Positions 1-64,000 of a stretch of DNA of 64,000 nt are shown one piece after another. Each line of letters starts with the position of its first letter. The first letter of the stretch is position 1. The notes under the pieces were generated by a model. The model was not told where the DNA came from, made no database searches, and saw only the letters and a program-made list of their open reading frames with translations. The position numbers and the translations under genes are program-made. The DNA comes from Nocardioides humi (GTDB lineage: Bacteria > Actinomycetota > Actinomycetes > Propionibacteriales > Nocardioidaceae). The stretch is taken from the NCBI RefSeq assembly GCF_006494775.1, contig NZ_CP041146.1, forward strand, positions 4,588,001 to 4,652,000. Reading direction: 5' to 3'.

Positions 1-1047
1 GGCAGGAAGCCGGTGCCGATCGAGCTGCTCGGCGAGCGGATCGTCCTGGTCCGCGAGAAGGACGAGATCTTCGGTCTGCACGACCGCTGCCCTCATCGCG
101 GGGTGCCGCTCTCGCTGGGCCGGCGCCAGTACGAGGGCACGATCAGCTGCCCCTACCACGGCTGGACCTACGAGCTCGACAGCGGCCGGATGTGCGCGGC
201 GCTGACCGACGGGCCGGACTCGCCGATCAACAACAAGGTCAAGGTGTCGACGTACCCCGTCGAGCAGCGCCTCGGCCTGGTCTGGGTCTACGTCGGCGAC
301 GCCCAGGGCGACGATGTCCCGCCGGTCGAGCGGGACATCCCCGACGAGCTGCTCGACAACGACTTCGTGATGGGCGGCCGCTGGGACATCCGCGAGGGCA
401 ACTGGCGCTTCGCGGCCGAGAACGGCTTCGACGAGGGCCACGCGAAGTACCTCCACAACACGGCGCTGTGGCGGCTGTTCAAGGTGATGCCCGCGTGGAA
501 CATGACGCGCATCGTCGAGGAGGACGGCTGGCTGATCCGGGTGCAGGACGAGGTGCACTGGGAGGCCGAGTTCCCCGGTCTCGGGACGTGGACCAACAAG
601 CGCTGGTGGAAGCGGATGCCGCTGCCCGACGCCCCGGGCAAGGGCAAGCGGGTCAACCCGGTCATCAAGGCGCTGGACATCCCCGGCTTCGTGTCCTTCC
701 GGCTGCCCGGCCTGCTGCGCGTCGCCTACCCGGAGTTCATCCACTTCGAGTGGTACGTCCCCGTCAACGAGGACCAGGTCCGCTACGTGCAGATCATCGT
801 GCGCTTCGAGAAGGGCGCGAAGGCCTCGATCTTCAAGGCGAAGTACCTCACCGCCATCCGGTGGCTCTTCCACGGCCAGTTCACCGGCCAGGACGCCTGG
901 ATGGTCGACGTGATGAACGCCCCGCCGGAGAAGCTCTACCGCCCCGACCTGTCGCTGACGGCGATCCGTCGTCACGTCGAGCAGGTGGCGCCGACCGTCC
1001 AGGTCGACCGCACGCCCGGCTCGAAGCGCCGGCCCCCGGTCGAATGA
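1..1047 (+). CDS. Rieske 2Fe-2S ring-hydroxylating oxygenase, alpha subunit (5' partial)
   Basis: The frame is open from base 1, so the true start lies outside the window. A Rieske domain is visible near the N-terminus: CPHRG and CPYHGW (C-x-H and C-x2-H cluster ligands at codons 30/32 and 50/53 counted from base 1). The catalytic domain holds the mononuclear iron motif ENGFDEGHAKYLH with the usual Asp and two His residues. Such proteins use electrons from a reductase to hydroxylate or demethylate aromatic, steroid or similar substrates. No ferredoxin, reductase or beta subunit gene is seen downstream, so this is probably a single-component terminal oxygenase fed by partners elsewhere. It heads a run with a small membrane peptide, an alpha/beta hydrolase and an M20-like protein, which suggests catabolism of one substrate. 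Substrate unknown. Confidence 0.9.
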   Translation, partial: GRKPVPIELLGERIVLVREKDEIFGLHDRCPHRGVPLSLGRRQYEGTISCPYHGWTYELDSGRMCAALTDGPDSPINNKVKVSTYPVEQRLGLVWVYVGDAQGDDVPPVERDIPDELLDNDFVMGGRWDIREGNWRFAAENGFDEGHAKYLHNTALWRLFKVMPAWNMTRIVEEDGWLIRVQDEVHWEAEFPGLGTWTNKRWWKRMPLPDAPGKGKRVNPVIKALDIPGFVSFRLPGLLRVAYPEFIHFEWYVPVNEDQVRYVQIIVRFEKGAKASIFKAKYLTAIRWLFHGQFTGQDAWMVDVMNAPPEKLYRPDLSLTAIRRHVEQVAPTVQVDRTPGSKRRPPVE

Positions 1048-1070
1048 CCCGACCCGAGAGGACTCCGAGG

Positions 1071-1223
1071 ATGAACCTTCGCCCGTTGGCACTGCTCCGC
1101 ATCCTGGCCGTGCTCGCCGTCCTGGCCGTAGCGCCTCGGCTGGTGCAGGCGGTGCTGCTGCGCCTGACCGGCACGGTCGTGCGCGACGTACGCCGGCAGG
1201 ACCGGCCCGCCTCGCAGCGATGA
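1071..1223 (+). CDS. 50-aa single-pass membrane peptide
   Basis: This short gene has an ATG preceded by GAGGACTCCGAGG, a good ribosome binding region. It encodes 50 residues with one strongly hydrophobic helix (Leu/Ala/Val-rich, about residues 5-32) and an Arg-rich C-terminal tail. Its TGA overlaps the ATG of the next gene in an ATGA junction, so the two are likely translationally coupled. The position between an oxygenase and a hydrolase suggests a membrane anchor or small accessory peptide, but no family is recognised. The coupling and the RBS argue that it is real. Confidence 0.55.
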   Translation: MNLRPLALLRILAVLAVLAVAPRLVQAVLLRLTGTVVRDVRRQDRPASQR

Positions 1224-2047
1224 GCGACGACCGCCCCCGCCTCGCCGTCCAGCGGCGCGGTGGGGGAGCGTCGGGGCCGCCGCTCGTGGTCCTGCACGGA
1301 GGCGGACCCGGCTGCCACGCCGCGGCGGACTTCCGCGCCCTGCTGCCGCACCTGGCCGACCGGGACCTGCTCCTGGTCGACCTGCCCGGCTACGGCTCCT
1401 CGCCACTGCCCGACGGCCGCGGTCCGCGGATGGCGGGCTGCGCCGATGCGCTGGCCGCGGTGCTCGACGACGGCGCGGTGGCGCGGTGCGACATCCTCAC
1501 GACCTCGCTCGGCGGGATCGTGGCGATGGTCCTGTCCGCCCGCCGCCCCGAGCTGGTCGGCCGGCTGGTCGCCTGCGGGAGCCAGCCGCTCCCGGCGCCG
1601 CCCGGCATCGCGGCCGACCCGGCGCTGGGCCCGCGGGCCCGGACGGCGTACTACAGCGAGGGCGAGCCGACCCCCGAGCGACTGCGGGAGACGGTGCTGG
1701 CGCTGGAGTGGCGCGAGCCCGGCCGGATCCCGGCCGAGCTCGTCCGGATCCGGCACGCCGCGAGCGTGTCTCCGGCGAGCCTGGCCGTCGCGACCGACCC
1801 GAGCCTCCTCGGCGAGCCGGACGACCTCTCCGGCCTGCTCGGCGAAGTGCGCGCCGAGACCCTCGTGCTGTGGGGCGAGCACGACCCGTTCGGTGAGCCG
1901 GCGTACGCCAGCTGGCTCGCGGACGGCCTGTCCCGCGGCTCCGCGGCCGTGGTGGCCGGCGCCGCCCACCACCCCCAGTCCGAGTTCCCCGAGCGCACCG
2001 CCGAGCTGGCGCGCGCCCACCTGTCCTGGACCCGAGGAGAGCCATGA
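1220..2047 (+). CDS. Alpha/beta-hydrolase fold protein
   Basis: The 275-aa protein has an alpha/beta hydrolase layout. The oxyanion-hole motif HGGGPG is at about residues 26-31, resembling meta-cleavage-product hydrolases. The nucleophile elbow is TTSLGG near residue 95, an atypical variant in which the first Gly of G-x-S-x-G is Thr. A GEHDPF segment carries the acid and a late His (AAHHPQSEFPE) completes the triad. It is coupled upstream to the 50-aa peptide and downstream to the M20-like gene by ATGA overlaps. With the oxygenase upstream it probably hydrolyses an ester or C-C bond in a catabolic intermediate; the substrate cannot be told from the sequence. Confidence 0.85.
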   Translation: MSDDRPRLAVQRRGGGASGPPLVVLHGGGPGCHAAADFRALLPHLADRDLLLVDLPGYGSSPLPDGRGPRMAGCADALAAVLDDGAVARCDILTTSLGGIVAMVLSARRPELVGRLVACGSQPLPAPPGIAADPALGPRARTAYYSEGEPTPERLRETVLALEWREPGRIPAELVRIRHAASVSPASLAVATDPSLLGEPDDLSGLLGEVRAETLVLWGEHDPFGEPAYASWLADGLSRGSAAVVAGAAHHPQSEFPERTAELARAHLSWTRGEP

Positions 2048-3375
2048 CGTCACCGGACCCGAGCGCCGTACGGACCGCGATCGCCGCCGCCTGGGAGGAG
2101 ATCGACCGCGACCGGCTGGCCGAGCTGGTCGTCGGCCTCGTCGACATCCCCTCGCCGACCGGCGAGGAGGGCGAGCTCGCGCAGTGGGCCGCGGGGCAGC
2201 TCGACGCCCACGGGATCCCGGCGCGCACCCAGTGGCTCGACGACCGGCAGGCGAACGCGGTCGGCGAGCTGGCCGGCACGGGCGGCGGCGAGGACGTGCT
2301 GCTCTACGCGCCCATCGACACCCTGACCGTCGGCGACGCCGACGAGGACGTGCCCTGGATCGGCCCCGAGCTGCGCGAGGACATGCAGCCCCGGGCGCGC
2401 GTGCACGGCGACCACGTGCTCGGACTCGGGGCGTCCAACCCCAAGGGCCATGCGGCCTGCGTGATGGCCGCCGCCGAGGCGATCGCGGCCGCCGGGATCG
2501 ACCTCCCGGGCAGTGTCCTGGTGGGTCTCGGCGCGGGGGGCATGCCGACCAACGGCCGCATCGAGCGCGGCCTGACCCGCCACAACGCGGGCCAGGGGGC
2601 AGGCTGTTCCTTCATGCTCGAGCAGGGCGTCTGGGCCGACCACGCCGTGATCGCCAAGCCCGGTTGGGCCGTGGCGTGGGAGGAGGTCGGCCTGTGCTGG
2701 TTCGAGGTCGAGGTGGAGGGCAACTTCTCCTATGTCGGCAGCCGGCACCGGATGCCGTACCGCAACGCCATCGCGGGCGCCTCCGTCGTCGTCCTCGAGC
2801 TCGAGGAGTGGTTCACGGCGTACGCCGAACGCCACACCGACGGGCTGGTCGCGCCCCAGGGCATCGTGTCCGCGATCGAGAGCGGCTGGCCCCGGATGTC
2901 GTCGGTGACCCCGGCCCTGTGCCGGTTCTACGTCGACCTGCGCACCAGTCCGCGCACCCCGCTCGCCGACGTCCGCCGGGAGTTCGGCGCCGCCGTCGAG
3001 GAGATCCGGGCCCGGCACCCGGAGCTCGCGGTGCGCTGGCGCTCGCGGCTGACCATCCCCGGCACGGCGACCGCCCTCGACGCCCCTGTCGTCGCGGCGG
3101 CCGTCGCCGCGTGGGAGGAGCTCGCCGGCGAGCCGCACCGGCCGATCGTCGCCAACAGCGGCGCCACCGACGCCAACATCCTGCGCCAGAAGGGGCTGCC
3201 CACGGCACGGATCGGGATGGACCGGATCGGTCCGGACGCACCGCTGCCGCTGGACTTCCCCGCGGGCATGAACGTCGTCGACCTCCGCGAGGCGGAGCGT
3301 CTCACCCGGCATCTGGTGCACACGGCCGTCACCCTGGCCAGCCGCACGGCGCGTCCGGCGGAGCCGCTCCTCTAG
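2044..3375 (+). CDS. M20-like protein lacking the usual metal ligands
   Basis: The 443-aa protein has the overall length and segment order of M20 peptidases/deacylases, including [13 protein letters not shown] near residue 37. The metal-binding positions are changed. The HxDVVP motif reads APIDTLTV, the DMKGG region reads SNPKGHA, the Glu pair region reads VGLGAGGMP, and no His is seen at the usual C-terminal ligand site. Either this is a divergent hydrolase with a different centre or a non-catalytic binding protein. It is translationally coupled to the alpha/beta hydrolase (ATGA) and ends the oxygenase-led run. Family membership is fairly safe; activity is not. Confidence 0.75.
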
Positions 3376-3385
3376 GGTCGGCGGG

Positions 3386-4018
3386 GTGAGGCGACCACCA
3401 CTCAGCGCGACCGCATGGCCGCGGCTGCTGTCCGCCGTCGTCGCGGGCACGGCGGCGGCGCTGCTCGGCTCGCTCTTCGAGGCGCAGCTCGGCGTGCTCC
3501 TCGCCGTGGCGACCGCGGGCGTCGTGTACGTCGTCCTCGGCTGGGTGGTGCTCTGGCCGATGGACGCCGACGCGACCCGCGGCAACGCGACCCACGAGGA
3601 CCTCAGCCCGGGCGTCGACGAGGTGGTCGTCGCCGCGGCGGCCCTCGGCGGCCTCGGCGGGGTGGTGGTGCTGCTCCTCGTCGGCAGCGACGGGGCGGGC
3701 CGGACCGACGCCGCGGTGGCGCTCGGCGGCGTGTTCGCGGCGTGGGCGTCGCTGCACCTGATGTACGCCACCCGGTACGCCCATCTCTACTACACCGGGA
3801 CGCCGGGCGGGATCGACTTCAACGCGAGCGATCAGCCGGCGTTCCGGGACTTCCTCTACTTCAGCTACAACCTCGGCATGACCTACCAGGTCTCCGACAC
3901 CAGCGTCTCGAGCTCGCAGATCCGCGCGGTGGTCCTCCGGCACTGCCTGATCTCGTACGTCTTCGGCGCGGCGATCATCGCCACGACCATCAACCTGGTC
4001 GTGGGACTCGTCGCCTGA
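3386..4018 (+). CDS. DUF1345 family integral membrane protein
   Basis: The 210-aa protein has about five hydrophobic segments and the DUF1345 signature region [17 protein letters not shown] near residue 152. The GTG start lies 10 bp after the previous stop. DUF1345 proteins are inner-membrane proteins of unknown function that are widespread in actinobacteria. The gene ends inside a strong inverted repeat shared with the convergent glycosyltransferase gene. Confidence 0.8.
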
Positions 4019-4048
4019 CCCGGCGCGCCGGGTGCGGCGTCAGGCGAC
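4010..4048. terminator. Bidirectional hairpin between convergent genes
   Basis: GTCGCCTGAC at 4010-4019 pairs with GTCAGGCGAC at 4039-4048, and the interior carries the 14-bp palindrome CCCGGCGCGCCGGG at 4019-4032. The structure includes the stop codon of the DUF1345 gene and abuts that of the glycosyltransferase. No U tract is obvious, as is common in high-GC genomes. Confidence 0.6.
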
Positions 4049-5089
4049 GATCGGAGCCGGAGCGGGGTACGCCGCGGCGACCAGCTCGTCCACCGCGTCG
4101 GTCCAGGTGCGCCGCAGCGCCCGCTCGCGGCCGGCCGCGCCGAGCAGCTGACGGTGCGGGTCGGCGGCCACCGCCGCGACGGCCCGGACCAGGTCGCGGG
4201 AGCCGCCGGCGTCGTACAGGACCCCGGTCTCGAGGTGGGCGACCACGTCGCGGGCGCCGCCGGCGCGCGGCGCGACGACCGGCACGCCGGCCGCGCCCGC
4301 CTCGCGCAGGGCGTGACAGTCGGTCTCGTGCTCGCCGGGGTGCACCAGGACGTCGAGCGTCGGCAGCGCCACCGTCAGGTCGCCGACGCCCAGCGGGCCG
4401 GTGAACCGCGCGCCCGGCAGCCGGCGGGCCAGCCACTCGCGGTCGGGTCCGCCGCCGATCACCACGACCCGGATGCCGGGTACGTCGGCGAGGGCGGCCA
4501 GGCGTCGTACCCCGGCGGGCTTGTGGAGGCCGCCGACGTAGCCGACGACCACCTTGCCGGGTCCCGACTTCGCCTGCGACCAGGACCGGTGCAGCCACGG
4601 GTCGCGCAGCGTCGGGGTGAACGCGAGCGGGTCGACGCCGGGCTCCCACAGCGCCGCGTCGACCCCGAGCTCGGCGGCCCGGCCGACCATCCACGGCGAG
4701 GTGACCAGCACCCGGTCGGCCCGCTCGGCGACCTTCGCCCGCCAGTAGTCCGCGGCCAGGTCGAGGACCGGCGACTGCTCGACCGCCAGCGTGGGTACGC
4801 CGGCGCGCGCGGCGTGCTTGAGCGCCTTGCGCCCGACGGCGCGGGGGGAGTGCACCTGCACCAGGTCGGGCGCGAACCCCTCGATCGCGTCGCGCACCTG
4901 CGTCCCGGTGGGCTCCAGCGGGCGCACCCGGACGACGTCGCAGCCGCGGTAGCTCGCGAGCCCGGGACCGGGCGCGACGATCCGGACCGTGTGGCCGCGG
5001 TCGATCAGCCGGTCCACGGTCGCCTTCAGGGTCGTGGTGGTGCTGTCGACGGCGGGGTAGAAGGACTCGGTGGCCAGGACGATCCTCAT
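4040..5089 (-). CDS. GT4-family glycosyltransferase (mannosyltransferase-like)
   Basis: The 349-aa protein has the GT-B layout of family GT4. The N-terminal acceptor domain starts MRIVLATESFYPAVDSTTTT and the C-terminal donor domain carries YVGGLHKPAGV and the E-x7-E motif ETDCHALRE followed by GVPVVAPRAGGARD. The pattern resembles actinobacterial GDP-mannose-dependent mannosyltransferases of the MgtA/PimB type that act on glycolipids at the cytoplasmic face of the membrane. The Asp-Cys-His stretch inside E-x7-E differs from the usual Phe-Cys-Gln type, so donor or acceptor may differ. A membrane-protein gene lies 40 bp upstream on the same strand. Confidence 0.8.
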   Translation of the reverse strand: MRIVLATESFYPAVDSTTTTLKATVDRLIDRGHTVRIVAPGPGLASYRGCDVVRVRPLEPTGTQVRDAIEGFAPDLVQVHSPRAVGRKALKHAARAGVPTLAVEQSPVLDLAADYWRAKVAERADRVLVTSPWMVGRAAELGVDAALWEPGVDPLAFTPTLRDPWLHRSWSQAKSGPGKVVVGYVGGLHKPAGVRRLAALADVPGIRVVVIGGGPDREWLARRLPGARFTGPLGVGDLTVALPTLDVLVHPGEHETDCHALREAGAAGVPVVAPRAGGARDVVAHLETGVLYDAGGSRDLVRAVAAVAADPHRQLLGAAGRERALRRTWTDAVDELVAAAYPAPAPIVA

Positions 5090-5129
5090 GGCTCCACGGT
5101 GAGGCGCCGCCGTGACGTGATCGGGTGTC

Positions 5130-5591
5130 TCAGGTGGCGTCGGGGTGAACGCTCTGCGGCGGTCGCTGCTCCGTCTCGTCGGGGTCCTCCGCGGGAGGGC
5201 CGAGCGTCCGCAGCGGCGGGTCGCCCCGCTCGATCGCCTCCGCGACCTGCCGGATCCGCTGCCCGCTGGTCCGCCAGTCGCCGGACTCCTCCTCCCAGTA
5301 CGGGCGGAAGCCGAGGCGGGCCTCGACCCACCACGTCCTCCCGAAGATCACCCGGCCGGCGACGACGAACGGCAGCACGACGAGCAGGATCACCAGCTCG
5401 CCGCCCGAGAGCAGCACGAAGGTCGCCACGGGGAGGACGACCAGGCCGATGACCAGCGCGAGCAGGAAGCCGGTGATGCCGTCGGCCGCCTCGAGCAGGA
5501 ACTGCGGTCCCCAGCTCCGCGGCCGGGGCCGCCAGGGCAGCCAGCGGCGGGTGACCCGCCATGTCTTGCCCTCGGGGTCGCGCACCCTCAC
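5130..5591 (-). CDS. Hypothetical two-helix membrane protein
   Basis: From a GTG at 5591 this encodes about 153 residues. A basic, Trp-rich N-terminus is followed by two adjacent hydrophobic helices (about residues 40-85) and a charged C-terminal tail with WRTSGQRIRQVAEAIERGD. The family is not recognised. The frame extends upstream to 5663, but that extension would run into the MITE-like element, so the downstream GTG (5591 or 5585) is preferred. It may be co-transcribed with the glycosyltransferase. Confidence 0.6.
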   Translation of the reverse strand: MRVRDPEGKTWRVTRRWLPWRPRPRSWGPQFLLEAADGITGFLLALVIGLVVLPVATFVLLSGGELVILLVVLPFVVAGRVIFGRTWWVEARLGFRPYWEEESGDWRTSGQRIRQVAEAIERGDPPLRTLGPPAEDPDETEQRPPQSVHPDAT

Positions 5592-5618
5592 GGCCAGAGC
5601 CTCATGGCCAGAACCTAG

Positions 5619-5778
5619 CGTCCTGTCCGGCTGATTCGCCGCCATATTCGGCGGCCCTGGCACGCACCTCGCGGCGTTGGCCGCGCTCGACAGACGACCC
5701 GGTATGCCCTCGCACGGCCGCCTTGCGATGCACGCACCAGGACCACCGACTATGTCAGCGCTTCAACCGGTCAGGACA
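5619..5778. mobile_element. 160-bp MITE-like element flanked by CTAG
   Basis: The stretch is bounded by imperfect terminal inverted repeats. The left end CGTCCTGTCCGG and the inverted right end TGTCCTGACCGG match at 10 of 12 positions, and 17 of 23 over the longer arm. CTAG directly flanks both ends (5615-5618 and 5779-5782), fitting the YTAR-type target duplication of IS5-group elements. There is no coding frame inside. It is probably a non-autonomous or decayed insertion sequence. Confidence 0.5.
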
Positions 5779-5842
5779 CTAGCGACTGCTTGGTGAAGCC
5801 TCGGTTACCCCGAAGTAGCCGGACATATCTCACACCTCGATA

Positions 5843-5855
5843 ACAGCGGCGCTGT
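5843..5855. promoter_or_regulatory. Perfect 13-bp palindrome upstream of mutA
   Basis: ACAGCG-G-CGCTGT is a perfect inverted repeat about 20 bp upstream of the mutA start and just upstream of its putative -10. It could be an operator; it may also be a chance GC-rich palindrome. Confidence 0.35.
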
Positions 5856-5861
5856 CACGGA

Positions 5862-5867
5862 TAGTCT
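5862..5867 (+). promoter_or_regulatory. Putative -10 of a leaderless mutA promoter
   Basis: TAGTCT fits TANNNT and ends 8 nt before the GTG at 5876, the spacing of leaderless actinobacterial genes. No ribosome binding site is seen before mutA. A -35 is not convincing. Confidence 0.4.
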
Positions 5868-5875
5868 TGACCCTT

Positions 5876-7606
5876 GTGACTGACTCGCCCCTGACGCTGG
5901 CGCAGCCCGAGGACGCGCACACGCGCGCCGAGTGGGAGGCCGCCACCGCCGCCGTGCTGCGCAAGTCCCGCAGGCTCGTGGACGACGACCCCGACGGCGC
6001 GGTGTGGGACAAGCTGACCCGCACCACCCTCGACGGCATCGGCATCACGCCGCTCGGCCTGCCGGGCGGCGCCGCGGCGGCGGTCCGGCCGAGTCGCGAG
6101 GGGGCGTGGGACATCCGCAGCCTGGTCGCCGACCCCGACGCCAAGCTGGCCAACGAGGCCGCCCTGGTCGACCTCGACGGCGGTGTCACCAGCCTGTGGC
6201 TGGCGGCGGACGCCGACACGGACGTGGCGACCACGCTGAAGGACGTGCTGCTCGACCTGGCGCCCGTCGTCCTCGACGCGCCGTCGGCGACGACCGCGGT
6301 GGCGGAGGCCTTCCTGGCCCTGCCCGGCGCCAAGCACCCCGACTCCAACCTCGGCATCGACCCGCTCGGCGTCATGCTGCGCGACATCCCGCTCGCCGTC
6401 GACGAGGCGGTCGCCGAGCTGCAGACGCTGGCCCGCAAGGCCGACCAGCACGACATCCGCGCCATCGTCGTCGACGCGACCGCGGCCCACGACCTCGGCG
6501 CCAGCGACGGCCAGGAGCTGGGCTGGTCGATCGCCGCCGGCGTGGCCTACCTGCGCTGGCTCACCGACCACGGCCTGTCGCTCGCGGACGCGGCGCGGCA
6601 GATCGAGTTCCGGTACGCCGCCACCGACGAGCAGTTCCCGACCATCGCCAAGCTCCGCGCGGCGCGCGTGCTGTGGGCCCGGGTCCTCGAGCTCAGCGGC
6701 CTGACCGGCGACGACGCCCCGCCCCAGCGCCAGCACGCCGTCACCAGCCGCCCGATGCTCAGCAAGTACGACCCCTACGTCAACATGCTGCGCGGCACCG
6801 TCGCGGCCTTCGCCGCCGGCGTCGGCGGCGCCGACGCCGTCACGGTGCTCCCGTTCGACAGCGCCAACGGCCGCCCCGACGGGTTCGGCCGCCGGATCGC
6901 CCGCAACGTCAACCACCTGCTCATCGACGAGTCCCACGTCGCCGCCGTCGCCGACCCCGCCGGCGGCGCGTACGCCGTCGAGCAGCTCACCGCCGACCTG
7001 GCCGCCGCCGGCTGGGCGGAGTTCCAGCAGCTCGAGACCGAGTGGGAGGGCGGCCACGACTTCGACCCGTTCCGCGCCCGGATCGCGGCCGTCGTGGAGA
7101 AGCGGGAGAACGACATCGCCCGCCGCAAGCGCCCGCTGACCGGCCTGAGCGAGTTCCCCAACCTCGCCGAGACGCTGCCCGAGCGCGTGGCCGATCCGCT
7201 CAACGACCGGGTCCGCCGCTACGGCGCCTCCTTCGAGGCCCTGCGCGACGAACCCGCTGCCCAGCCGGTCTTCCTCGCCACGCTCGGCACCATCGCGCAG
7301 CACACCGCCCGCGCGACCTTCGTCAGCAACCTGCTCGCCGCCGGCGGCATCGCGGTCGACGTCGCCGGACCGACCGCGGGCGTCGCGGACCTGACGGCGG
7401 CGTACGACGCGCAGCCGGTCGTCTGCCTGGCCGGCACCGACGCCGCCTACGAGGAGTGGGGCGCAGCCGCCGCCGCGGCGCTGCGCGAGGCCGGCGCGAC
7501 GTACGTCATCATCGCCGGGAAGCCGGTCGACTACGCCGACGACAGCGCGGCGATGGGCGTCGACGCCTTGGGCTTCCTGACCCGGACGAGGGAGCGGCTG
7601 GCATGA
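5876..7606 (+). CDS. mutA: Methylmalonyl-CoA mutase, small (beta) subunit
   Basis: The 576-aa protein has the mutase TIM-barrel region and a degenerate C-terminal cobalamin-like domain that lacks D-x-H-x2-G, as expected for the non-catalytic MutA subunit. With MutB it isomerises (R)-methylmalonyl-CoA and succinyl-CoA in propionyl-CoA, odd-chain and branched-chain metabolism. The GTG at 5876 is chosen over a TTG three codons earlier because a TANNNT -10 fits leaderless initiation there. It overlaps mutB by ATGA, and meaB follows, giving the usual mutA-mutB-meaB operon. Confidence 0.95.
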
Positions 7607-9777
7607 GCAGCATTCCGAAGAGCTTCGCGGGCCTGCCGCTCGCGTCCGACACGACCGCGGCGACGGCCATGCCCGCCGGGGAGCCGTGGCTGAGCCCCGA
7701 GGGCATCGAGATCAAGACCTCCTACGGGCCCGACGACCTCGCCGGCCTCGACGCGCTCGACACCTACCCGGGCCTGAGCCCGTTCCTGCGCGGGCCGTAC
7801 CCCACGATGTACACCACCCAGCCGTGGACCATCCGCCAGTACGCCGGATTCTCGACCGCCGAGGAGTCCAACGCCTTCTACCGCCGCAACCTGGCCGCGG
7901 GCCAGAAGGGCCTGAGCGTCGCCTTCGACCTGGCGACCCACCGCGGCTACGACTCCGACCATCCGCGGGTGCGGGGCGACGTCGGCATGGCCGGCGTGGC
8001 GATCGACTCGATCTACGACACCCGGACCCTGTTCGACGGGATCCCGCTGGACCAGATGTCGGTGTCGATGACGATGAACGGCGCCGTGCTGCCGGTCCTC
8101 GCGCTCTACATCGTCGCGGCCGAGGAGCAGGGGGTGACGCCGGAGCAGCTGAGCGGGACCATCCAGAACGACATCCTCAAGGAGTTCATGGTCCGCAACA
8201 CCTACATCTACCCGCCGGCCCCGAGCATGCGGATCATCTCCGACATCTTCGCCTACACCAGCCAGAAGATGCCACGGTTCAACTCGATCTCCATCTCCGG
8301 CTACCACATCCAGGAGGCCGGGGCGACCCAGGACCTCGAGCTCGCCTACACCCTGGCCGACGGCGTCGAGTACATCCGCGCCGGCCTCGAGGCGGGCATC
8401 GAGATCGACAGGTTCGCGCCGCGGCTGTCCTTCTTCTGGGCGATCGGCATGAACTTCTACATGGAGATCGCCAAGATGCGCGCCGCCCGCGCGCTGTGGA
8501 GCCGGCTGGTCCGCCAGTTCGACCCGCAGAACCCGAAGTCGCTCTCCCTGCGCACCCACTCCCAGACCTCCGGCTGGTCGCTGACCGCGCAGGACGTCTT
8601 CAACAACGTGGGCCGCACCTGCATCGAGGCGATGGCCTCCACCCAGGGCCACACCCAGTCGCTGCACACCAACGCGCTGGACGAGGCGATCGCGCTGCCG
8701 ACCGACTTCTCCGCCCGGATCGCCCGCAACACCCAGCTGCTGCTGCAGCAGGAGAGCGGCACGACGTACGCCATCGACCCCTGGGCCGGCTCCTACTACG
8801 TCGAGAGACTGACCCACGACCTCGCCGAGCGCGCGTGGGCGCACATCCAGGAGGCCGAGGCGGCCGGCGGCATGGCCGCGGCCATCGACCAGGGCATCCC
8901 CAAGCTGCGCATCGAGGAGGCCGCCGCCCGGACCCAGGCGCGGATCGACTCCGGCGCGCAGAAGGTGATCGGCGTCAACACCTTCCGGCTGGCCGCCGAG
9001 GACCCGCTCGACGTGCTCAAGGTCGACAACGACGAGGTCTACCGCCAGCAGATGGCCAAGCTCGAGCGGCTGCGCGCCGAGCGCGACCAGCGCGACGTCG
9101 ACGCCGCGCTGGAGGCGCTCACCAACTCCGCCGACCGCGGCGCCGCCAAGGGCTCGCTCGACGGCAACCTGCTCGCCCTCGCCGTCGACGCGGCCCGGGC
9201 CAAGGCCACCGTGGGTGAGATCTCCGACGCGCTGGAGAAGGTGTACGGCCGGCACCAGGCGGTGATCCGTACGATCAGCGGCGTGTACCGCGACGAGGCG
9301 AGCCTCAACCCCGAGGGCGGGTCCGTGCTGGAGCAGGTCCGCGCCGCCACCGACGAGTTCGCCGAGGCCGAGGGACGCCGTCCCCGCATCCTGGTCGCCA
9401 AGATGGGCCAGGACGGCCACGACCGCGGCCAGAAGGTCGTCGTCTCCGCCTTCGCCGACATGGGCTTCGACGTCGACGTGGGGCCGCTGTTCTCCACGCC
9501 CGAGGAGGTCGCGCAGCAGGCGATCGACGCCGACGTCCACATCGTCGGGGTCTCGTCGCTCGCCGCCGGCCACCTCACCCTGCTGCCCGCGCTCCGCACG
9601 GCGCTGGCCGAGCAGGGCCGGGACGACGTGATGGTCGTCATCGGCGGCGTGATCCCGCCCGACGACGTGCCCACGCTCCGGGAGATGGGCGCCGCGGCGG
9701 TCTTCCTCCCCGGCACGGTGATCGCGGAGTCCGCGCTCGACCTGCTGGCGAGGCTGCGCGAGTCCCTCGATCACTGA
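7603..9777 (+). CDS. mutB: Methylmalonyl-CoA mutase, large (alpha) catalytic subunit
   Basis: The 724-aa protein carries the N-terminal catalytic barrel ([19 protein letters not shown] near residue 66) and the C-terminal B12 domain. MGQDGHDRG holds the D604-x-H606-x2-G609 lower-ligand motif, followed by GVSSLAAGH and GGVIPP, which line the cobalamin tail pocket. It catalyses the radical carbon-skeleton rearrangement of methylmalonyl-CoA to succinyl-CoA in the cytoplasm using adenosylcobalamin. Its ATG overlaps the mutA stop and its TGA overlaps the meaB ATG by one base. Confidence 0.97.
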
Positions 9778-10754
9778 TGCAGGTCGACGCCCTCCTCGAG
9801 GGGCTGCGGGCCGGACAGCGTGCGCAGATGGCGCGGGCCATCACGCTCGTCGAGTCCACCGCGCCCCGGCACCGCGAGGCCGCCCGCGAGCTGCTGCTGG
9901 CGCTGGCGGGCGACGCGGCGAGCGCGAAGCCCGCCGTCCGGGTGGGCATCTCCGGCGTCCCGGGCGTCGGCAAGTCGACCTTCATCGAGTCCCTCGGCGG
10001 GCAGCTGACCGCCGCCGGGCACAAGGTCGGGGTACTCGCCGTCGACCCCTCCTCGGTGCGCACCGGCGGCTCGGTGCTCGGCGACAAGACCCGGATGGCC
10101 ACCCTGGCGGCCGACCCGAACGCCTTCATCCGGCCCTCGCCGTCGGCCGGCACCCTCGGCGGCGTCGCCCGCGCGACCACGCAGGCGATGGCCGTCATCG
10201 AGGCGGCCGGGTACGACGTCGTCCTCGTCGAGACCGTCGGCGTCGGCCAGTCCGAGGTGACCGTGGCGGGCATGGTCGACACCTTCCTGTTCCTCACCCT
10301 GGCCCGCACCGGCGACCAGCTGCAGGGCATCAAGAAGGGGATCCTGGAGATCGCCGACGTCATCGCGGTCAACAAGGCCGACGGCGATCGCGAGGGCGAG
10401 GCGCGGGCGGCGGCCCGCGAGCTGGCCGGCGCACTGCGCCTGGTCCGCGGGAGGTCGGAGTGGGCGCCGCCCGTCGTGACCTGCTCCGGGCTCACCGGCG
10501 CCCGGGTCGACGAGGTGTGGGCGCAGGTCCTCCAGCATCGCGAGCACCTCGGCGACACCGGGCTGGCCCGCAAGCGCGCCGAGCAGCAGCTCGACTTCAC
10601 CTGGGCCCTGGTCCGCGACGAGCTCGACCAGCGGCTGCGCCACAGCGCCGGCGTCAAGGCCGTCCAGGCCGAGGTCCGCGCGGCCCTGCTCGCCGGCAAG
10701 CTGACGGCGCCGCTCGCCGCGGATCGCCTCCTGGCGGCGTACGACGATCGGTGA
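9777..10754 (+). CDS. meaB: Methylmalonyl-CoA mutase-associated GTPase MeaB
   Basis: The 325-aa G3E-type GTPase has Walker A GVPGVGKST at residues 60-68, DPSS after the next strand, ETVGVGQSE as the switch/Walker B region and NKAD as the G4 motif. MeaB protects and reloads the mutase by gating adenosylcobalamin transfer. The start overlaps the mutB stop (TGATG), so it is coupled to the mutase genes. The older name ArgK applies to the same family. Confidence 0.95.
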   Translation: MQVDALLEGLRAGQRAQMARAITLVESTAPRHREAARELLLALAGDAASAKPAVRVGISGVPGVGKSTFIESLGGQLTAAGHKVGVLAVDPSSVRTGGSVLGDKTRMATLAADPNAFIRPSPSAGTLGGVARATTQAMAVIEAAGYDVVLVETVGVGQSEVTVAGMVDTFLFLTLARTGDQLQGIKKGILEIADVIAVNKADGDREGEARAAARELAGALRLVRGRSEWAPPVVTCSGLTGARVDEVWAQVLQHREHLGDTGLARKRAEQQLDFTWALVRDELDQRLRHSAGVKAVQAEVRAALLAGKLTAPLAADRLLAAYDDR

Positions 10755-10776
10755 GCGTCGTCGCGTTTCGCGAGGA

Positions 10777-10805
10777 CTGACAGCGGGCATCCCGTCCCGC
10801 GTCAG
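10777..10805. terminator. Putative hairpin after meaB
   Basis: CTGAC-A-GCGGG and CCCGC-GTCAG form a stem of 5+5 bp around an 8-nt loop, with no U tract. It lies between meaB and the next gene and ends just before an alternative GTG. Confidence 0.4.
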
Positions 10806-10831
10806 TGATCCAGCGATCCTCGGGAGCAGAA

Positions 10832-12256
10832 GTGCACGTTGACAGTGGCGGTGGCGGCGGGAGCTCGGTCGGGGCGTACAGCAGCCTGATCGCGGCAGCG
10901 GCGGCGAAGGCGGAGCTGATGCACGGCCCGTGGGAGTCGACCGGCGACTGGACGGTCAAGCGGGAGATCAACGCCTCGAACCAGTACGTCGTGAGCTACG
11001 CGACCGTGGAGGTCAACACCCTCACCGGCGAGTACGAGTCGGAGGCCGCGGGCGCCCTCGCCGACATCAACAAGAGCGTGCTGGAGGCCGAGGCGAAGGG
11101 TGTCCTCGACAAGTGGCCGCCGAAGATCGAGGGCCTGTTCACCAAGTGGCAGGACCTCCCCAGCCGCTACACCTCGGCGGCGCTGCTCGACTGGGCGGCC
11201 CGGGAGCTGAACATCGACCCGGACAACCCGGACAGCACCGGCGACTCCTTCGGCGACATCAACAGCCGCCTGGCCGGCGACCTCGAGAACATCAAGCTGC
11301 GCACCGGGCAGCTCAGCGGCGAGTACGCCGAGACCTTCGCCGAGTACTACGTCAACCAGCTGCCGACCACCTTCCAGGCGCAGGGCCGGCTCGTGGCGGC
11401 GCTGAGCGTCGCCAGCCACGCCCAGGGCGAGATCTGGGGGCGCACCGAGGACGACCTCGCGGCGTTCGAGCCCAAGGCGCTCGAGGCGATGAAGGCCTCC
11501 GCGCCCGACGGCCCGGACGGCGACCTGGTCCTGGGCCTCACCGTCATCGCGGCCTTCGCGACCGCCCTCGCGGCCGTGCCCACGCTGGGCGGCTCGGTGG
11601 CGCTGTTCGGCGCGATCAGCGGCGCCGCCGCGATCGGCGCGGGCGTCGAGGCGGCGAAGACCCCGGACACGAAGTACCAGAGCCTGCCCCTCGGGGCCGA
11701 CCACCCCGACAAGGTCTTCACGAACATGGAGAAGTGGCTCGACGACCTCGACACGCAGATCGAGGTGCAGGAGGTCGGGGTCCAGGACTTCCTGAAGGCC
11801 GCCAAGGCGTTCGCCGACGGAGGCTCGTGCGAGCTGACCAGGCCGACCCTGAACTCGGCCGACCCGAGTGCCGTGCTGAACCGGCGCCAGGGCGTCACCG
11901 TCAGCAAGGAGTCGATCGCGAAGATCACCGAGCTCTGGCTGCCCTCGGTCGCCGCCGACCTGCGCCAGGCCGAGGGCTACCTCACCTTCACCGCGGACGA
12001 CGGGTTCCGCCGGTCCACCGACGTGGGGCTCGCCTACACCGGTGCCTGGACGGAGTTCAGCGCGCTCCAGACCCGGACGTCGGACCTCCTCACCGGCCTG
12101 TCGACGGACCTCGAGGACGCGGGCACCAAGCTCGAGGACGCGGCCCGGCTGATCGGCATGACCGACGACCAGATCAGCCAGCACTACCAGAAGGTCGAGA
12201 AGCAGGTGGAGGACCGCAACCTCAACGATCCCGACGACGTCCTCCCGCTGCTGTGA
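10832..12256 (+). CDS. Large hypothetical alpha-helical protein, possible ESX/T7SS substrate
   Basis: The 474-aa protein starts at a GTG preceded by GGGAGCAG. The sequence is Ala/Glu/Leu-rich and mostly helical, with a Gly/Ala hydrophobic stretch at about residues 230-272 and no signal peptide. Near the C-terminus a helix (LEDAGTKLEDAARLIG) is followed by HYQKVEKQVED, which contains YxxxE, the form of the type VII secretion signal. This, and the coupled lipoprotein downstream (GTGA overlap), suggest an exported helical protein. The family is not recognised and no ESX machinery gene is in the window. An upstream GTG at 10805 is possible but has no RBS. Confidence 0.65.
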   Translation: MHVDSGGGGGSSVGAYSSLIAAAAAKAELMHGPWESTGDWTVKREINASNQYVVSYATVEVNTLTGEYESEAAGALADINKSVLEAEAKGVLDKWPPKIEGLFTKWQDLPSRYTSAALLDWAARELNIDPDNPDSTGDSFGDINSRLAGDLENIKLRTGQLSGEYAETFAEYYVNQLPTTFQAQGRLVAALSVASHAQGEIWGRTEDDLAAFEPKALEAMKASAPDGPDGDLVLGLTVIAAFATALAAVPTLGGSVALFGAISGAAAIGAGVEAAKTPDTKYQSLPLGADHPDKVFTNMEKWLDDLDTQIEVQEVGVQDFLKAAKAFADGGSCELTRPTLNSADPSAVLNRRQGVTVSKESIAKITELWLPSVAADLRQAEGYLTFTADDGFRRSTDVGLAYTGAWTEFSALQTRTSDLLTGLSTDLEDAGTKLEDAARLIGMTDDQISQHYQKVEKQVEDRNLNDPDDVLPLL

Positions 12257-13242
12257 GGGGGAGCCGGGCGGCCGTCGCCGTCGCCGTCGCCGCGATGGTC
12301 GCGTCCCTGACCGCCGCCTGCTCCGACCCCGAGCACGACGGCGTCGTGGCCGACGCCCGGCCGGCGCAGGTCGCCGGCATGGACCTGTGGGCCCAGCTCC
12401 CGACCGGCCGGGTCACCGTCACCGTCGGCGATCCGGTCCGCACCATCCCCGGCGACGAGGTCGCCGGCGGGAAGGCGATCGACGCGGCCGGCGACCGGGA
12501 GTTCCGGCCGGTCCGGGTCGCCTACGTGGACCTCGAAGGGGCGCCGGCGAGCGCGCCCCAGGACCCCTCGGTGGACCCGGCCGAGCTCACGACGCTGACC
12601 CTGCACGTCGGCGACGGCGCCTACCGGCTGCCGTTCAGCGGCACCGGCGAGGCGTCGTACCTCGAGGTGGCGAAGACCTCCGGCGCCGACTTCGCACTCG
12701 ACGTCGAGTTCGACGGGGTGGTGCAGAGCGTCGACGCCGCGGGCAACCGGGAGACCGGCGCGGCGGCCGGGCTCTACGACGCCGGCACCGGCCTCGACCT
12801 GGCCTCCTGCGGCGAGCAGGAGGAGGACACGCCGGCCGGCGTCGACCCGGCCTCCGTGCGCACCTGCCGCTACGACCTGTGGGAGTACCCCTACGTCGAG
12901 GGCCTGGGCTGGGCCTCGGCGCGCGACCCCGAGGCCACCTGGGTGGTCGCCACCGCCCAGACCTGGCTGCGCGCCGACCAGATCCAGGTCGACGGCAGGC
13001 CCTGCCGCGCGGCCGCCATGGGCGGCACCCTCCGGGTCCGCGTCGACGGTCAGCCGCAGACGGCGGAGCTCCCGGTCGACGCCAACCGCCGCGCCGGCGG
13101 GCACGGTCTCGGCGCGCGCGGCGCCTTCCTCCTGCCGGCCGCCGACCAGCACGAGCTGGAGGTCACCAGCACCTGGGGCTGCCGCCTCGGCGACCGCAGC
13201 GAGGACGTCGAGATGGTGGACCGGGTGAGCGCTCCCTCCTGA
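12253..13242 (+). CDS. Hypothetical lipoprotein
   Basis: The 329-aa protein starts at a GTG overlapping the previous stop. A signal peptide of about 24 residues ends in the lipobox LTAAC, so it should be anchored to the outer face of the membrane. The mature part is beta-rich with several Cys residues (CGEQEED, RTCRYDLWEYP, GRPCRA, WGCRLGD) that could form disulfides. No known domain is recognised. Coupling to the preceding helical protein suggests they work as a pair. Confidence 0.75.
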   Translation: MRGSRAAVAVAVAAMVASLTAACSDPEHDGVVADARPAQVAGMDLWAQLPTGRVTVTVGDPVRTIPGDEVAGGKAIDAAGDREFRPVRVAYVDLEGAPASAPQDPSVDPAELTTLTLHVGDGAYRLPFSGTGEASYLEVAKTSGADFALDVEFDGVVQSVDAAGNRETGAAAGLYDAGTGLDLASCGEQEEDTPAGVDPASVRTCRYDLWEYPYVEGLGWASARDPEATWVVATAQTWLRADQIQVDGRPCRAAAMGGTLRVRVDGQPQTAELPVDANRRAGGHGLGARGAFLLPAADQHELEVTSTWGCRLGDRSEDVEMVDRVSAPS

Positions 13243-13260
13243 GCGGCATAGGCTGGGTGG

Positions 13261-14442
13261 GTGGATGCCGCACTCGCCCTCGCCGACTCGGTCGTCGCCA
13301 AGTACGACGACGAGCTGGTCGAGCTGCGCCGCGACCTCCACCGCCACCCCGAGGTGTCGTGGCACGAGCGGCGTACCTCCGACCGGGTCGCCGAGCAGCT
13401 CGAGCGGCACGGCTGGCGGATCAGCCGGATGCCGCGCAGCGGCGTGATCGCCGACCTGGGGGAGGGCAGCACGACCGTCGGCCTGCGCGCCGACCTCGAC
13501 GCCCTGCCGGTCCCGGACCTCACCACCGACCCGTGGGCCAGCAGCGTCGACGGGGTCTCCCACGCCTGCGGCCACGACGTGCACACCTCCGCCCTCGTCG
13601 GCGCCGGGCACGCGCTCGCCGAGGTGCACGCCCAGGGCCTGCTGCGCGGCCGGGTGCGGCTGCTGTTCCAGCCGGCCGAGGAGGTCATGCCCGGCGGCGC
13701 ACGACACCTGATCAACCACGGCGCGCTCGACGGGGTCGACCGGATCTTCGCCCTCCACTGCGACCCGTCGGTCGACGTGGGCGCGGTCGGGCTGCGCACC
13801 GGCCCGATCACGAGCGCGGCCGACCGGATCGACGTACGCCTCGAGGGCAACGGCGGCCACACCTCGCGGCCGCACCTGACCGGCGACCTCACCTTCGCCC
13901 TCGCGAAGATCACCAGCGAGCTCCCGGCCGTGCTCAGCCGCCGGATGGACCCGCGCGCCGGCGTGAGCGTGGTCTGGGGGATGCTGCGCGCCGGCTCGGC
14001 CGCCAACGTCATCCCCGACCGCGGCCTCGCCAGTGGCACCGTGCGGATCCTCGACGCCGAGGCGTGGGCCTCGTGCGAGGCCGTCGTCCGCGAGGCCGTC
14101 CTCGACATCGTCCGGCCCTACGGCGTCACCGCCAGCGTCGACTACCTCCAGGGCGTGCCGCCGGTCGTCAACGACCGGATCAGCGTCGCGATGGTCGCCT
14201 CCGCCGCCGACGAGCTGCTCGGCCTGCACCACCGCACCGAGGTGGAGCAGAGCCTCGGCGGCGAGGACTTCGGCTGGTACCTCGAGCAGATCCCCGGCGC
14301 CATGTTCCGCCTCGGCACCCGCAGCCCCGGCGGCGCCACCTTCGACCTGCACCAGGGCGACTTCGAGGTCGACGAGGCCGCGATCGGGTACGGCGCCCGG
14401 ATGCTCGCCGGCGTCGCGGTCAACGCGCTCGCGTCCGCCTGA
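13261..14442 (+). CDS. M20D-family metal-dependent amidohydrolase
   Basis: The 393-aa protein has the full set of M20D metal ligands: HACGHDVHT near residue 102, FQPAEE near 137, ALHCDP near 161 and FDLHQGDF near 362. The N-terminal signature RRDLHRHPEVSWHE is also present. Family members hydrolyse N-acyl amino acids, hippurate or indole-acetyl conjugates in the cytoplasm. The GTG start follows the lipoprotein stop by 18 bp. It contrasts with the ligand-less M20-like protein at 2044. Confidence 0.9.
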   Translation: MDAALALADSVVAKYDDELVELRRDLHRHPEVSWHERRTSDRVAEQLERHGWRISRMPRSGVIADLGEGSTTVGLRADLDALPVPDLTTDPWASSVDGVSHACGHDVHTSALVGAGHALAEVHAQGLLRGRVRLLFQPAEEVMPGGARHLINHGALDGVDRIFALHCDPSVDVGAVGLRTGPITSAADRIDVRLEGNGGHTSRPHLTGDLTFALAKITSELPAVLSRRMDPRAGVSVVWGMLRAGSAANVIPDRGLASGTVRILDAEAWASCEAVVREAVLDIVRPYGVTASVDYLQGVPPVVNDRISVAMVASAADELLGLHHRTEVEQSLGGEDFGWYLEQIPGAMFRLGTRSPGGATFDLHQGDFEVDEAAIGYGARMLAGVAVNALASA

Positions 14443-14480
14443 GGGTTTCGCCCCGGCCGCGGCTGGCAAGGGTGCTGACC

Positions 14481-15065
14481 ATGACCCCCACGACGTTGCT
14501 GCGCGCCCTCGCCACCTCCGCCCTCATCGGTGCCACTGCCGCCGTCGTCCCGTCGCCGGCGCACGGCGCGGTGACGCTCGACTGCACCACCGGCCCGGTC
14601 GTCCTCGCCGACGCCACCGAGGAGTACGTCCTCACCGGCGCCTGCAGCGACGTCACCGTGACCGGCGCCAACATCGACGTCGCCCTCGAGAGCGCCACCT
14701 CGCTCACGATCGCCGTCGCCAACGTGGACGTCGTCGCCGCCGGAGCCCTCGACCGGGTCGTGGTCGCCGGCGCCAACTCCTCGGTCCGCGCCGCCGCCGC
14801 TCCCGTCGTCCGGGTGCGGGCCAGCAACGTCGACGTCCGGATCCCGGCCCTCGACAAGGCCGTCCTGGTCGGCTCCAACAACAAGGTCGTCGCCGACAAG
14901 GGCGCCAAGGCGAAGGTCAAGGGCGCCAACAACAAGGTGAAGTACCGCAAGCTCCGCAAGGTCGTCGTCCGCGGCGCCAACAACACCGTCAAGGTCCGCA
15001 CCGCCAAGACCAAGGTCAAGGTGACCGGTGCGAACAACAAGGTGAAGGTGCACCGCCGGGGGTGA
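14481..15065 (+). CDS. Exported DUF3060-like protein with repeated GAN motifs
   Basis: The 194-aa protein has a signal peptide (about 29 residues, cleaved after AHG), then a repetitive beta-rich region with recurring V-x-G-A-N and V-x-G-x-N turns (VTGANIDV, VAGANSSV, VGSNNKV, VKGANNKV, VRGANNTV, VTGANNKV). The repeat spacing suggests a small parallel beta-helix, typical of DUF3060. The C-terminal half is Lys-rich, so the mature protein is basic and may bind the cell envelope. Function unknown. Confidence 0.75.
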   Translation: MTPTTLLRALATSALIGATAAVVPSPAHGAVTLDCTTGPVVLADATEEYVLTGACSDVTVTGANIDVALESATSLTIAVANVDVVAAGALDRVVVAGANSSVRAAAAPVVRVRASNVDVRIPALDKAVLVGSNNKVVADKGAKAKVKGANNKVKYRKLRKVVVRGANNTVKVRTAKTKVKVTGANNKVKVHRRG

Positions 15066-15080
15066 TCCGGCCGGCGCGCT

Positions 15081-15157
15081 GGGTGCGGGAATCACCGCTT
15101 CAGCGGCGATTCCCGCGCTTCATGCGTGTTGCAACGGGCAAGAAGCGCAGGAAACGG
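15081..15157 (+). repeat. 77-bp palindromic repeat, left copy
   Basis: This copy matches the inverted complement of 16236-16312 at roughly 80% of positions. It contains the nested palindrome GCGGGAATC/GATTCCCGC around CCGCTTCAGCGG. It lies between the convergent DUF3060 and AbiEi/DUF559 genes and may also terminate both. Confidence 0.7.
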
Positions 15158-15184
15158 GCGAGAAGTGGGGTCCGTCACCCGGGG

Positions 15185-16183
15185 TCAGGATGCCCGACGA
15201 CGTGACCGCTCCGCGGCGATGGAGTCGATCAGCCGTCGGATCCGGCGTTCGAGAGCGTCTGGATCCGCGAGGTCCGCCCAGGTGATCCGCAGGCATCGCC
15301 AGCCGGTGAGTTCCGCGACCATGTCCTGGCGCCGCTTCTCTCGCAGAACCGCGTCGGCGGCCGTCTCGCCGGGACGCAGATAGCGCTCGTACTTCACTCG
15401 ACCGTCGAACTCGATCCAGAAGCCGAGATCAGGAAAGGCGAAGTCCAGGTGGGCGACGACCACGCCGCCCTCGCGGACCTCGTACTGTGCGATGGGGCGC
15501 GGAAGCCCGCGTTGGAAGCAGAAGTACTCGGTGCGCGACTCGGCAACCGACTCGACCAGCGGATTGGCCAATCGCAGGACCAGATCCGTGGGGAGCGAGT
15601 TCGGCCAACGGTCCATCGTGTCGTCGTACCGCCCTCGGAGCGTGTCCAGGTCGAAGTCACCCCGATGCAGGAAGTGGTTGACGACAACCAGGCCGGCCTC
15701 GGCGGATCCGAGCATCGTGGCCTCGAGCGAGGCGCGGACCGGAGACATGACCAGCAGTCCGTTCGTCTCGATGACGTCGCCGGCGAGCAGCTTGCCGCAA
15801 TGGCGTCGTACGCCGCGCTCCTTGCGGCCTGCTCGTCCGTCCTCCCGCGTGAGATGCACTTCGCTGAGGTCGAAGCCCCAGAGGGGTGCGACGGTGAACG
15901 GCAATGCCGAGACGTGGCTGAGGACGACCTCGGTGTTCGCCTGCGCATAGGTCGCCCGACACCTGACGGCGTAGCGTTCGTCCTCGGACATCCGCCGCCA
16001 AGCCGGGCCGTCGCAGTAGGCGCCACGTCGCGGCCGGTCGAGGGAGCCGCATCTCACCGCCGCAGCGATCGACCGATCGCTCTGACCTGATCGAACAAGG
16101 TCACGGCGTAGGTGGATCGGAAGGAGGCGAGGGTCGTCCGGGCGCAGCTGCATTCGTGCAGATTGCCCGGCGTCGGGCGACAT
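15185..16183 (-). CDS. AbiEi-like antitoxin domain plus DUF559 endonuclease-like domain
   Basis: The 332-aa protein has an N-terminal winged-helix region typical of AbiEi-type proteins (LRRDLVRSGQSDRSIAAAV, then RRGAYC) at about residues 20-60. The C-terminal DUF559 region is related to Vsr/PD-(D/E)xK nucleases: AHLDFAFPDLGFWIEFDG near residue 250, then EKRRQDMVAELTGWRCLRITW. The Asp/Glu residues and conserved Lys/Arg fit a nuclease core. The ATG at 16183 is preferred over one at 16153. The gene sits alone between inverted 77-bp palindromic repeats, so it may travel as a cassette. Its biological role is unknown; defence or mobile-element functions are plausible. Confidence 0.8.
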   Translation of the reverse strand: MSPDAGQSARMQLRPDDPRLLPIHLRRDLVRSGQSDRSIAAAVRCGSLDRPRRGAYCDGPAWRRMSEDERYAVRCRATYAQANTEVVLSHVSALPFTVAPLWGFDLSEVHLTREDGRAGRKERGVRRHCGKLLAGDVIETNGLLVMSPVRASLEATMLGSAEAGLVVVNHFLHRGDFDLDTLRGRYDDTMDRWPNSLPTDLVLRLANPLVESVAESRTEYFCFQRGLPRPIAQYEVREGGVVVAHLDFAFPDLGFWIEFDGRVKYERYLRPGETAADAVLREKRRQDMVAELTGWRCLRITWADLADPDALERRIRRLIDSIAAERSRRRAS

Positions 16184-16235
16184 CAGGCCACCCAATCTGG
16201 ATCTGTGGAAAACGGGACGGACCGGGTCTTCCTGA

Positions 16236-16312
16236 CCGTCTCCCTCGCTTCCTGGCCGTTGCAACGGCCAGGAAGCGAGGGAATCGCCGCTGAAGCGGTG
16301 AATCCTGCATCC
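16236..16312 (-). repeat. 77-bp palindromic repeat, right copy, with a 42-bp perfect palindrome
   Basis: This is the inverted partner of 15081-15157. Positions 16241-16282 form a perfect 42-bp palindrome centred on GTTG|CAAC, able to form a 21-bp stem. An adjacent smaller hairpin is CCGCTGAAGCGG. It lies between the start of the AbiEi/DUF559 gene and the stop of the ABC permease gene. Confidence 0.75.
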
Positions 16313-16319
16313 GCCGACG

Positions 16320-17612
16320 TCAGCCCTTGCGGTACGGCACCCCGTCGGCGGCGGGGGCACGGGAGTGACCGACCAGACCGGCGACGGCGACGATCGTGAC
16401 GACGTACGGCAGCATCAGCATGAACTGGCTGGGGACGGGGGAGCCGAGGACGGACAGCACGCCGGAGAGGTTCGAGGCGAAGCCGAACAGCAGGGCGGCG
16501 AGCGTGGCGCGCACGGGGTCCCAGCGGCCGAAGATGACGGCGGCGAGGGCGATGTACCCGGCGCCGTCGGTCATCTCCTCGCCGAACTGGGGGACCGAGA
16601 CCAGCGTGTACGTCGCGCCGCCGGCGCCGGCGATCAGGCCGGCGATGAGCAGCGTGGTGTAGCGGGTCCGGTTGACCTTGATGCCGACGGTGTCGGCCGC
16701 CTTGGGGTGCTCGCCGACGGCGCGGACGCGCAGGCCCCACTTGGTGCGGTAGAGCGCCCAGGCGACGACGGCGACGGCGACGTACATGAGGTAGACGAGG
16801 ATGGTCTGCCGGAAGAGCACCGGCCCGATCACGGGGATCTCGCCGAGCACGGGGATCGGGATCCGCGAGAAGTGGTCGGGGGCGTTGAGCTCCCGCGGGT
16901 GCTCGGAGAGCACCTGGCCGAACAGGAAGCTGGTCAGGCCGATCACCAGCACGTTGAGGACGACGCCGACGATGACCTGGTCGACGAAGTAGGTGATCGC
17001 GAAGAAGCCGAGCACCAGCGCGACCAGGCCGCCGGCGAGCATCGCGGCGACCAGGCCGCCCCAGGGGGAGCCGACGACGGTGCCGAAGATGGCGGCGGCG
17101 AAGGCGCCGAACAGCAGCTGGCCGTCGATGGCGATGTTGACGACGCCGGCGCGCTCGCCGAGGACGCCGCCGAGGGCGCCGAAGACGAGGGGTACGGCGA
17201 GCGCGATCGAGCCGCCGAGCAGCCCGATCACGGGCACGGTCTTGCCGGCGGCGGCCCAGGCGAGGAAGCCGACCATGGCGACCACGGCGAAGCCCGCGAT
17301 CAGCCACAGCGGCGTACGGCGTCCGCGGCTCGCGAGCAGCCCGGAGGCGACCGTGCACGCGGCGAGCAGCAGGACGACGGTGATGACGGTGCCGGTCGAC
17401 GGGACGGTGACCTCGGGCAGGTCGAAGAAGTCGGTGTCGGCGGCGAGCCGGAAGGTCGTGTCGCCCGCACGGTCCTTGAAGATGACGAGCAGCGCGATGA
17501 GGACCGTGACGACGCCGAGCAGGATGGGCGCCTTGAGAGCCGTCCGCAGCGGGATGGCGGTCGGTGCGTCGGCGTCGGCGGGGACGGGCACGGTGATCTT
17601 GGTGTCGCTCAC
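16320..17612 (-). CDS. Nucleoside-type ABC transporter permease (second subunit)
   Basis: The 430-aa integral membrane protein has about 9-10 hydrophobic segments. It carries the permease signature of the BPD_transp_2 family seen in BMP-type nucleoside importers (GERAGVVNIAIDGQLLFGAF near residue 150; KWGLRVRAVGEHPKAADTVGI near 290). It pairs with the preceding permease to form the membrane channel. The GTG start overlaps the upstream stop (GTGA) and is preceded by GGAGG. It is the last gene of the binding protein-ATPase-permease-permease order, matching NupNOPQ/RnsBACD-type uptake systems. Confidence 0.88.
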   Translation of the reverse strand: MSDTKITVPVPADADAPTAIPLRTALKAPILLGVVTVLIALLVIFKDRAGDTTFRLAADTDFFDLPEVTVPSTGTVITVVLLLAACTVASGLLASRGRRTPLWLIAGFAVVAMVGFLAWAAAGKTVPVIGLLGGSIALAVPLVFGALGGVLGERAGVVNIAIDGQLLFGAFAAAIFGTVVGSPWGGLVAAMLAGGLVALVLGFFAITYFVDQVIVGVVLNVLVIGLTSFLFGQVLSEHPRELNAPDHFSRIPIPVLGEIPVIGPVLFRQTILVYLMYVAVAVVAWALYRTKWGLRVRAVGEHPKAADTVGIKVNRTRYTTLLIAGLIAGAGGATYTLVSVPQFGEEMTDGAGYIALAAVIFGRWDPVRATLAALLFGFASNLSGVLSVLGSPVPSQFMLMLPYVVTIVAVAGLVGHSRAPAADGVPYRKG

Positions 17613-18838
17613 GCCGTTGCCTCCTTCGGCAGCCGGAAGATCGCTCTCACCAGCGGGGGAGCGGCGATGAAGAGGACGATCAGGGACTGGATGACGAGCA
17701 CGATCTCGACCGGGATGCCCTCGGCGGCGGCCATCGAGAAGCCGCCCGCCTTGAGGGCGCCGAACAGGATCCCGGCGGCCAGGATGCCGAGCGGCCGGGA
17801 CCGGCCGAGCAGGGCGACGGTGATCGCGTCGAAGCCGATGCCGGCGTCCATGTCGACGGTGACCCCGCTCGTGGCGGTGCCCAGGATCTGGTTGACGCCG
17901 GCGAGGCCGACGAGGCCGCCGGCGATGAGCATGACCGTGATGTACGTGCGGCCCACGTCGATGCCGGACGCGCGGGCGGCGTCGGGGTTCTCGCCGACGG
18001 CGCGGAACCGGAAGCCCATCGCGGACTTGTTGAGCAGCCACCACACGACCCCGACCGCGACCAGCGCGATGAGGAACCCGAGGTGCAGGTTGAACCGGTC
18101 GCCGAGCAGCTTCGGCAGGATCACCGACTCGGGCATCGGCTTGGACTTCGGGTTGAGCGATCCCGGCGCCTGGAGCAGGCCCTGGCGGGAGAGGGCGTAG
18201 AAGACGAGGTAGTAGCCGACGTAGTTGAGCATGATCGTGACGATCACCTCGTGGGCGCCGCTCTGGGCCTTGAGGAAGCCCGCGATCCCGGCCCACAGCG
18301 CGCCGGCCAGGGCGCCGGCGAGCACGGCGAGGGGCAGGTGCAGGGCCATCGGCAGGTCCATGCCGACGCCGACCCAGCCGGCGGCGGCGCCGGCCAGGAG
18401 CATCTGGCCGCGGCCGCCGATGTTGAACAGGCCGGCGCGGAAGGCCAGGCCGACGCCGAGGCCGGCGAGGACCAGCGGCGCGGAGAACTTCAGGGTCTCC
18501 GTGAGCGGCCGGATCCGGCTCTGGAAGCCGTCGACGTTCGTGTTGTAGACGGCTCCGCGGAACAGGGCGGCGTAGGCGTCGGAGATGGCGTTCCACACCG
18601 CGCTGAAGAAGTCGCTCGGGCGGGCGCCGATGTAGCTCGCGGTGTCGCGGACGTGCTCGTCGGTCAGCAGGATCATCAGCGACCCGACCACGACCGCGAG
18701 GAACACCGAGAGCACCGCGACCATGGCGTTGCCCATCACGATCTCGCGCAGGACGCCGTCCCAGCGGCCCGGCTGCCTCGGCGCCGGCGGCGGCTCCTCC
18801 TCCACCGTGGTGGGCTGGGTCTCGTCGTTCGTGCTCAC
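17609..18838 (-). CDS. Nucleoside-type ABC transporter permease (first subunit)
   Basis: The 409-aa membrane protein has a cytoplasmic Pro/Glu-rich N-terminal tail of about 30 residues and then about 9 transmembrane segments. Typical motifs are FRAGLFNIGGRGQMLLAG near residue 133 and MGFRFRAVGENPDAARASGI near 275, shared by permeases partnering BMP lipoproteins. Both ends overlap neighbours through GTGA junctions. Together with the partner permease and the duplicated ATPase it should import nucleosides. Confidence 0.88.
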   Translation of the reverse strand: MSTNDETQPTTVEEEPPPAPRQPGRWDGVLREIVMGNAMVAVLSVFLAVVVGSLMILLTDEHVRDTASYIGARPSDFFSAVWNAISDAYAALFRGAVYNTNVDGFQSRIRPLTETLKFSAPLVLAGLGVGLAFRAGLFNIGGRGQMLLAGAAAGWVGVGMDLPMALHLPLAVLAGALAGALWAGIAGFLKAQSGAHEVIVTIMLNYVGYYLVFYALSRQGLLQAPGSLNPKSKPMPESVILPKLLGDRFNLHLGFLIALVAVGVVWWLLNKSAMGFRFRAVGENPDAARASGIDVGRTYITVMLIAGGLVGLAGVNQILGTATSGVTVDMDAGIGFDAITVALLGRSRPLGILAAGILFGALKAGGFSMAAAEGIPVEIVLVIQSLIVLFIAAPPLVRAIFRLPKEATA

Positions 18839-20349
18839 TCAGCCGTTCCTTCCGGTCGCTCGCCGGCCATCATCAGGCCGAGGGTCTCGCGCGGGGTGTC
18901 GGCCGGGACGATGCCGACCACCTCGCCGCGGTAGAGGACCATGATCCGGTCCGACAGGGCGACGATCTCGTCCAGCTCGGTGGAGACCAGGAGCACCGGC
19001 ACGCCGGCGTCGCGGGTGGCCACCACCTGCTTGTGGATGAACTCGATGGAGCCGACGTCCACCCCGCGGGTCGGCTGCGCGGCGACGAGCAGGCTCAGGT
19101 CGCGGGACAGCTCGCGGGCGACGACGACCTTCTGCTGGTTGCCGCCGGAGAGCTGGCTGGCCTTCGACTGGATGCCGGACGCGCGCACGTCGTACTCGAC
19201 GAGCTTCTGCTGGGCGAAGGTCTCGAGGAAGCCGCTGCGCACCGTGCCGGCCGACACGAACGGCCTGCCGTGGCTGCGGTTGAGCATCAGGTTCTCGGCG
19301 ATGGTGAAGCCGCCCACGAGCCCGTCGACCTGGCGGTCCTCGGGGATGAAGCCCACGCCGGCGTCGAGGACCTTGCGGACCGAGCGGCCGACCAGCTCCT
19401 GGTCGCCCAGCCGGATCGAGCCGCGCACGTGGCTCTGCAGGCCCATGATCGCCTCGGTGAGCTCGGTCTGCCCGTTGCCCTGGACGCCGGCGACGCCGAG
19501 CACCTCGCCCCGGGCGATGGAGAAGCTGATCCCGTCGAGGTGGACGTGACCGGTGTCGTCGAGCACCCGCAGATCGCGTACGACGAGCGCGTCGGGCCCG
19601 GGCTGGGCGGGCTCCTTGTGCACCGTCAGCTCGACCGGCCGGCCGACCATGAGGGCGGCGAGCTCGGCGTTCGTGGCGGTCGGGCTGGCCTCGCCGACGA
19701 CGGCGCCGCGGCGGATGACGGTGATCCGGTCGGCGATGGCGCGGACCTCGCGCAGCTTGTGGCTGATGAAGACGATCGCGGCGCCGGAGGCCCGGAGCTG
19801 GCGCATGATCTCCATCAGCTCGTCGGTCTCCTGCGGGGTGAGGACCGCGGTGGGCTCGTCGAAGACCAGGACGCGGGCGTCGCGGGAGAGCGCCTTGATG
19901 ATCTCGACGCGCTGCTGGACGCCGACGGGCAGCTGCTCGACCAGCGCGTCGGGGTTGACGTCGAACCCGAACCGCCGGGAGATCTCGCGGACCCGCTCGC
20001 GGGCGGCGTCGATGTCGAGGGTGCCCGCGAAGCCGGTGGCCTCGTTGCCGAGCATGACGTTCTCGGCGACGGTGAAGACGGGGACCAGCATGAAGTGCTG
20101 GTGGACCATGCCGATGCCCGCGGCCATCGCGTCGCCCGGCCCGGACAGCTGCAGGGGCTCGCCGTCGAGCAGGATCTCGCCCTCGTCGGCCTGGTAGAGG
20201 CCGTAGAGCACGTTCATGAGGGTGGACTTGCCCGCGCCGTTCTCGCCGAGCAGCGCGTGGATCTCGCCCTCGTTGACGGTGAGGGAGATCCGGTCGTTGG
20301 CGACCAGGGGGCCGAAGCGCTTGGTGATGCCCCGGAGTTCGAGCGTCAT
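18835..20349 (-). CDS. Nucleoside ABC transporter, duplicated ATP-binding protein
   Basis: The 504-aa protein has two ABC domains. The first has Walker A GENGAGKST (35-43), Q-loop MVHQHF, signature LPVGVQQRVEI and Walker B VLVFDEPTAVLT. The second has a degenerate Walker A GVQGNGQTE, signature LSGGNQQKVVVAREL and LLVAAQPTRGVD, as in sugar/nucleoside ATPases of the RbsA/MglA type. The ATG at 20349 has AGAGGA upstream. It lies between the binding protein gene (separated by a hairpin) and the permeases. Confidence 0.93.
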   Translation of the reverse strand: MTLELRGITKRFGPLVANDRISLTVNEGEIHALLGENGAGKSTLMNVLYGLYQADEGEILLDGEPLQLSGPGDAMAAGIGMVHQHFMLVPVFTVAENVMLGNEATGFAGTLDIDAARERVREISRRFGFDVNPDALVEQLPVGVQQRVEIIKALSRDARVLVFDEPTAVLTPQETDELMEIMRQLRASGAAIVFISHKLREVRAIADRITVIRRGAVVGEASPTATNAELAALMVGRPVELTVHKEPAQPGPDALVVRDLRVLDDTGHVHLDGISFSIARGEVLGVAGVQGNGQTELTEAIMGLQSHVRGSIRLGDQELVGRSVRKVLDAGVGFIPEDRQVDGLVGGFTIAENLMLNRSHGRPFVSAGTVRSGFLETFAQQKLVEYDVRASGIQSKASQLSGGNQQKVVVARELSRDLSLLVAAQPTRGVDVGSIEFIHKQVVATRDAGVPVLLVSTELDEIVALSDRIMVLYRGEVVGIVPADTPRETLGLMMAGERPEGTAE

Positions 20350-20424
20350 GGGTGGATCCTCTCGGAGCGGACGCGCGGAAGCCAGCAAATGCGCCGGAAA
20401 CGCCGCAGCGCGTGGAATGCGTCC

Positions 20425-20453
20425 GGGGGAGGTCGGGAACCGACCTCCCCGGA
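20425..20453 (-). terminator. Strong hairpin between binding-protein and ATPase genes
   Basis: GGGGAGGTCGG and CCGACCTCCCC make an 11-bp stem with a GAA loop (20426-20450). A second small stem CCTGCG/CGCAGG follows at about 20454-20469. The position just after the lipoprotein gene suggests partial termination or mRNA 3'-end protection, giving more binding protein than transporter. Confidence 0.6.
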
Positions 20454-20480
20454 CCCTGCGTCAGCGCAGGTGGGCCCTCA

Positions 20481-21575
20481 CTAGCTGCTGAGGTACGACG
20501 TCACCGGGATGCTGCCGTCGATGATGCCCTGCTTGACCTCGTCGAGCTCGGCCTGGAGCGTGTCGGAGATCTTCGACTCGAAGTTGTGGAACGGCGCCAG
20601 GCCGACCCCGTCGTTCTCGAGCGTCCCGACGTAGGCCTCGGCGTCGAAGTCCCCGTTGCCCGCGGCCACCACGGCCTCGATCGTCGAGGTCTTCATGTTC
20701 TTCAGGATCGACGTGAGGACCAGGTCCTGCGTGTTCGGGTCGGTCTCGAAGAAGTCCGCGTCGACGCCGATCAGCGCGACGTCCTTGCCGGAGTCGGCGA
20801 TGGCGGTGAGCGCGCCCTGGTAGATCGGGCCGCCGACCGGCAGGATCACGTCGGCGTTCTGGTCGAGGATCTGCTTGGCGGTGTTGGTCGCCTTCTCGTT
20901 GGCGTCGAAGCCACCGGTGAAGACGCCCTTGTCGTTGCCCTCCCAGCCGACGAGCTTGACGTCCTTGCCCTTGTTGGCGGCGTAGTACTCGACGCCCTGC
21001 TTGAAGCCGTCCATGAAGATGGTGACCGTCGGGAACGGCTGGCCGCCGTACGTGCCGACGGTGCCGGTCTTGGTGTAGTCCGCCGCGGCGTAGCCGGCGA
21101 GGAACGCGGCCTGCGCGGTGTCGTACAGGATCGGCTTGATGTTCTCCGCGTCCTTGGTGCCGTCGAAGTCGTTGTCGGCCGCGTCGTCGATCAGGATGTA
21201 CTCGATGTCCGGGTTGGCCTTGGCCGACTCGACGGTGGCGGCGGAGAGCGCGAAGCCCACGGTCACGATCGCGTCGCAGCCCTGCGCGACGAAGTTCTCG
21301 AGCGCCGGCGCGTAGTCGTTCTCGTTCTTGGACTCGAACTGCTTGTAGTCGCTGCCGAGCTCCTTGGCCGCCTCCTGGACGCCCTCGTAGCTGAGCTGGT
21401 TGAACGACTTGTCGTCGAAGCCGCCGGCGTCGGACAGGATGCAGGGGAGGAAGTCACTCTTCTCCGACGCGTTGCTGTCGTTGTCCTCGTCCGGCGCGTC
21501 GCCACAGGCGGCCAGGGCTGCGCTCGCCACGAGCGCCACGGCCGCGGCGGCCGTCGTCCTCTTCCAGGTCTTCAA
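20481..21575 (-). CDS. BMP-family nucleoside-binding lipoprotein
   Basis: The 364-aa protein has a signal peptide with lipobox LAAC (Cys near residue 22) and the basic membrane protein / PnrA fold: LSDAGGFDDKSFNQLSYEG near residue 45 and IEYILIDDAADND near 125. PnrA-type proteins bind purine or pyrimidine nucleosides outside the membrane and deliver them to the ABC permeases. The start is a TTG preceded by GGAGG seven bases upstream; upstream in-frame codons would spoil the signal peptide. It is first in the operon and divergent from cytidine deaminase. Confidence 0.92.
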   Translation of the reverse strand: MKTWKRTTAAAAVALVASAALAACGDAPDEDNDSNASEKSDFLPCILSDAGGFDDKSFNQLSYEGVQEAAKELGSDYKQFESKNENDYAPALENFVAQGCDAIVTVGFALSAATVESAKANPDIEYILIDDAADNDFDGTKDAENIKPILYDTAQAAFLAGYAAADYTKTGTVGTYGGQPFPTVTIFMDGFKQGVEYYAANKGKDVKLVGWEGNDKGVFTGGFDANEKATNTAKQILDQNADVILPVGGPIYQGALTAIADSGKDVALIGVDADFFETDPNTQDLVLTSILKNMKTSTIEAVVAAGNGDFDAEAYVGTLENDGVGLAPFHNFESKISDTLQAELDEVKQGIIDGSIPVTSYLSS

Positions 21576-21761
21576 GATGTCCTCCGATCGACGCCCGGCA
21601 GCACGCAGGGCAGGGATAGTGGGGCTTTCGCTCCGAGGGTGCATCCTGACTCACGGACCGCCTTGCGGGAAGCGCATTCGCCGAAACGGTTACCAACTTG
21701 GGACATTTCTCGTCTTCGGGTACGTCGGCGCAAGATCCTCGCGCGGGCGCCGCCGGCGGGC

Positions 21762-21767
21762 TAGCGT
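21762..21767 (+). promoter_or_regulatory. Putative -10 of a leaderless cdd promoter
   Basis: TAGCGT matches TANNNT and ends 6 nt before the GTG of cdd, the spacing of a leaderless transcript. No Shine-Dalgarno sequence is present. The 198-bp region to the divergent BMP gene holds no other clear element. Confidence 0.4.
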
Positions 21768-21773
21768 GACGCC

Positions 21774-22187
21774 GTGGTGGACTGGGACTCCCTCAGGCAG
21801 GCGGCGACCGAGATCGCCGCGCGGGCCTACGCGCCGTACTCCGGGTTCCGGGTGGGCGCCGCGGCGCTCGCCGACGACGGGCGGCGGCTGGTGGGCTGCA
21901 ACGTCGAGAACGCGGCGTACGGCGTCACGCTGTGTGCGGAGTGCGGGCTCGTGTCGCAGCTGCACGCCACCGGCGGGGGCCGGCTGACCCACTTCGTGTG
22001 CGTCAACGGCGAGGGCGCCGTGATCATGCCGTGCGGCCGCTGCCGCCAGCTGCTGTGGGAGAACGGCGGCGCCGCGCTGGAGGTGCTCACGCCCCAGGGG
22101 GTGCTGCCGATGGACGCCGTGCTGCCGCAGGCATTCGGGCCGGACGACCTCGAGCGTGTGGCGACTACTGATACAAACGCACCGTGA
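21774..22187 (+). CDS. cdd: Cytidine deaminase
   Basis: The 137-aa protein is a typical homotetrameric cytidine deaminase. GCNVENAAYG is the substrate-binding motif, C54-A-E56 holds one zinc ligand and the proton-shuttling Glu, and PC87GRC90 gives the other two ligands. It converts cytidine and deoxycytidine to uridine and deoxyuridine in the cytoplasm. It lies between the nucleoside importer and a nucleoside phosphorylase, so it feeds uracil nucleosides to phosphorolysis. Confidence 0.95.
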   Translation: MVDWDSLRQAATEIAARAYAPYSGFRVGAAALADDGRRLVGCNVENAAYGVTLCAECGLVSQLHATGGGRLTHFVCVNGEGAVIMPCGRCRQLLWENGGAALEVLTPQGVLPMDAVLPQAFGPDDLERVATTDTNAP

Positions 22188-23493
22188 CCAGCCAGACCCC
22201 CAGAACGGCCCGCGGCACGACGCCGTCGAGGTGATCCTGACCAAGCGTGACCGCGGCAGTTTGTCGACGAGTCAGATCGACTGGATGGTGGATGCCTATA
22301 CGCGGGGCGTGGTCGCGGATGAGCAGATGTCGTCGTTGTTGATGGCGATCTTGTTGAACGGGATGGATCGTCGGGAGATCGGGGACTGGACGGGGGCGAT
22401 GATCGCTTCGGGGGTGCGGATGGATTTCTCGGCGTTGTCGCGGCCGACGGCGGACAAGCACTCCACGGGGGGTGTGGGGGACAAGATCACGTTGCCGTTG
22501 GCTCCGTTGGTCGCGGCGTGTGGGGTGGCGGTGCCGCAGTTGTCGGGGCGGGGTCTGGGCCACACGGGTGGGACGTTGGACAAGCTGGAGTCGATCTCGG
22601 GGTGGCGGGCGTTGTTGTCGAACGAGGAGATGTTGGCGCAGTTGGAGTCGGTGGGTGCGGTGGTCTGTGCGGCGGGCGAGGGGCTGGCGCCGGCGGACAG
22701 GAAGTTGTACGCCCTGCGGGATGTGACCGGGACGGTGGAGGCGATCCCGTTGATCGCCTCGTCGATCATGAGCAAGAAGATCGCGGAGGGTACGGGTGCG
22801 TTGGTGCTGGATGTGAAGGTCGGCAGTGGCGCGTTCATGAAGGACGTGGACCGGGCGCGGGAGTTGGCTGAGGTGATGGTCGCGCTGGGTGTGGATGCGG
22901 GGGTGCGTACGGTCGCGTTGTTGACCGACATGGAGACCCCGTTGGGGTTCACGGCTGGGAATGCGGTCGAGGTTGCGGAGTCGGTGGAGGTGCTCGCGGG
23001 TGGTGGTCCGGCGGATGTGGTGGAGCTGACGGTGGCGTTGGCGCGGGAGATGCTGGCGGGTGCGGGCCGGGAGGATGTGGACCCGGCGGAGAGGTTGGCG
23101 GACGGGTCGGCGATGGATGTCTGGCGGGCGATGATCTCGGCGCAGGGTGGTGATCCGGATGCGGCGTTGCCGGTCGCGCGGGAGCAGCATGTCGTCACTG
23201 CCGAGGCTGATGGGGTGCTGACCCGGCTGGACGCGTTGTCGGTCGGTATCGCCGCGTGGCGGCTGGGCGCTGGGCGCGAGCGCAAGGAGGATCCGGTGCA
23301 GGCGGGTGCGGGCGTGGTGTGGCACGTCCGCCCCGGTGACCGGGTTCGTGCGGGGGAGCCGTTGTTCACGTTGCACACCGATACTCCGGAGCGCTTCGAG
23401 CGGGCGTTGGCTGTGTTGGAGGGTGGCTACGAGGTGGCGGCGCCCGGGACGTCGTACACCTCCCAGCCCCTGGTCATCGACCGCGTCGGCTGA
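22184..23493 (+). CDS. deoA: Thymidine/pyrimidine-nucleoside phosphorylase, apparent 5' frameshift
   Basis: The main frame encodes a classical pyrimidine nucleoside phosphorylase: KHSTGGVGDK, the signature SGRGLGHTGGTLDKLES, SSIMSKKIAEG, and a C-terminal alpha/beta domain ending in LVIDRVG. It cleaves thymidine, deoxyuridine and possibly uridine to base plus sugar-1-phosphate. The natural start appears to be the GTG overlapping the cdd stop, but it is in frame only if one C is added to the C5 run at 22197-22201. Otherwise translation would begin at about GTG 22231. Codon use in the body is unlike the neighbours: Leu is mostly TTG and Asp is often GAT. Confidence 0.88.
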
Positions 23494-23503
23494 TCCTCAG
23501 CCG
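23487..23503. terminator. Hairpin across two convergent stop codons
   Basis: CGGCTGA-TCC-TCAGCCG is a 7-bp stem with a 3-nt loop. It contains the deoA TGA and the stop of the convergent allG-like gene, which are only 3 bp apart. Confidence 0.45.
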
Positions 23504-24906
23504 CGCTCCCGGGTACGCCGGGCGAGCTCGGCGAGGGCGGCGGGGAAGATCGACGCGGGCGGGGTGACCAGGCCGGCGCCGACCTGGCCGACGCCGGCGA
23601 CCCTGCCGGCCATGCCGGTGTTGATCTGCGGCAGGATGCCGGTGCGGCACACCGAGGTGACGTCGATGCCCGTGGCGGCGCCGGCGAAGTCGAGGACCGG
23701 GATCGGCCAGCGGTCGTTCTCGCCGATCGTGATCTCGCGCATTCGGCGGCTCGTGGCGAGCGCGTCGGGGACGGTCCCGCCGACGAAGCGCACGATGGCC
23801 GGCGCCGCGGCCATCGCGAAGCCGCCGATGCCGGCGGTCTCGGTGATCGCGGAGTCGCCGATGTCGGGGTTGGCGTCGTCGGGTCCGTAGTCGCCGAGGA
23901 AGAGGCCGTCGGCGAGCTGGGCGGGGCCGGTGAACCACTGGTCGCCGGTGCCGGACACCTGGATGCCGAAGTCGGTGCCGTTGCGGGCCATCGCGACGAC
24001 CATCGTCGAGCCGGGTACGTCGCGCGCGGCGTCGAGCGCGAGCTTGCACGCCGGCATCGCGACGTTGAGGAAGAAGTGGTCGTTGCCGCCCATGAAGGCG
24101 AACGCCTCCGCGATCTCCTCGGACGAGCGCGACGAGCGGACCAGGGAGGGCGCGATGTCGCGCAGCAGCATCAGCGTGCCGGCCCGGTTGCGGTTGTGCG
24201 CCTCGTCGCCCATCTGCAGCATCTGGCCGAGGATCGCCGTCGCGTCGACCGGCCCGGCCGCGGTGACGGCCTCGCCGAGCAGCGGCCCGAGGACGTCGCG
24301 CATCCAGCGCAGCCGGTCCAGCACCTCGGGCCCGTAGGCGCCGTACCGCAGCACCTTGCCGAGCCCCTCGTTCAGCGAGCAGTAGGTGCGCCGGCCGGTG
24401 GCCGGGTCCTCGAGCACGAACATCCACATGGAGGGGGAGACCACCCCGGCCATCGGCCCGACGGCGCTGCGGTGGTGACACGGCTCCAGCGACACGCCCG
24501 CCCCCGAGGCGAACAGCGCCTCGGCGTCCTCCGGGTCCTCGACCAGGCCCTCGAACGCCGCCGCGCCCATCAGCGCACCGCGCAGCGGTCCGGAGGCGCG
24601 GGCCCACTCGATCGGCGGCCCGGCGTGCAGGAACTGGCCCTGAGTCAGGCCGAGCAGCTCGGAGGCCGGCGCGACGCCGACGAGCATCGCCTGCACGTCG
24701 AGCATCCGGGACACGGCGAGCGCGTTGGCGTCGCGGCGCAGCGGATCGGCGGCGACGGTCGCGAGGTCGTCGGCGGTGCCGTCCATCGGCGGCGTCCAGT
24801 CGACCCGCTCGACCGGGACGGCCTGGTCGGCGACGGCCGCGGCGAACATGTCGGCGCCGACGGCGGCGACGGCGGTCGGGGCGGCGCTGGGCAGGGTGGC
24901 GGTCAT
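23497..24906 (-). CDS. DUF1116 protein, AllG (YlbE)-like carbamoyltransferase subunit
   Basis: The 469-aa protein closely follows the DUF1116 pattern of E. coli YlbE/AllG: LLGLTQGQFLHAGPPIEW near residue 70, LEPCHHRSAVGPMAGVVSPSM near 130, SLNEGLGKVLRYGAYG and RLRWMRDVLGP. In E. coli AllF (FdrA), AllG and AllH form the oxamate carbamoyltransferase, which phosphorolyses oxalurate to oxamate and carbamoyl phosphate. The ATG overlaps the fdrA stop (ATGA). The order allH-fdrA-allG on one strand, next to a PucR regulator, supports a heteromeric complex. The substrate here is probably another N-carbamoyl compound; ureidomalonate is proposed from the barbiturase context. Confidence 0.85.
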   Translation of the reverse strand: MTATLPSAAPTAVAAVGADMFAAAVADQAVPVERVDWTPPMDGTADDLATVAADPLRRDANALAVSRMLDVQAMLVGVAPASELLGLTQGQFLHAGPPIEWARASGPLRGALMGAAAFEGLVEDPEDAEALFASGAGVSLEPCHHRSAVGPMAGVVSPSMWMFVLEDPATGRRTYCSLNEGLGKVLRYGAYGPEVLDRLRWMRDVLGPLLGEAVTAAGPVDATAILGQMLQMGDEAHNRNRAGTLMLLRDIAPSLVRSSRSSEEIAEAFAFMGGNDHFFLNVAMPACKLALDAARDVPGSTMVVAMARNGTDFGIQVSGTGDQWFTGPAQLADGLFLGDYGPDDANPDIGDSAITETAGIGGFAMAAAPAIVRFVGGTVPDALATSRRMREITIGENDRWPIPVLDFAGAATGIDVTSVCRTGILPQINTGMAGRVAGVGQVGAGLVTPPASIFPAALAELARRTRERG

Positions 24907-26377
24907 CGGGCATCTCCGCTGGTGAGGGCAACCGCCCGGCGGGTGGCTGCGGCGTTGGACAGGTGGACCTCGGCGCCGACGGCGGCCAGCGCCTCGGCCT
25001 GACGGGACAGGCCCTGGGGGTCGGTCGAGGTGCCGACGCAGGCGACGACAACGGGGACGTCGCGGGCCGCGCGGGCGGCGGCGATCGCGGGCGCGAGCTC
25101 GGCGGCCGGGTCGTCCTGGGCGCCGTGCCCGAGCACGACGTCCAGCAGGATCACCGCGGTCTCCGGGTCGGCGGCGACCGTGCCGAGGTGCTCCAGGCGC
25201 AGCGTGGGGTCGATCATCGGGTGCGCACGGCCGCGGGTGAGACCGTCGTCGCCGAAGTCGATCATCAGGTGGCCCTCGGCGACCAGGCTCGCGTCGAGCG
25301 CGAGCTCCGGCGCGAGCGGGATGTTGCTGCGGATCGGGCCGAGCGTCGACGCCGCGAGCAGCATCGCCTCGTCGCACAGCGTGCCGCCGACGAACAGCCC
25401 GCGCAGGGCGCTACCGCCCGACGCGCTCCGCACGGCCGGGTCGCCCCACGTCGGCCACTCCGGTACGGCGACGCCGAGGTCGCCCAGCAGCGCCTCGACC
25501 TGCGCGGTGAGGTCGGGCTGGCCGGCGCCGAGCAGCGCGAACCGGACGGGCGTGGCCAGGTCGGCGGCGTACTTCTCCACGGCCGCGGCGACCTCGGCGG
25601 CCGGCGGCTTGGACACGACGACGATGTGCTCGACCGAGGGGTCGGCGTCGAGGCGGTCCAGCGCGGTCGTGGTGGAGATCCCGCCGATCGCGGCGGACAG
25701 GTCGCGCCCGCCGACGCCGAGCGCGGCGGCGACGCCCACGCCCGCGGCGTCGAGGAGCGCGAGGATCTGCTGGCACCCGGTGCCGGAGGCGGCGACGATG
25801 CCGACCCGCCCGGGGACACGGTGTTGGCGAAGCCGAGGCCGACGCCGCCGACGACCGCCGTACCGCAGTCGGGGCCCATCACGAGCAGGCCGCGATCGCG
25901 CGCGATCCGCTTCATCGCGAGCTCCTGCTCGACCGGCACGTTGTCGCTGAAGACCATCACGTCGACGCCGGCGTCGAGCGCGTCCATCGCCTCGACCAGC
26001 GCCGAGGCGCCGGGCACCGAGACGAGCGCGAGGTCACCGCCCGCGCGGCGCAGCGCCGAGGCCGTGGTGCGCGGTGGCTCCGCGACCTCCCCGCCCGACG
26101 AGCCCTTGCGGGCCGCGGCGAGCGCGGCGTCCACCGCCGCCAGCGCGGCGGCCAGCGCGGACTCGTCGGCGAGACGCAGCGCCACGACCATGTCGTTGGG
26201 CGTGGCCGCGGGCAGCGTGAAGCCCATGCCCTGCAGCACCTCCACGTTCAGCTCGGTCGCCATCGCCACCTGCGCGGCGGCGACGCCGGGGGTGGCGGCG
26301 ACGTCCCGGCTGACCTGCAGCAGTGCGACGCTGTCGGCGTACGCGCCGGGCCGGATCTCGACGTGCTGATGCGTCAT
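24903..26377 (-). pseudogene. fdrA: FdrA (AllF)-like carbamoyltransferase subunit, single-base frameshift
   Basis: The first part (ATG at 26377) reads MTHQHVEIRPGAYADSV and continues to GPDCGTAVVGGVGLGFANTV, a CoA-ligase-like Rossmann region typical of FdrA. The second part, in another frame, continues with GIVAASGTGCQQ and VGGRDLSAAIGGIS to the C-terminus at 24903. Adding one C to the CCCC run (plus-strand GGGG, 25812-25815) gives NTVSPGRVGIV and a continuous 491-aa protein. It may be a sequencing error or a genuine lesion. ATGA overlaps join it to allH upstream and allG downstream. In E. coli FdrA/AllF is a core subunit of oxamate carbamoyltransferase. Confidence 0.85.
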
Positions 26378-27198
26378 CGAGTGCTCCCTTCGAGGGCTTC
26401 GTTGATGGACGGGGACTGACTGACGGGGAAGAGGGCGAGGTGGGCGCCGAGGAGCATCCCGGCGCCGGAGGTGTGGCCGACCGCGAGCAGTACGCCGACC
26501 GCGGCGGCGTCCGCGGCGGCGAGGACCGCGCGGAACGGCGCGATCGCCTCGCCGGCGGCCGCGTGCCGGAGCAACGTCGCGGAGAGGCCGGTCGTGCGGT
26601 GGAGGTGGACCTCGACCGTGCGGGCGATCGCGCCGGTGTCGCGGCCGGCGGCGCGGGCGGCCACCAGCCAGCCGCACAGGACGTCGTCGCCGACCGGGGT
26701 CAGGCCGTCGCCGCGCCCGACCAGGGCGGGCACCGCCGCAGGGTCGCCGTCGGCGAGCAGGGTGAGCGCGGACTCCGGCAGCTGGTCGCGCGCCGGGCCC
26801 AGGTCGGCGGGCACGACGGCCAGCCGGCCCGCGGCGCCGGGATCGAGCGCGGGGGCGGCGAAGGGGACCAGGCGGCCGACGCCCACGGTCAGCGGGCCGA
26901 TCCGGAGCACGCCGTCCCCGGCCGTCACCGGCGCGCCCACGGCGACCTCCGGCAGCACGGTCAGTGCCGTCGCGATCCCGCAGGGCACGTGCACGGCGCC
27001 GCGGGCGAGCACGCCGACGATCCGGTCGATCCGGCCGTCGCCGAGCTCGGCGTACACCGCCTCACGTCCGGCGTGCACGACCGTGCCGGTCGCCGGCGGG
27101 CCGTGGAGAAGGCCACGCAGCGCCGGCGAACCGGCCCCCGCAACCAACTCTTCGACCCGTTCCACCTCTCGGACGCTAACGGCTGGGTTATCGTGCAT
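26374..27198 (-). CDS. DUF2877 protein, AllH (YlbF)-like carbamoyltransferase subunit
   Basis: The 274-aa protein has the DUF2877 hallmarks: GRGDGLTPVGDDVLCGWL near residue 157 and LLAVGHTSGAGMLLGAHLAL near 240, both matching E. coli YlbF/AllH. It is the first gene of a coupled allH-fdrA-allG operon. The start is uncertain: ATG 27198 leaves almost no spacer to the divergent regulator, and a GTG about 11 codons further in, after CGAGAG, is possible. Together with FdrA and the DUF1116 protein it should form the carbamoyltransferase complex, supplying carbamoyl phosphate to the carbamate kinase encoded at 42362. Confidence 0.85.
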   Translation of the reverse strand: MHDNPAVSVREVERVEELVAGAGSPALRGLLHGPPATGTVVHAGREAVYAELGDGRIDRIVGVLARGAVHVPCGIATALTVLPEVAVGAPVTAGDGVLRIGPLTVGVGRLVPFAAPALDPGAAGRLAVVPADLGPARDQLPESALTLLADGDPAAVPALVGRGDGLTPVGDDVLCGWLVAARAAGRDTGAIARTVEVHLHRTTGLSATLLRHAAAGEAIAPFRAVLAAADAAAVGVLLAVGHTSGAGMLLGAHLALFPVSQSPSINEALEGSTR

Positions 27199-27217
27199 CG
27201 AATGGTGAGCATTGCCA
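27189..27217. promoter_or_regulatory. Divergent promoter region with TGGT-N7-GCCA site
   Basis: TATCGT (27189-27194) ends 7 nt before ATG 27202 and fits a leaderless -10 for the PucR gene. TGGT-GAGCATT-GCCA (27203-27217) is one base short of the TGGC-N7-GCCA palindromes found before the permease and the carbamate kinase gene. An autoregulatory site is plausible but unproven. Confidence 0.35.
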
Positions 27218-28515
27218 ACGTCCGATCAGAAGTCGGGCAAGAGTTGATAGCCACCGCACAGGGCGGTGTCGCGCACGATGGCGTCATGGATGTGGAGGAC
27301 CTCGCCGAGTCGCTCGCCCAGCTGGTGCTGGCGGGCGCCGACCTCGGCGAGCTCGTCGCCGCGATCGGCGACGCGCTCGACGTCCACGTCGCCGTCACCA
27401 CGACCGACGGCCGGGAGCGCGCGGCGCGCATCGACGACGCGATGCGCGAGCGGATCACCGGCGCCGGCCTGACCGACGAGACCGGCCGGCTGCGCGTCGA
27501 GTGGCTGGGCGACCGCGGCGGCCACGAGGGCCAGCCGGTGAGCGGCGCCCACGTCCACCGCGAGCCGCTGTCCGCGCCCAACCAGGCGCTCGGGCATCTC
27601 GTGGCGATCGCCGAGCGGGGCCTGACCCCGGAGGAGATCGTCGCCCTGCGGCGCGCGGCCACCTCGGTGTCGCTCTCGATCACCCGCGAGCAGGCGGTCT
27701 CCGCGGTCGAGAACAAGTACCGCGGCGACTTCCTGCGCGACGTCTTCCTGGGCCGCGCCGGCTCCGACGAGTTCGTCCGCGAGCACGTCGTCGGCTTCGG
27801 CTGGGACCTCACCGGGCCGACGATCGTGCTGGCCGCGCAGATCGACCCGCAGCCGTCGTACCAGCCGCCGGCGTCGATCGAGGACCGGCGGCACTGGCAG
27901 GAGCGGTTCGCGAACGCCTGGCGCCAGGTCGCCGCCGCGGTCGACAAGGCCATCCCGATCGCGGACTTCGGCTCCGAGGTGGTGGCGGTCCTGCCCGCCC
28001 AGGACGCCGACGCCGCCACCGCGCTGGTACGCCGCCTGGTGCACGCCGTCGCCGGCGACAAGGGCGGCGGGCGGCGCCCGTTCACCGCGGGCGTCGGCCG
28101 GGTGGCCGACGCGCCGTCCGGCCTGCCCGAGAGCTACACGCAGGCCCGCCGGGCGCTGGAGGTGGGCCGCCGGTTCCGCGGCCCGAGCACGACCACCTGG
28201 TTCGACGACCTGGGCCTGCACCGGCTGATCGCGATGGTGCCCGACACCGAGGAGCTGCGGGCGTTCGCCCACGACGTGCTCGGGGAGCTGGCCGGGAGCA
28301 CGGAGGAGGCGATCACCCTGCGGGAGACGCTGCAGGTCCTGCTCAACACCAACTTCAACGTCGCCGAGGCCGCGCGGACCCAGTTCTTCCACTACAACAC
28401 GATGCGCTACCGGGTGGGGAAGCTCGAGCGGCTGCTCGGCCCGGTCGCCTCCGACCAGAACCTGCGCCTCGACGTCGCGGTCGCGCTCAAGGTGCTCGAG
28501 GTCGTCAGCCGGTGA
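27202..28515 (+). CDS. PucR-type transcriptional regulator
   Basis: The 437-aa protein (409 if started at ATG 27286) has an N-terminal sensor-like region, a central CdaR/GGDEF-like domain (about residues 190-310) and the C-terminal PucR HTH: LRETLQVLLNTNFNVAEAARTQFFHYNTMRYRV is spread over about 375-407. PucR proteins activate purine and related nucleobase catabolism. It is divergent from the carbamoyltransferase operon and precedes the uracil permease and molybdenum hydroxylase operon, so it is the likely regulator of this island. It may respond to a pathway intermediate; the ligand is unknown. Confidence 0.87.
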   Translation: MVSIANVRSEVGQELIATAQGGVAHDGVMDVEDLAESLAQLVLAGADLGELVAAIGDALDVHVAVTTTDGRERAARIDDAMRERITGAGLTDETGRLRVEWLGDRGGHEGQPVSGAHVHREPLSAPNQALGHLVAIAERGLTPEEIVALRRAATSVSLSITREQAVSAVENKYRGDFLRDVFLGRAGSDEFVREHVVGFGWDLTGPTIVLAAQIDPQPSYQPPASIEDRRHWQERFANAWRQVAAAVDKAIPIADFGSEVVAVLPAQDADAATALVRRLVHAVAGDKGGGRRPFTAGVGRVADAPSGLPESYTQARRALEVGRRFRGPSTTTWFDDLGLHRLIAMVPDTEELRAFAHDVLGELAGSTEEAITLRETLQVLLNTNFNVAEAARTQFFHYNTMRYRVGKLERLLGPVASDQNLRLDVAVALKVLEVVSR

Positions 28516-28612
28516 CCCCGCCGCTGATCCGGCGGGTGACCCGGTCGATGACGGCCTGATGAACAGGCCCGGAATCGCGGGCAACTTCCGACAGCAGTCT
28601 CCCGGGATCCTT

Positions 28613-28656
28613 TGGCGAAAGTGGCCAGTGAGGTGTGATCTCGCCCTCAATAGGTT
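28613..28656 (+). promoter_or_regulatory. Putative operator and -10 of the permease/Mo-hydroxylase operon
   Basis: TGGC-GAAAGTG-GCCA (28613-28627) is a perfect 4+4 inverted repeat about 24 bp upstream of TAGGTT (28651-28656), a TANNNT-type -10. The carbamate kinase gene also has TAGGTT downstream of a TGGC-N7-GCCA palindrome. An AGGAGG ribosome binding site follows just before the ATG. The rest of the 192-bp gap shows nothing clear. Confidence 0.4.
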
Positions 28657-28707
28657 GGTGAGTCTCGGCAGCCCCAGACGAGCAGCCCCAGATCAGGAGG
28701 ACTCAGC

Positions 28708-30069
28708 ATGTCGATGTTCAAGTGGGAGGTAGTCGACCCGGCGCCCGGCGAACCGGTCGCGCCGCACCAACGGCTCCCGTGGGGTCGGACCGTAGGCCTG
28801 GGAGCACAGCACGTCGTCGCCATGTTCGGCGCGACGTTCGTGTTCCCGATCGTGATGGGCCTCGACCCGAACCTCGCCATCATGTTCTCGGGCATCTGCA
28901 CGATCGGCTTCCTGCTGATCTGCAACAACAAGGTGCCGAGCTACCTCGGCACCAGCGCCTCGTTCGTCGCCGGTGTGGCCGCGATCCGTGCGCAGGGCGG
29001 TGACTCGGCCGACGTGACCGGCGCGATCTTCATCGCCGGTGTCGTGCTGGCCGCGGTCGGCGTCGCGGTGCACTTCGCGGGCTCCGGCCTGATCAACAAG
29101 CTCCTGCCGCCCGCCGTCACCGGTGCGGTGGTCATGCTGATCGGCTTCAACCTGGCTCCGGTCGTGGCAGGCGTCTACTGGCCGCAGGACCAGTGGATCG
29201 CGCTGGCCACCGCGGCGTTCATGGTCTGCGCCGCCGTGCTCCTGCCCGGCTTCTGGTCGCGGATCGCGGTCTTCCTCGCCCTCGTGTTCGGGTACGTCGT
29301 GTCGTTCGTCGCCGACAAGCTGTTCGGCACCATCACCTCGGTCCTGCCGACCGGTCCCGACGCCGTCGAGCACGACCGCGTCTCCTGGGCGGGCGTCAAG
29401 GCCGCCGACTGGATCGGCTTCCCGAGCGGCGACCTCGCCGACGGCGTCTCGGTCGTGCACGGCCCGAGCTTCTCGCTGACCTTCATCCTCCTGGTGCTGC
29501 CGGGCGTCATCGCCCTCATCGCCGAGAACACCGGTCACGTCAAGGCGGTCGCCGAGATGACCGGCGAGAACCTCGACCCGTACATGGGCCGGGCCATCGG
29601 CGCCGACGGCGCCGCGACCGCGTTCGCCAGCCTCTTCGGCGGCTCGCCGACCACGACGTACGCCGAGAACATCGGCGTCATGGGTGCCACCAAGGTCTAC
29701 TCGACCGCGGCCTACTACGTGGCCGGAGCCGTGGCGATCCTGCTCGGCCTGTGCCCGAAGTTCGGGGCGATCGTCAACGCGACCCCCGGCGGCGTCCTCG
29801 GCGGCATCACCGTCGTGCTCTACGGCATGATCGGCCTCGTCGGCGCCAAGATCTGGGTCGAGAACAACGTCGACTTCGGCAACCCGGTCAACATGGTCGG
29901 CCTCGCCGGCGGCATCATCGCCGGCATCGGCGGCGTCACGCTCAAGGTCACCGACGACTTCGAGCTCGGCGGCATCGCCCTCGGCACCATCCTCGTCATC
30001 GTCTTCTTCCACCTCGTCAAGGGGCGGAACGCGGACCTGGGCTCGGGCGAGGTGACCAAGAGGCTGTGA
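28708..30069 (+). CDS. NCS2-family uracil/xanthine permease (UraA/RutG-like)
   Basis: The 453-aa membrane protein has about 12-14 hydrophobic segments and NCS2 motifs: GAQHVVAMFGATFVFP near residue 32, IALIAENTGHVKAV near 268 and GGSPTTTYAENIGVMGATKV near 310. The last motif matches the uracil-type branch (UraA, RutG) rather than the xanthine/urate branch. It should import uracil, thymine or a related base with protons. A strong AGGAGG precedes the ATG, and its stop overlaps the next GTG, so it is the first gene of a coupled operon that goes through two Mo-hydroxylase subunits to an amidase. Confidence 0.92.
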   Translation: MSMFKWEVVDPAPGEPVAPHQRLPWGRTVGLGAQHVVAMFGATFVFPIVMGLDPNLAIMFSGICTIGFLLICNNKVPSYLGTSASFVAGVAAIRAQGGDSADVTGAIFIAGVVLAAVGVAVHFAGSGLINKLLPPAVTGAVVMLIGFNLAPVVAGVYWPQDQWIALATAAFMVCAAVLLPGFWSRIAVFLALVFGYVVSFVADKLFGTITSVLPTGPDAVEHDRVSWAGVKAADWIGFPSGDLADGVSVVHGPSFSLTFILLVLPGVIALIAENTGHVKAVAEMTGENLDPYMGRAIGADGAATAFASLFGGSPTTTYAENIGVMGATKVYSTAAYYVAGAVAILLGLCPKFGAIVNATPGGVLGGITVVLYGMIGLVGAKIWVENNVDFGNPVNMVGLAGGIIAGIGGVTLKVTDDFELGGIALGTILVIVFFHLVKGRNADLGSGEVTKRL

Positions 30070-30941
30070 AGCCCGCACCCTTCGACTACGTCCGGCCGGG
30101 GACCCTGGAGGAAGCCCTCCAGGCCCTGGCCGGGCACCCGGAGGCCAAGGTCCTCGCCGGGGGCCAGAGCCTCGTCCCCCTCCTCTCGATGCGGCTGGCC
30201 GCGCCGGCGGTCCTGGTCGACATCAACGACCTGCCCGGCCTCGGGCACGTGCGGGCCGACGCCGACGGCGTCCGGATCGGGGCGCTCGCGCGGCACGCGC
30301 AGGTCCTCGCCGACCCCGGCGTCGCGCGCGTGCAGCCGCTCGTGCCGCTCGCGCTCGCCAACGTCGCCCACGCGACCATCCGCAACCGCGGCACCACCGT
30401 GGGCTCCCTGGTCCACGCCGACGCGGCGGCGGAGATGCCGATGGTGCTGCGCCTGCTGGAGGGCTCGCTCGACGCGGCCGGGCCGGGCGGTCGTCGTACG
30501 ATCCCGGCGGCGGAGCTGTACGTCGGCCCGCTCGAGTCCAGCCTCCACCACGACGAGATCGCGGTCGAGGCCTTCTTCCCGGCGCTGCCCGCCGGCAGCG
30601 GCGTCGCCTTCGAGGAGATCGCCCGCCGGCACGGCGACTACGCCATGTGCGGGGTCGCGGCCGTGGTCGCCGTCGAGGGCGACCGGGTGGTCAGCGCGAA
30701 GGCCGGCTACCTCTCGGTGTCCGACATCCCGACCGTGGTCGACCTGACCGAGGCGCTCGGCGGCTCGATCGGCGCCCCCGCCCTGGCCGCCGCGGCCGCG
30801 GCCGCGCTCGAGCAGCTCGACCCCGAGACCGACATCCATGCCACGGCCGACTACCGCGCGCACCTCGCCACGGTGCTGACCGCGCGGGTCCTGACCGCGG
30901 CCCACGACGACGCCCGCGCGCGGGCGGAGGGAACCCGATGA
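30066..30941 (+). CDS. Molybdenum hydroxylase FAD-binding (CoxM-like) subunit, set 1
   Basis: The 291-aa protein has the FAD-binding motifs of CO dehydrogenase/xanthine dehydrogenase medium subunits: AGGQSLVPLLSMRL at about residues 33-46 and RNRGTTVGSLVHADAAAEMP near 105, with a C-terminal CO_deh_flav_C domain. It transfers electrons from the 2Fe-2S subunit to an acceptor. GTGA overlaps the permease stop and ATGA the small-subunit start. In this context the enzyme is a candidate uracil/thymine or purine-base dehydrogenase. Confidence 0.88.
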   Translation: MKPAPFDYVRPGTLEEALQALAGHPEAKVLAGGQSLVPLLSMRLAAPAVLVDINDLPGLGHVRADADGVRIGALARHAQVLADPGVARVQPLVPLALANVAHATIRNRGTTVGSLVHADAAAEMPMVLRLLEGSLDAAGPGGRRTIPAAELYVGPLESSLHHDEIAVEAFFPALPAGSGVAFEEIARRHGDYAMCGVAAVVAVEGDRVVSAKAGYLSVSDIPTVVDLTEALGGSIGAPALAAAAAAALEQLDPETDIHATADYRAHLATVLTARVLTAAHDDARARAEGTR

Positions 30942-31435
30942 GCGAGCACCAGCACGAGATCCGGCTCAAGGTGAACGGCACCGACCGCGACGTCGCCGTT
31001 CCCGCCCGGCGGCTGCTGTCCGACGCGCTGCGCCACGATCTCGGCCTCACCGGCACCCACGTCGGCTGCGAGCACGGCGTCTGCGGCGCCTGCACCGTCC
31101 TCGTGGACGGCCAGCCGATGCGCAGCTGCCTGATGTTCGCGGTCTCCGCCGCCGGCCACGACATCACCACCGTCGAGGGCCTGGCCCGGCCCGACGGCGA
31201 GCTGGGCCCGGTGCAGCAGGCGTTCCGCGAGTGCCACGGCCTGCAGTGCGGCTTCTGCACGCCGGGCTTCCTCACCACCATCACCGCCGGCATCGCCGAG
31301 AACCCCGAGCCCACCGAGGACGAGGCGCGCGACATGGTCGCCGGCAACCTGTGCCGCTGCACCGGCTACCAGAACATCGTCAAGGCCGTGTGCCGTGCCG
31401 CCGAGATCGCCCGGGAGAGCGGGGAGGCGTCGTGA
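30938..31435 (+). CDS. Molybdenum hydroxylase 2Fe-2S (CoxS-like) subunit, set 1
   Basis: The 165-aa protein has a plant-ferredoxin-like N-terminal cluster (C44, C49, C52, C64) and a C-terminal cluster (C104, C107, C139, C141) in CGFCTPG and CRCTGY. These two 2Fe-2S centres carry electrons from the molybdenum site to FAD. ATGA and GTGA overlaps join it to both partner subunits, with GGGCGGAGG as ribosome binding site. Confidence 0.93.
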   Translation: MSEHQHEIRLKVNGTDRDVAVPARRLLSDALRHDLGLTGTHVGCEHGVCGACTVLVDGQPMRSCLMFAVSAAGHDITTVEGLARPDGELGPVQQAFRECHGLQCGFCTPGFLTTITAGIAENPEPTEDEARDMVAGNLCRCTGYQNIVKAVCRAAEIARESGEAS

Positions 31436-34020
31436 CGACCAAGATGATGGGCGCGAAGGTCCAGCGGGTCGAGGACGACCGGCTGGTGCGCGGCACCGGG
31501 CGCTACGTCGACGACGTGGCCCCCGACGCGCTGCACACCGCCGTGCTCCGCAGCCCCCACGCCCACGCACGGATCCTCTCGATCGACGTGGACGCCGTCC
31601 TCGATCTCGAGGGCGTCCACGCCGTGTGGACCTACGACGACCTCGACGGCGCGATGGCCGAGCCGCTGCCGCTGCTCATCCCGCACCCGACCCTGACCCA
31701 CGGCCGCACGCAGTACGCCCTGGCGAGGGACGAGGTCAACTACGTCGGCGAGGCGGTCGCCTTCGTCGTCGCCGAGGACCGGTACGTCGCCGAGGACGCC
31801 CTCGCGCGGATCGTGGTCGAGTACGAGCCGCTGCCCGCCGTGGTCGGCATCGAGGCCGCGCGCGCCGGGGACCTGCTCGTCCACGACGACGTGCCCGGCA
31901 ACGTCGCGGCCCGGATGGAGCAGGCCAATGGCGATGCGAGGGCAGCGATCGCCGCCGCCCCGCACCGGCTCGAGCTCGACCTCCAGATCGAGCGCAGCGC
32001 CTGCATGCCCATGGAGGGCCGCGGCGTCGTGGCGCGCTGGGACCCCGACCAGGGCCGGCTGCAGGTGTGGTCCTCGACCCAGACCTCCACCGGCGTACGC
32101 GCCGCGGTCGCCGCCAAGCTCGGCCTCGACCTCGGCCGGGTCGACGTCATCACACCCGACGTGGGCGGCGGCTTCGGCGTCAAGATCAACCACCCGTGGC
32201 CCGAGGAGCTCCTCGTCCCGCTCGCCGCCCAGCGGCTGGGCCGGGCGGTGAAGTTCACCGAGGACCGCCGTGAGCACTTCATCTCCTCGGCCCACGAGCG
32301 CGCGCAGCTGCACCACGTCGAGGTCGGCTTCGACGACGACGGCCGGGTGCTCGGGCTGGACGTGCGGTTCTGGCACGACCACGGCGCCTACACGCCGTAC
32401 GGCCTGATCGTCCCGATCATCACCTCCACCCAGCTGCTCGGCCCGTACAAGCCGGGCGCCTACCACGTGCAGTTCGACTCGCTCTACACCAACACCGTCA
32501 TCGTCACCCCCTACCGCGGGGCGGGCCGGCCGCAGGGCTGCTTCGTGATGGAGCGGACGATGGACGCGATCGCCGCCGAGCTTGGCAAGGACCGCGCGGA
32601 CGTGCGGGCCGTCAACTTCATCCAGCCCGACGAGTTCCCCTACGAGCACGGGCTGATCTTCCAGGACGGCCGCGATCTCACCTACGACTCCGGCGACTAC
32701 CCGGCCATGCTCGAGAAGATCAAGGAGCTGGTCGACTGGGACCACTTCGAGGACTTCCGCGAGGCCAGGGCCGCGGAGGGCAAGCGGGTCGGCATCGGGC
32801 TGGCCTGCTACGTCGAGGGCACCGGCGTCGGCCCGTACGAGGGCGCGCACGTCCACATCGAGACCTCCGGCAAGGTCAAGGTCGCCACCGGCCTGACCTC
32901 GCAGGGCCAGGGCCACCAGACCGCCTTCGCGCAGATCGTCGCCGACGAGCTCGGCGTGCGCTTCGAGGACGTCGAGATCACCACCGGCGACACCCGCCGG
33001 ATGCCGTACGCCGTGGGCACCTTCGCCTCCCGCGCGGCGGTGATGAGCGGCTCCGCGATCCACCTCGCCGCCAAGCGGGCGAAGGAGAAGGCGCTGCGGA
33101 TCGCGGCCGACGCGCTCGAGGCCGACGTCGACGACCTCGAGATCGTCGACGGCGTGGTGAGCGTGAAGGGCACCGACAGCTCGATCCCGCTCGGCACCGT
33201 CGCCGTGCTCTCCAACCCGCTGCGCTACGCCTTCGACGAGGCGTCCAAGGCCGCCACCCAGTTCAGCGTCGGCGACCCCGGCAAGCCGCCGGTCGCCGAG
33301 GACGACGAGCCGGGCCTGGAGGGCAAGGACTTCTACTCGCCGCCGCGCTCGACCTTCGCCTCCGGCATGCACGCCGTGATCGTCGAGACCGACGTGGAGA
33401 CCGCGGAGATCCGGATCCTCCAGTACGCCGTCGTCCACGACTGCGGCCACCTGATCAACCCGATGATCGTCGAGGGCCAGATCCACGGCGGCGTCGCGCA
33501 GGGTGTCGGCGGCGCGCTCTACGAGCGGATGGCCTACGACGAGTCCGGCCAGCTGCTCAACGCCTCGTTCATGGACTTCCTGATGCCCTACGTCACCGAG
33601 GTGCCGACCAGCATCGAGATCGACCACCTGGAGACCCCGTCTCCGCTCAACCCGCTCGGCATCAAGGGCGCGGGGGAGGCGGGCGTGATCCCCGGGTCCG
33701 CCGCCTTCGCCGCCGCCATCGAGGACGCCGAGCGGCTGCCCATCACCGCCATGCCCATCTCGCCGTCGGAGCTGTTCGCGCTCCGGGCGGCCCACGCCCC
33801 CATGTCGCCCAGGAGTCGAAGTGAAGATCAGCGGTCAGAACACCATCGGCGCACCCGTCGAGAAGGTCTGGGAGGCGATCCTCGACCCGCGGGTGCTGGT
33901 GGCGACGATCCCGGGCTGCGAGCAGCTCGAGGCGACCGGCGAGAACGCCTACGCGATGACCGTCAGCGCCGGCGTCGCGGCCATCAAGGGCACCTACTCG
34001 GGGTCGTGCGTGCTCGATGA
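31432..34020 (+). CDS. Molybdenum hydroxylase large catalytic subunit, set 1 (3' end probably frameshifted)
   Basis: The protein has the xanthine dehydrogenase/CoxL molybdopterin-cytosine-dinucleotide layout: DVGGGFGVKINHPWP near residue 242, PYRGAGRPQG in the active-site loop near 361, and GIKGAGEAGVIPG with the catalytic Glu near 747. The loop is not AYRCSFR, so it is not a form I CO dehydrogenase. The frame as read gives 862 residues, with a tail of about 65 residues from the wrong frame of the next gene. Adding one C to the C5 run at 33797-33801 ends the protein at TGA 33822-33824 in a normal GTGA overlap. Substrate inferred only: a nucleobase or N-heterocycle. Confidence 0.87.
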   Translation: MTTKMMGAKVQRVEDDRLVRGTGRYVDDVAPDALHTAVLRSPHAHARILSIDVDAVLDLEGVHAVWTYDDLDGAMAEPLPLLIPHPTLTHGRTQYALARDEVNYVGEAVAFVVAEDRYVAEDALARIVVEYEPLPAVVGIEAARAGDLLVHDDVPGNVAARMEQANGDARAAIAAAPHRLELDLQIERSACMPMEGRGVVARWDPDQGRLQVWSSTQTSTGVRAAVAAKLGLDLGRVDVITPDVGGGFGVKINHPWPEELLVPLAAQRLGRAVKFTEDRREHFISSAHERAQLHHVEVGFDDDGRVLGLDVRFWHDHGAYTPYGLIVPIITSTQLLGPYKPGAYHVQFDSLYTNTVIVTPYRGAGRPQGCFVMERTMDAIAAELGKDRADVRAVNFIQPDEFPYEHGLIFQDGRDLTYDSGDYPAMLEKIKELVDWDHFEDFREARAAEGKRVGIGLACYVEGTGVGPYEGAHVHIETSGKVKVATGLTSQGQGHQTAFAQIVADELGVRFEDVEITTGDTRRMPYAVGTFASRAAVMSGSAIHLAAKRAKEKALRIAADALEADVDDLEIVDGVVSVKGTDSSIPLGTVAVLSNPLRYAFDEASKAATQFSVGDPGKPPVAEDDEPGLEGKDFYSPPRSTFASGMHAVIVETDVETAEIRILQYAVVHDCGHLINPMIVEGQIHGGVAQGVGGALYERMAYDESGQLLNASFMDFLMPYVTEVPTSIEIDHLETPSPLNPLGIKGAGEAGVIPGSAAFAAAIEDAERLPITAMPISPSELFALRAAHAPMSPRSRSEDQRSEHHRRTRREGLGGDPRPAGAGGDDPGLRAARGDRRERLRDDRQRRRRGHQGHLLGVVRAR

Positions 34021-34459
34021 CCTGCGACCGGGCGAGGGCCTGACGATGAGGCTCAAGGGCGCCGGCGCGCCCGGCACGATCGACGCGACGGTCCTGGTCA
34101 CCTTCGCGGGCGCCGAGGGCCAGACCGTCCTGTCGTACGACGCGGACGCCGTGGTCGGCGGCATGATCGGCGGCGTCGGCCAGCGGATGCTGACCAGCGT
34201 CTCGCGCCGGATGGCCGCGGAGTTCTTCGGCAACGTCGAGAAGGTGATCGCCGAGGGGCTGCCCGCCGAGGCCGCCGCGGGCGCTCCCGTGGAGTCGGTC
34301 TCGGCCGAGGGCGCGCCGGTCTACGCGGCCGCGCCGAAGGCCGCCGGCCGCCCGTCGGTCGCGGTCGGCGGGGACTCCTTCCTCACCGGCGTCCTCGTCG
34401 GCGGCGCGCTGGTGCTCGCCGGCGTCATCGTGGGCGGGCTGCTGGGCCGCCGCCGATGA
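33821..34459 (+). CDS. CoxG-like SRPBCC protein with C-terminal membrane anchor, set 1
   Basis: The 212-aa protein has an SRPBCC/CoxG domain (MKISGQNTIGAPVEKVWEAILDP; IPGCEQLEATGENAY) over about residues 1-150, an Ala/Pro linker, and a C-terminal transmembrane helix (LVGGALVLAGVIVGGLLG). CoxG anchors CO dehydrogenase to the membrane and quinone pool in other bacteria, so this may tether the Mo hydroxylase to respiration. GTG 33821 has AGGAG upstream. The stop overlaps the amidase ATG. Confidence 0.88.
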   Translation: MKISGQNTIGAPVEKVWEAILDPRVLVATIPGCEQLEATGENAYAMTVSAGVAAIKGTYSGSCVLDDLRPGEGLTMRLKGAGAPGTIDATVLVTFAGAEGQTVLSYDADAVVGGMIGGVGQRMLTSVSRRMAAEFFGNVEKVIAEGLPAEAAAGAPVESVSAEGAPVYAAAPKAAGRPSVAVGGDSFLTGVLVGGALVLAGVIVGGLLGRRR

Positions 34460-35850
34460 GCTCCTCGCTCTCGGTCGACTCCACCGCGCGCGACCAGGCG
34501 GCCGCCGTACGCCGTCGCGAGATCTCCGCACGCGAGCTGCTCGACCTCCACCTGGCCCGGATCGCCGAGCGCAACCCGCGGCTCAACGCGATCGTCTCGC
34601 TCGACGAGGCGCGCGCCCGCGAGGGCGCGGCGGCCGCCGACGAGGCGCTCGCCTCGGGTACGCAGGTCGGGCCGCTGCACGGCCTGCCGTTCGCGTTCAA
34701 GGACACCCACCAGGTCGCCGGCTGGCGCACCACCTGGGGCTCCCCGCTGTACGCCGACCACGTGCCCGAGCGCGACGAGCTGCTGGTCGAGCGGGTCCGG
34801 GCCGCCGGCGCCGTGACGATCGGCAAGACCAACGTGCCGGAGTTCGCGGCCGGGTCGCACACCTTCAACAAGGTCTTCGGCACCACCCTCAACCCGGTCG
34901 ACCCCACCCGCTCCGCGGGAGGGTCCAGCGGGGGAGCGGCCTGCGCGCTGGCGGCGGGCATGGTCCCGCTCGCCGACGGCTCCGACATGGGCGGCTCGCT
35001 GCGCAACCCCGCCTCGTTCTGCGGTGTGGTCGGCATGCGGCCCAGCCTCGGTCGCGTCCCCGAGTGGCCGCTCTACAACCAGTGGGAGACCACCTCCGTC
35101 GGCGGACCGATGGCCCGCAACGTCGGGGACCTGGCCCTGCTGCTGTCCGTCCTCGCGGGTCCCGACCCCCGGGCGCCGCAGGCGCTCGGCGATCCCGGCT
35201 CGGCCTTCGCCGCCCCGGTCGCCGCCTCGCTGTCCGGACTGCGGGTCGCGCTCAGCGTCGACCTCGGGGGAGCGCTCGAGGTGGACCACGAGGTCGCGGC
35301 GGTCGTCGAGCAGGCGGGTGCGTCGCTGGCCGCTGCGGGGGCGCGGGTCGCGTCGGCGTACCCGGACCTGGCACCGGCCGAGGACACCTTCCGCACCCTG
35401 CGCGCCTGGCACTTCCAGGCCAAGCTGGGGTCCCTGCTCGCCGCGCATCCCGACGCCTTCAAGCCGTCCCTCGCCGACAACATCCGCGCCGGCGAGTCCC
35501 TGACCGGCGCCGACGTCGCCCGGGCCTACACCCGGCGCACCGCGCTCTCGGAGACGATGCGGTCGTTCTTCGGCGACCACGACGTGCTGGTGCTGCCGGT
35601 CTCCCAGGTCCCGCCGTTCCCGGCGGACCAGGAGTTCCCCACCGAGATCAACGGCCAGCCGATGGCGACCTACCTCGACTGGATGCGCTCGGCGTACTTC
35701 GTCACCGTCACCGGCTGCCCCGCGATCTCGGTGCCCTTCGGCACCACGTCCGACGGCCTGCCCGTCGGCGTCCAGCTGGTCGCGCCCCACGGCGCGGACC
35801 TGCGGCTGCTGGAGGTCGCGCTGGCCGTCGAGGAGCTGGCCACGCGCTGA
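34456..35850 (+). CDS. Amidase-signature hydrolase (candidate malonamidase/ureidomalonase)
   Basis: The 464-aa protein has the amidase signature Ser-cisSer-Lys core: the Lys in PFAFKDTHQVAG near residue 82 and the Gly/Ser-rich SAGGSSGGAACALAAGMVPLADGSDMGGS around 154-182. It is co-translated with the Mo hydroxylase operon (ATGA). In the oxidative pyrimidine route an amidase could hydrolyse ureidomalonate to malonate and urea; malonamidase E2, which hydrolyses malonamate, belongs to this same family. I favour malonamate if the FdrA complex removes the carbamoyl group first. The family call is firm; the substrate is inferred. Confidence 0.88.
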   Translation: MSSSLSVDSTARDQAAAVRRREISARELLDLHLARIAERNPRLNAIVSLDEARAREGAAAADEALASGTQVGPLHGLPFAFKDTHQVAGWRTTWGSPLYADHVPERDELLVERVRAAGAVTIGKTNVPEFAAGSHTFNKVFGTTLNPVDPTRSAGGSSGGAACALAAGMVPLADGSDMGGSLRNPASFCGVVGMRPSLGRVPEWPLYNQWETTSVGGPMARNVGDLALLLSVLAGPDPRAPQALGDPGSAFAAPVAASLSGLRVALSVDLGGALEVDHEVAAVVEQAGASLAAAGARVASAYPDLAPAEDTFRTLRAWHFQAKLGSLLAAHPDAFKPSLADNIRAGESLTGADVARAYTRRTALSETMRSFFGDHDVLVLPVSQVPPFPADQEFPTEINGQPMATYLDWMRSAYFVTVTGCPAISVPFGTTSDGLPVGVQLVAPHGADLRLLEVALAVEELATR

Positions 35851-35855
35851 GGCGG

Positions 35856-36314
35856 TCACGCTCGCAGCAGCGCGCCGGCGAGGGCCAGCAGGGCGCCGGT
35901 GGCGGTGACCACCCGCAGCCCGTTCCACCACTGCCAGGCGGTCTCGAACGCCGCGCGGGCCGCGGCGGGGTCGGCCGCGTCGGCGTCGAGCGCGTCGTTG
36001 AGCGGGATGTTCGCCGCGAAGGTGACCACGAGGGTCGCGATGGCGAGGGCCAGCGCGACGAGGACCCAGGGCCGGCTCGACGGCGCGGCCAGCACGGCGG
36101 CGACGGCCGCGAGCAGCGGCGCGCCGAGGAAGGTCAGCAGGAAGACCGGGTTCACGATGGCGTGGTTCATGTGGTTGAGCGTGGTGACGAAGGTGCGGTC
36201 GTCGGTCCGGGCCACCCCGGGGATGACCGCGCACGCCCAGATGTAGTACGTGCCGGCCTGGAGGCCGGCGGCGACGGTGGCGGCGACGAGGACGGCCGAT
36301 CGAAGCGTGTTCAT
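35856..36314 (-). CDS. DUF1772 (anthrone oxygenase-like) membrane protein
   Basis: The 152-aa protein has four hydrophobic segments and the DUF1772 pattern: GTYYIWACAVIPGVA near residue 20, LNHMNHAIVNPVF, NIPLNDAL near 101 and WWNGLRVVTATGALLALAG. Such proteins are small membrane proteins of uncertain function, distantly related to anthrone oxygenases. It is divergent from an AraC-type regulator 82 bp away, its probable controller. Confidence 0.82.
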   Translation of the reverse strand: MNTLRSAVLVAATVAAGLQAGTYYIWACAVIPGVARTDDRTFVTTLNHMNHAIVNPVFLLTFLGAPLLAAVAAVLAAPSSRPWVLVALALAIATLVVTFAANIPLNDALDADAADPAAARAAFETAWQWWNGLRVVTATGALLALAGALLRA

Positions 36315-36396
36315 GTCTCGATCCCAGCGCCACGGGCGCCGTCCGGCCATGGCGCGGCGGCGCAGCGGCATACGCGATCGTCTACGGTGGGGACCC

Positions 36397-37341
36397 GTGG
36401 ACGGGTTGTCGGCCCTGCTGGACGGACCGCGGGCCCGAGGAGCGTTCCTCGTGCGGTGCCTGATGGGCGCCCCGTGGGCGATCAGGATCGCCGACGAGGT
36501 GCCGCTGAGCCTGACCGCGATCGTGACCGGTACGGCGTGGGCGCTGCCCGACGGCGCGCCGCCGCTGCCCCTGCACCCCGGCGACGTGGTGATCGCCCGC
36601 GGCGCCGAGCACTGGACGGTGGCCGACGCCGCGACGACGCCGGTGACGGCGATCATCGGGCCCGGGCAGGAGTGCTCGGCGCCCGACGGGCGGCGCCTCA
36701 CCGAGGAGTACGACCTCGGGATCCGCAGCTGGGGCAACAGCCGTGAGCCCGACACCGTGATGCTCACCGGGTCCTACCTGCTCGACGGCGAGGTCAGCGG
36801 TCGCCTGCTCCGGGCGCTGCCGCCGCTGTGCGTGGTGAGCGAGGCCGAGCTCGGCTCCCCGCTGATCCCGTTGCTCGACGCCGAGATCGTGCGGTCCGCC
36901 CCGGGCCAGGACGCGGTGCTCGACAGGCTGCTCGACCTGCTGCTGATCGCCGCGCTGCGGGCCTGGTTCTCCCGCCCGGAGTCCGCCGCGCCGGGCTGGT
37001 ACGCCGCCCAGGGCGATCCCGTCGTCGGGCCCGCGCTCCGGGCGATGCAGGGCGAGCCCGCCCGTCCGTGGACCGTCGCGGAGCTGGCCCGCCGGGCGCT
37101 GGTGTCGCGAGCGGCCCTCGCCCGGCGGTTCACCGGGCTGGTCGGTGAGCCGCCCATGACCTTCCTGACCCGGTGGCGGCTGGCCCTCGCGGCCGACCTG
37201 CTCGCCGATCCCGGCGCGACCCTGGAGACGGTGGCGCGGCAGGTCGGCTACAGCACACCGTTCGCGCTGAGCACCGCGTTCAAGCGCGAGTACGGCGTCA
37301 GCCCGAGCGGCTACCGGCAGCGCGCACGGCTCCCGTCGTAG
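36397..37341 (+). CDS. AraC-family regulator with N-terminal cupin
   Basis: The 314-aa protein has an N-terminal cupin sensor (LPLHPGDVVIARGAEHWTV near residue 66) and a C-terminal AraC DNA-binding domain: WTVAELARRALVSRAALARRF near 225 and the second HTH LETVARQVGYSTPFALSTAF near 276, ending in YGVSPSGYRQR. It starts at a GTG with no clear SD; upstream in-frame codons lie within the divergent gene. It is placed to regulate the DUF1772 gene and perhaps the hydantoinase genes downstream. Confidence 0.87.
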   Translation: MDGLSALLDGPRARGAFLVRCLMGAPWAIRIADEVPLSLTAIVTGTAWALPDGAPPLPLHPGDVVIARGAEHWTVADAATTPVTAIIGPGQECSAPDGRRLTEEYDLGIRSWGNSREPDTVMLTGSYLLDGEVSGRLLRALPPLCVVSEAELGSPLIPLLDAEIVRSAPGQDAVLDRLLDLLLIAALRAWFSRPESAAPGWYAAQGDPVVGPALRAMQGEPARPWTVAELARRALVSRAALARRFTGLVGEPPMTFLTRWRLALAADLLADPGATLETVARQVGYSTPFALSTAFKREYGVSPSGYRQRARLPS

Positions 37342-37347
37342 GCGGCA

Positions 37348-37393
37348 GGCAACATCTGCCCACGACCGGCACATCCCTCGGCAGATGATGCCG
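37348..37393. promoter_or_regulatory. Two GGCA-N5-TGCC palindromes upstream of hyuA
   Basis: GGCA-ACATC-TGCC (37348-37360) and CGGCA-GATGA-TGCCG (37379-37393) have the same 5-nt spacer and are 32 bp apart centre to centre, about three helical turns. The same architecture (CTGGCA-N5-TGCCAG) precedes the carbamate kinase gene. This looks like a tandem operator, but no regulator is assigned. Confidence 0.45.
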
Positions 37394-37429
37394 TCGTGCG
37401 AAGCGACGCGGCTCACTTGAATGTGAGCC

Positions 37430-39508
37430 ATGACTGCGAGGCGGATCAGGATCGGCATCGACACGGGCGGCACGTTCACCGACGTCGTCGCCTTCGACGA
37501 GGACAGCGGGGAGGTCGTCACCACCAAGACCCCCAGCACGCCGGGGAACCCGGCCGACGGGTTCCTGGCGGGCATCGACAAGGTGCTCGGGATCGCGGGG
37601 GCGGAGTTCGCCGACGTGGTCGCCGTCAGCCACGGCACCACGGTCGCGACCAACCAGCTCCTCGAGGGCAAGGTCGACGCGCTCGGGTTCATCACGACCG
37701 AGGGCTACGAGGCGATGCTCGAGATCGCCCGGCAGTCGGTGCCGGACGGCTACGGCAACTCCTACTTCTGGGTGAAGCCGGACCGGATCGTCCCGCGCGA
37801 CCTGGTCAAGGGCGTCGGCGGCCGGCTGGACTTCACCGGCGAGGAGATCCGCCCCTTCGACGAGGACGCCGCCCGGCGTACCGCCCGCTGGTTCAAGGAC
37901 AAGGGGATCGACACGCTGGGCGTCTGCTTCCTGCACGCCTACGCCAACCCGGCGCACGAGGAGCGGATGCGCGAGATCCTCGCCGAGGAGCACCCCGACG
38001 CGGTCGTGTCCATCTCCAGCGAGGTGCTGCGCGAGTACCGCGAGTACGAGCGCTCGATGACCACGCTGGTCGACGCCGCGGTGAAGCCGAAGCTGAGCCG
38101 CTACGTCACCAACATCAAGGACCGCCTCGCCACCCAGAGCGGCCGCACCATCCCGTTCTACGTCATGAAGTCCAACGGCGGCGTGCTCTCGGCCGACGAG
38201 GTCGTGCACCAGCCGATCACCACCGTCCTGTCCGGTCCCGCCGCCGGCGCGCTGGGCGCGGCGCTGATCGCCAAGGTCGCCGGCTTCGACAAGGTCCTCA
38301 CCTCCGACGGCGGCGGCACGTCGACCGACGTCTCCGTCGTCATCGACGGCGACCCGACGCTGACCACCGAGGGCAGCGTCGGCGTCTACCCGTCCAAGAT
38401 CCCCATGATCGACGTCGTCACCGTCGGCGCGGGCGGCGGCTCGATCGCGTGGCTCTCGCCCGAGGGCACCCTCAAGGTCGGCCCCCACTCGGCCGGCGCC
38501 GACCCGGGCCCGATCTGCTACCGCAAGGGCGGCACGGAGGTCACCATCACCGACGCCCACGTCTTCCTCGGCCGGATCCCTCCCCACCTGCTCGGCGGCG
38601 AGATCCCGCTCGACGTCGACGCGGCCAGCGCGGCGATCCAGCAGCTGGCCGGCAAGCTCGGCATCTCCGCCGAGGCCTGCGCCACCGGCATCCTGGAGAT
38701 CTCCGCGTGGAACCAGGCGAACGCGCTGCGCCAGGTCACCGTCAAGCGCGGCCTCGACGTCCGCGACTTCACCCTCACCACCTTCGGCGGCTCCGGCTCG
38801 CTGCTGCTGTGCCGGCTGATGGACATCCTCAACGTCCCGACCGTGCTCGTCCCGCCGAACCCCGGCAACGTCTCGGCCTTCGGCCTGCTCACCGTCGACG
38901 TGAAGAACGACTACGTGCAGACCCACGTCGCGCTCCAGGAGAACCTGGACCCGGCCGACCTGCAGCGGGAGTACGACGTGCTCACCGCTCGCGCCGCGGA
39001 GGCGCTGAGCAAGGAGGGCTTCGCGGAGGCCGACCACGTCTTCGTGCGGACCGCCGACGTGCGCTACTTCGGCCAGGCCTTCGAGGTGCGGGTCGGCGTA
39101 CCGGACGGCCCGGTCACCGCGGACACGCTGACCGCGGTCGCCGACCGCTTCCACGCCGAGCACCGGGTGCTCTACGGCTACGACTTCTCCGGCGACGCCT
39201 CGCAGCAGGTCGAGGTGGTCAACCTCCGCGTCTCCGGCGTCGGCCCGATCAAGCGGCCGGAGATCCTCCGCGCGGACGCGGAGCGGCCGGAGCCCCAGTC
39301 CACGGGGTCGCGCTCGGTCTGCTTCGACGCCGACGCCGGGTACGTCGAGACGCCGGTCTTCTGGCGCCCCGACCTGCCCGCCGGCCAGGTGCTCACCGGC
39401 CCGGTGATCATCGAGGAGTTCGGCTCGACCGTGCCCATCCACCCCGGCTTCACCGCCCGGGTCGACGACTACGCCAACATCATCGTGACGCGCTCGGAGG
39501 AGAGCTGA
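37430..39508 (+). CDS. hyuA: Hydantoinase/oxoprolinase subunit A (HyuA)
   Basis: The 692-aa protein has the N-terminal phosphate-binding region RIGIDTGGTFTDVVAF at about residues 6-21, the central SDGGGTSTDVSVV, GAGGGSIAWL and GPHSAGADPGPICY near 345-360, and a C-terminal Hydant_A_C domain. HyuA proteins use ATP with HyuB to open hydantoins, 5-oxoproline or lactams, or act in acetone-carboxylase-like enzymes. It is followed one base after its stop by hyuB. In this island it may open a hydantoin-type or other cyclic ureide; the substrate is unknown. Confidence 0.92.
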   Translation: MTARRIRIGIDTGGTFTDVVAFDEDSGEVVTTKTPSTPGNPADGFLAGIDKVLGIAGAEFADVVAVSHGTTVATNQLLEGKVDALGFITTEGYEAMLEIARQSVPDGYGNSYFWVKPDRIVPRDLVKGVGGRLDFTGEEIRPFDEDAARRTARWFKDKGIDTLGVCFLHAYANPAHEERMREILAEEHPDAVVSISSEVLREYREYERSMTTLVDAAVKPKLSRYVTNIKDRLATQSGRTIPFYVMKSNGGVLSADEVVHQPITTVLSGPAAGALGAALIAKVAGFDKVLTSDGGGTSTDVSVVIDGDPTLTTEGSVGVYPSKIPMIDVVTVGAGGGSIAWLSPEGTLKVGPHSAGADPGPICYRKGGTEVTITDAHVFLGRIPPHLLGGEIPLDVDAASAAIQQLAGKLGISAEACATGILEISAWNQANALRQVTVKRGLDVRDFTLTTFGGSGSLLLCRLMDILNVPTVLVPPNPGNVSAFGLLTVDVKNDYVQTHVALQENLDPADLQREYDVLTARAAEALSKEGFAEADHVFVRTADVRYFGQAFEVRVGVPDGPVTADTLTAVADRFHAEHRVLYGYDFSGDASQQVEVVNLRVSGVGPIKRPEILRADAERPEPQSTGSRSVCFDADAGYVETPVFWRPDLPAGQVLTGPVIIEEFGSTVPIHPGFTARVDDYANIIVTRSEES

Positions 39509-39509
39509 C

Positions 39510-41513
39510 ATGTGCCTGAGCTGCCAGACCGTCTCTGTCCAGAACCCCGCCGCGCCCCGCACCTTCACCCACGACGGTGACATCACCTCGCACCGCGCGC
39601 CGACCCAGTTCCCCTTCGGCACGCTGACCGAGGACGCCGGCCGCAGCGCCGACCCGGTGCTCGTCGAGATCGTCCAGGGCTCGCTCGCGGCCGTCGAGCA
39701 CGAGGTCGAGACCGCCATCGCGCGCACCTCGCGGAGCCCGATGATCCGCGACGCGCACGACTTCCGTGCGGGCATCCACGACCGGCTGCTGCGCAAGCTC
39801 ACCGGCCGCTCGTACTCCGCGCTCGTGCACCCGGTCGCCCGGGACTTCCCGATCGAGGAGATGCAGGAGGGCGACGTCTTCTTCCACAACGACGTCTACC
39901 TCTCCGAGGGCGGCATCGGCCACCTCCCCGACCTGTGCGTCACCGTCCCGGTGTTCGCCGGCCCGGAGGGGGAGCGCCGCGTCGTCGCGTTCATCCAGGC
40001 CTTCGGCCACCACGACGACATCGGCGGCGCGGTGCCGGGATCGATGCCCTCGCATGCCACCAGCGTGTTCGAGGAGGGCCTCGCCGTACCTCCGATCAAG
40101 CTGTGGGACGCCGGTGTGCCCAACCGCGCGGCGCTGACGATCATGACCCGCAACTCGCGGATGCCCGAGTCGCTCGCGGCCGACCTGGACGCCGAGTGCT
40201 CGGCCTGCCTGATGGGCGCGCGCCGCCTGGGCGAGCTCTTCGACCGCTACGGCGTCGAGACCGTCGAGGCCTGCTTCGACGCCGTCATCGACCGGTCCAC
40301 CGAGACCTACCGGCGCGAGATCCTCTCGAAGATCCCGGTCGGCACCTGGACCTGGGAGGACTACGCCGAGCACGACGGCGTCGACGACCCGCAGCTGCAC
40401 ACGCAGCGGATCACCCTCACCCGGACCGCGGCCGAGGACCCCGAGGGCGAGCGGCTGATCCTGGACTTCGCGGGCACCGGTCCGCAGGCCAAGGGCCCGA
40501 TCAACCACTGCGGCGACTACTCCGACGGCGTCTTCCTCAAGAAGTGGCTGGCGCCGATCCTGCGCAACCTCGCCGACACCCCGGAGCGGATGGCCGAGCT
40601 CGACGTCAACGAGGGCGTCGTACCGCTGATCGAGATGCGCTTCCCGGAGAAGGGCACGCTGCTGACGCCGATCTTCCCGGCGCCGACCAACGCCCGGACC
40701 TTCGTCATCCTGCGGCTGCTCGGCGTCCTGGCCGGCGTGATCGCCAAGGCGGTCGACGGCCGGATGCCCGCCGACCAGGAGACGATCCGCTACACCGGCG
40801 TCTACGGCGAGGACCTCGAGGGCCGCTCGTACCTCATGCGCGAGGTGCTCGGCGGCGGCTCCGGCGGCCGCTACTACGCCGACGGCGAGGACACCATCCA
40901 CGTCGTCCCGGACTCGCGGAACCTGCCCACGGAGTTCACCGAGTCGCGCTTCCCGTTCGTGGTCGAGTCGCTGAGCCTCGCGATGGACTCCGGCGGCGCC
41001 GGTCGGTTCCGCGGCGGCCTGGGCTACGAGAAGCACATCCGGATGCTCAAGGACGCCCACTTCATGTCCATCGCCGACCGCTCGATCCTCGCCTGCTGGG
41101 GCGTCAAGGGCGGCAAGGCCGGCAAGCCGTTCCAGGTCACCGTCGACCCGGGCGGCCCGAACGAGCGCGAGGTCGACGCCCTCGCGGACGCCGAGCCGGT
41201 CGTGGCGGGGGAGACCATCCGGATCCGCACCACCGGCGGCGGCGGCTGGGGCGACCCGCTCGCGCGCGACCCGGAGCTCGTCGTCCGGGACGTCGTGTGG
41301 CGCAAGGTCTCCCCGGAGGCCGCGCTCGCCGACTACGGCGTGGTCCTCACCGGGTCGCTCGACGACGACACCCTCGGGTACGACGCCGCGGCGACCGCGA
41401 CCGAGCGGGCCGGCCGCCCGGCACCCGTCGAGGACGACGTCTTCTTCGACCGGGGACCCGGCTACAGCACCCTGTCGGGCGGCGCCGCCGCGGCCGCGGT
41501 GGACGTGCTCTGA
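39510..41513 (+). CDS. hyuB: Hydantoinase subunit B (HyuB)
   Basis: The 667-aa protein is a full-length HyuB. DPVLVEIVQGSLAAVEHE near residue 49 starts the domain, SPMIRDAHDFRAGIHD follows, then FFHNDVYLSEGGIGHLPDL and IQAFGHHDDIGGAVPGS with His/Asp residues likely to bind metal, and GGGGWGDPL near the C-terminus. It forms a complex with HyuA. A 13-residue Cys-containing N-terminus (MCLSCQTVSVQN) precedes the usual family start. ATG 39510 is four bases from the hyuA stop. Confidence 0.92.
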   Translation: MCLSCQTVSVQNPAAPRTFTHDGDITSHRAPTQFPFGTLTEDAGRSADPVLVEIVQGSLAAVEHEVETAIARTSRSPMIRDAHDFRAGIHDRLLRKLTGRSYSALVHPVARDFPIEEMQEGDVFFHNDVYLSEGGIGHLPDLCVTVPVFAGPEGERRVVAFIQAFGHHDDIGGAVPGSMPSHATSVFEEGLAVPPIKLWDAGVPNRAALTIMTRNSRMPESLAADLDAECSACLMGARRLGELFDRYGVETVEACFDAVIDRSTETYRREILSKIPVGTWTWEDYAEHDGVDDPQLHTQRITLTRTAAEDPEGERLILDFAGTGPQAKGPINHCGDYSDGVFLKKWLAPILRNLADTPERMAELDVNEGVVPLIEMRFPEKGTLLTPIFPAPTNARTFVILRLLGVLAGVIAKAVDGRMPADQETIRYTGVYGEDLEGRSYLMREVLGGGSGGRYYADGEDTIHVVPDSRNLPTEFTESRFPFVVESLSLAMDSGGAGRFRGGLGYEKHIRMLKDAHFMSIADRSILACWGVKGGKAGKPFQVTVDPGGPNEREVDALADAEPVVAGETIRIRTTGGGGWGDPLARDPELVVRDVVWRKVSPEAALADYGVVLTGSLDDDTLGYDAAATATERAGRPAPVEDDVFFDRGPGYSTLSGGAAAAAVDVL

Positions 41514-41529
41514 GGATCAGGGGAACGCC

Positions 41530-42270
41530 GTGAAGGTCGCGATCCTCGGGGGATCCGGCAAGACCGGCCGTGCCGTCGGCGCGGCCCTGGCCCGGACGGG
41601 TGTGGCGACGCGCCCGCTGGGCCGGGCCGCGTTCGACGACCTCCCGGCCGCCCTGGCCGGCGCCGACGCCGTCCACGTGATCGCCCCCAACCTGCACCCC
41701 GACGAACCGTCGTACGTCGCCGCGGTGCTGGCCGCCGCGGCCGAGGCCGGCGTCGGCCGGGTCGGCTACCACTCGGTGGCCTCGCCCTACGCCCCGGCCA
41801 TGCCGCATCACCTCGGCAAGGCCGTCTCGGAGGACCTGGTCCGCCGCTCCGGCCTGGCCTGGACGATCCTGCAGCCCTGCGCGTACGTGCAGAACCTGTT
41901 GCCCGCCGTGCGCTCCGCCCGGCCGTCCGGCGTGGTCGAGGTGCCCTACGCCGTCGACACCCTCTTCGGGATGGTCGACCTCCAGGACGTCGCCGCGGCG
42001 ACCGCGGTGGTGCTGACCGGCGGCGAGCACGCCGGGGCGACGTACGAGCTCGGTGGGCCGGCGCTGGTGAGCGTCGCCGACGTCGCCGCCGCGGCCGGCG
42101 TCGCCGCCCGGCGGGTGCCCGCCGGCGACGACGTGCATCCCTGGCTGCGCGCGATGTTCGACTACTACGACGCGCACGGCCTGCCCACCGGCGGCGTGCC
42201 GCTGCGCGCCCTGCTGGACCGGGCGCCCGCCTCGGTCGAGCAGGTGCTGGCCCGGGATCTCGCACGGTGA
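41530..42270 (+). CDS. NmrA-like NAD(P)-binding protein
   Basis: The 246-aa protein has a Rossmann start MKVAILGGSGKTGRAVGAAL (GxSGxTG pattern) and an atypical SDR layout as in NmrA/HSCARG and azoreductase-like proteins: WTILQPCAYVQNLLP near residue 116 replaces a classical YxxxK. It could be a redox sensor or reductase. The GTG follows hyuB by 16 bp, so it is probably the last gene of the hyuAB operon. Confidence 0.8.
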   Translation: MKVAILGGSGKTGRAVGAALARTGVATRPLGRAAFDDLPAALAGADAVHVIAPNLHPDEPSYVAAVLAAAAEAGVGRVGYHSVASPYAPAMPHHLGKAVSEDLVRRSGLAWTILQPCAYVQNLLPAVRSARPSGVVEVPYAVDTLFGMVDLQDVAAATAVVLTGGEHAGATYELGGPALVSVADVAAAAGVAARRVPAGDDVHPWLRAMFDYYDAHGLPTGGVPLRALLDRAPASVEQVLARDLAR

Positions 42271-42277
42271 GCGGCCG

Positions 42278-42355
42278 CTGGCAGGTGTTGCCAGCCTTCT
42301 CCGGCCACGTTGGCTGTTCCTCACGATGAACGACGGTGATCGGGCTCACTAGGTT
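42278..42355 (+). promoter_or_regulatory. Putative operator and -10 of the carbamate kinase-barbiturase operon
   Basis: CTGGCA-GGTGT-TGCCAG (42278-42294) is a perfect 6+6 inverted repeat. TAGGTT (42350-42355) fits a -10 with ATG 42362 as a leaderless start. The same -10 hexamer and a related palindrome precede the uracil permease, which suggests co-regulation. Confidence 0.45.
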
Positions 42356-42361
42356 CGCAGC

Positions 42362-43297
42362 ATGAGGATCCTGCTGGCGCTCGGCGGCAACGCGATGACG
42401 TCTCCGGACGGCAAGGCCCGCCCGGAGGACCAGATCGCGGCCGCGACCGAGGCGATGGAGGCCGTGGCCGACCTGGTCGCCGCGGGGGTCGACGTCGTGA
42501 TCACCCACGGGAACGGGCCGCAGGTCGGCAACCTGCTGGTCAAGAACGAGCTGGCCGCGACCGTCGTACCTCCGGTCCCGCTGGACTGGTGCGGCGCCCA
42601 GACCCAGGGCACCCTCGGCGACATCCTGATGAACGCCCTCGACGGCGCGCTCGCCGCTCGCGGCGTCGCGCGGCCGTCGGCAGCCCTGGTCACCCGGACC
42701 CGCGTGGACGCGGCGGATCCCGCGTTCGCGAAGCCGAGCAAGCCGGTCGGCCGCTACCTGCCCGCCGACGAGGCGCGCACGATGATCGAGCACGGCGAGA
42801 CCTGGGAGGACCGCGGCGAGCGCGGGTGGCGGCGGATGGTCGCCTCGCCCGAGCCGCTGGAGGTCCTCGACGCGCCGGCCGCGGTCGCCCTGGTCGAGGC
42901 CGGGTTCGTCGTCATCGCCAACGGCGGTGGCGGGATCCCCACCGTACGCCGTCCCGACGGCACCCTCGCGGGCGTCGAGGCGGTCATCGACAAGGACCTG
43001 GGCGCGGCGCTGCTCGCCCAGGCGATCGAGGTCGACCTCCTCGTCATCGCCACCGACGTCGCGCACGCCGTCCTGGGCTTCGGCACGCCCGAGGCCCGCG
43101 ACATCGGCGAGGTCACGCTCGACCAGATGAGGTCCTACGCCGCCGAGGGCCACTTCGCCGGCGGCTCGATGGGCCCCAAGGTCGACGCGGTCTGCCGCTT
43201 CGTCGCGGAGTCCGGCCGGCGCGGCGTGATCACCGACCTCGGCAGCATCCTCGCGGCCGCCGACGGCCGCGCCGGAACGATCGTCACCCCCAACTGA
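42362..43297 (+). CDS. arcC: Carbamate kinase
   Basis: The 311-aa amino-acid-kinase-fold protein has the carbamate kinase motifs LALGGNAM (5-12), [11 protein letters not shown] (48-58), [17 protein letters not shown] near residue 184 and [10 protein letters not shown] near 210. It reversibly transfers phosphate from carbamoyl phosphate to ADP, giving ATP plus carbamate (CO2 and NH3). No arginine deiminase genes are nearby. The neighbours are barbiturase (22 bp downstream) and, 15 kb away, the FdrA/AllG/AllH set, which matches the AllFGH-AllK logic of oxalurate degradation. Confidence 0.93.
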
Positions 43298-43319
43298 AGA
43301 ACCCGAAAGGAACCTGACC

Positions 43320-44426
43320 ATGCCTTCTGCCATCGAGGTCCGCAAGGTCCCGATCCACTCCGTCGCCGACGCCTCCGAGCTCGCCAAGCTCATCGACGAG
43401 GGCGTCTTCAAGGCCGACCGCGTCATCGCGATCATCGGCAAGACCGAGGGCAACGGCGGGGTGAACGACTACACCCGGATCATCGCCGACCGCGCCTTCC
43501 GCGAGGTGCTCGTGGAGAAGGGCGCCCCGGCCGACCAGGTCAAGCAGGTCCCGATCGTCTGGTCGGGCGGCACCGACGGCGTGATCAGCCCCCATGCCAC
43601 GATCTTCGCGACGGTCGACGTCGCCGAGGACGACCCGAGCCGCGAGGAGCAGCGCCTCACCGTCGGCTTCGCGATGAGCGAGCCGATCCTGCCCGAGGAG
43701 ATCGGGTACGTCGCGATGATCGAGAAGGTCGCCGCGGGCGTGAAGGTGGCCATGGAGCGCGCCGGCATCACCGACCCGGCGGACGTCCACTACGTCCAGA
43801 CCAAGACGCCGCTGCTCACCATCCACACCATCCGCGACGCGCACAGCCGCGGCAAGGAGGTCTGGACCGAGCACACCCACGAGTCGATGGACCTCTCCAA
43901 CGGCGTCACCGGCCTCGGCATCGCGGTCGCCCTCGGCGAGATCGAGATGCCGACCGACGCGGACGTCATGAAGAACCGCGACCTCTACTCCTCGGTCGCC
44001 TCCTGCTCCTCCGGCGTCGAGCTCGACCAGGCCCAGATCGTCGTCGTCGGCAACGCGAAGGGCGTCGGCGGCCGCTACCGGATCGGCCACTCGGTCATGA
44101 ACGACGCGCTCGACGCCGACGGCATCTGGAACGCCATCAAGGACGCCGGCCTCGACCTGCCCGAGCGCCCGCACACCTCCGACCTCGACGGCCGCCTGGT
44201 CAACGTCTTCCTCAAGTGCGAGGCCTCCCAGAACGGCGAGGTCCGCGGCCGCCGCAACGCCATGCTCGACGACTCCGACGTGCACTGGCACCGCCAGATC
44301 AAGTCCTGCGTCGGCGGCGTCACCGCCGCGGTCACCGGTGACCCGGCCGTCTTCGTCTCCGTCTCCGCCGCCCACCAGGGCCCGGAGGGCGGCGGTCCCG
44401 TCGCCGCCATCGTCGACCTGGGCTGA
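43320..44426 (+). CDS. Barbiturase (ring-opening amidohydrolase, AtzD/barbiturase family)
   Basis: The 368-aa protein is full length for the cyanuric acid hydrolase/barbiturase family. The three repeat domains are visible: [15 protein letters not shown] (39-53), TKTP at 161-164 and [10 protein letters not shown] (228-237) with a conserved Ser, and [16 protein letters not shown] (347-362) in the third. Family members use Ser-Lys dyads to hydrolyse a cyclic imide. The actinobacterial context (uracil permease, Mo hydroxylases, carbamate kinase) favours barbiturate to ureidomalonate over cyanuric acid. AAAGGA precedes the ATG. Confidence 0.9.
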
Positions 44427-44569
44427 CCCGGCACAAGCTGACCCGGAAATCGCGCTGACCCGGCGCATCGTGGCCCAGATTTCGCGCTGACCCGGCGCAT
44501 CCTTACCTTGAGCGAGGTAAGGACGCGCCGGGTCAGCGTCTCTGGCGGGTAAGGATGCGCCGGGTCGCG
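44421..44569. repeat. Cluster of direct and inverted GCTGACCCGG repeats; terminator-like hairpin
   Basis: The motif GCTGACCCGG occurs four times in direct orientation (near 44422, 44437, 44454 and 44486). The longer form CGCGCTGACCCGGCGCATC occurs at 44451 and 44483, 32 bp apart. Inverted copies follow at 44516-44538 and 44548-44569. Copies at 44485-44507 and 44516-44538 form a 23-bp stem (one mismatch) with an 8-nt loop. The cluster follows the barbiturase stop and fills most of the 213-bp gap. Confidence 0.7.
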
Positions 44570-44595
44570 CCAACCGGGCACCAACCAGACGTCCC

Positions 44596-44613
44596 TAGTG
44601 TGAACCGGGTCAC
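44596..44613 (+). promoter_or_regulatory. Putative -10 and operator of the second Mo-hydroxylase operon
   Basis: TAGTGT (44596-44601) fits a -10. It overlaps GTGAACC/GGGTCAC (44600-44613), a near-perfect 14-bp inverted repeat in a position where a bound repressor would block transcription. GGGAG lies upstream of ATG 44639. Confidence 0.35.
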
Positions 44614-44638
44614 AGATCCCTCGGCCCTTGGGAGCGTC

Positions 44639-45127
44639 ATGACCCGGATCAGCCTCACCGTCGACGGCCAGCGGGTCGCCGACGACGTCGAACCCCGGAT
44701 GCTGCTCGTGCAGTACCTGCGGGAGAAGCTCGGCAAGACCGGCACCGTCGTCGGTTGCGACACCAGCAACTGCGGCGCCTGCACGGTCCACCTCGACGGC
44801 AGGAGCGTGAAGTCCTGCAACGTGCTGGCCGTGCAGGCCGACGGGGCTGCGGTCACCACAATCGAGGGACTGGCCGGCGAGGACGGCGGGCTGCACCCCG
44901 TACAGGAGGCCTTCCGCGAGTGCCACGGCCTGCAGTGCGGGTTCTGCACGCCCGGCATGATCATGCAGACCGTCGACCTGCTCGCCGAGAACCCCAGCCC
45001 GTCGGAGGAGGCGATCCGGCTCGGCCTCGAGGGCAATCTCTGTCGCTGCACCGGCTACCACAACATCGTCCGGGCCGTGCAGCACGCCGCCGGTACGACG
45101 ACCGCCGGCGAGGAGGTGACGGCATGA
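44639..45127 (+). CDS. Molybdenum hydroxylase 2Fe-2S (CoxS-like) subunit, set 2
   Basis: The 162-aa protein has cluster ligands C40, C45, C48, C60 in [12 protein letters not shown] and C100, C103, C135, C137 in CGFCTPG and CRCTGY. It relays electrons from the molybdenum centre to FAD. It begins the second Mo-hydroxylase operon, in the order small-large-medium-CoxG, different from set 1 (medium-small-large-CoxG). ATGA overlaps the large-subunit start. Confidence 0.93.
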
Positions 45128-47580
45128 CCGCGACCCAGGAGCCCGCGGCGCAGCAGGAGATCGGCCGCGACCGCCGGCGCAAGGAGGACCAGCGCCTGAT
45201 CACCGGCCGCACGCGGTGGACCGACAACATCACGCTCCCGGGCATGCTGCACCTGGCGATGGTGCGCAGCCCGTTCCCGCACGCCCGGATCACCGGCATC
45301 GACGCGGAACCGGCCAGGCAGAGCCCCAATGTCGTCGCCGTCTACACCGGCGCCGACCTCGGCGAGGGCCAGGGCGTGTGCATCAACGCCTGGCCCGTGG
45401 TCACCGACCAGGTGACCCCCGCCCACGTGCCGATGCCGACCGACCGGGTCGCGTTCGCCGGCGAGACCGTCGCCGTCGTCGTCGCCCGCAGCGCCGCCGA
45501 GGCGCGCGATGCGGCTGAGCTGGTCGAGGTCGACTACGAGGAGCTGCCAGCCGCCCTCGACCTCAAGGAGGCGGCCACCGCCCACGAGACGGGCGGCGCG
45601 ATCGCCCACCCCGACCTCGGCACCAACGTCAGCGCCGTGTGGCGCTTCGACTCCGCCGAGGCGGGCACCGGCGGCGACGTGGAGGCCGCGATCGCGGAGG
45701 CCCGTGAGAACGGCATCGTGATCGAGCGGGAGTACCGCCAGCAGCGGCTGATCCCCGCGTTCATGGAGCCGCGCAGCGTCGTGGTCGACCCCACCGGCGA
45801 GCAGATCACCGTGTGGTCGGCGACCCAGATCCCGCACATCCTGCGGTTCGCGCTGGCCGCCACGACCGGCGTACCGGAGTCCAAGATCCGGGTGATCGCG
45901 CCTGACGTCGGCGGCGGCTTCGGCGGCAAGCTCCAGCAGACGCCGGAGGAGATGATCGCCTTCGCCGTGGCCCGCCGGCTCGGGAAGCCGGTGAAGTTCA
46001 CCGAGACCCGCAGCGAGTCGCTGCTCACCGCCCACCACGGCCGCGACCAGTGGCAGCGGCTCACCCTCGCGGCGACGAGGGACGGCCACGTCACCGGCCT
46101 CAAGGTCGACCTGCTCGCCGACCTCGGCGCGTACGTCGCGATCGTCGGCGGCGGCGTCCCGGTGCTCGGGGCGTTCATGTTCAACGCGATCTACAAGTTC
46201 CCGGCCTACCAGTTCCAGACCACCAACGTCCTCACCAACAAGACCTGGACCGACGCCTACCGCGGTGCCGGCCGGCCGGAGGCCACCTTCGCCGTCGAGC
46301 GGCTGATGGACGAGCTCGCCGCCGAGGTCGGCGTCGACCCGCTCGAGATCCGGGAGCGGAACTGGATCACGCACGAGGAGTTCCCGTTCACCACGGTCGC
46401 CGGGCTGGAGTACGACTCCGGCAACTACGAGGCCGCCACCGCGCGGGCCAAGGAGATGTTCGGGTACGACGCCCTCCGCGCCGAGCAGGCCGAGCGCCGG
46501 GCCCGCGGCGACAAGGTCCAGCTCGGCCTGGGCGTCTCGACCTTCACCGAGATGTGCGGCCTGGCGCCGTCGCGGGTCCTCGGGCAGCTCAACTACGGCG
46601 CCGGCGGCTGGGAGCACGCCGAGGTGCGGATGCTGCCGACCGGCAAGGTCGAGATCGTCACCGGCGCCTCCGCCCACGGGCAGGGGCACGAGACCGCGTT
46701 CAGCCAGATCGTGGCCGACCGGCTCGGCGTGCCCTTCGAGGACGTCGAGATCCTGCACGGCGACACCCAGGTCTCCCACAAGGGCCTGGACACCTACGGC
46801 TCCCGCAGCCTGGTGGTCGGCGGCGAGGCCCTGGTGCGGGCCGTCGACAAGGTGATCGAGAAGGCGCGGCCGGTCGCGGCGCACCTGCTCGAGGCGTCCG
46901 CCGACGACCTGGAGTTCACGGACGGGCGCTTCACCGTCCGCGGCACCGACGCCGGCATGGCGATCACCGAGATCGCGACCGCCGTCTTCGCGGCGCACAA
47001 CCTGCCCGACGGGGTGGAGGCGTCGCTCGACGCGGAGGCGACCTACGACCCCGTCAACTTCAACTACCCCCACGGCACCCACCTGTGCGCGGTCGAGGTC
47101 GACACCGAGACCGGGCAGGTGCGGCTGCGCCGGTACGTCTGCTGCGACGACATCGGAATCGTCATCAACCCCCTCATCGTGTCCGGGCAGGTGCACGGCG
47201 GGCTGGTCCAGGGCATCGCGCAGGCGCTGTGGGAGGAGGCGGTGTACGACGAGAACGGCACCCTCGTGACCGGCTCGTTCGTCGACTACCTGCTGCCCAC
47301 CGCGGCCGACACGATCAGCTTCGAGCTCGACCACACCACCTCGCCGTCCACGACCAACTCCCTGGGCACCAAGGGGGTCGGCGAGGCCGGTACGATCGCG
47401 TCCACGCCGGCGGTCGTCAACGCGGTCGTCGACGCGCTGCGCCCCTACGGCGTCCACGACGTGCAGATGCCCTGCACCCCGGAGCGGGTCTGGCGCGCGA
47501 TCCGGGACGGCTCGCCCGGCGGGGAGACCACCGGCGCCGCCGCCCCCCACTTCGACGAGTCGGAAGGAGCAGCCCAGTGA
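45124..47580 (+). CDS. Molybdenum hydroxylase large catalytic subunit, set 2 (form II CoxL-like)
   Basis: The 818-aa protein has the aldehyde oxidase/xanthine dehydrogenase N-terminal domain, [16 protein letters not shown] near residue 260, the form II-type active-site loop [10 protein letters not shown] near 379, and [10 protein letters not shown] with the catalytic Glu near 754. Form II CoxL-like enzymes are mostly not CO dehydrogenases but hydroxylate N-heterocycles or aldehydes. Its position directly after barbiturase makes it a strong candidate for the uracil/thymine dehydrogenase that makes barbiturate. No frameshift is seen here, in contrast to set 1. Confidence 0.92.
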
Positions 47581-48434
47581 TCCCCGCAGCCTTCGAGTAC
47601 GTCGCGCCGACCTCGGTCGAGGAGGCGCTGGCCGCGCTCGCCGAGCACGGCGACGACGCCAAGATCATCGCCGGCGGCCAGAGCCTGCTGCCGGTGCTCC
47701 GGATGCGGCTCAACGCCCCGGAGTGGGTGATCGACCTCGGCCGGATCGACGCGCTGCGCGGCGTACGCGACGCCGGCGACCACCTCGCCATCGGCGCGAT
47801 GACCACGCACCACGACGTCGGGCAGGACCCGCTCGTGCACGAGCACGCGCTGCTGATCAGCAAGGCGATCACCCATCTCGCCGACGCGCAGGTGCGCCAC
47901 CGCGGCACCTTCGGCGGTGCCCTCGCCCACGCCGACCCGGCCGGCGACCTCGGGGCGCCGGCGCTCGCCCTCGACGCCACCTTCGTCGTCCAGGGCCCGG
48001 GCGGCACCCGGGAGATCGCCGCGGCCGACTTCTTCGTCGACCTGTTCGAGACCGCGATCTCCGACGACGAGATCCTGGTCGCCGTCCACGTCCCCAAGTA
48101 CGACGGCTGGGGGGCGGCGTACGAGAAGTTCGTCCGGATCGCCCACCAGTGGCCGATCGTCGCGGTCGCGGCGGCGGTCCGGCTCGACGGCGACGCCATC
48201 GCCGAGGCGCGGATCGGCCTCACCAACATGGGCTCGACGCCGGTCCGGGCGCGGGCGGCGGAGGCCGCGCTGGCCGGCGTACCGGCGACGGAGGAGGGCG
48301 TGGCGGCGGCCGCCGCGCTGGCCGCCGAGGGTACGAGCCCGCCCAGCGACCTCAACGGCGACGCCGACTACCGCCGGCACCTCGCGACCGTGCTCACCCG
48401 GCGGGCCGTGCTCGCGGCGGCGGGCAGGGGCTGA
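47577..48434 (+). CDS. Molybdenum hydroxylase FAD-binding (CoxM-like) subunit, set 2
   Basis: The 285-aa protein has AGGQSLLPVLRMRL at about residues 30-43 and the second FAD motif RHRGTFGGALAHADPAGDL near 107. The GTG overlaps the large-subunit stop (GTGA). It completes a three-subunit Mo hydroxylase with the preceding genes. Confidence 0.92.
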   Translation: MIPAAFEYVAPTSVEEALAALAEHGDDAKIIAGGQSLLPVLRMRLNAPEWVIDLGRIDALRGVRDAGDHLAIGAMTTHHDVGQDPLVHEHALLISKAITHLADAQVRHRGTFGGALAHADPAGDLGAPALALDATFVVQGPGGTREIAAADFFVDLFETAISDDEILVAVHVPKYDGWGAAYEKFVRIAHQWPIVAVAAAVRLDGDAIAEARIGLTNMGSTPVRARAAEAALAGVPATEEGVAAAAALAAEGTSPPSDLNGDADYRRHLATVLTRRAVLAAAGRG

Positions 48435-48436
48435 TC

Positions 48437-49159
48437 TTGGACCTCAGCCACTCCTTCACGGTCCCGACGCCCGTCGATGCGGCCTGGGCGCACTTCCAGG
48501 ACATCGGCGCCCTCGCCGAGTGCTTCCCCGGAGCCCAGGTCACGGCCGTCGGCGAGGACGAGGACGGCGCGCCGACCTTCGAGGGCACCTGCAAGGTCAA
48601 GCTCGGCCCGATCGCCCTCGTGTACGCCGGCTCCGGCAAGTTCGTCGAGCGCGACGAGGCCGGCCGCCGGTTCGTCGTCGACGCGAAGGGCCGCGACAAG
48701 CGCGGCAACGGCACCGCCGGCGCGAAGGTCACCGTCACCATGACGGCGTCGTCGGGCGACGGGGGCGACGCGACCCAGGTGGAGGTGCTCACCGACCTCG
48801 CCATCACCGGCAAACCCGCCCAGTTCGGCCGCGGGGTGATGCAGGACGTCTCCGACAAGCTGCTCGGCCAGTTCGTGTCCTGCCTCGAGCAGCGGCTCGC
48901 CTCCGAGGCTCCCGCTGCGGGGTCGGTCTCGACGACGCCCCATGCGAATTCGTCGTCGGATGAGCCGGATCGCGACGAAAACGCATGGGGCGCGGCACCA
49001 CAGCCAGCCCCCGTGGACGACGACGCGCTGGATCTCGGGTCGGCCGTGCTGCCGGTGCTGCTGAGGAGCTACGGGAAGCAGGTCGGCGCCGTGCTCGGCG
49101 TCCTGCTCGGGATCGCGGTGCTGCGGAGACGGCGGCGTCGTCGGCGGCGCGCGCGCTGA
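48437..49159 (+). CDS. CoxG-like SRPBCC protein with C-terminal membrane anchor, set 2
   Basis: The 240-aa protein starts at a TTG two bases after the FAD-subunit stop, with CAGGGG upstream. The SRPBCC domain spans about residues 1-155 (LDLSHSFTVPTPVDAAWAHF; CFPGAQVTAVGED). A charged linker (about 165-200) is followed by a transmembrane helix near 213-230 and an Arg-rich tail. It probably tethers the Mo hydroxylase to the membrane. The linker DNA contains a 20-bp inverted repeat, which looks like a palindromic repeat inserted in frame. Confidence 0.82.
   Translation: MDLSHSFTVPTPVDAAWAHFQDIGALAECFPGAQVTAVGEDEDGAPTFEGTCKVKLGPIALVYAGSGKFVERDEAGRRFVVDAKGRDKRGNGTAGAKVTVTMTASSGDGGDATQVEVLTDLAITGKPAQFGRGVMQDVSDKLLGQFVSCLEQRLASEAPAAGSVSTTPHANSSSDEPDRDENAWGAAPQPAPVDDDALDLGSAVLPVLLRSYGKQVGAVLGVLLGIAVLRRRRRRRRRAR
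48936..48992 (+). repeat. Palindromic repeat inside the CoxG-like gene
   Basis: The 20-bp arms at 48936-48955 and 48973-48992 match in 18 of 20 positions as inverted repeats around a 17-nt loop. Both arms share the core CGCCCCATGCG. The element falls in the linker between the SRPBCC domain and the membrane helix, where extra residues are tolerated. Confidence 0.55.
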
Positions 49160-49169
49160 TCCGCCGGCG

Positions 49170-49281
49170 CTGTAACACGTAGTTCGCCCCTCTACCCGCC
49201 GCAAGACATCGAGGAAAGGCGTCTGTACGGGGATGGAACATAGGTGATACGGCGCTGAGAGCGGCGAACTACGTGTTACAG
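49170..49281. repeat. 112-bp element with 24-bp terminal inverted repeats, copy 1
   Basis: The ends CTGTAACACGTAGTTCGC and the inverted GCGAACTACGTGTTACAG form 24-bp arms with one mismatch around a 64-bp interior. The same length and a related interior occur in copy 2 (55519-55630). It lies between convergent 3' ends and fills most of the 165-bp gap. Confidence 0.75.
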
Positions 49282-49324
49282 CGGGCAGGACGCCGCGCGC
49301 GCTGCCGATGAAGAAACGGCGGCG

Positions 49325-50044
49325 TCACCAGGCGTCGGGACGGCTGTAGTCCTCGTCGTCGTACAGGTTCTGGTCGTCGTGGCGCTGCTCGAGGCCGCGC
49401 TGGTTCTGCTCGTCCAGCCGGTCGCGGCGGGGGTCGGACTTGCCGGGGTCGTCGGGCTGGGGCTGCTCGTCGGGCTGCGGCTGGGGCTCCTCGGGCTGCT
49501 GGTTCTCCGCCAGCTTCTCCCGCAGACGCTTGTCGACCGCGGCGGCGTCGGCGGACTGCTCCTCGCCGCGCCCGGAGTCGGTCGGGCAGTCGCCGGCCGC
49601 GAGGACGTCGATGCCGGCCTGGAAGGACTCGACCGCCGCGTCCGTGGCGCCGGACGCCAGCGCCGCGTCGCCGACGGCCTCGTGGGCGAGGGCGAGGTTG
49701 ATCCGCACCGTGCACTCGTCGCGCTGCGGGACGTCCTCCAGCGCGGCCTCGTAGGAGGCGATCGCGTCGTCGTACCGCTCCCGGGCGTGGTCGGCCGTGC
49801 CCTCGTCGAAGGCGGCGATCCAGGGCTCGAGCCAGTTCAGCCTGCGGGTGCCGGCGAAGTCCGCGGCGGCGGCGTCGTAGTCGCCGCGGTCGAAGGCGTC
49901 GCGGCCCGAGGCGTTGCCCTGCAGCATCAGCGTCACCTTGAGGGCGTACGCCGCCAGCAGCAGCGCCGGCAGCAGGCCGGCGAGGAGCAGCACCAGCCGC
50001 AGGCGTCGCCGCGGGTTGGCGGGCCGGTCGGGACGCGAGGTCAT
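49325..50044 (-). CDS. TPR-containing membrane-anchored protein (BatC/BatE-like)
   Basis: The 239-aa protein has an N-terminal membrane anchor (LRLVLLLAGLLPALLLAAYALKV is spread over residues 15-37), then TPR-like helices (DAFDRGDYDAAAADF; RYDDAIASYEAALED; LALAHEAVGDAALASG) and a Gln/Pro/Asp-rich tail from about 178. It is the last gene of the MoxR-VWA operon, the usual place of a TPR partner of VWA proteins. It overlaps the upstream gene by ATGA. Confidence 0.78.
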   Translation of the reverse strand: MTSRPDRPANPRRRLRLVLLLAGLLPALLLAAYALKVTLMLQGNASGRDAFDRGDYDAAAADFAGTRRLNWLEPWIAAFDEGTADHARERYDDAIASYEAALEDVPQRDECTVRINLALAHEAVGDAALASGATDAAVESFQAGIDVLAAGDCPTDSGRGEEQSADAAAVDKRLREKLAENQQPEEPQPQPDEQPQPDDPGKSDPRRDRLDEQNQRGLEQRHDDQNLYDDEDYSRPDAW

Positions 50045-50991
50045 CGCACGGCCTCCTTCCGGCGGTCCGGCCGCTCCGCGCTTGCCGGCGCCAGGACGTG
50101 CCGGGACGTCCAGACGGCCCGCCAGCCGGCGTGCAGCTCGAGCAGCAGCAGGCCCAGCAGGAGGACGCCGGCCAGCCAGGTCAGGTCGTTCTTCGCGGGG
50201 CGGCGGTGACCGCCCTCCCCGTCGGAGTACGACGCCCGGAACGACTCCACGACGTCGTCGAGCCCGCCGGGGCGGGTGCGGTGCTCGAAGGGCACGCCGA
50301 GCTCGTCGGCGATCTTCTCGAGGTTGTCGAGGTCGGCCCTCGAGACCGCGGTGTCGCCGGTCTCGGGGTCCTGGACGTAGCCGAGCGCGCTGCCGAGGTC
50401 CTCGTCCTGCGGCATCGGCGCGCCCTGGGTGGTGCCGTAGCCGAGGACCACGCCGCCGGCGATCAGCTCGTCGACGTCGCCGTACGACTGGTCCCGGCCC
50501 TCGCTCGTGGTGTCCTCGCCGTCGCCGACGTAGACGACGATCCGGCGCCGCTGCGGCGCCTTCTCGGCGGCGCGTTCCAGCAGGTCGGTCAGCTCCGGCA
50601 CCGGACGGTCCGCGCGCGAGCCGATGCCGTCCTTGGGACGCTCGAGGTAGAGCGTCTCGACCGCCGCACCGAAGGCCGCGCTGTCGGAGGTGAGGGGGAG
50701 CACCACCCGGGCGTCGGTGCCGAAGGCGAGCATCCCGAAGCGCGCCCCGGGCAGGGCCTCGGCGAGCGCGGCGAGATCGGCCTTGGCGCCGGTGATCCGC
50801 GGCTGGCGGCCGTCGTAGTCGAGCGCCGCCATCGACCGGGTCCGGTCGACGACGACGACCACGTCGATGTCGGCCAGCTGGGTGGGTACGTCGGCCCGGC
50901 CGAAGCCGGGGCGCAGCAGGATGACGACGAACAGCAGCACGATCCCGATCCGGCGGGCGAGCACCAGCGCGGTGGCGGTGGCCGGCCTCAT
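50041..50991 (-). CDS. VWA-domain membrane protein (BatB-like)
   Basis: The 316-aa protein has an N-terminal hydrophobic segment (about residues 9-30), a von Willebrand A domain with the MIDAS variant DRTRS in VVVVDRTRSMAALDYD near residue 50, and a C-terminal transmembrane helix (LAGVLLLGLLLLELHAGW). MIDAS here has Thr for the first Ser of DxSxS. It lies between another VWA gene and the TPR gene with ATGA overlaps on both sides, as in MoxR/Bat operons. Confidence 0.85.
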   Translation of the reverse strand: MRPATATALVLARRIGIVLLFVVILLRPGFGRADVPTQLADIDVVVVVDRTRSMAALDYDGRQPRITGAKADLAALAEALPGARFGMLAFGTDARVVLPLTSDSAAFGAAVETLYLERPKDGIGSRADRPVPELTDLLERAAEKAPQRRRIVVYVGDGEDTTSEGRDQSYGDVDELIAGGVVLGYGTTQGAPMPQDEDLGSALGYVQDPETGDTAVSRADLDNLEKIADELGVPFEHRTRPGGLDDVVESFRASYSDGEGGHRRPAKNDLTWLAGVLLLGLLLLELHAGWRAVWTSRHVLAPASAERPDRRKEAVR

Positions 50992-52049
50992 CGGCTCGCC
51001 TCCCCGTCGCCCGAGGCCCGCCCGCGGTCGCGCAGGACGAGCACCCCTTGCAGCACCCACAGCACGGCCATCCCGACCAGCCCGATGCCGACCACCACGG
51101 TGCCGAGCCGCGGCCGGTCGAGCACCTGGACCAGCGGCGGCCGCTTGATCGGCTTCGCCTCCAGGTCGGCGATGGCGTCGATCACGGTGCTGGTGCTGCC
51201 GTCCTCGCCGAGCAGCGAGAAGGTGCCGCCGGTCGTGGCCATCGCGTCCCGGAACTGCGCGACGGCGGCGGGCCGCTCGGCCGTCTTCGGCGCGGCGATG
51301 CCGTGGACGACGACGCGCTGCTCGCGGGCGTAGTCGGCGGCGTCCGGGACGGTGAAGATGCCCGCGCCGATCGGCTCGTTGTCGGAGGCGAGCACGATCG
51401 CGCGGCTGCGGTCCTCGTCGCGTCGGTCGAAGCGCTGCACGCAGGACGCGAGCCCGTCGCCCAGCTGGGACTGGACGTCCCAGTCCAGCACCGTGCCGGC
51501 GGTGAAGATCGCGTAGTCGTCGCTGTAGACGTCACCGGACGCGAAGGCCTTCTCCGCCGCGGAGAGCTGCTCGAGGACGTACTCGTAGTCGTCGGTCAGC
51601 GGGAACACCGTGATCGCCGCGCCGCTCCAGATCGTCAGCCCGATCCGCTCACCGCGCAGGCCGGCGATGATGGTGCGGAACTCCCGCAGCACGTCGGCGT
51701 CCACCTCGGCCATCGAGCCGGAGGAGTCCAGGCAGAGCACGATGTCGCGGGTGCGGTCCTCCTGGGACAGGGTCTGCCGCTGCTGCAGCCGGCCCGCCAG
51801 GACGACCGCGCCCGAGCAGGCCACCAGCGCGGCCAGGGTCAGACAGGCGCCGAGGACGACCTGGCGCCGCACGAGCGTGCGGTAGCGGGGCAGGCCCCGC
51901 AGCCGCGCGGCATGGGCGACGTACGCCGCACCGGTGCGGGTGGGGCGGCGCCAGGGCCGCAGCCAGAGCACGAGGAGCAGCAGCACCAGCGCGGCGAGCG
52001 CCAGCGCCAGCCACGGCCACCGGAACGTGGTGGTGTCGCTGTCCCACAT
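50988..52049 (-). CDS. VWA-domain membrane protein (BatA-like)
   Basis: The 353-aa protein has two N-terminal transmembrane segments (near residues 12-30 and 65-85), a VWA domain with canonical MIDAS DSSGS in IVLCLDSSGSMAEVD near 107, and a C-terminal helix (VVVGIGLVGMAVLWVLQGVLVL is spread over residues 317-338). It is expected to display the VWA domain for metal-dependent protein contacts. The start overlaps the upstream stop (TGATG). Confidence 0.87.
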   Translation of the reverse strand: MWDSDTTTFRWPWLALALAALVLLLLVLWLRPWRRPTRTGAAYVAHAARLRGLPRYRTLVRRQVVLGACLTLAALVACSGAVVLAGRLQQRQTLSQEDRTRDIVLCLDSSGSMAEVDADVLREFRTIIAGLRGERIGLTIWSGAAITVFPLTDDYEYVLEQLSAAEKAFASGDVYSDDYAIFTAGTVLDWDVQSQLGDGLASCVQRFDRRDEDRSRAIVLASDNEPIGAGIFTVPDAADYAREQRVVVHGIAAPKTAERPAAVAQFRDAMATTGGTFSLLGEDGSTSTVIDAIADLEAKPIKRPPLVQVLDRPRLGTVVVGIGLVGMAVLWVLQGVLVLRDRGRASGDGEASR

Positions 52050-52642
52050 CAGGCCGCGCTCCAGTCGCCGACCAGTCCGCGGGCGCGCTCGGCGGCGGTG
52101 TCGAACAGGTCGCGCGCGACGGCGTCGTCGGGCGCGAACTCCGGCGGGTAGACCAGCTCGATCACCTCGACCAGCGCGGCCGGCGCGCGGTCGCGGAAGT
52201 CGGCGAGCACCATGGTCCGCGCCGGGAGCGTGGTGACGGCGGCGACGTAGTCGCGGACCACCTCGCTGAGCTGCTGGTGGCCGTCGCGCGGCGCGAGCTC
52301 GCCGGACCGGACGAGCGCGTCGATCCGGTCGATCCGGGCGAGATGCTCCTGGCGTACGTCGGGCAGGGGCACGCCGGCGCGCGCGACCGTCCGCGGCCGG
52401 GGCGGGCGGGTGAGCCACCAGGCGAGCAGGTAGTAGACGGCCAGCGCGACGGCGAGCCCGAGCGCGATCCACAGCCACCGGTCGGCGTACCCGACGGGTC
52501 CGGAGAACTCCTCCGGGAGGTCGGCGCGGAGCCGGGCCGGCAGCCGGGCCGGGAGCGCGGCGGGAGCGGCGCTTCGGAAGCTTGCTTCCCCCGTCGACGC
52601 GAGGACGCGCTCGGCCAGGACCAGGCTAGCGACGGCGGGCAT
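52049..52642 (-). CDS. Small membrane protein of the MoxR operon (DUF4381-like)
   Basis: The 197-aa protein has one transmembrane helix (WLWIALGLAVALAVYYLLAW) near residue 60, followed by a soluble helical domain (LARIDRIDALVRSGELAPRDGHQQLSEVVRDYVA is spread over about 100-135). The pattern and position between DUF58 and VWA genes match DUF4381-type proteins, but identity is inferred. ATG 52642 overlaps the DUF58 stop by 17 bp. Confidence 0.7.
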   Translation of the reverse strand: MPAVASLVLAERVLASTGEASFRSAAPAALPARLPARLRADLPEEFSGPVGYADRWLWIALGLAVALAVYYLLAWWLTRPPRPRTVARAGVPLPDVRQEHLARIDRIDALVRSGELAPRDGHQQLSEVVRDYVAAVTTLPARTMVLADFRDRAPAALVEVIELVYPPEFAPDDAVARDLFDTAAERARGLVGDWSAA

Positions 52643-53531
52643 GGCGGTGCCTCTCCAGCATGCGGAAGACCGCGGTGACCGCACCGTCGAGGTCGCGGAC
52701 CTGCTCCTGGACGATGCCGAGCTGGTCGAGCCGACGACGCATCTCCAGCGCCTGGTCGTCCACGAGCGTCGCCAGCTCGCGCCGCAGCTGCGGGTCGCGG
52801 CGCAGCCAGGCCGGCACCTCCGCGCCGGCGTCGACGTCGAGCAGCCGCTGGCCGGCCATCACGGGCGTGGTGGGGTCGAGGTCGCCGACGGTCAGGTAGA
52901 GCACCTCGTGCTGGGCGGCGAGGCGCCGCAGCAGCATCGCCTGCTCCTCGGTGACCGCCGGCTCGTCGGTGACGACGAGCAGGATGGTGCGCCGCCGGAT
53001 GGTGCGCACCACGTGGCGCAGCAGGGCGGTGAGGTCGCCGGGCGGGCCCTCGGGACCGATCGCGTCGTGCACGGTGCCGAGCAGCCGCTCCAGGTGGAGC
53101 TCGCCGCTGCCCGGGCGCGAGACGTGCCGGCGGGCGGCGTCGCCGTGGACGAGGCCGACGAGGTCGCCGTGCTGCACGGCGAGGTACCCGGTCACCCCGG
53201 CGACGAAGACGGCCAGCTCCCGCTTCGAGGTGGGTACGGCGGCGCTGCCGACGCCCGCGAGCGCGGCCATGCTGCGCCCGGTCGAGACGCACAGCAGCAC
53301 GGTGTGCTTGCGCTCGGCGACGTACCGCTTGACGAGGAGCTGGCGGCTGCGGGCCGAGGCCTTCCAGTCGATGTCCTTCACGTCGTCGCCGCGGACGTAC
53401 TCGCGCAGGTCGTTGAAGTCGATGCCCCGCCCGGCGTGGATCGCGGCGTACTCGCCCTCGAGCAGCCCCCGCACCTTGCGGTGGGCGTGGATCGAGAGCC
53501 GCGACTTGATCCGGGTCAGGTGGGCGGTCAT
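52626..53531 (-). CDS. DUF58 protein of the MoxR operon
   Basis: The 301-aa protein has the DUF58 signature DFNDLREYVRGDDVKDIDWK near residue 38 followed by ASARSRQLLVKRYVAERKH, and a VWA-like fold behind it. DUF58 proteins are encoded with MoxR ATPases and VWA proteins and may help assemble or regulate surface or metal-containing complexes. Unlike many homologues it lacks an N-terminal membrane segment. Confidence 0.87.
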   Translation of the reverse strand: MTAHLTRIKSRLSIHAHRKVRGLLEGEYAAIHAGRGIDFNDLREYVRGDDVKDIDWKASARSRQLLVKRYVAERKHTVLLCVSTGRSMAALAGVGSAAVPTSKRELAVFVAGVTGYLAVQHGDLVGLVHGDAARRHVSRPGSGELHLERLLGTVHDAIGPEGPPGDLTALLRHVVRTIRRRTILLVVTDEPAVTEEQAMLLRRLAAQHEVLYLTVGDLDPTTPVMAGQRLLDVDAGAEVPAWLRRDPQLRRELATLVDDQALEMRRRLDQLGIVQEQVRDLDGAVTAVFRMLERHRHARRR

Positions 53532-53538
53532 GGCCGGC

Positions 53539-54597
53539 TCAGGGGGTCGGCACCGCGCGGAAGACGGCGTCGATCACCATCTCGGGCTGGACCCGGTCGG
53601 CGAGCGCCTCGAAGCTGAGGTGGAGCCGGTGCCGCAGCACGCTGTGCCGCAGCTCGCGGACGTCCTCCGGGATGACGTAGTGGCGGCCCTGGACGACCGC
53701 CATCGCCCGTGCCGCCTGGAAGAACGCGATCGAGCCGCGCGGACTGGCGCCGATCTCGACGTAGTTGCCGAGGTCCGGCCCGAGCAGGCCGGTGACGTCG
53801 CGGGTCGCCCGCACCAGGGCGGTGATGTAGCGGCGGATCGCCGGGTCGACGTACACCCGGCGGACCAGCTCCTGCAGCTCGGCGATCTCCTGGGGGCTGA
53901 CCACGGCCGCGACGTCGGTCATGTGCTGGCCCAGGGTGCCGTCGTCGATCCGCTCGAGGACCATCAGCTCGTCGTCCTCGGTGGGGTAGTCGACGATCTC
54001 CTTGAGCAGGAACCGGTCCATCTGGGCGTGGGGGAGGACGTAGGTGCCCTCCTCCTCGATGGGGTTCTGGGTGGCCAGCACCATGAACGGGTCGGGCAGC
54101 GGGTGGATGGTGCCGGCGATCGAGGTCTGCCGCTCCTGCATCGCCTCCAGCAGCGCCGACTGGGTCTTCGCGCTGGCGCGGTTGATCTCGTCGAGGAGGA
54201 CGAAGTTGGCGTGGACCGGGCCGAGCTGGGTCTCGAACTCGTGACGGCGCGGGTCGTAGACCTGGGTGCCGATGATGTCGCTGGGCAGCAGGTCCGGCGT
54301 GCACTGGATCCGCGCGAACCGGGCGCTGACCGCCTGCGCGAGCGTCGACGCCGCCAGCGTCTTGGCCAGCCCGGGGACGCTCTCGAGCAGGACGTGGCCC
54401 TCGGAGAGCAGCGTGACCAGCAGCGCCGTACGCACCCGGTGCTGGCCCACGACCCGGCTGGAGAACGCGTCGGACACCTTGCCGATGGCCTCGGTCGCGC
54501 GGGTGAGCTCGTCGGCGGTCAGCGGCGTGCTCGGGCCGGCGGGGGTGCGCCGGGTGCGGCCGGTGGTGAAGGCCTGCGACTCGTTGACCTGCGTCAT
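53539..54597 (-). CDS. MoxR-family AAA+ ATPase
   Basis: The 352-aa protein has the MoxR Walker A variant SVPGLAKT near residue 75, Walker B VLLDEINRAS near 135, sensor 1 ATQNPIEEEGTY and the C-terminal lid with GASPRGSIAF. MoxR ATPases act as chaperones, remodelling VWA-containing partners. It heads the operon moxR-DUF58-DUF4381-like-VWA-VWA-TPR. ATG 54597 is chosen over an in-frame TTG three codons upstream. Confidence 0.92.
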   Translation of the reverse strand: MTQVNESQAFTTGRTRRTPAGPSTPLTADELTRATEAIGKVSDAFSSRVVGQHRVRTALLVTLLSEGHVLLESVPGLAKTLAASTLAQAVSARFARIQCTPDLLPSDIIGTQVYDPRRHEFETQLGPVHANFVLLDEINRASAKTQSALLEAMQERQTSIAGTIHPLPDPFMVLATQNPIEEEGTYVLPHAQMDRFLLKEIVDYPTEDDELMVLERIDDGTLGQHMTDVAAVVSPQEIAELQELVRRVYVDPAIRRYITALVRATRDVTGLLGPDLGNYVEIGASPRGSIAFFQAARAMAVVQGRHYVIPEDVRELRHSVLRHRLHLSFEALADRVQPEMVIDAVFRAVPTP

Positions 54598-54627
54598 GAC
54601 GCCCAACCTACCCAGCGGGCGGATGCC

Positions 54628-55455
54628 TCACCCCTGCGGCGGAGGGCCTTCGGCGAGCAGCCGGTTGCGGAGCTCGTCGTCGCGGCGCAGCCGGGCCAGG
54701 TCGCGCTCCCGGCGCTCGGCGACGACCGCCATCAGCACCAGCTCCGGCGGCGCGCCGGGCGGCGGGGGCGGAGCGACGTGGGGGAGCACGTCGGCGAGCA
54801 GGGTGCGCGCCACCCGGTCGCGGGAGACCGGGTCCAGGGTGGGGAGCCGGCCGAGGAACTGGCGGACGGCGAGCGCGGTGCCGGTCGGCAGGGTCCCGAG
54901 ATCGGTACGCCGGGCCCACGCGGCCAGCTGCGGCGGCGGGTACGGCGGGTGCGGCAGCCGGAGCGGCACCCGCTCGCGCACGACGTACGTGCCGGCGGCG
55001 TAGTCGCCCAGCCGCTTCCCGCGGGTGCTGAGCATGATCGAGAAGAACGCCGGCGCACCGGAGAAGGCGTAGATCTCCACGAACCCGATCAGCGCGCGCA
55101 CCAGCGCGTGCTGGAAGCTGATCGGCCCGCCGTCGTCGCGCACGGTCCGCAGCCCCAGCGCCAGCTTCCCCAGCGACCGCCCGCGGGTCAGCGTCTCCAG
55201 CGCCGTCGGCAGCGCCAGGAACGCCAGCACCGACGTCAGCACCGCCGCCGCCCCGAACAGCGCCTCGTCGGCGGCGGGTGCCGCCGCGAGCGTGAGCACC
55301 ACGAACAGCACCACCAGCGTGACCAGGGTGACCAGGACGTCGATCAGCCCGCTCGCCATCCGCAGGCCGAGGGAGGCGGCCGGCAGGTCGAGCGCCACGC
55401 CCTCGCCGGTGACGAGGTCGTCGGCGGTGACGGTGGCGAAGTCGGAGGTGGACAT
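54628..55455 (-). CDS. RDD-family membrane protein
   Basis: The 275-aa protein has an RDD domain with three to four transmembrane segments (LGLRMASGLIDVLVTLV near residue 29 and ALETLTRGRSLGKLALGLRTV near 85; LVRALIGFVEIYAFSG). A long soluble C-terminal region contains VRQFLGRLPTLDPVSRDRVA. RDD proteins are membrane proteins of unclear role, often near MoxR/SpoIIM genes in actinobacteria, as here. It is upstream of moxR on the same strand with a 31-bp gap. Confidence 0.87.
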   Translation of the reverse strand: MSTSDFATVTADDLVTGEGVALDLPAASLGLRMASGLIDVLVTLVTLVVLFVVLTLAAAPAADEALFGAAAVLTSVLAFLALPTALETLTRGRSLGKLALGLRTVRDDGGPISFQHALVRALIGFVEIYAFSGAPAFFSIMLSTRGKRLGDYAAGTYVVRERVPLRLPHPPYPPPQLAAWARRTDLGTLPTGTALAVRQFLGRLPTLDPVSRDRVARTLLADVLPHVAPPPPPGAPPELVLMAVVAERRERDLARLRRDDELRNRLLAEGPPPQG

Positions 55456-55478
55456 CGGGTGCAGCCTACGGCGGGCCG

Positions 55479-55670
55479 CTGTAACACGTTGTCCGCCGCT
55501 CTACGTGCCCCTCTCCCTCTGTAACACGTTGTTCGCTGCTCTACCCGCCCCAAGACATCGCAGAAAGGGGCCTGTGCGGGGATGCCACAGCGGTGACAGG
55601 GCGGAAAGAGCAGCGAACAACGTGTTACAGCGGGGGCGTGGCTGCCACAGTGCCCAACAACGTGTTACAG
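55479..55670. repeat. 112-bp element copy 2 (55519-55630) nested between outer half-repeats
   Basis: Copy 2 has perfect 24-bp terminal inverted repeats starting CTGTAACACGTTGTTCGC. Its 64-bp interior is about 75% identical to copy 1. A further 24-bp end (55479-55502) lies outside on the left, and an inverted 15-bp end closes at 55670, so two inverted pairs are nested. The cluster occupies most of the 266-bp gap between the divergent RDD and SpoIIM-like genes. Confidence 0.75.
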
Positions 55671-55721
55671 CTCGCGCACGGCCGACGCGCCGGAGATAGG
55701 CGACCAGATAGCCTCGGCCCC

Positions 55722-56726
55722 GTGCCGCGCATCGACCTCGACGCCTACGTGGCCGCCCACTCGCGCTCGTGGATCCGGCTGGACCAGCTGGTGCGCCAGC
55801 GGCGGCGGACGGGGGCCGAGGCGGACGAGCTGGTCGACCGGTACCAGCAGGTCGCGACCCACCTGTCCGTCGTACGGACCTCGGCGCCGGACGGCGAGCT
55901 GGTCGCGCACCTGTCGTCCCTGCTCGGGCGGGCGCGGATCGCGATGCTGGCGGCGCGGGTGCCGAGCTGGCGCGGGCTGGTCGGCTTCTTCACCGAGCGG
56001 TTCCCGGCGGCGCTCTACGAGCTGCGGTGGTGGTGGCTCGGCTGCGTGGCGGGCAACGTCCTGGTCACGGCGGTGATGATGATCTGGCTCGGGCAGCACC
56101 CGCAGGTCGAGCAGAGCCTGCTCTCGCCGCAGGAGGTCGACCAGCTGGTCAACAACGACTTCGAGAGCTACTACAGCGAGAACGCGGCCAGCGCCTTCGC
56201 CACGCACGTGTGGATCAACAACGCCTGGGTCAGTGCCCTGTGCATCGCGCTCGGGATCCTCGGCCTGCCGGTGCTGTGGCTGCTGTTCCAGAACATCGCC
56301 AACCTGGCGATCATCGGCTCGATCATGATGCGCCACGACCGGGGCGACCTGTTCTGGGGCCTGATCATCCCGCACGGTCTGCTGGAGCTCACCTGCGTCT
56401 TCGTCGCCGGCGGGGTGGGGCTGCGGCTGTTCTGGTCGTGGATCGAGCCCGGCCAGCTGTCGCGCGCGGGATCGCTCGCCCGCGCCGGGCGGACGGCGGT
56501 CACGGTCGCGCTCGGCCTCGCGGTGTGCCTGTTCGTGAGCGGCATCATCGAGGCGTTCGTGACCCCGTCGCCGCTGCCGACCTGGGCGCGGATCGCGATC
56601 GGCATCCTCGCCGAGGCGGTGTTCCTGGCCTACGTCTTCGTCGTCGGTCGGGCGGCCGTCGCGCGCGGGGTCACCGGCGACGTCTCGGCGTCGCTGCTGG
56701 AGGACCGGGTCGCTACCCAGGCGTAG
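55722..56726 (+). CDS. Stage II sporulation protein M (SpoIIM)-family membrane protein
   Basis: The 334-aa protein has a soluble N-terminal helical region (about residues 1-90), then about five transmembrane segments, with the SpoIIM-type region NNAWVSALCIALGILGLP near 168 and FWGLIIPHGLLELTCVFVAGG near 212. Despite the name, such proteins are common in non-sporulating actinobacteria next to RDD and MoxR genes. The GTG at 55722 is used, since the longer frame runs into the repeat element. Confidence 0.87.
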   Translation: MPRIDLDAYVAAHSRSWIRLDQLVRQRRRTGAEADELVDRYQQVATHLSVVRTSAPDGELVAHLSSLLGRARIAMLAARVPSWRGLVGFFTERFPAALYELRWWWLGCVAGNVLVTAVMMIWLGQHPQVEQSLLSPQEVDQLVNNDFESYYSENAASAFATHVWINNAWVSALCIALGILGLPVLWLLFQNIANLAIIGSIMMRHDRGDLFWGLIIPHGLLELTCVFVAGGVGLRLFWSWIEPGQLSRAGSLARAGRTAVTVALGLAVCLFVSGIIEAFVTPSPLPTWARIAIGILAEAVFLAYVFVVGRAAVARGVTGDVSASLLEDRVATQA

Positions 56727-56747
56727 CGCACTCCTAGGCTGGACGAC

Positions 56748-58106
56748 ATGAGCCGGGCGGTCGTGGTGGGGGCGGGGATCGCCGGCCTGGCCGCCGCCCG
56801 CGCGCTCGCCGAGGCGGGACTCGACGTCCTCGTCCTCGAGGCGACCGACCGTCCCGGCGGCAAGCTCCGCGGCGGCGACGTCGCCGGCGTGACGGTGGAC
56901 GTGGGCGCGGAGGCGATGCTCCACCGGCGCCCGGAGGGCACGGCGCTCGCGACCGCGCTCGGCCTGCCGCTCGCCCATCCCACCGCCGCCACGTCCCGGG
57001 TCTGGACCCGCGACGCGCTGCGCCCGCTGCCGCGCACCCTGATGGGCGCGCCGCTCGACCTCGACCAGCTCGCCGCGTCCGGGATCCTGTCCGAGGCCGG
57101 GCTGGCCGCCGCCCGCGCCGGCGGCCCCGAGCACCCCGACGGCGATGTGTCCGTCGGAGACCTGGTCGGCGCCCGGTTCGGCGACGAGGTCGTCGACCGG
57201 CTGGTCGAGCCGCTCCTCGGCGGCGTGTACGCCGGCCAGGCCCGCCGCATCTCCACCCGCTCCGCCGCGCCCCAGCTCCTCGACCTGCTCGCACGCCCCG
57301 CGGCCACCCTGCCGGCACCCCCCGCCGGCGCGCCGCCCGTGTTCGCCGGCGTCGAGGGCGGCATGTGGCGGCTGCCCGCCGCGCTCGACGCGGACCTGCG
57401 GGACCGCGACTCCACCGAGATCCGGTACGACGCCCCGGTGACCGCCGTGCGTCGTACCGCCGCCGGCTTCGTGGTCACGACCCCCGCCGGCGACGAGGCC
57501 GCCCCCCATCTCGTCCTGGCCACTCCCGCCGCGCCGACCGCCCGGCTGCTCGACGACCTCGCCCCGGCCGCGGCGCGCGAGCTGGCCGGCATCGCCTACG
57601 CCTCGGTCGCCCTCGTCACCCTCGCCTTCCGCGCCACCGACCCCGGCGTCGCCGAGGCGCTCGACACCGGCGCCTCCGGCTTCCTGGTCCCGCCGGTCGA
57701 CGGCCGCCGGGTCAAGGCGTCGACCTTCTCCTTCGCCAAGTGGGACTGGGTCCGGGCAGCGGGGGAGGGGCTGCTGGTCCTGCGCACGTCCCTGGGCCGG
57801 TACGGCGAGGAGGCCACCCTGCAGGTCCCCGACGACGCGCTGGTCCGCGCCTCCCTGGCCGACCTCGCTGCCGCGACCGGTGTCACGACCGCACCGGTCG
57901 ACGCCGTCGTCCAGCGCTGGGGCGGCGGCCTGCCGCAGTACTGGGTCGGCCACGCCGCCCGGGTCGCCCGGGTCCGCGCCGCCGTCGCGGAGGTCCCCGG
58001 GCTCGCGCTCTGCGGGGCGGCGTACGACGGCGTCGGGATCCCGGCCACGGTCGGCTCGGCCCAGCGTGCGGTGAGCGAGCTGCTGACCGGCACAATGGGG
58101 GCATGA
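56748..58106 (+). CDS. hemY: Coproporphyrinogen III / protoporphyrinogen oxidase (HemY/CgoX type)
   Basis: The 452-aa FAD protein has the dinucleotide-binding start VVVGAGIAGLAAARALAEAG (4-23), RPGGKLRGG near 41 and a C-terminal FAD contact GLALCGAAYDGVGIPATVGS near 420. In actinobacteria this oxidase makes coproporphyrin III in the coproporphyrin-dependent heme pathway. The next gene is the matching decarboxylase HemQ, joined by an ATGA overlap, which supports the assignment. Confidence 0.92.
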   Translation: MSRAVVVGAGIAGLAAARALAEAGLDVLVLEATDRPGGKLRGGDVAGVTVDVGAEAMLHRRPEGTALATALGLPLAHPTAATSRVWTRDALRPLPRTLMGAPLDLDQLAASGILSEAGLAAARAGGPEHPDGDVSVGDLVGARFGDEVVDRLVEPLLGGVYAGQARRISTRSAAPQLLDLLARPAATLPAPPAGAPPVFAGVEGGMWRLPAALDADLRDRDSTEIRYDAPVTAVRRTAAGFVVTTPAGDEAAPHLVLATPAAPTARLLDDLAPAAARELAGIAYASVALVTLAFRATDPGVAEALDTGASGFLVPPVDGRRVKASTFSFAKWDWVRAAGEGLLVLRTSLGRYGEEATLQVPDDALVRASLADLAAATGVTTAPVDAVVQRWGGGLPQYWVGHAARVARVRAAVAEVPGLALCGAAYDGVGIPATVGSAQRAVSELLTGTMGA

Positions 58107-58828
58107 CCGACCCCCAGGCGCACCTCAAGACCAACGCGGCGAAGATCAACGAGCTCAACGACACCATCCGCTTCACCATGTGGTCGGTGTTCCGGCTCGA
58201 GGAGCCGTTCGGCGCCGACGACGTCGTCCGCAAGAGCGAGGCCGCCGAGATCGAGGCGCTGCTCGCCGAGCTGGCCGCCGAGGACGTCGTCGTCCGGGGC
58301 CTGTACGACGTCGCCGGCCTGCGCGCCGACGCCGACCTGATGATCTGGTGGCACGCCGCGACCAGCGACCAGCTGCAGGACGCCTACCATCGCCTGCGCC
58401 GGACCGCCTTCGGCGCCCGGCTCGCGGCGGTCTGGTCGCAGATGGCGCTGCACCGTCCGGCGGAGTTCAACCGCAGCCACCTGCCGGCGTTTCTCGCCGA
58501 CGAGCGTGCCCACTCCTATGTCGCGGTCTACCCCTTCGTCCGCTCCTACGAGTGGTACCTCCTCGAGGACGGCGAGCGTCGCCGCCTCCTCGCCGAGCAC
58601 GGCCAGATGGCCCGTGACTACCCGGACGTGCGCGCCAACACCGTCCCGAGCTTCGCGCTCGGCGACTACGAGTGGATCCTCGCCTTCGAGGCCGACGACC
58701 TGACCCGGATCGTCGACCTGATGCGGCACCTGCGCGGCTCGGAGACCCGCCGTCATGTGCGCGAGGAGGTGCCGTTCTACACCGGCCGCCGGGTGGAGGC
58801 CGCGGCGCTGATCGAGCGGCTCCCCTGA
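58103..58828 (+). CDS. hemQ: Coproheme decarboxylase HemQ/ChdC (chlorite dismutase family)
   Basis: The 241-aa protein has the actinobacterial HemQ pattern: FTMWSVFRLEEPFG near residue 24, YPFVRSYEWY with the catalytic Tyr near 143, and RLLAEHGQMARDYPDVRANT with the proximal heme ligand His166. It oxidatively decarboxylates coproheme to heme b with peroxide. It is coupled to hemY upstream. Confidence 0.94.
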   Translation: MTDPQAHLKTNAAKINELNDTIRFTMWSVFRLEEPFGADDVVRKSEAAEIEALLAELAAEDVVVRGLYDVAGLRADADLMIWWHAATSDQLQDAYHRLRRTAFGARLAAVWSQMALHRPAEFNRSHLPAFLADERAHSYVAVYPFVRSYEWYLLEDGERRRLLAEHGQMARDYPDVRANTVPSFALGDYEWILAFEADDLTRIVDLMRHLRGSETRRHVREEVPFYTGRRVEAAALIERLP

Positions 58829-58857
58829 CCTCGGGGCGTGCCGCGACACGCCGTACT

Positions 58858-58886
58858 TTGAAAAGTCTATCGACTTAGTGCACTAT
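58858..58886 (+). promoter_or_regulatory. Sigma-70-type promoter of the Cys leader and cysteine dioxygenase operon
   Basis: TTGAAA (58858-58863) and CACTAT (58881-58886) are separated by 17 bp. Transcription would start about 7 nt downstream at or next to the ATG at 58894, giving a leaderless leader-peptide mRNA. Confidence 0.7.
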
Positions 58887-58893
58887 TGGGGAC

Positions 58894-58962
58894 ATGACCG
58901 GTTCCCCGCACCCCGCGCAGGCCTTCTGGCGTGCCGGTGGGCTGTGTTGTCGCTGCTGTTGA
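58894..58962 (+). CDS. Leaderless Cys-codon leader peptide (22 aa)
   Basis: A 22-codon frame starts MTGSPHPAQAFWRAGG and ends LCCRCC-stop, with four Cys codons in the last five. It begins exactly where the promoter predicts transcription to start, with no ribosome binding site. Such leaderless Cys-rich peptides are known in mycobacteria as cysteine-responsive attenuators of downstream genes. Here the regulated genes are cysteine dioxygenase and a rhodanese, starting 44 nt after the stop. It probably reports charged tRNA-Cys level by ribosome stalling. Confidence 0.7.
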   Translation: MTGSPHPAQAFWRAGGLCCRCC

Positions 58963-59005
58963 TCACCCGCTCCGATCCAGCACCGACAACCCCGAGGAAC
59001 CTCCG

Positions 59006-59455
59006 ATGACCCAGCTCGCCGTCCTGCCCCTGCTCGAGGTCGTGCGCGACCACGCCGCCGACCCCGACCTCCTCCACCTCCTCGACCACGACCCGTTCGA
59101 GCGGTCGTGGATCCGTCTGCTCACCACCGACGACTACGAGCTCTGGCTGATCTCCTGGCCCGCCGGCGCCGCCACCGACTGGCACGACCACGGCTCGTCG
59201 TCCGGCGCTTTCACCGTCCTCGAGGGCCGGCTCACCGAGCACACCTTCGACGGCGGCCTGCAGCTGGTCGACCTCGGCGTCGGCGACGGCAAGGCGTTCG
59301 GGGCGGGGTACGCGCACGACGTACGCAATGCCACCGAGCGGCCGGCGCTGTCCCTGCACGCCTACTCGCCGCGGCTCACCACGATGACCCGGTTCCGGTT
59401 CCGCGGCGACCGGCTCGAGGCGCTCGGCGTCGAGCGCGCGGGGGAGGAGTGGTGA
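59006..59455 (+). CDS. Cysteine dioxygenase
   Basis: The 149-aa cupin protein has the iron-binding motif WHDHGSSSGAFTVLEG with H60 and H62, the third ligand His104 in AHDVRNAT and a conserved SLHAYSP. It oxidises cysteine to cysteine sulfinate with O2. GAGGAA precedes the ATG. The Cys leader peptide upstream suggests expression tuned to cysteine supply; a rhodanese gene follows with a GTGA overlap. Confidence 0.9.
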   Translation: MTQLAVLPLLEVVRDHAADPDLLHLLDHDPFERSWIRLLTTDDYELWLISWPAGAATDWHDHGSSSGAFTVLEGRLTEHTFDGGLQLVDLGVGDGKAFGAGYAHDVRNATERPALSLHAYSPRLTTMTRFRFRGDRLEALGVERAGEEW

Positions 59456-59871
59456 GCACCCTCGCCCCCGTTCGGTACGACGGGATCGACGCCATGCTCG
59501 CTGCCGCCCGCTCCCGGCTCGACCGGATCACCGCCCGCGCCGCCTTCCAGGAGCTGATCGCCCTCGGCGCGGTGCTCGTCGACATCCGCCCGGCCGCCCA
59601 GCGCGCCCGGGAGGGCGAGGTCGCCCGCTGGCTCCCGGCCCTCGTGGTCGAGCGCAACGTGCTCGAGTGGCGCTTCGACCCGCGCAGCGACGCGCGGCTC
59701 CCGGAGGCGTCGTACGACCGCCGGGTGATCGTGCTGTGCCAGGAGGGCTACACCTCGTCGCTGGCCGCCGACTCCCTGCGGCAGCTGGGGATCCACCGGG
59801 CCACCGACGTGGTCGGCGGCTTCGCGGCCTGGCGGGGCGCCGGGATGCCGGTCGCGGGCCTCGCCGCGTGA
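59452..59871 (+). CDS. Rhodanese-like sulfurtransferase
   Basis: The 139-aa single-domain rhodanese has the active-site loop CQEGYTSS with catalytic Cys96, the N-terminal VLVDIRP and the C-terminal [15 protein letters not shown]. It would move sulfane sulfur or handle sulfite formed after cysteine sulfinate breakdown. It is co-translated with cysteine dioxygenase. Confidence 0.9.
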
Positions 59872-59893
59872 CACGCTGAGTACGCTCGGAGAC

Positions 59894-60298
59894 ATGGCAT
59901 ACGAGGTCGAGAAGACGGACGAGGAGTGGCGCGCCGAGCTCACTCCCGAGGAGTACCAGGTGCTCCGCCAGGCCGGCACCGAGCGGGCCTTCACCGGCGA
60001 GTACACCGACACCGAGACCACCGGTGTCTACCGCTGCAAGGCCTGCCAGGCCAAGCTGTTCGAGTCCGACACGAAGTTCCACTCCGGCTGCGGCTGGCCG
60101 AGCTTCTACCAGCCGATCAGCGACACGATCGAGTACCTCGAGGACGACTCCCACGGCATGAAGCGGGTCGAGGTGCGCTGCGCCAACTGCGGCTCGCACC
60201 TCGGCCACGTCTTCCCCGACGGGTACGGCACGCCCACCGGCGACCGCTACTGCATCAACTCGATCAGCCTCAGCCTGGAGCCCGCCGACGGGGCCTGA
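59894..60298 (+). CDS. msrB: Peptide-methionine (R)-S-oxide reductase
   Basis: The 134-aa protein has the MsrB zinc site (C48, C51, C96, C99), the [10 protein letters not shown] motif, and the catalytic Cys120 in RYCINS. It repairs methionine-R-sulfoxide in oxidised proteins. It follows the rhodanese by 22 bp and forms part of a thiol/oxidant group of genes. Confidence 0.95.
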
Positions 60299-60317
60299 CC
60301 CCGCATAGGGTCGTGCC

Positions 60318-61411
60318 ATGGCGAAGACCCCGGCGGCGATGGTCCAGGCAGGCGACCGTGAGGTCCGGGTGTCGAGCCCGGACCGGGTGATCTACGAGGC
60401 CACCGAGCGCACGCCCGAGGTCACCAAGCTGATGGTGGCCGAGTACGTCGTCGCGGTCGGCGACGGCCTGATGCGGGCCCTGGGCGAGCGACCCACGGCG
60501 CTCGAGCGGTGGCCGTCGGGGGTCCGGGAGGGCTTCCGGCTGGCGACCGGGCCGCGCGACAACGACGCCGAAGGCTTCTACCAGAAGCGCGTCCCGAAGG
60601 GCGCGCCCGACTACCTCGAGGCCGTCGAGATCACCTTTCCCTCGGGCCGCACCGCCGAGGAGATCTGCCCGACCGAGATCGCGGTGCCGGTCTGGTGCGC
60701 CCAGATGGGCACGCTCACCTTCCATCCCTGGCCGGTCCGGCGGCCCGACGTCGACCACCCCGACGAGCTGCGCATCGACTTCGACCCCCAGCCCGGCACC
60801 ACCTTCGCCGACGCCGTCCGGGTCGCGGGCGTGGCGCGCGAGCTGCTCGAGGAGCTCGGCATGGTGGGCCACCCGAAGACCTCCGGCAACCGCGGCGTGC
60901 ACGTCTACGTGCGGATCGAGCCGCGCTGGGAGTTCACCGACGTGCGGCACGCCGCCATCGCCTTCGGCCGCGAGCTCGCCCGCCGCGACGACCAGGTCAC
61001 CACTGCCTGGTGGAAGGAGGAGCGGGGGGAGCGGATCTTCATCGACTACAACCAGAACAACCGCGACCGCACCATCGCCTCGGCGTACTCCCTGCGGCCC
61101 CAGCCCGGCGCCCCCGTCTCCACGCCGATGACGTGGTCGGAGCTCGCCGGCGTGACCGACCCCCGGGACTTCAACCTCTTCACCGTCCCGACCGGATGGC
61201 CGACGGCGACCCCTGGGCGGGCATCGACGACAGGTCGTACTCACTCCAGCCGCTGCTCGACCTGTGGGACCAGCAGGTCGCCGACGGCGAGGGCGAGCTC
61301 AACTACCCGCCGGACTACCCCAAGATGCCGGGCGAGCCGCCCCGGGTGCAGCCGAGCAAGAAGGTCGCCGAGCACTGGGACGAGCAGGGCAACCGGGTCG
61401 AGGGGACCTGA
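60318..61411 (+). pseudogene. LigD-type polymerase-domain protein, single-base frameshift
   Basis: The first frame reads as a LigD polymerase/primase domain: VRVSSPDRVIYEATERTPEVTKL is spread over 17-39, then FYQKRVPKGAPDYLE, RIDFDPQPGTTFADA (metal-binding Asp pair) and GNRGVHVYVRIEP. At FNLFTVP it leaves frame. A second frame supplies DRMADGDPWAGIDDRSYSLQ to the C-terminus at 61411. One added C at the CCC run 61187-61189 restores a 364-aa protein ending HWDEQGNRVEGT. Such stand-alone polymerase-domain proteins accompany bacterial non-homologous end joining; no ku or ligase gene is in the window. Confidence 0.82.
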
Positions 61412-61444
61412 CCCAGGACCTCGCAGCGTCGATCCGTCGGTCCG

Positions 61445-62731
61445 CTACTGGCGGACGGTGTCGCGGCCGGGGCCGGGTTTGAGCTTGTCCTTGCCCTTGC
61501 CACCGATCAGCCTGTCGTTGCCCTTGCCGCCCTTCAGGAGGTCGCGGCCGGGTCCGCCCTTGAGTACGTCGTTGCCCTTGCCGCCGACGAGGAGGTCGTT
61601 GCCGGGTCCGCCGACGAGCTTGTCGTTGCCGGGGCCGCCGTAGAGGCAGTCGTTTCCGCCCTTGCCTTTGAGGACGTCGTTGCCCTTGCCGCCGATCAGG
61701 ATGTCGGCGTAGGGGGTCCCGACCAGTTTGTCCTTGCCCGCGGTGCCCCGGATCACGAGTGCCTCGACGCCGCGGCAGATGCCGGTCTCGGCCGTCTTGA
61801 ACCGCTGGATCCGGCGGTTGCCCGCGTCTGCGACGTAGAGGTAGCCCAGCCGGTCGACCGCGACCCCCTCAGGTTCGTCGAACTGTCCGGGGCCACTGCC
61901 GCTGGTTCCCCACGAGGCGAGATGCTGACCGTCCGCGGTGAGCTTCTGGATACGCCCGTTGCCGTAGTCGCTGACGTAGACGTCGCCGTCGATGTCGACG
62001 GTGACCCCGAACGGCTCGGCGAACTGTCCGGGTCCGGTGCCACCGCCGCCCCAGACTCCGACCGGCTGACCGAGAGTGGTGAACTTGTGGATCCGGCTGT
62101 TGTCCCAGTCGGCGATGTAGAGGTTGTTGCCCTTCGGGTCGACGGCGATCCCGCTCGCTCCAGCGACGACCCATGAGGTCAGGTACTGGCCGTCGGCGGT
62201 GAACTTCTGGACCCGATCGTTGTTGGTGTCGGCGACGTAGACGTTGCCGTTCGCGTCGGCGGCGATGCCGCGGGCCGACTCGAACTGTCCGGGGCCGGTG
62301 CCGTTGGCTCCCCAGGACGTGATGAGCTGGCCGTCGGTGGTGAATTTCTGGACGCGATGATTGCCCAGCTCGGTGACGTAGACGTTGTGGGCGTCGTCCA
62401 CGACCACCCCTATCGGGCTGGCGAACTGTCCGGGGCCGGTGCCATTGGTTCCCCAGGAGGTGATGAGCTGACCGCTGGCGGTGAATTTCTGGACGCGATG
62501 ATTGCCCGGGTCGGTGACGTAGACGTTCTGGGCGTCGTCCACCGCCACCCCCACGGGACCGGCGAACTGTCCGGGGCCGGTGCCCTCGGTCCCCCAGGCG
62601 CCGACGAGCGGCGGGGGCGTCTCGGCGCCGCGGGCTGCGGGCGAGGTCACGATGGAGCCCGAGGCGAGCCCGATCCCGAGCGCGGCCAGCGCCGCGGCCA
62701 TGCGCCGGCCGGTTCTCTTGTACGGTCCCAT
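61445..62731 (-). CDS. Exported NHL-repeat protein with C-terminal RTX-type calcium-binding repeats
   Basis: The 428-aa protein has a signal peptide (about 35 residues, cleaved after ARG), then about six NHL repeats (GPGQFAGPVGVAVDDAQNVY-type blades with NHRVQKFT) forming a beta-propeller, about residues 45-310. From about 335 to the end it has GGxGxDxL repeats as in hemolysin-type calcium-binding proteins. The combination suggests a secreted, calcium-stabilised adhesive or scaffold protein. ATG 62731 has a purine-rich AGGGGGAA upstream. Confidence 0.87.
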   Translation of the reverse strand: MGPYKRTGRRMAAALAALGIGLASGSIVTSPAARGAETPPPLVGAWGTEGTGPGQFAGPVGVAVDDAQNVYVTDPGNHRVQKFTASGQLITSWGTNGTGPGQFASPIGVVVDDAHNVYVTELGNHRVQKFTTDGQLITSWGANGTGPGQFESARGIAADANGNVYVADTNNDRVQKFTADGQYLTSWVVAGASGIAVDPKGNNLYIADWDNSRIHKFTTLGQPVGVWGGGGTGPGQFAEPFGVTVDIDGDVYVSDYGNGRIQKLTADGQHLASWGTSGSGPGQFDEPEGVAVDRLGYLYVADAGNRRIQRFKTAETGICRGVEALVIRGTAGKDKLVGTPYADILIGGKGNDVLKGKGGNDCLYGGPGNDKLVGGPGNDLLVGGKGNDVLKGGPGRDLLKGGKGNDRLIGGKGKDKLKPGPGRDTVRQ

Positions 62732-62868
62732 CGGGTTCCCCCTCGTGCGTCGGCTGGTGGGGCACCCTACGGATGTCGTTTCCGCTCCTCTTCGGGGGAG
62801 CAGGCGTGTGGGAGCCACCCAGGGGCAACTGAAGCGCAGCGGTAGACCCCGTGGAAGAGCACGGGCGG

Positions 62869-62888
62869 GGTCCGAACAAGGTCCGTAC
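62869..62888 (-). promoter_or_regulatory. Tandem GGTCCG repeat with 11-bp period, site 1
   Basis: GGTCCG at 62869 and 62880 are 11 bp apart. The 20-bp site differs by one base from that at 63763-63782. It lies 138 bp upstream of the NHL/RTX gene start, in the gap after the USP-like gene. Confidence 0.45.
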
Positions 62889-62896
62889 GCCCGGCG

Positions 62897-63424
62897 CTAC
62901 CCCTCCTCGTGCTCGAGCAGGTGCAGGATCGGCACGCCGAGCTTGCGGCGGGCGCGCGAGGTCCAGTCGACGTGGAAGAACTCCGCGACCAGGTGCGGCC
63001 GGGTGAGGATGATCGCCTCCCGGCCGTCGACCTCCCGGACCTTGCCGATGAGGGCGTCGACCGGCGGCTCCGTCACGATCGCGACACCGCCGATGATCGC
63101 GCCCGCGGCCACGAGCATCTCGCGGGTCGTCGCCAGGTCGCGGTCGGCCTGGTCGCGGTACTCCGAGCGCAGCCGCTCGATCTCGTCGGGCGACGGGGTG
63201 ATCGGTGGGGCGATCAGGTCGGCGCCCCCGATGACCCCGAGGGAGGCCTCGACCGCGGCCGCCGCGTCGGCCATCGGCAGCAGCACGTGGTAGCGGACCT
63301 CGATCGTCGGATCGTCGTCCAGCTCCTGGTGCAGGCCGCGCACCTGGGCGGCATCGGCGGCGGTCAGTGCCTGCTCGACGAGCAGGACGACGTCGTACGG
63401 TTCCTCGCTGGGCGCGGTGCTCAT
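62897..63424 (-). CDS. Hypothetical protein, possibly universal-stress-protein-like
   Basis: The 175-aa protein is soluble with an alternating beta/alpha pattern. The start YDVVLLVEQALTAADAAQV and the end ILTRPHLVAEFFHVDWTSRARRKLGVPILHLLEHEE are reminiscent of USP-fold proteins, though no ATP motif is evident. The gene follows a LuxR-HTH gene by 9 bp and is probably co-transcribed. The family is not certain. Confidence 0.65.
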   Translation of the reverse strand: MSTAPSEEPYDVVLLVEQALTAADAAQVRGLHQELDDDPTIEVRYHVLLPMADAAAAVEASLGVIGGADLIAPPITPSPDEIERLRSEYRDQADRDLATTREMLVAAGAIIGGVAIVTEPPVDALIGKVREVDGREAIILTRPHLVAEFFHVDWTSRARRKLGVPILHLLEHEEG

Positions 63425-63433
63425 GCCCCAGTC

Positions 63434-63712
63434 CTACACCCCCAGTGATCCGTCGAGATAGTCGAGGTAGACGAGGGCGGCCAGCACCCGGCGGTTGGTC
63501 CCGGGGGCGTGCTCGATCCGGAACTTCTGGAAGATCGTGGTCAGGTACGCCTCGACGGTGCGCTCGGACAGGGCGAGGGCGGCGCCGATGCCGCGGTTGG
63601 AGTACCCGTTCGCGAGCAGGGCGAGGACGTCCGCCTCCCGCGCGGAGAGCGCGGCGACCAGGTCGGCGGCGTCGGACCGGGCGAGGTCGGGGGAGTCTGC
63701 GGTCGCGGTCAT
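63434..63712 (-). CDS. LuxR-family HTH regulator (stand-alone DNA-binding domain)
   Basis: The 92-aa protein is essentially one LuxR/NarL HTH domain: LSAREADVLALLANGYSNRGIGAALALSERTVEAYLTTIFQKF is spread over about residues 20-62, with the recognition helix SERTVEAYL. There is no receiver or sensor domain. A tandem GGTCCG repeat lies 51 bp upstream of its start and again before the NHL/RTX gene, suggesting autoregulation. ATG 63712 is used, as the longer frame would pass through that site. Confidence 0.8.
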   Translation of the reverse strand: MTATADSPDLARSDAADLVAALSAREADVLALLANGYSNRGIGAALALSERTVEAYLTTIFQKFRIEHAPGTNRRVLAALVYLDYLDGSLGV

Positions 63713-63762
63713 GGCCGTCCCAGCACACCGTGCCCGGGCGCGGTGCGGAAGCGTTCGGCGAG

Positions 63763-63782
63763 GGTCCGAACAGGGTCCGTAC
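63763..63782. promoter_or_regulatory. Tandem GGTCCG repeat with 11-bp period, site 2
   Basis: GGTCCG at 63763 and 63774 lie one helical turn apart in the gap between the LuxR-HTH gene and the divergent HTH gene. 19 of 20 bases match site 1 at 62869. A regulator dimer bound to one DNA face is likely. Confidence 0.45.
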
Positions 63783-63839
63783 AGCCCGAGCGCCCGGGAT
63801 CGGTTGCCTGATCGCGCCGGGCACGATGCGATAGGCCCC

Positions 63840-64000
63840 GTGTACGACGCCGCGCCCGACCCGACCCGGATCGCCACCCGGACCGACCTCGCCGAGGCGC
63901 TGACGGCGGCTCGCCAGCGCGCTCGGATGACGGTCCGGGAGGTCGCCCGGGCGGCCGAGGTCCCCACCGGCACCGTCGGCGGATACTTCAGCGGCCGGCA
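63840..64000 (+). CDS. N-terminal part of an HTH (XRE-like) protein, cut by window end
   Basis: A GTG at 63840 opens a frame that runs off the window. The visible 53 residues include LAEALTAARQRARMTVREVA and AAEVPTGTVGGYFSGR, a helix-turn-helix of the type found at the N-terminus of large actinobacterial signalling proteins with nSTAND or WD40 domains. The full domain content cannot be seen. No SD is present, so it may be leaderless. Confidence 0.65.
   Translation, partial: MYDAAPDPTRIATRTDLAEALTAARQRARMTVREVARAAEVPTGTVGGYFSGR

Follow-up and report, generated by a model that had tools for sequence, protein, structure and literature searches.

Gene content and gene order indicate that an island of the soil actinomycete Nocardioides humi probably encodes an oxidative pyrimidine degradation pathway that forms carbamoyl phosphate where the textbook route gives urea. 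Profile searches of the window (the whole 64-kb stretch of DNA analysed) showed that positions 23497..44426 hold a pyrimidine-type gene island. All of the gene families named in a preliminary description of the sequence proved real, although that list had left out HyuA/HyuB (37430-41513), CoxG, PucR, AraC and NmrA-like genes (Table 1).

Table 1 Genes of the pyrimidine island and its flanks
Feature	Position	Strand	Remarks
allG (DUF1116/PF06545)	23497..24906	-	Proposed ureidomalonate carbamoyltransferase subunit; PF06545 321 bits
fdrA/allF	24903..26377	-	Ligase_CoA domain; frame broken at ~25.81 kb in this copy
allH (DUF2877/PF11392)	26374..27198	-	PF11392 72 bits, cut-off 25; 4-nt overlap with fdrA
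PucR-type regulator	27313..28515 (start approximate)	+	GGDEF_2 and HTH_30; adjoins allH in close relatives
NCS2 nucleobase permease, pyrimidine-like	28708..30069	+	PF00860; best NCBIfam RutG, 335 bits, below cut-off 759
Mo hydroxylase 1 FAD subunit	30066..30941 (start approximate)	+	FAD_binding_5, CO_deh_flav_C
Mo hydroxylase 1 2Fe-2S subunit	30938..31435 (start approximate)	+	Fer2, Fer2_2
Mo hydroxylase 1 Mo subunit, proposed uracil dehydrogenase	31432..34020 (start approximate)	+	MoCoBD_1/2; NF040766 1523 bits
CoxG-like protein	33821..34459	+	PF06240
Amidase-signature enzyme, proposed malonamate amidase	34456..35850	+	PF01425 368 bits
hyuA, hydantoinase/oxoprolinase A	37430..39508	+	Best PDB match 7hk5 N-methylhydantoinase, 490 bits
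hyuB, hydantoinase/oxoprolinase B	39510..41513	+	PF02538 450 bits
NmrA/NAD(P)H-binding-like protein	41530..42270	+	Domain match
Carbamate kinase	42362..43297	+	PF00696
Barbiturase	43320..44426	+	PF09663 478 bits
Bmp nucleoside-binding protein, cytidine deaminase, pyrimidine nucleoside phosphorylase	20481..23493	-, +, +	Uracil supply likely
Mo hydroxylase 2 (FeS, Mo, FAD)	44555..48434 (starts approximate)	+	Probably outside conserved route

The proposed route

A pyrimidine base would enter through the NCS2 permease, the assignment of which was borne out by its PF00860 match, or would come from nucleosides by the action of cytidine deaminase and pyrimidine nucleoside phosphorylase. The genes for these two enzymes and the Bmp protein adjoin allG in 5 of the 20 fetched named regions (L172-L176). 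Mo hydroxylase 1 would then convert uracil to barbiturate, which barbiturase would hydrolyze to ureidomalonate. FdrA/AllG/AllH (AllFGH) would use phosphate to split ureidomalonate into malonamate and carbamoyl phosphate, carbamate kinase would convert the latter plus ADP to ATP, CO2 and NH3, and the amide hydrolase encoded after CoxG would release malonate and NH3 from malonamate. We infer all of these reactions from sequence, and ring opening is the best-founded step owing to the closeness of the enzyme to a characterized barbiturase.

The ring-opening enzyme is of the barbiturase type

The ring opener belongs to the AtzD family and its best solved structure is 'Barbiturase' 5hwe (660 bits; the highest-scoring cyanuric acid hydrolase gave 315). 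Barbiturases, group VI of the AtzD/Bar family, are characterized by Asn195, His321, Lys325, Val345 and Ser/Ala346 in AtzD numbering (PMC3758960), and the window protein has these residues as N194/H324/K328/V348/S349. The barbiturase of the preliminary description is thus of the true type, and its match to 5hwe suggests that it would hydrolyze barbiturate. A point against the proposed route is that 6 of the 14 phylum genomes having both the AtzD family and AllG (see below) show Gly at the fifth position, for which the published residue is Ser/Ala.

Barbiturase genes travel with AllG

In a phylum sample of 296 genomes that included the window genome, the AtzD family was found in 18, AllG in 36 and both in 14 (expected 2.2; Fisher p = 2.6e-11). 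AllG was present in all 14 genomes having an NHKV barbiturase versus 22 of the 282 others. The association of AllG with the AtzD family as a whole (14/18) looks incomplete at first sight; three of the four exceptions lack the barbiturase residues (two have RTRGG and one NYKGG) and the fourth sequence is cut off and too short to judge. The two genes lay ~5.6-43 kb apart on one contig in 11 of the 14 genomes and on separate contigs in three. AllG was also present in all 49 named genomes with close barbiturases that were searched, these being 49 of the 50 taken from the 80 named loci. The preliminary description had tied the idea that AllFGH acts on ureidomalonate to the joint occurrence of barbiturase with AllFGH and carbamate kinase in other genomes; the gene sets do co-occur, and the idea therefore survives at the genomic level.

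The arrangement extends beyond close relatives. Six genomes of two other families encode barbiturase, carbamate kinase, FdrA and AllG on one strand, in that order and within ~10 kb, with AllH in between confirmed or matched in four. Mo hydroxylase 1 comes next in four of the six, was not seen in G051, and G108 ends at a contig end. Plasmid-borne AllG genes of Vibrio (47% identical, with insertion sequences around the gene) and of Rhodococcus and Methylocystis (~37% identical) depart from this pattern, with no fdrA or carbamate kinase gene in their 7-8 kb flanks.

The carbamoyltransferase subunits and carbamate kinase

The three AllFGH subunits are encoded together, the Ligase_CoA/FdrA gene lying between those of AllG and AllH. 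As the preliminary description had it, all three are present, but fdrA is not a single open frame in this copy. Its N-terminal part (26377 to ~25.81 kb) and C-terminal part (~25.81 kb to 24903) are in different frames, whereas all 45 other loci compared have the two parts in a single frame; the C-terminal part gave 198 bits with NF004760 FdrA, below the cut-off of 433. The break may be an assembly error or a real change, and hence we propose the activity for this type of cluster rather than for this copy.

Carbamate kinase was upheld by its AA_kinase match and by a score of 291 with NF009007 (cut-off 266), but it fell below the TIGR00746 cut-off (319 versus 358). The gene ends less than 300 nt upstream of that of barbiturase in 79 of the 80 named loci. 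It was not seen in the stretches fetched from G279 and G097, which have both barbiturase and AllG, nor in the 41 kb around the barbiturase gene of a Nonomuraea genome in which AllG is 41 kb away. In the regions fetched, carbamate kinase near barbiturase was seen only where a linked AllG was present; when this contrast was counted on the tree it comprised three independent pairs, too few for significance (sign test p of 0.25 or more).

Two probable versions of the pathway

In the Rhodococcus/Gordonia-like (Mycobacteriaceae-like) family, 20 genomes have close barbiturases, of which only one has a linked high-scoring AllG. Regions were fetched for 18 of the 19 lacking it: carbamate kinase was found in none and an amidase adjacent to barbiturase in 17. 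The single AllG-positive member (G359) has carbamate kinase, HyuAB and AllFGH. In the window, unlike the amidase-only arrangement, carbamate kinase adjoins barbiturase and AllFGH is present. We infer that the amidase-beside-barbiturase arrangement is the classical urea-forming one. Given that AllG accompanies the NHKV barbiturase, that carbamate kinase directly precedes barbiturase in nearly all named loci and that this family shows an amidase without carbamate kinase, the pathway seems to exist in two versions, one urea-forming and one carbamoyl-phosphate-forming. Urease matches, which include a few weak or partial ones (G302, G323, G269), were found in 16 of the 40 AllG-positive barbiturase genomes versus 18 of the 19 AllG-negative ones (p = 5e-5, a value that ignores descent), a contrast that is no more than suggestive.

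The amide hydrolase following CoxG was seen in 21 named loci, where it is an amidase-signature (AS) enzyme in 18 and a CN_hydrolase in three. Hence unrelated amide hydrolases occupy this slot. None was seen in G062, G279 or G097, and in G359 the amidase adjoins AllG instead of following CoxG. Kinship of the window amidase with malonamidase E2, put forward in the preliminary description, held only at the level of the large amidase-signature family. Malonamidase E2 gave 89 bits at best and was rejected as the nearest solved amidase, since GatA scored 208 and a biuret hydrolase 177.

Alternative readings of the island

It is barely credible that the island degrades triazines with a cyanuric acid hydrolase as its ring opener. 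The protein does exceed the NCBIfam AtzD equivalog cut-off (471 versus 360), but it matches the barbiturase structure far better, pyrimidine transport and nucleoside genes lie close by, and its NHKVS residues, rather than the RTRGG of the cyanuric acid hydrolases examined, led us to reject that identity. AllFGH could also be the oxalurate enzyme of purine (allantoin) breakdown, placed in a pyrimidine island by chance. The window AllG shares 47% identity with its E. coli counterpart, the complex of which acts on oxalurate/oxamate (PMC11326118), and a PucR-type regulator is present. We nevertheless consider this very unlikely: the presence of AllG tracks barbiturase, and AllD (TIGR03175), which passed its cut-off in 1 of 14 control genomes (E. 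coli was among the four that responded), did so in none of 51 genomes searched (best score in the window genome 208 versus 496 bits), although weaker matches occurred in nine, including three places in the window genome. Oxalurate was rejected as the substrate on the AllD result. No AllA, AllC, AllD or AllE was matched in 42 loci (L129-L170); a single AllB-like match was seen, in G118.

Were the classical urea route at work, the amidase gene that follows CoxG would encode a ureidomalonase giving urea and malonate, and AllFGH and carbamate kinase would serve otherwise. The Nocardioides-type slot amidase does cluster with the barbiturase-adjacent amidases of Rhodococcus/Gordonia-like genomes (96/96), both reactions involve malonyl as the acyl group, and the window genome has a urease. 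However, the barbiturase-adjacent amidases form a group of their own (17 rows, 100/100, long stem) that does not include the slot amidases, the slot can also be filled by another AS lineage or a CN_hydrolase, a urease match is missing from 24 of the 40 AllG-positive genomes and carbamate kinase was seen near barbiturase only together with linked AllG, so we think this route improbable. HyuA/HyuB poses a different problem. Some members of this family are ATP-dependent, the genes are in view in 63 of the 80 named barbiturase loci, and the proposed route holds no step for them, which is a point against it. The route could be as proposed with HyuA/HyuB as an obligatory ATP-consuming step (it may act on an amide intermediate or open a ring-shaped ureide, for example 5-methylbarbiturate), in which case carbamoyl phosphate would merely repay that ATP. 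HyuAB goes with the AllG version and is nearly missing from the other (1/18), its best PDB match is an N-methylhydantoinase, and three genomes lacking an AtzD-family match (L135-L137) encode Mo hydroxylase, HyuA, HyuB, FdrA and AllG in a row. However, several compact clusters (~20 kb stretches) and 17 of the 80 named loci show no HyuAB in the region covered, and G399, an AllG-free barbiturase genome, carries it; we regard an obligatory step as unlikely, if worth keeping in mind. Should HyuA/HyuB consume ATP in the main line, the carbamoyl-phosphate route may bring no net gain of ATP.

The molybdenum hydroxylases

Both Mo hydroxylases of the preliminary description are real, but the second (~44.6-48.4 kb) lies outside the span given there and the first alone is widely shared. 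The FeS and FAD subunits of Mo hydroxylase 2 (at least 80% identity) were found at only 4 of the 80 named barbiturase loci (flanks of up to 10 kb), and the enzyme was rejected as the pathway oxidase. The Mo subunit of three-subunit Mo hydroxylase 1 (~30.07-34.0 kb) is also found in distant barbiturase clusters. Despite passing NF040766, this subunit has the active-site loop PYRGAGR rather than a Cys loop. Form I CO dehydrogenase has Cys in this loop, and thus Mo hydroxylase 1 is presumably not of the CO dehydrogenase type. Homology of the Mo subunit stops near 33.82 kb, where its 3' end is out of frame relative to one close relative (L173); this slip may also be an assembly error or a real change.

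Relation to known systems

In Rhodococcus erythropolis the oxidative pathway (Soong et al. 2001, 2002) shares barbiturate and barbiturase with the island but proceeds by ureidomalonase to malonate and urea (PMC3758960). E. coli AllF-AllG-AllH plus AllK comprises the same three subunits and a carbamate kinase and phosphorolyzes an N-carbamoyl amide (PMC11326118). It differs in its context of allantoin genes, in place of barbiturase, and in a substrate one CH2 shorter than that proposed here. The AllG proteins of barbiturase loci form one tree group (35 rows, support 100/98) separate from the E. coli type. E. coli AllFGH binds oxamate weakly (KM 36.9 mM; PMC11326118), which counts against the proposed route, in which malonamate takes the place of oxamate. 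Ureidoglycine carbamoyltransferase of Rubrobacter likewise forms carbamoyl phosphate from a ureide and phosphate and has an adjacent carbamate kinase, but it is an ATCase-like protein of a purine route (PMC4016543). We found no paper joining barbiturase to AllFGH in the open literature searched.

If the proposed route is correct, oxidative pyrimidine degradation, for which urea is the described end product, would have an ATP-conserving branch, with candidate genes named for each step, and there would be a reason why many barbiturase genomes lack a urease match. For the Rhodococcus/Gordonia-like genomes, the barbiturase-adjacent amidase becomes a candidate ureidomalonase gene. Elsewhere, AllFGH and carbamate kinase operons adjoin cyanuric acid hydrolases and TrtA-like triuret hydrolases, the product of which, carboxybiuret, is isosteric with ureidomalonate. 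In comammox bacteria allFGHK lies beside trtA/biuH/atzF and, as in the island, lacks upstream purine genes; its authors read it as oxalurate use, and the main text of their paper has no word starting 'barbit' (PMC12625717). As independent operons stand beside carboxybiuret-forming enzymes, the chemistry can be generalized, and we lean towards AllFGH being a general acylurea phosphorylase of H2N-CO-NH-CO-X-COO- that acts on oxalurate, ureidomalonate or carboxybiuret according to lineage, the last giving allophanate and carbamoyl phosphate. Our best reading of the sequences is that X would be nothing in oxalurate, CH2 in ureidomalonate and NH in carboxybiuret. Carbamate kinase would then draw on uracil, cyanuric acid and triuret alike, and the same logic would reassign the AllFGH operons of cyanuric acid/triuret plasmids and of comammox bacteria to one chemistry. 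In comammox bacteria, allFGHK where it adjoins trtA but not trtB would thus encode a carboxybiuret, not an oxalurate, enzyme.

Gene layout of the island

The genome is a single contig of 6.22 Mb. The host would appear to stand close to Nocardioides/Pimelobacter, since the barbiturase shares 97-98% identity with the enzymes of four Nocardioides and of Pimelobacter simplex. Among PDB structures the protein lies far nearer barbiturase 5hwe than any cyanuric acid hydrolase of known structure, and it has all five published barbiturase residues.

Features of the island and of related or neighboring loci
Feature	Location	Strand	Remarks
Methylmalonyl-CoA mutase subunit	window 5867-7606		beyond island
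M20 peptidase-family protein	window 13261-14442		beyond island
Bmp/ABC nucleoside importer, cytidine deaminase, pyrimidine nucleoside phosphorylase	left end of island
allG, fdrA, allH		minus	4-nt overlaps between genes
PucR regulator, NCS2 permease, Mo hydroxylase 1 (FAD, FeS, Mo), CoxG, amidase-signature enzyme		plus	in that order
Extended Mo subunit of hydroxylase 1	window 33780-34020		runs beyond usual end and overlaps CoxG; apparent slip near 33.82 kb
AraC regulator, HyuA, HyuB, NmrA-like protein, carbamate kinase, barbiturase	after amidase-signature enzyme	plus	in that order
Second Mo hydroxylase	right of barbiturase
TrtA-like hydrolases by FdrA, AllG and carbamate kinase	L194:6720-12278 (E. 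coli plasmid); L131, L132 (two actinobacterial genomes)		AllH in L194 and L132
Truncated allG and AA_kinase gene between atzB/atzC	L202:6983-9779 (pTC1)
yahE-yahF-yahG-yahI-yahJ	L201:5926-12508 (E. coli K-12)		second DUF2877/FdrA/DUF1116/carbamate kinase set, plus amidohydrolase

The window fdrA lies in two frames, with a break at about 25.81 kb; both halves share one frame in all 45 other loci that have both. Compared with one close relative, the Mo subunit of hydroxylase 1 has a frame slip in its last codons. Both breaks could reflect minor errors of assembly or genuine changes, and given these breaks the pathway claims apply to the cluster type.

Barbiturase occurs with AllG and carbamate kinase

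The preliminary description proposed that AllFGH cleaves ureidomalonate, the barbiturase product, to malonamate and carbamoyl phosphate for use by carbamate kinase, and that other genomes should be surveyed for barbiturase together with fdrA, AllG (DUF1116), DUF2877 and carbamate kinase. This association was found. AllG was present in 49 of 49 searched genomes with close barbiturases (drawn from 50 of the 80 named loci), and carbamate kinase ended 300 nt or less upstream of barbiturase in 79 of the 80 loci, the sole exception being a Tessaracoccus in which the two genes are about 9 kb apart. In a phylum-wide sample of 296 genomes, the window genome included, 18 had an AtzD-family protein, 36 had AllG and 14 had both (Fisher p 2.6e-11). 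The ring opener of these 14 genomes has NHKV at the four principal positions; the fifth, given as Ser/Ala in PMC3758960, is Ser in 4, Ala in 4 and Gly in 6. The four AtzD-family proteins from genomes lacking AllG read RTRGG, RTRGG and NYKGG, one sequence being cut off.

The same-strand order barbiturase, carbamate kinase, FdrA, AllG was seen in six genomes, five of one family (G009, G024, G051, G108, G226) and one of another (G118). The permease was present in five of the six clusters and AllH was confirmed or matched in four. Mo hydroxylase 1 is next in line in G009, G024, G118 and G226; the G108 contig ends there and the enzyme was not seen in the G051 cluster. In G009 the adjoining genes for carbamate kinase, AllH and FdrA share 1-4 nt. 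For G279 and G097 the sequence retrieved contained no carbamate kinase, and none was seen in the 41 kb that surround a Nonomuraea barbiturase, where AllG lies 41 kb away. Among the matches listed in the open literature, a scope outside which most subscription papers fall, we found no paper connecting barbiturase with AllFGH.

A probable urea-type version of the pathway

A different arrangement was found in the family of genome G050, probably that of Rhodococcus, Gordonia and kin. Barbiturase was matched in 35 of its 301 genomes, and in 20 of the 35 it was of the close type (78-85% identity), with NHKVS in 19 and one fragment. AllG was not found in 17 of these 20; two had a lower-scoring AllG (245-251 bits) resembling other subfamilies, outside the tree, and G359 alone had a high-scoring one (342 bits, 73% identical to the window AllG). 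The barbiturase region was available for 19 of these genomes. In the 18 without linked AllG, carbamate kinase was seen in none over 15-20 kb of sequence, whereas an amidase directly adjoined barbiturase in 17 (L233-L245 and L249-L252); this amidase-signature gene is a candidate ureidomalonase gene. G359 combines AllFGH with carbamate kinase, HyuAB and Mo hydroxylase 1; an amidase adjoins its AllG, and its barbiturase falls inside the same group as those of its relatives. Urease alpha was matched in 18 of 19 genomes without linked AllG; of 40 genomes that have both barbiturase and AllG, 16 gave a match (p 5e-5, with kinship ignored and a few matches weak or partial).

Given this contrast and the oxidative pyrimidine route of R. 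erythropolis, which ends in urea according to PMC3758960, there seem to be two versions of the pathway, one urea-forming and one carbamoyl-phosphate-forming. A tree-based test of AllG versus carbamate kinase gave three independent contrasts; no contrast ran the other way, but three are not enough to reach significance. The eighteenth region (L248, G399) has barbiturase and HyuA/HyuB, with no adjoining amidase, no carbamate kinase in view, and no AllG or urease match in the genome; it is perhaps a third version.

Amide hydrolases, HyuA/HyuB and Mo hydroxylase 1

The gene place after CoxG (or the Mo subunit) was visible in 21 of the 80 named loci and held an amidase-signature amidase in 18 and a CN_hydrolase in three. 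A CN_hydrolase also occupies it in Embleya and G085, and a second amidase-signature lineage does so in G086 and G075; no amide hydrolase was seen there in G062, G279 or G097. As unrelated amide hydrolases replace one another, the place would fit a simple step such as conversion of malonamate to malonate. The barbiturase-adjoining amidases of the probable urea-type version make up a separate group (17 rows, 100/100), whose nearest neighbors are the Nocardioides amidases of this place (96/96).

HyuA/HyuB was found within the flanks examined in 63 of the 80 named loci, and HyuA in one of the 18 regions without linked AllG (G399). The pair thus goes with the carbamoyl-phosphate version, yet the proposed route has no step for it, and hence the route may or may not give a net gain of ATP. 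In L135-L137, from three genomes in which no AtzD-family protein was matched, Mo hydroxylase, HyuA, HyuB, FdrA and AllG are clustered in that order. This arrangement suggests that HyuA/HyuB may open a ring. Although NCBIfam names Mo hydroxylase 1 aerobic CO dehydrogenase, the enzyme has the loop PYRGAGR; it is present in both versions and is therefore a candidate uracil dehydrogenase.

AllFGH beside other ring and ureide hydrolases

The island AllFGH could instead be the oxalurate enzyme of purine breakdown. However, AllD (TIGR03175) exceeded the cut-off in none of 51 genomes (nine had sub-cut-off relatives), where of 14 control genomes one passes the cut-off and four ring, E. coli among the four; no AllA, AllC, AllD or AllE matches were found in loci L129-L170. 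In a tree of 59 rows barbiturase-linked AllG formed one group (35 rows, support 100/98) separate from E. coli AllG. The oxalurate reading has also been given to comammox allFGHK, which in PMC12625717 lies beside trtA/biuH/atzF where neither trtB nor upstream purine genes are present; this gene set also fits action of AllFGH on carboxybiuret, the product of both TrtA and cyanuric acid hydrolase (PMC7948467). Cyanuric acid and barbiturate differ by one ring atom (PMC3758960), and thus ureidomalonate and carboxybiuret are isosteric. We infer that AllFGH strips the carbamoyl group from carboxybiuret, which leaves allophanate.

Nine plasmid AllG neighborhoods were examined, Embleya apart: four had cyanuric acid hydrolase, one a TrtA-like hydrolase, one had a truncated allG beside atz genes and three were unrelated or broken. 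In Aminobacter, Klebsiella, Citrobacter and Shewanella plasmid AllG, with FdrA, AllH (DUF2877) and carbamate kinase, adjoins cyanuric acid hydrolase (L192, L193, L196 and L197; Enterobacteriaceae, Shewanella, Aminobacter). The hydrolase was identified by RTRGG residues and, for Klebsiella and Citrobacter, by the top-scoring PDB entry. These operons probably encode a phosphorolytic cyanuric acid route; atzF lies within the Klebsiella cluster and was not visible in those of Aminobacter, Citrobacter and Shewanella.

In G065 and on an E. coli plasmid AllG adjoins a hydrolase with TrtA as best PDB match, and in G038 an Isochorismatase-family protein with the same motif. AllG, FdrA and carbamate kinase were seen in both G038 and G065, AllH being confirmed in G065 only. 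All three hydrolases share the residues that PMC7948467 gives for the TrtA type, with Glu at C-2, Tyr at C+25 and Ile at C+43; two N-terminal positions are TrtA-like, by offset in G065 and by eye only in the E. coli plasmid and G038 proteins, and Ser stands at the Ala134 position in two of the three. Cyanuric-acid-linked and TrtA-linked rows are intermixed in the AllG tree. On P. aurescens pTC1 a truncated allG adjoins an AA_kinase-family gene among atzB and atzC, possibly left over from an earlier triazine route.
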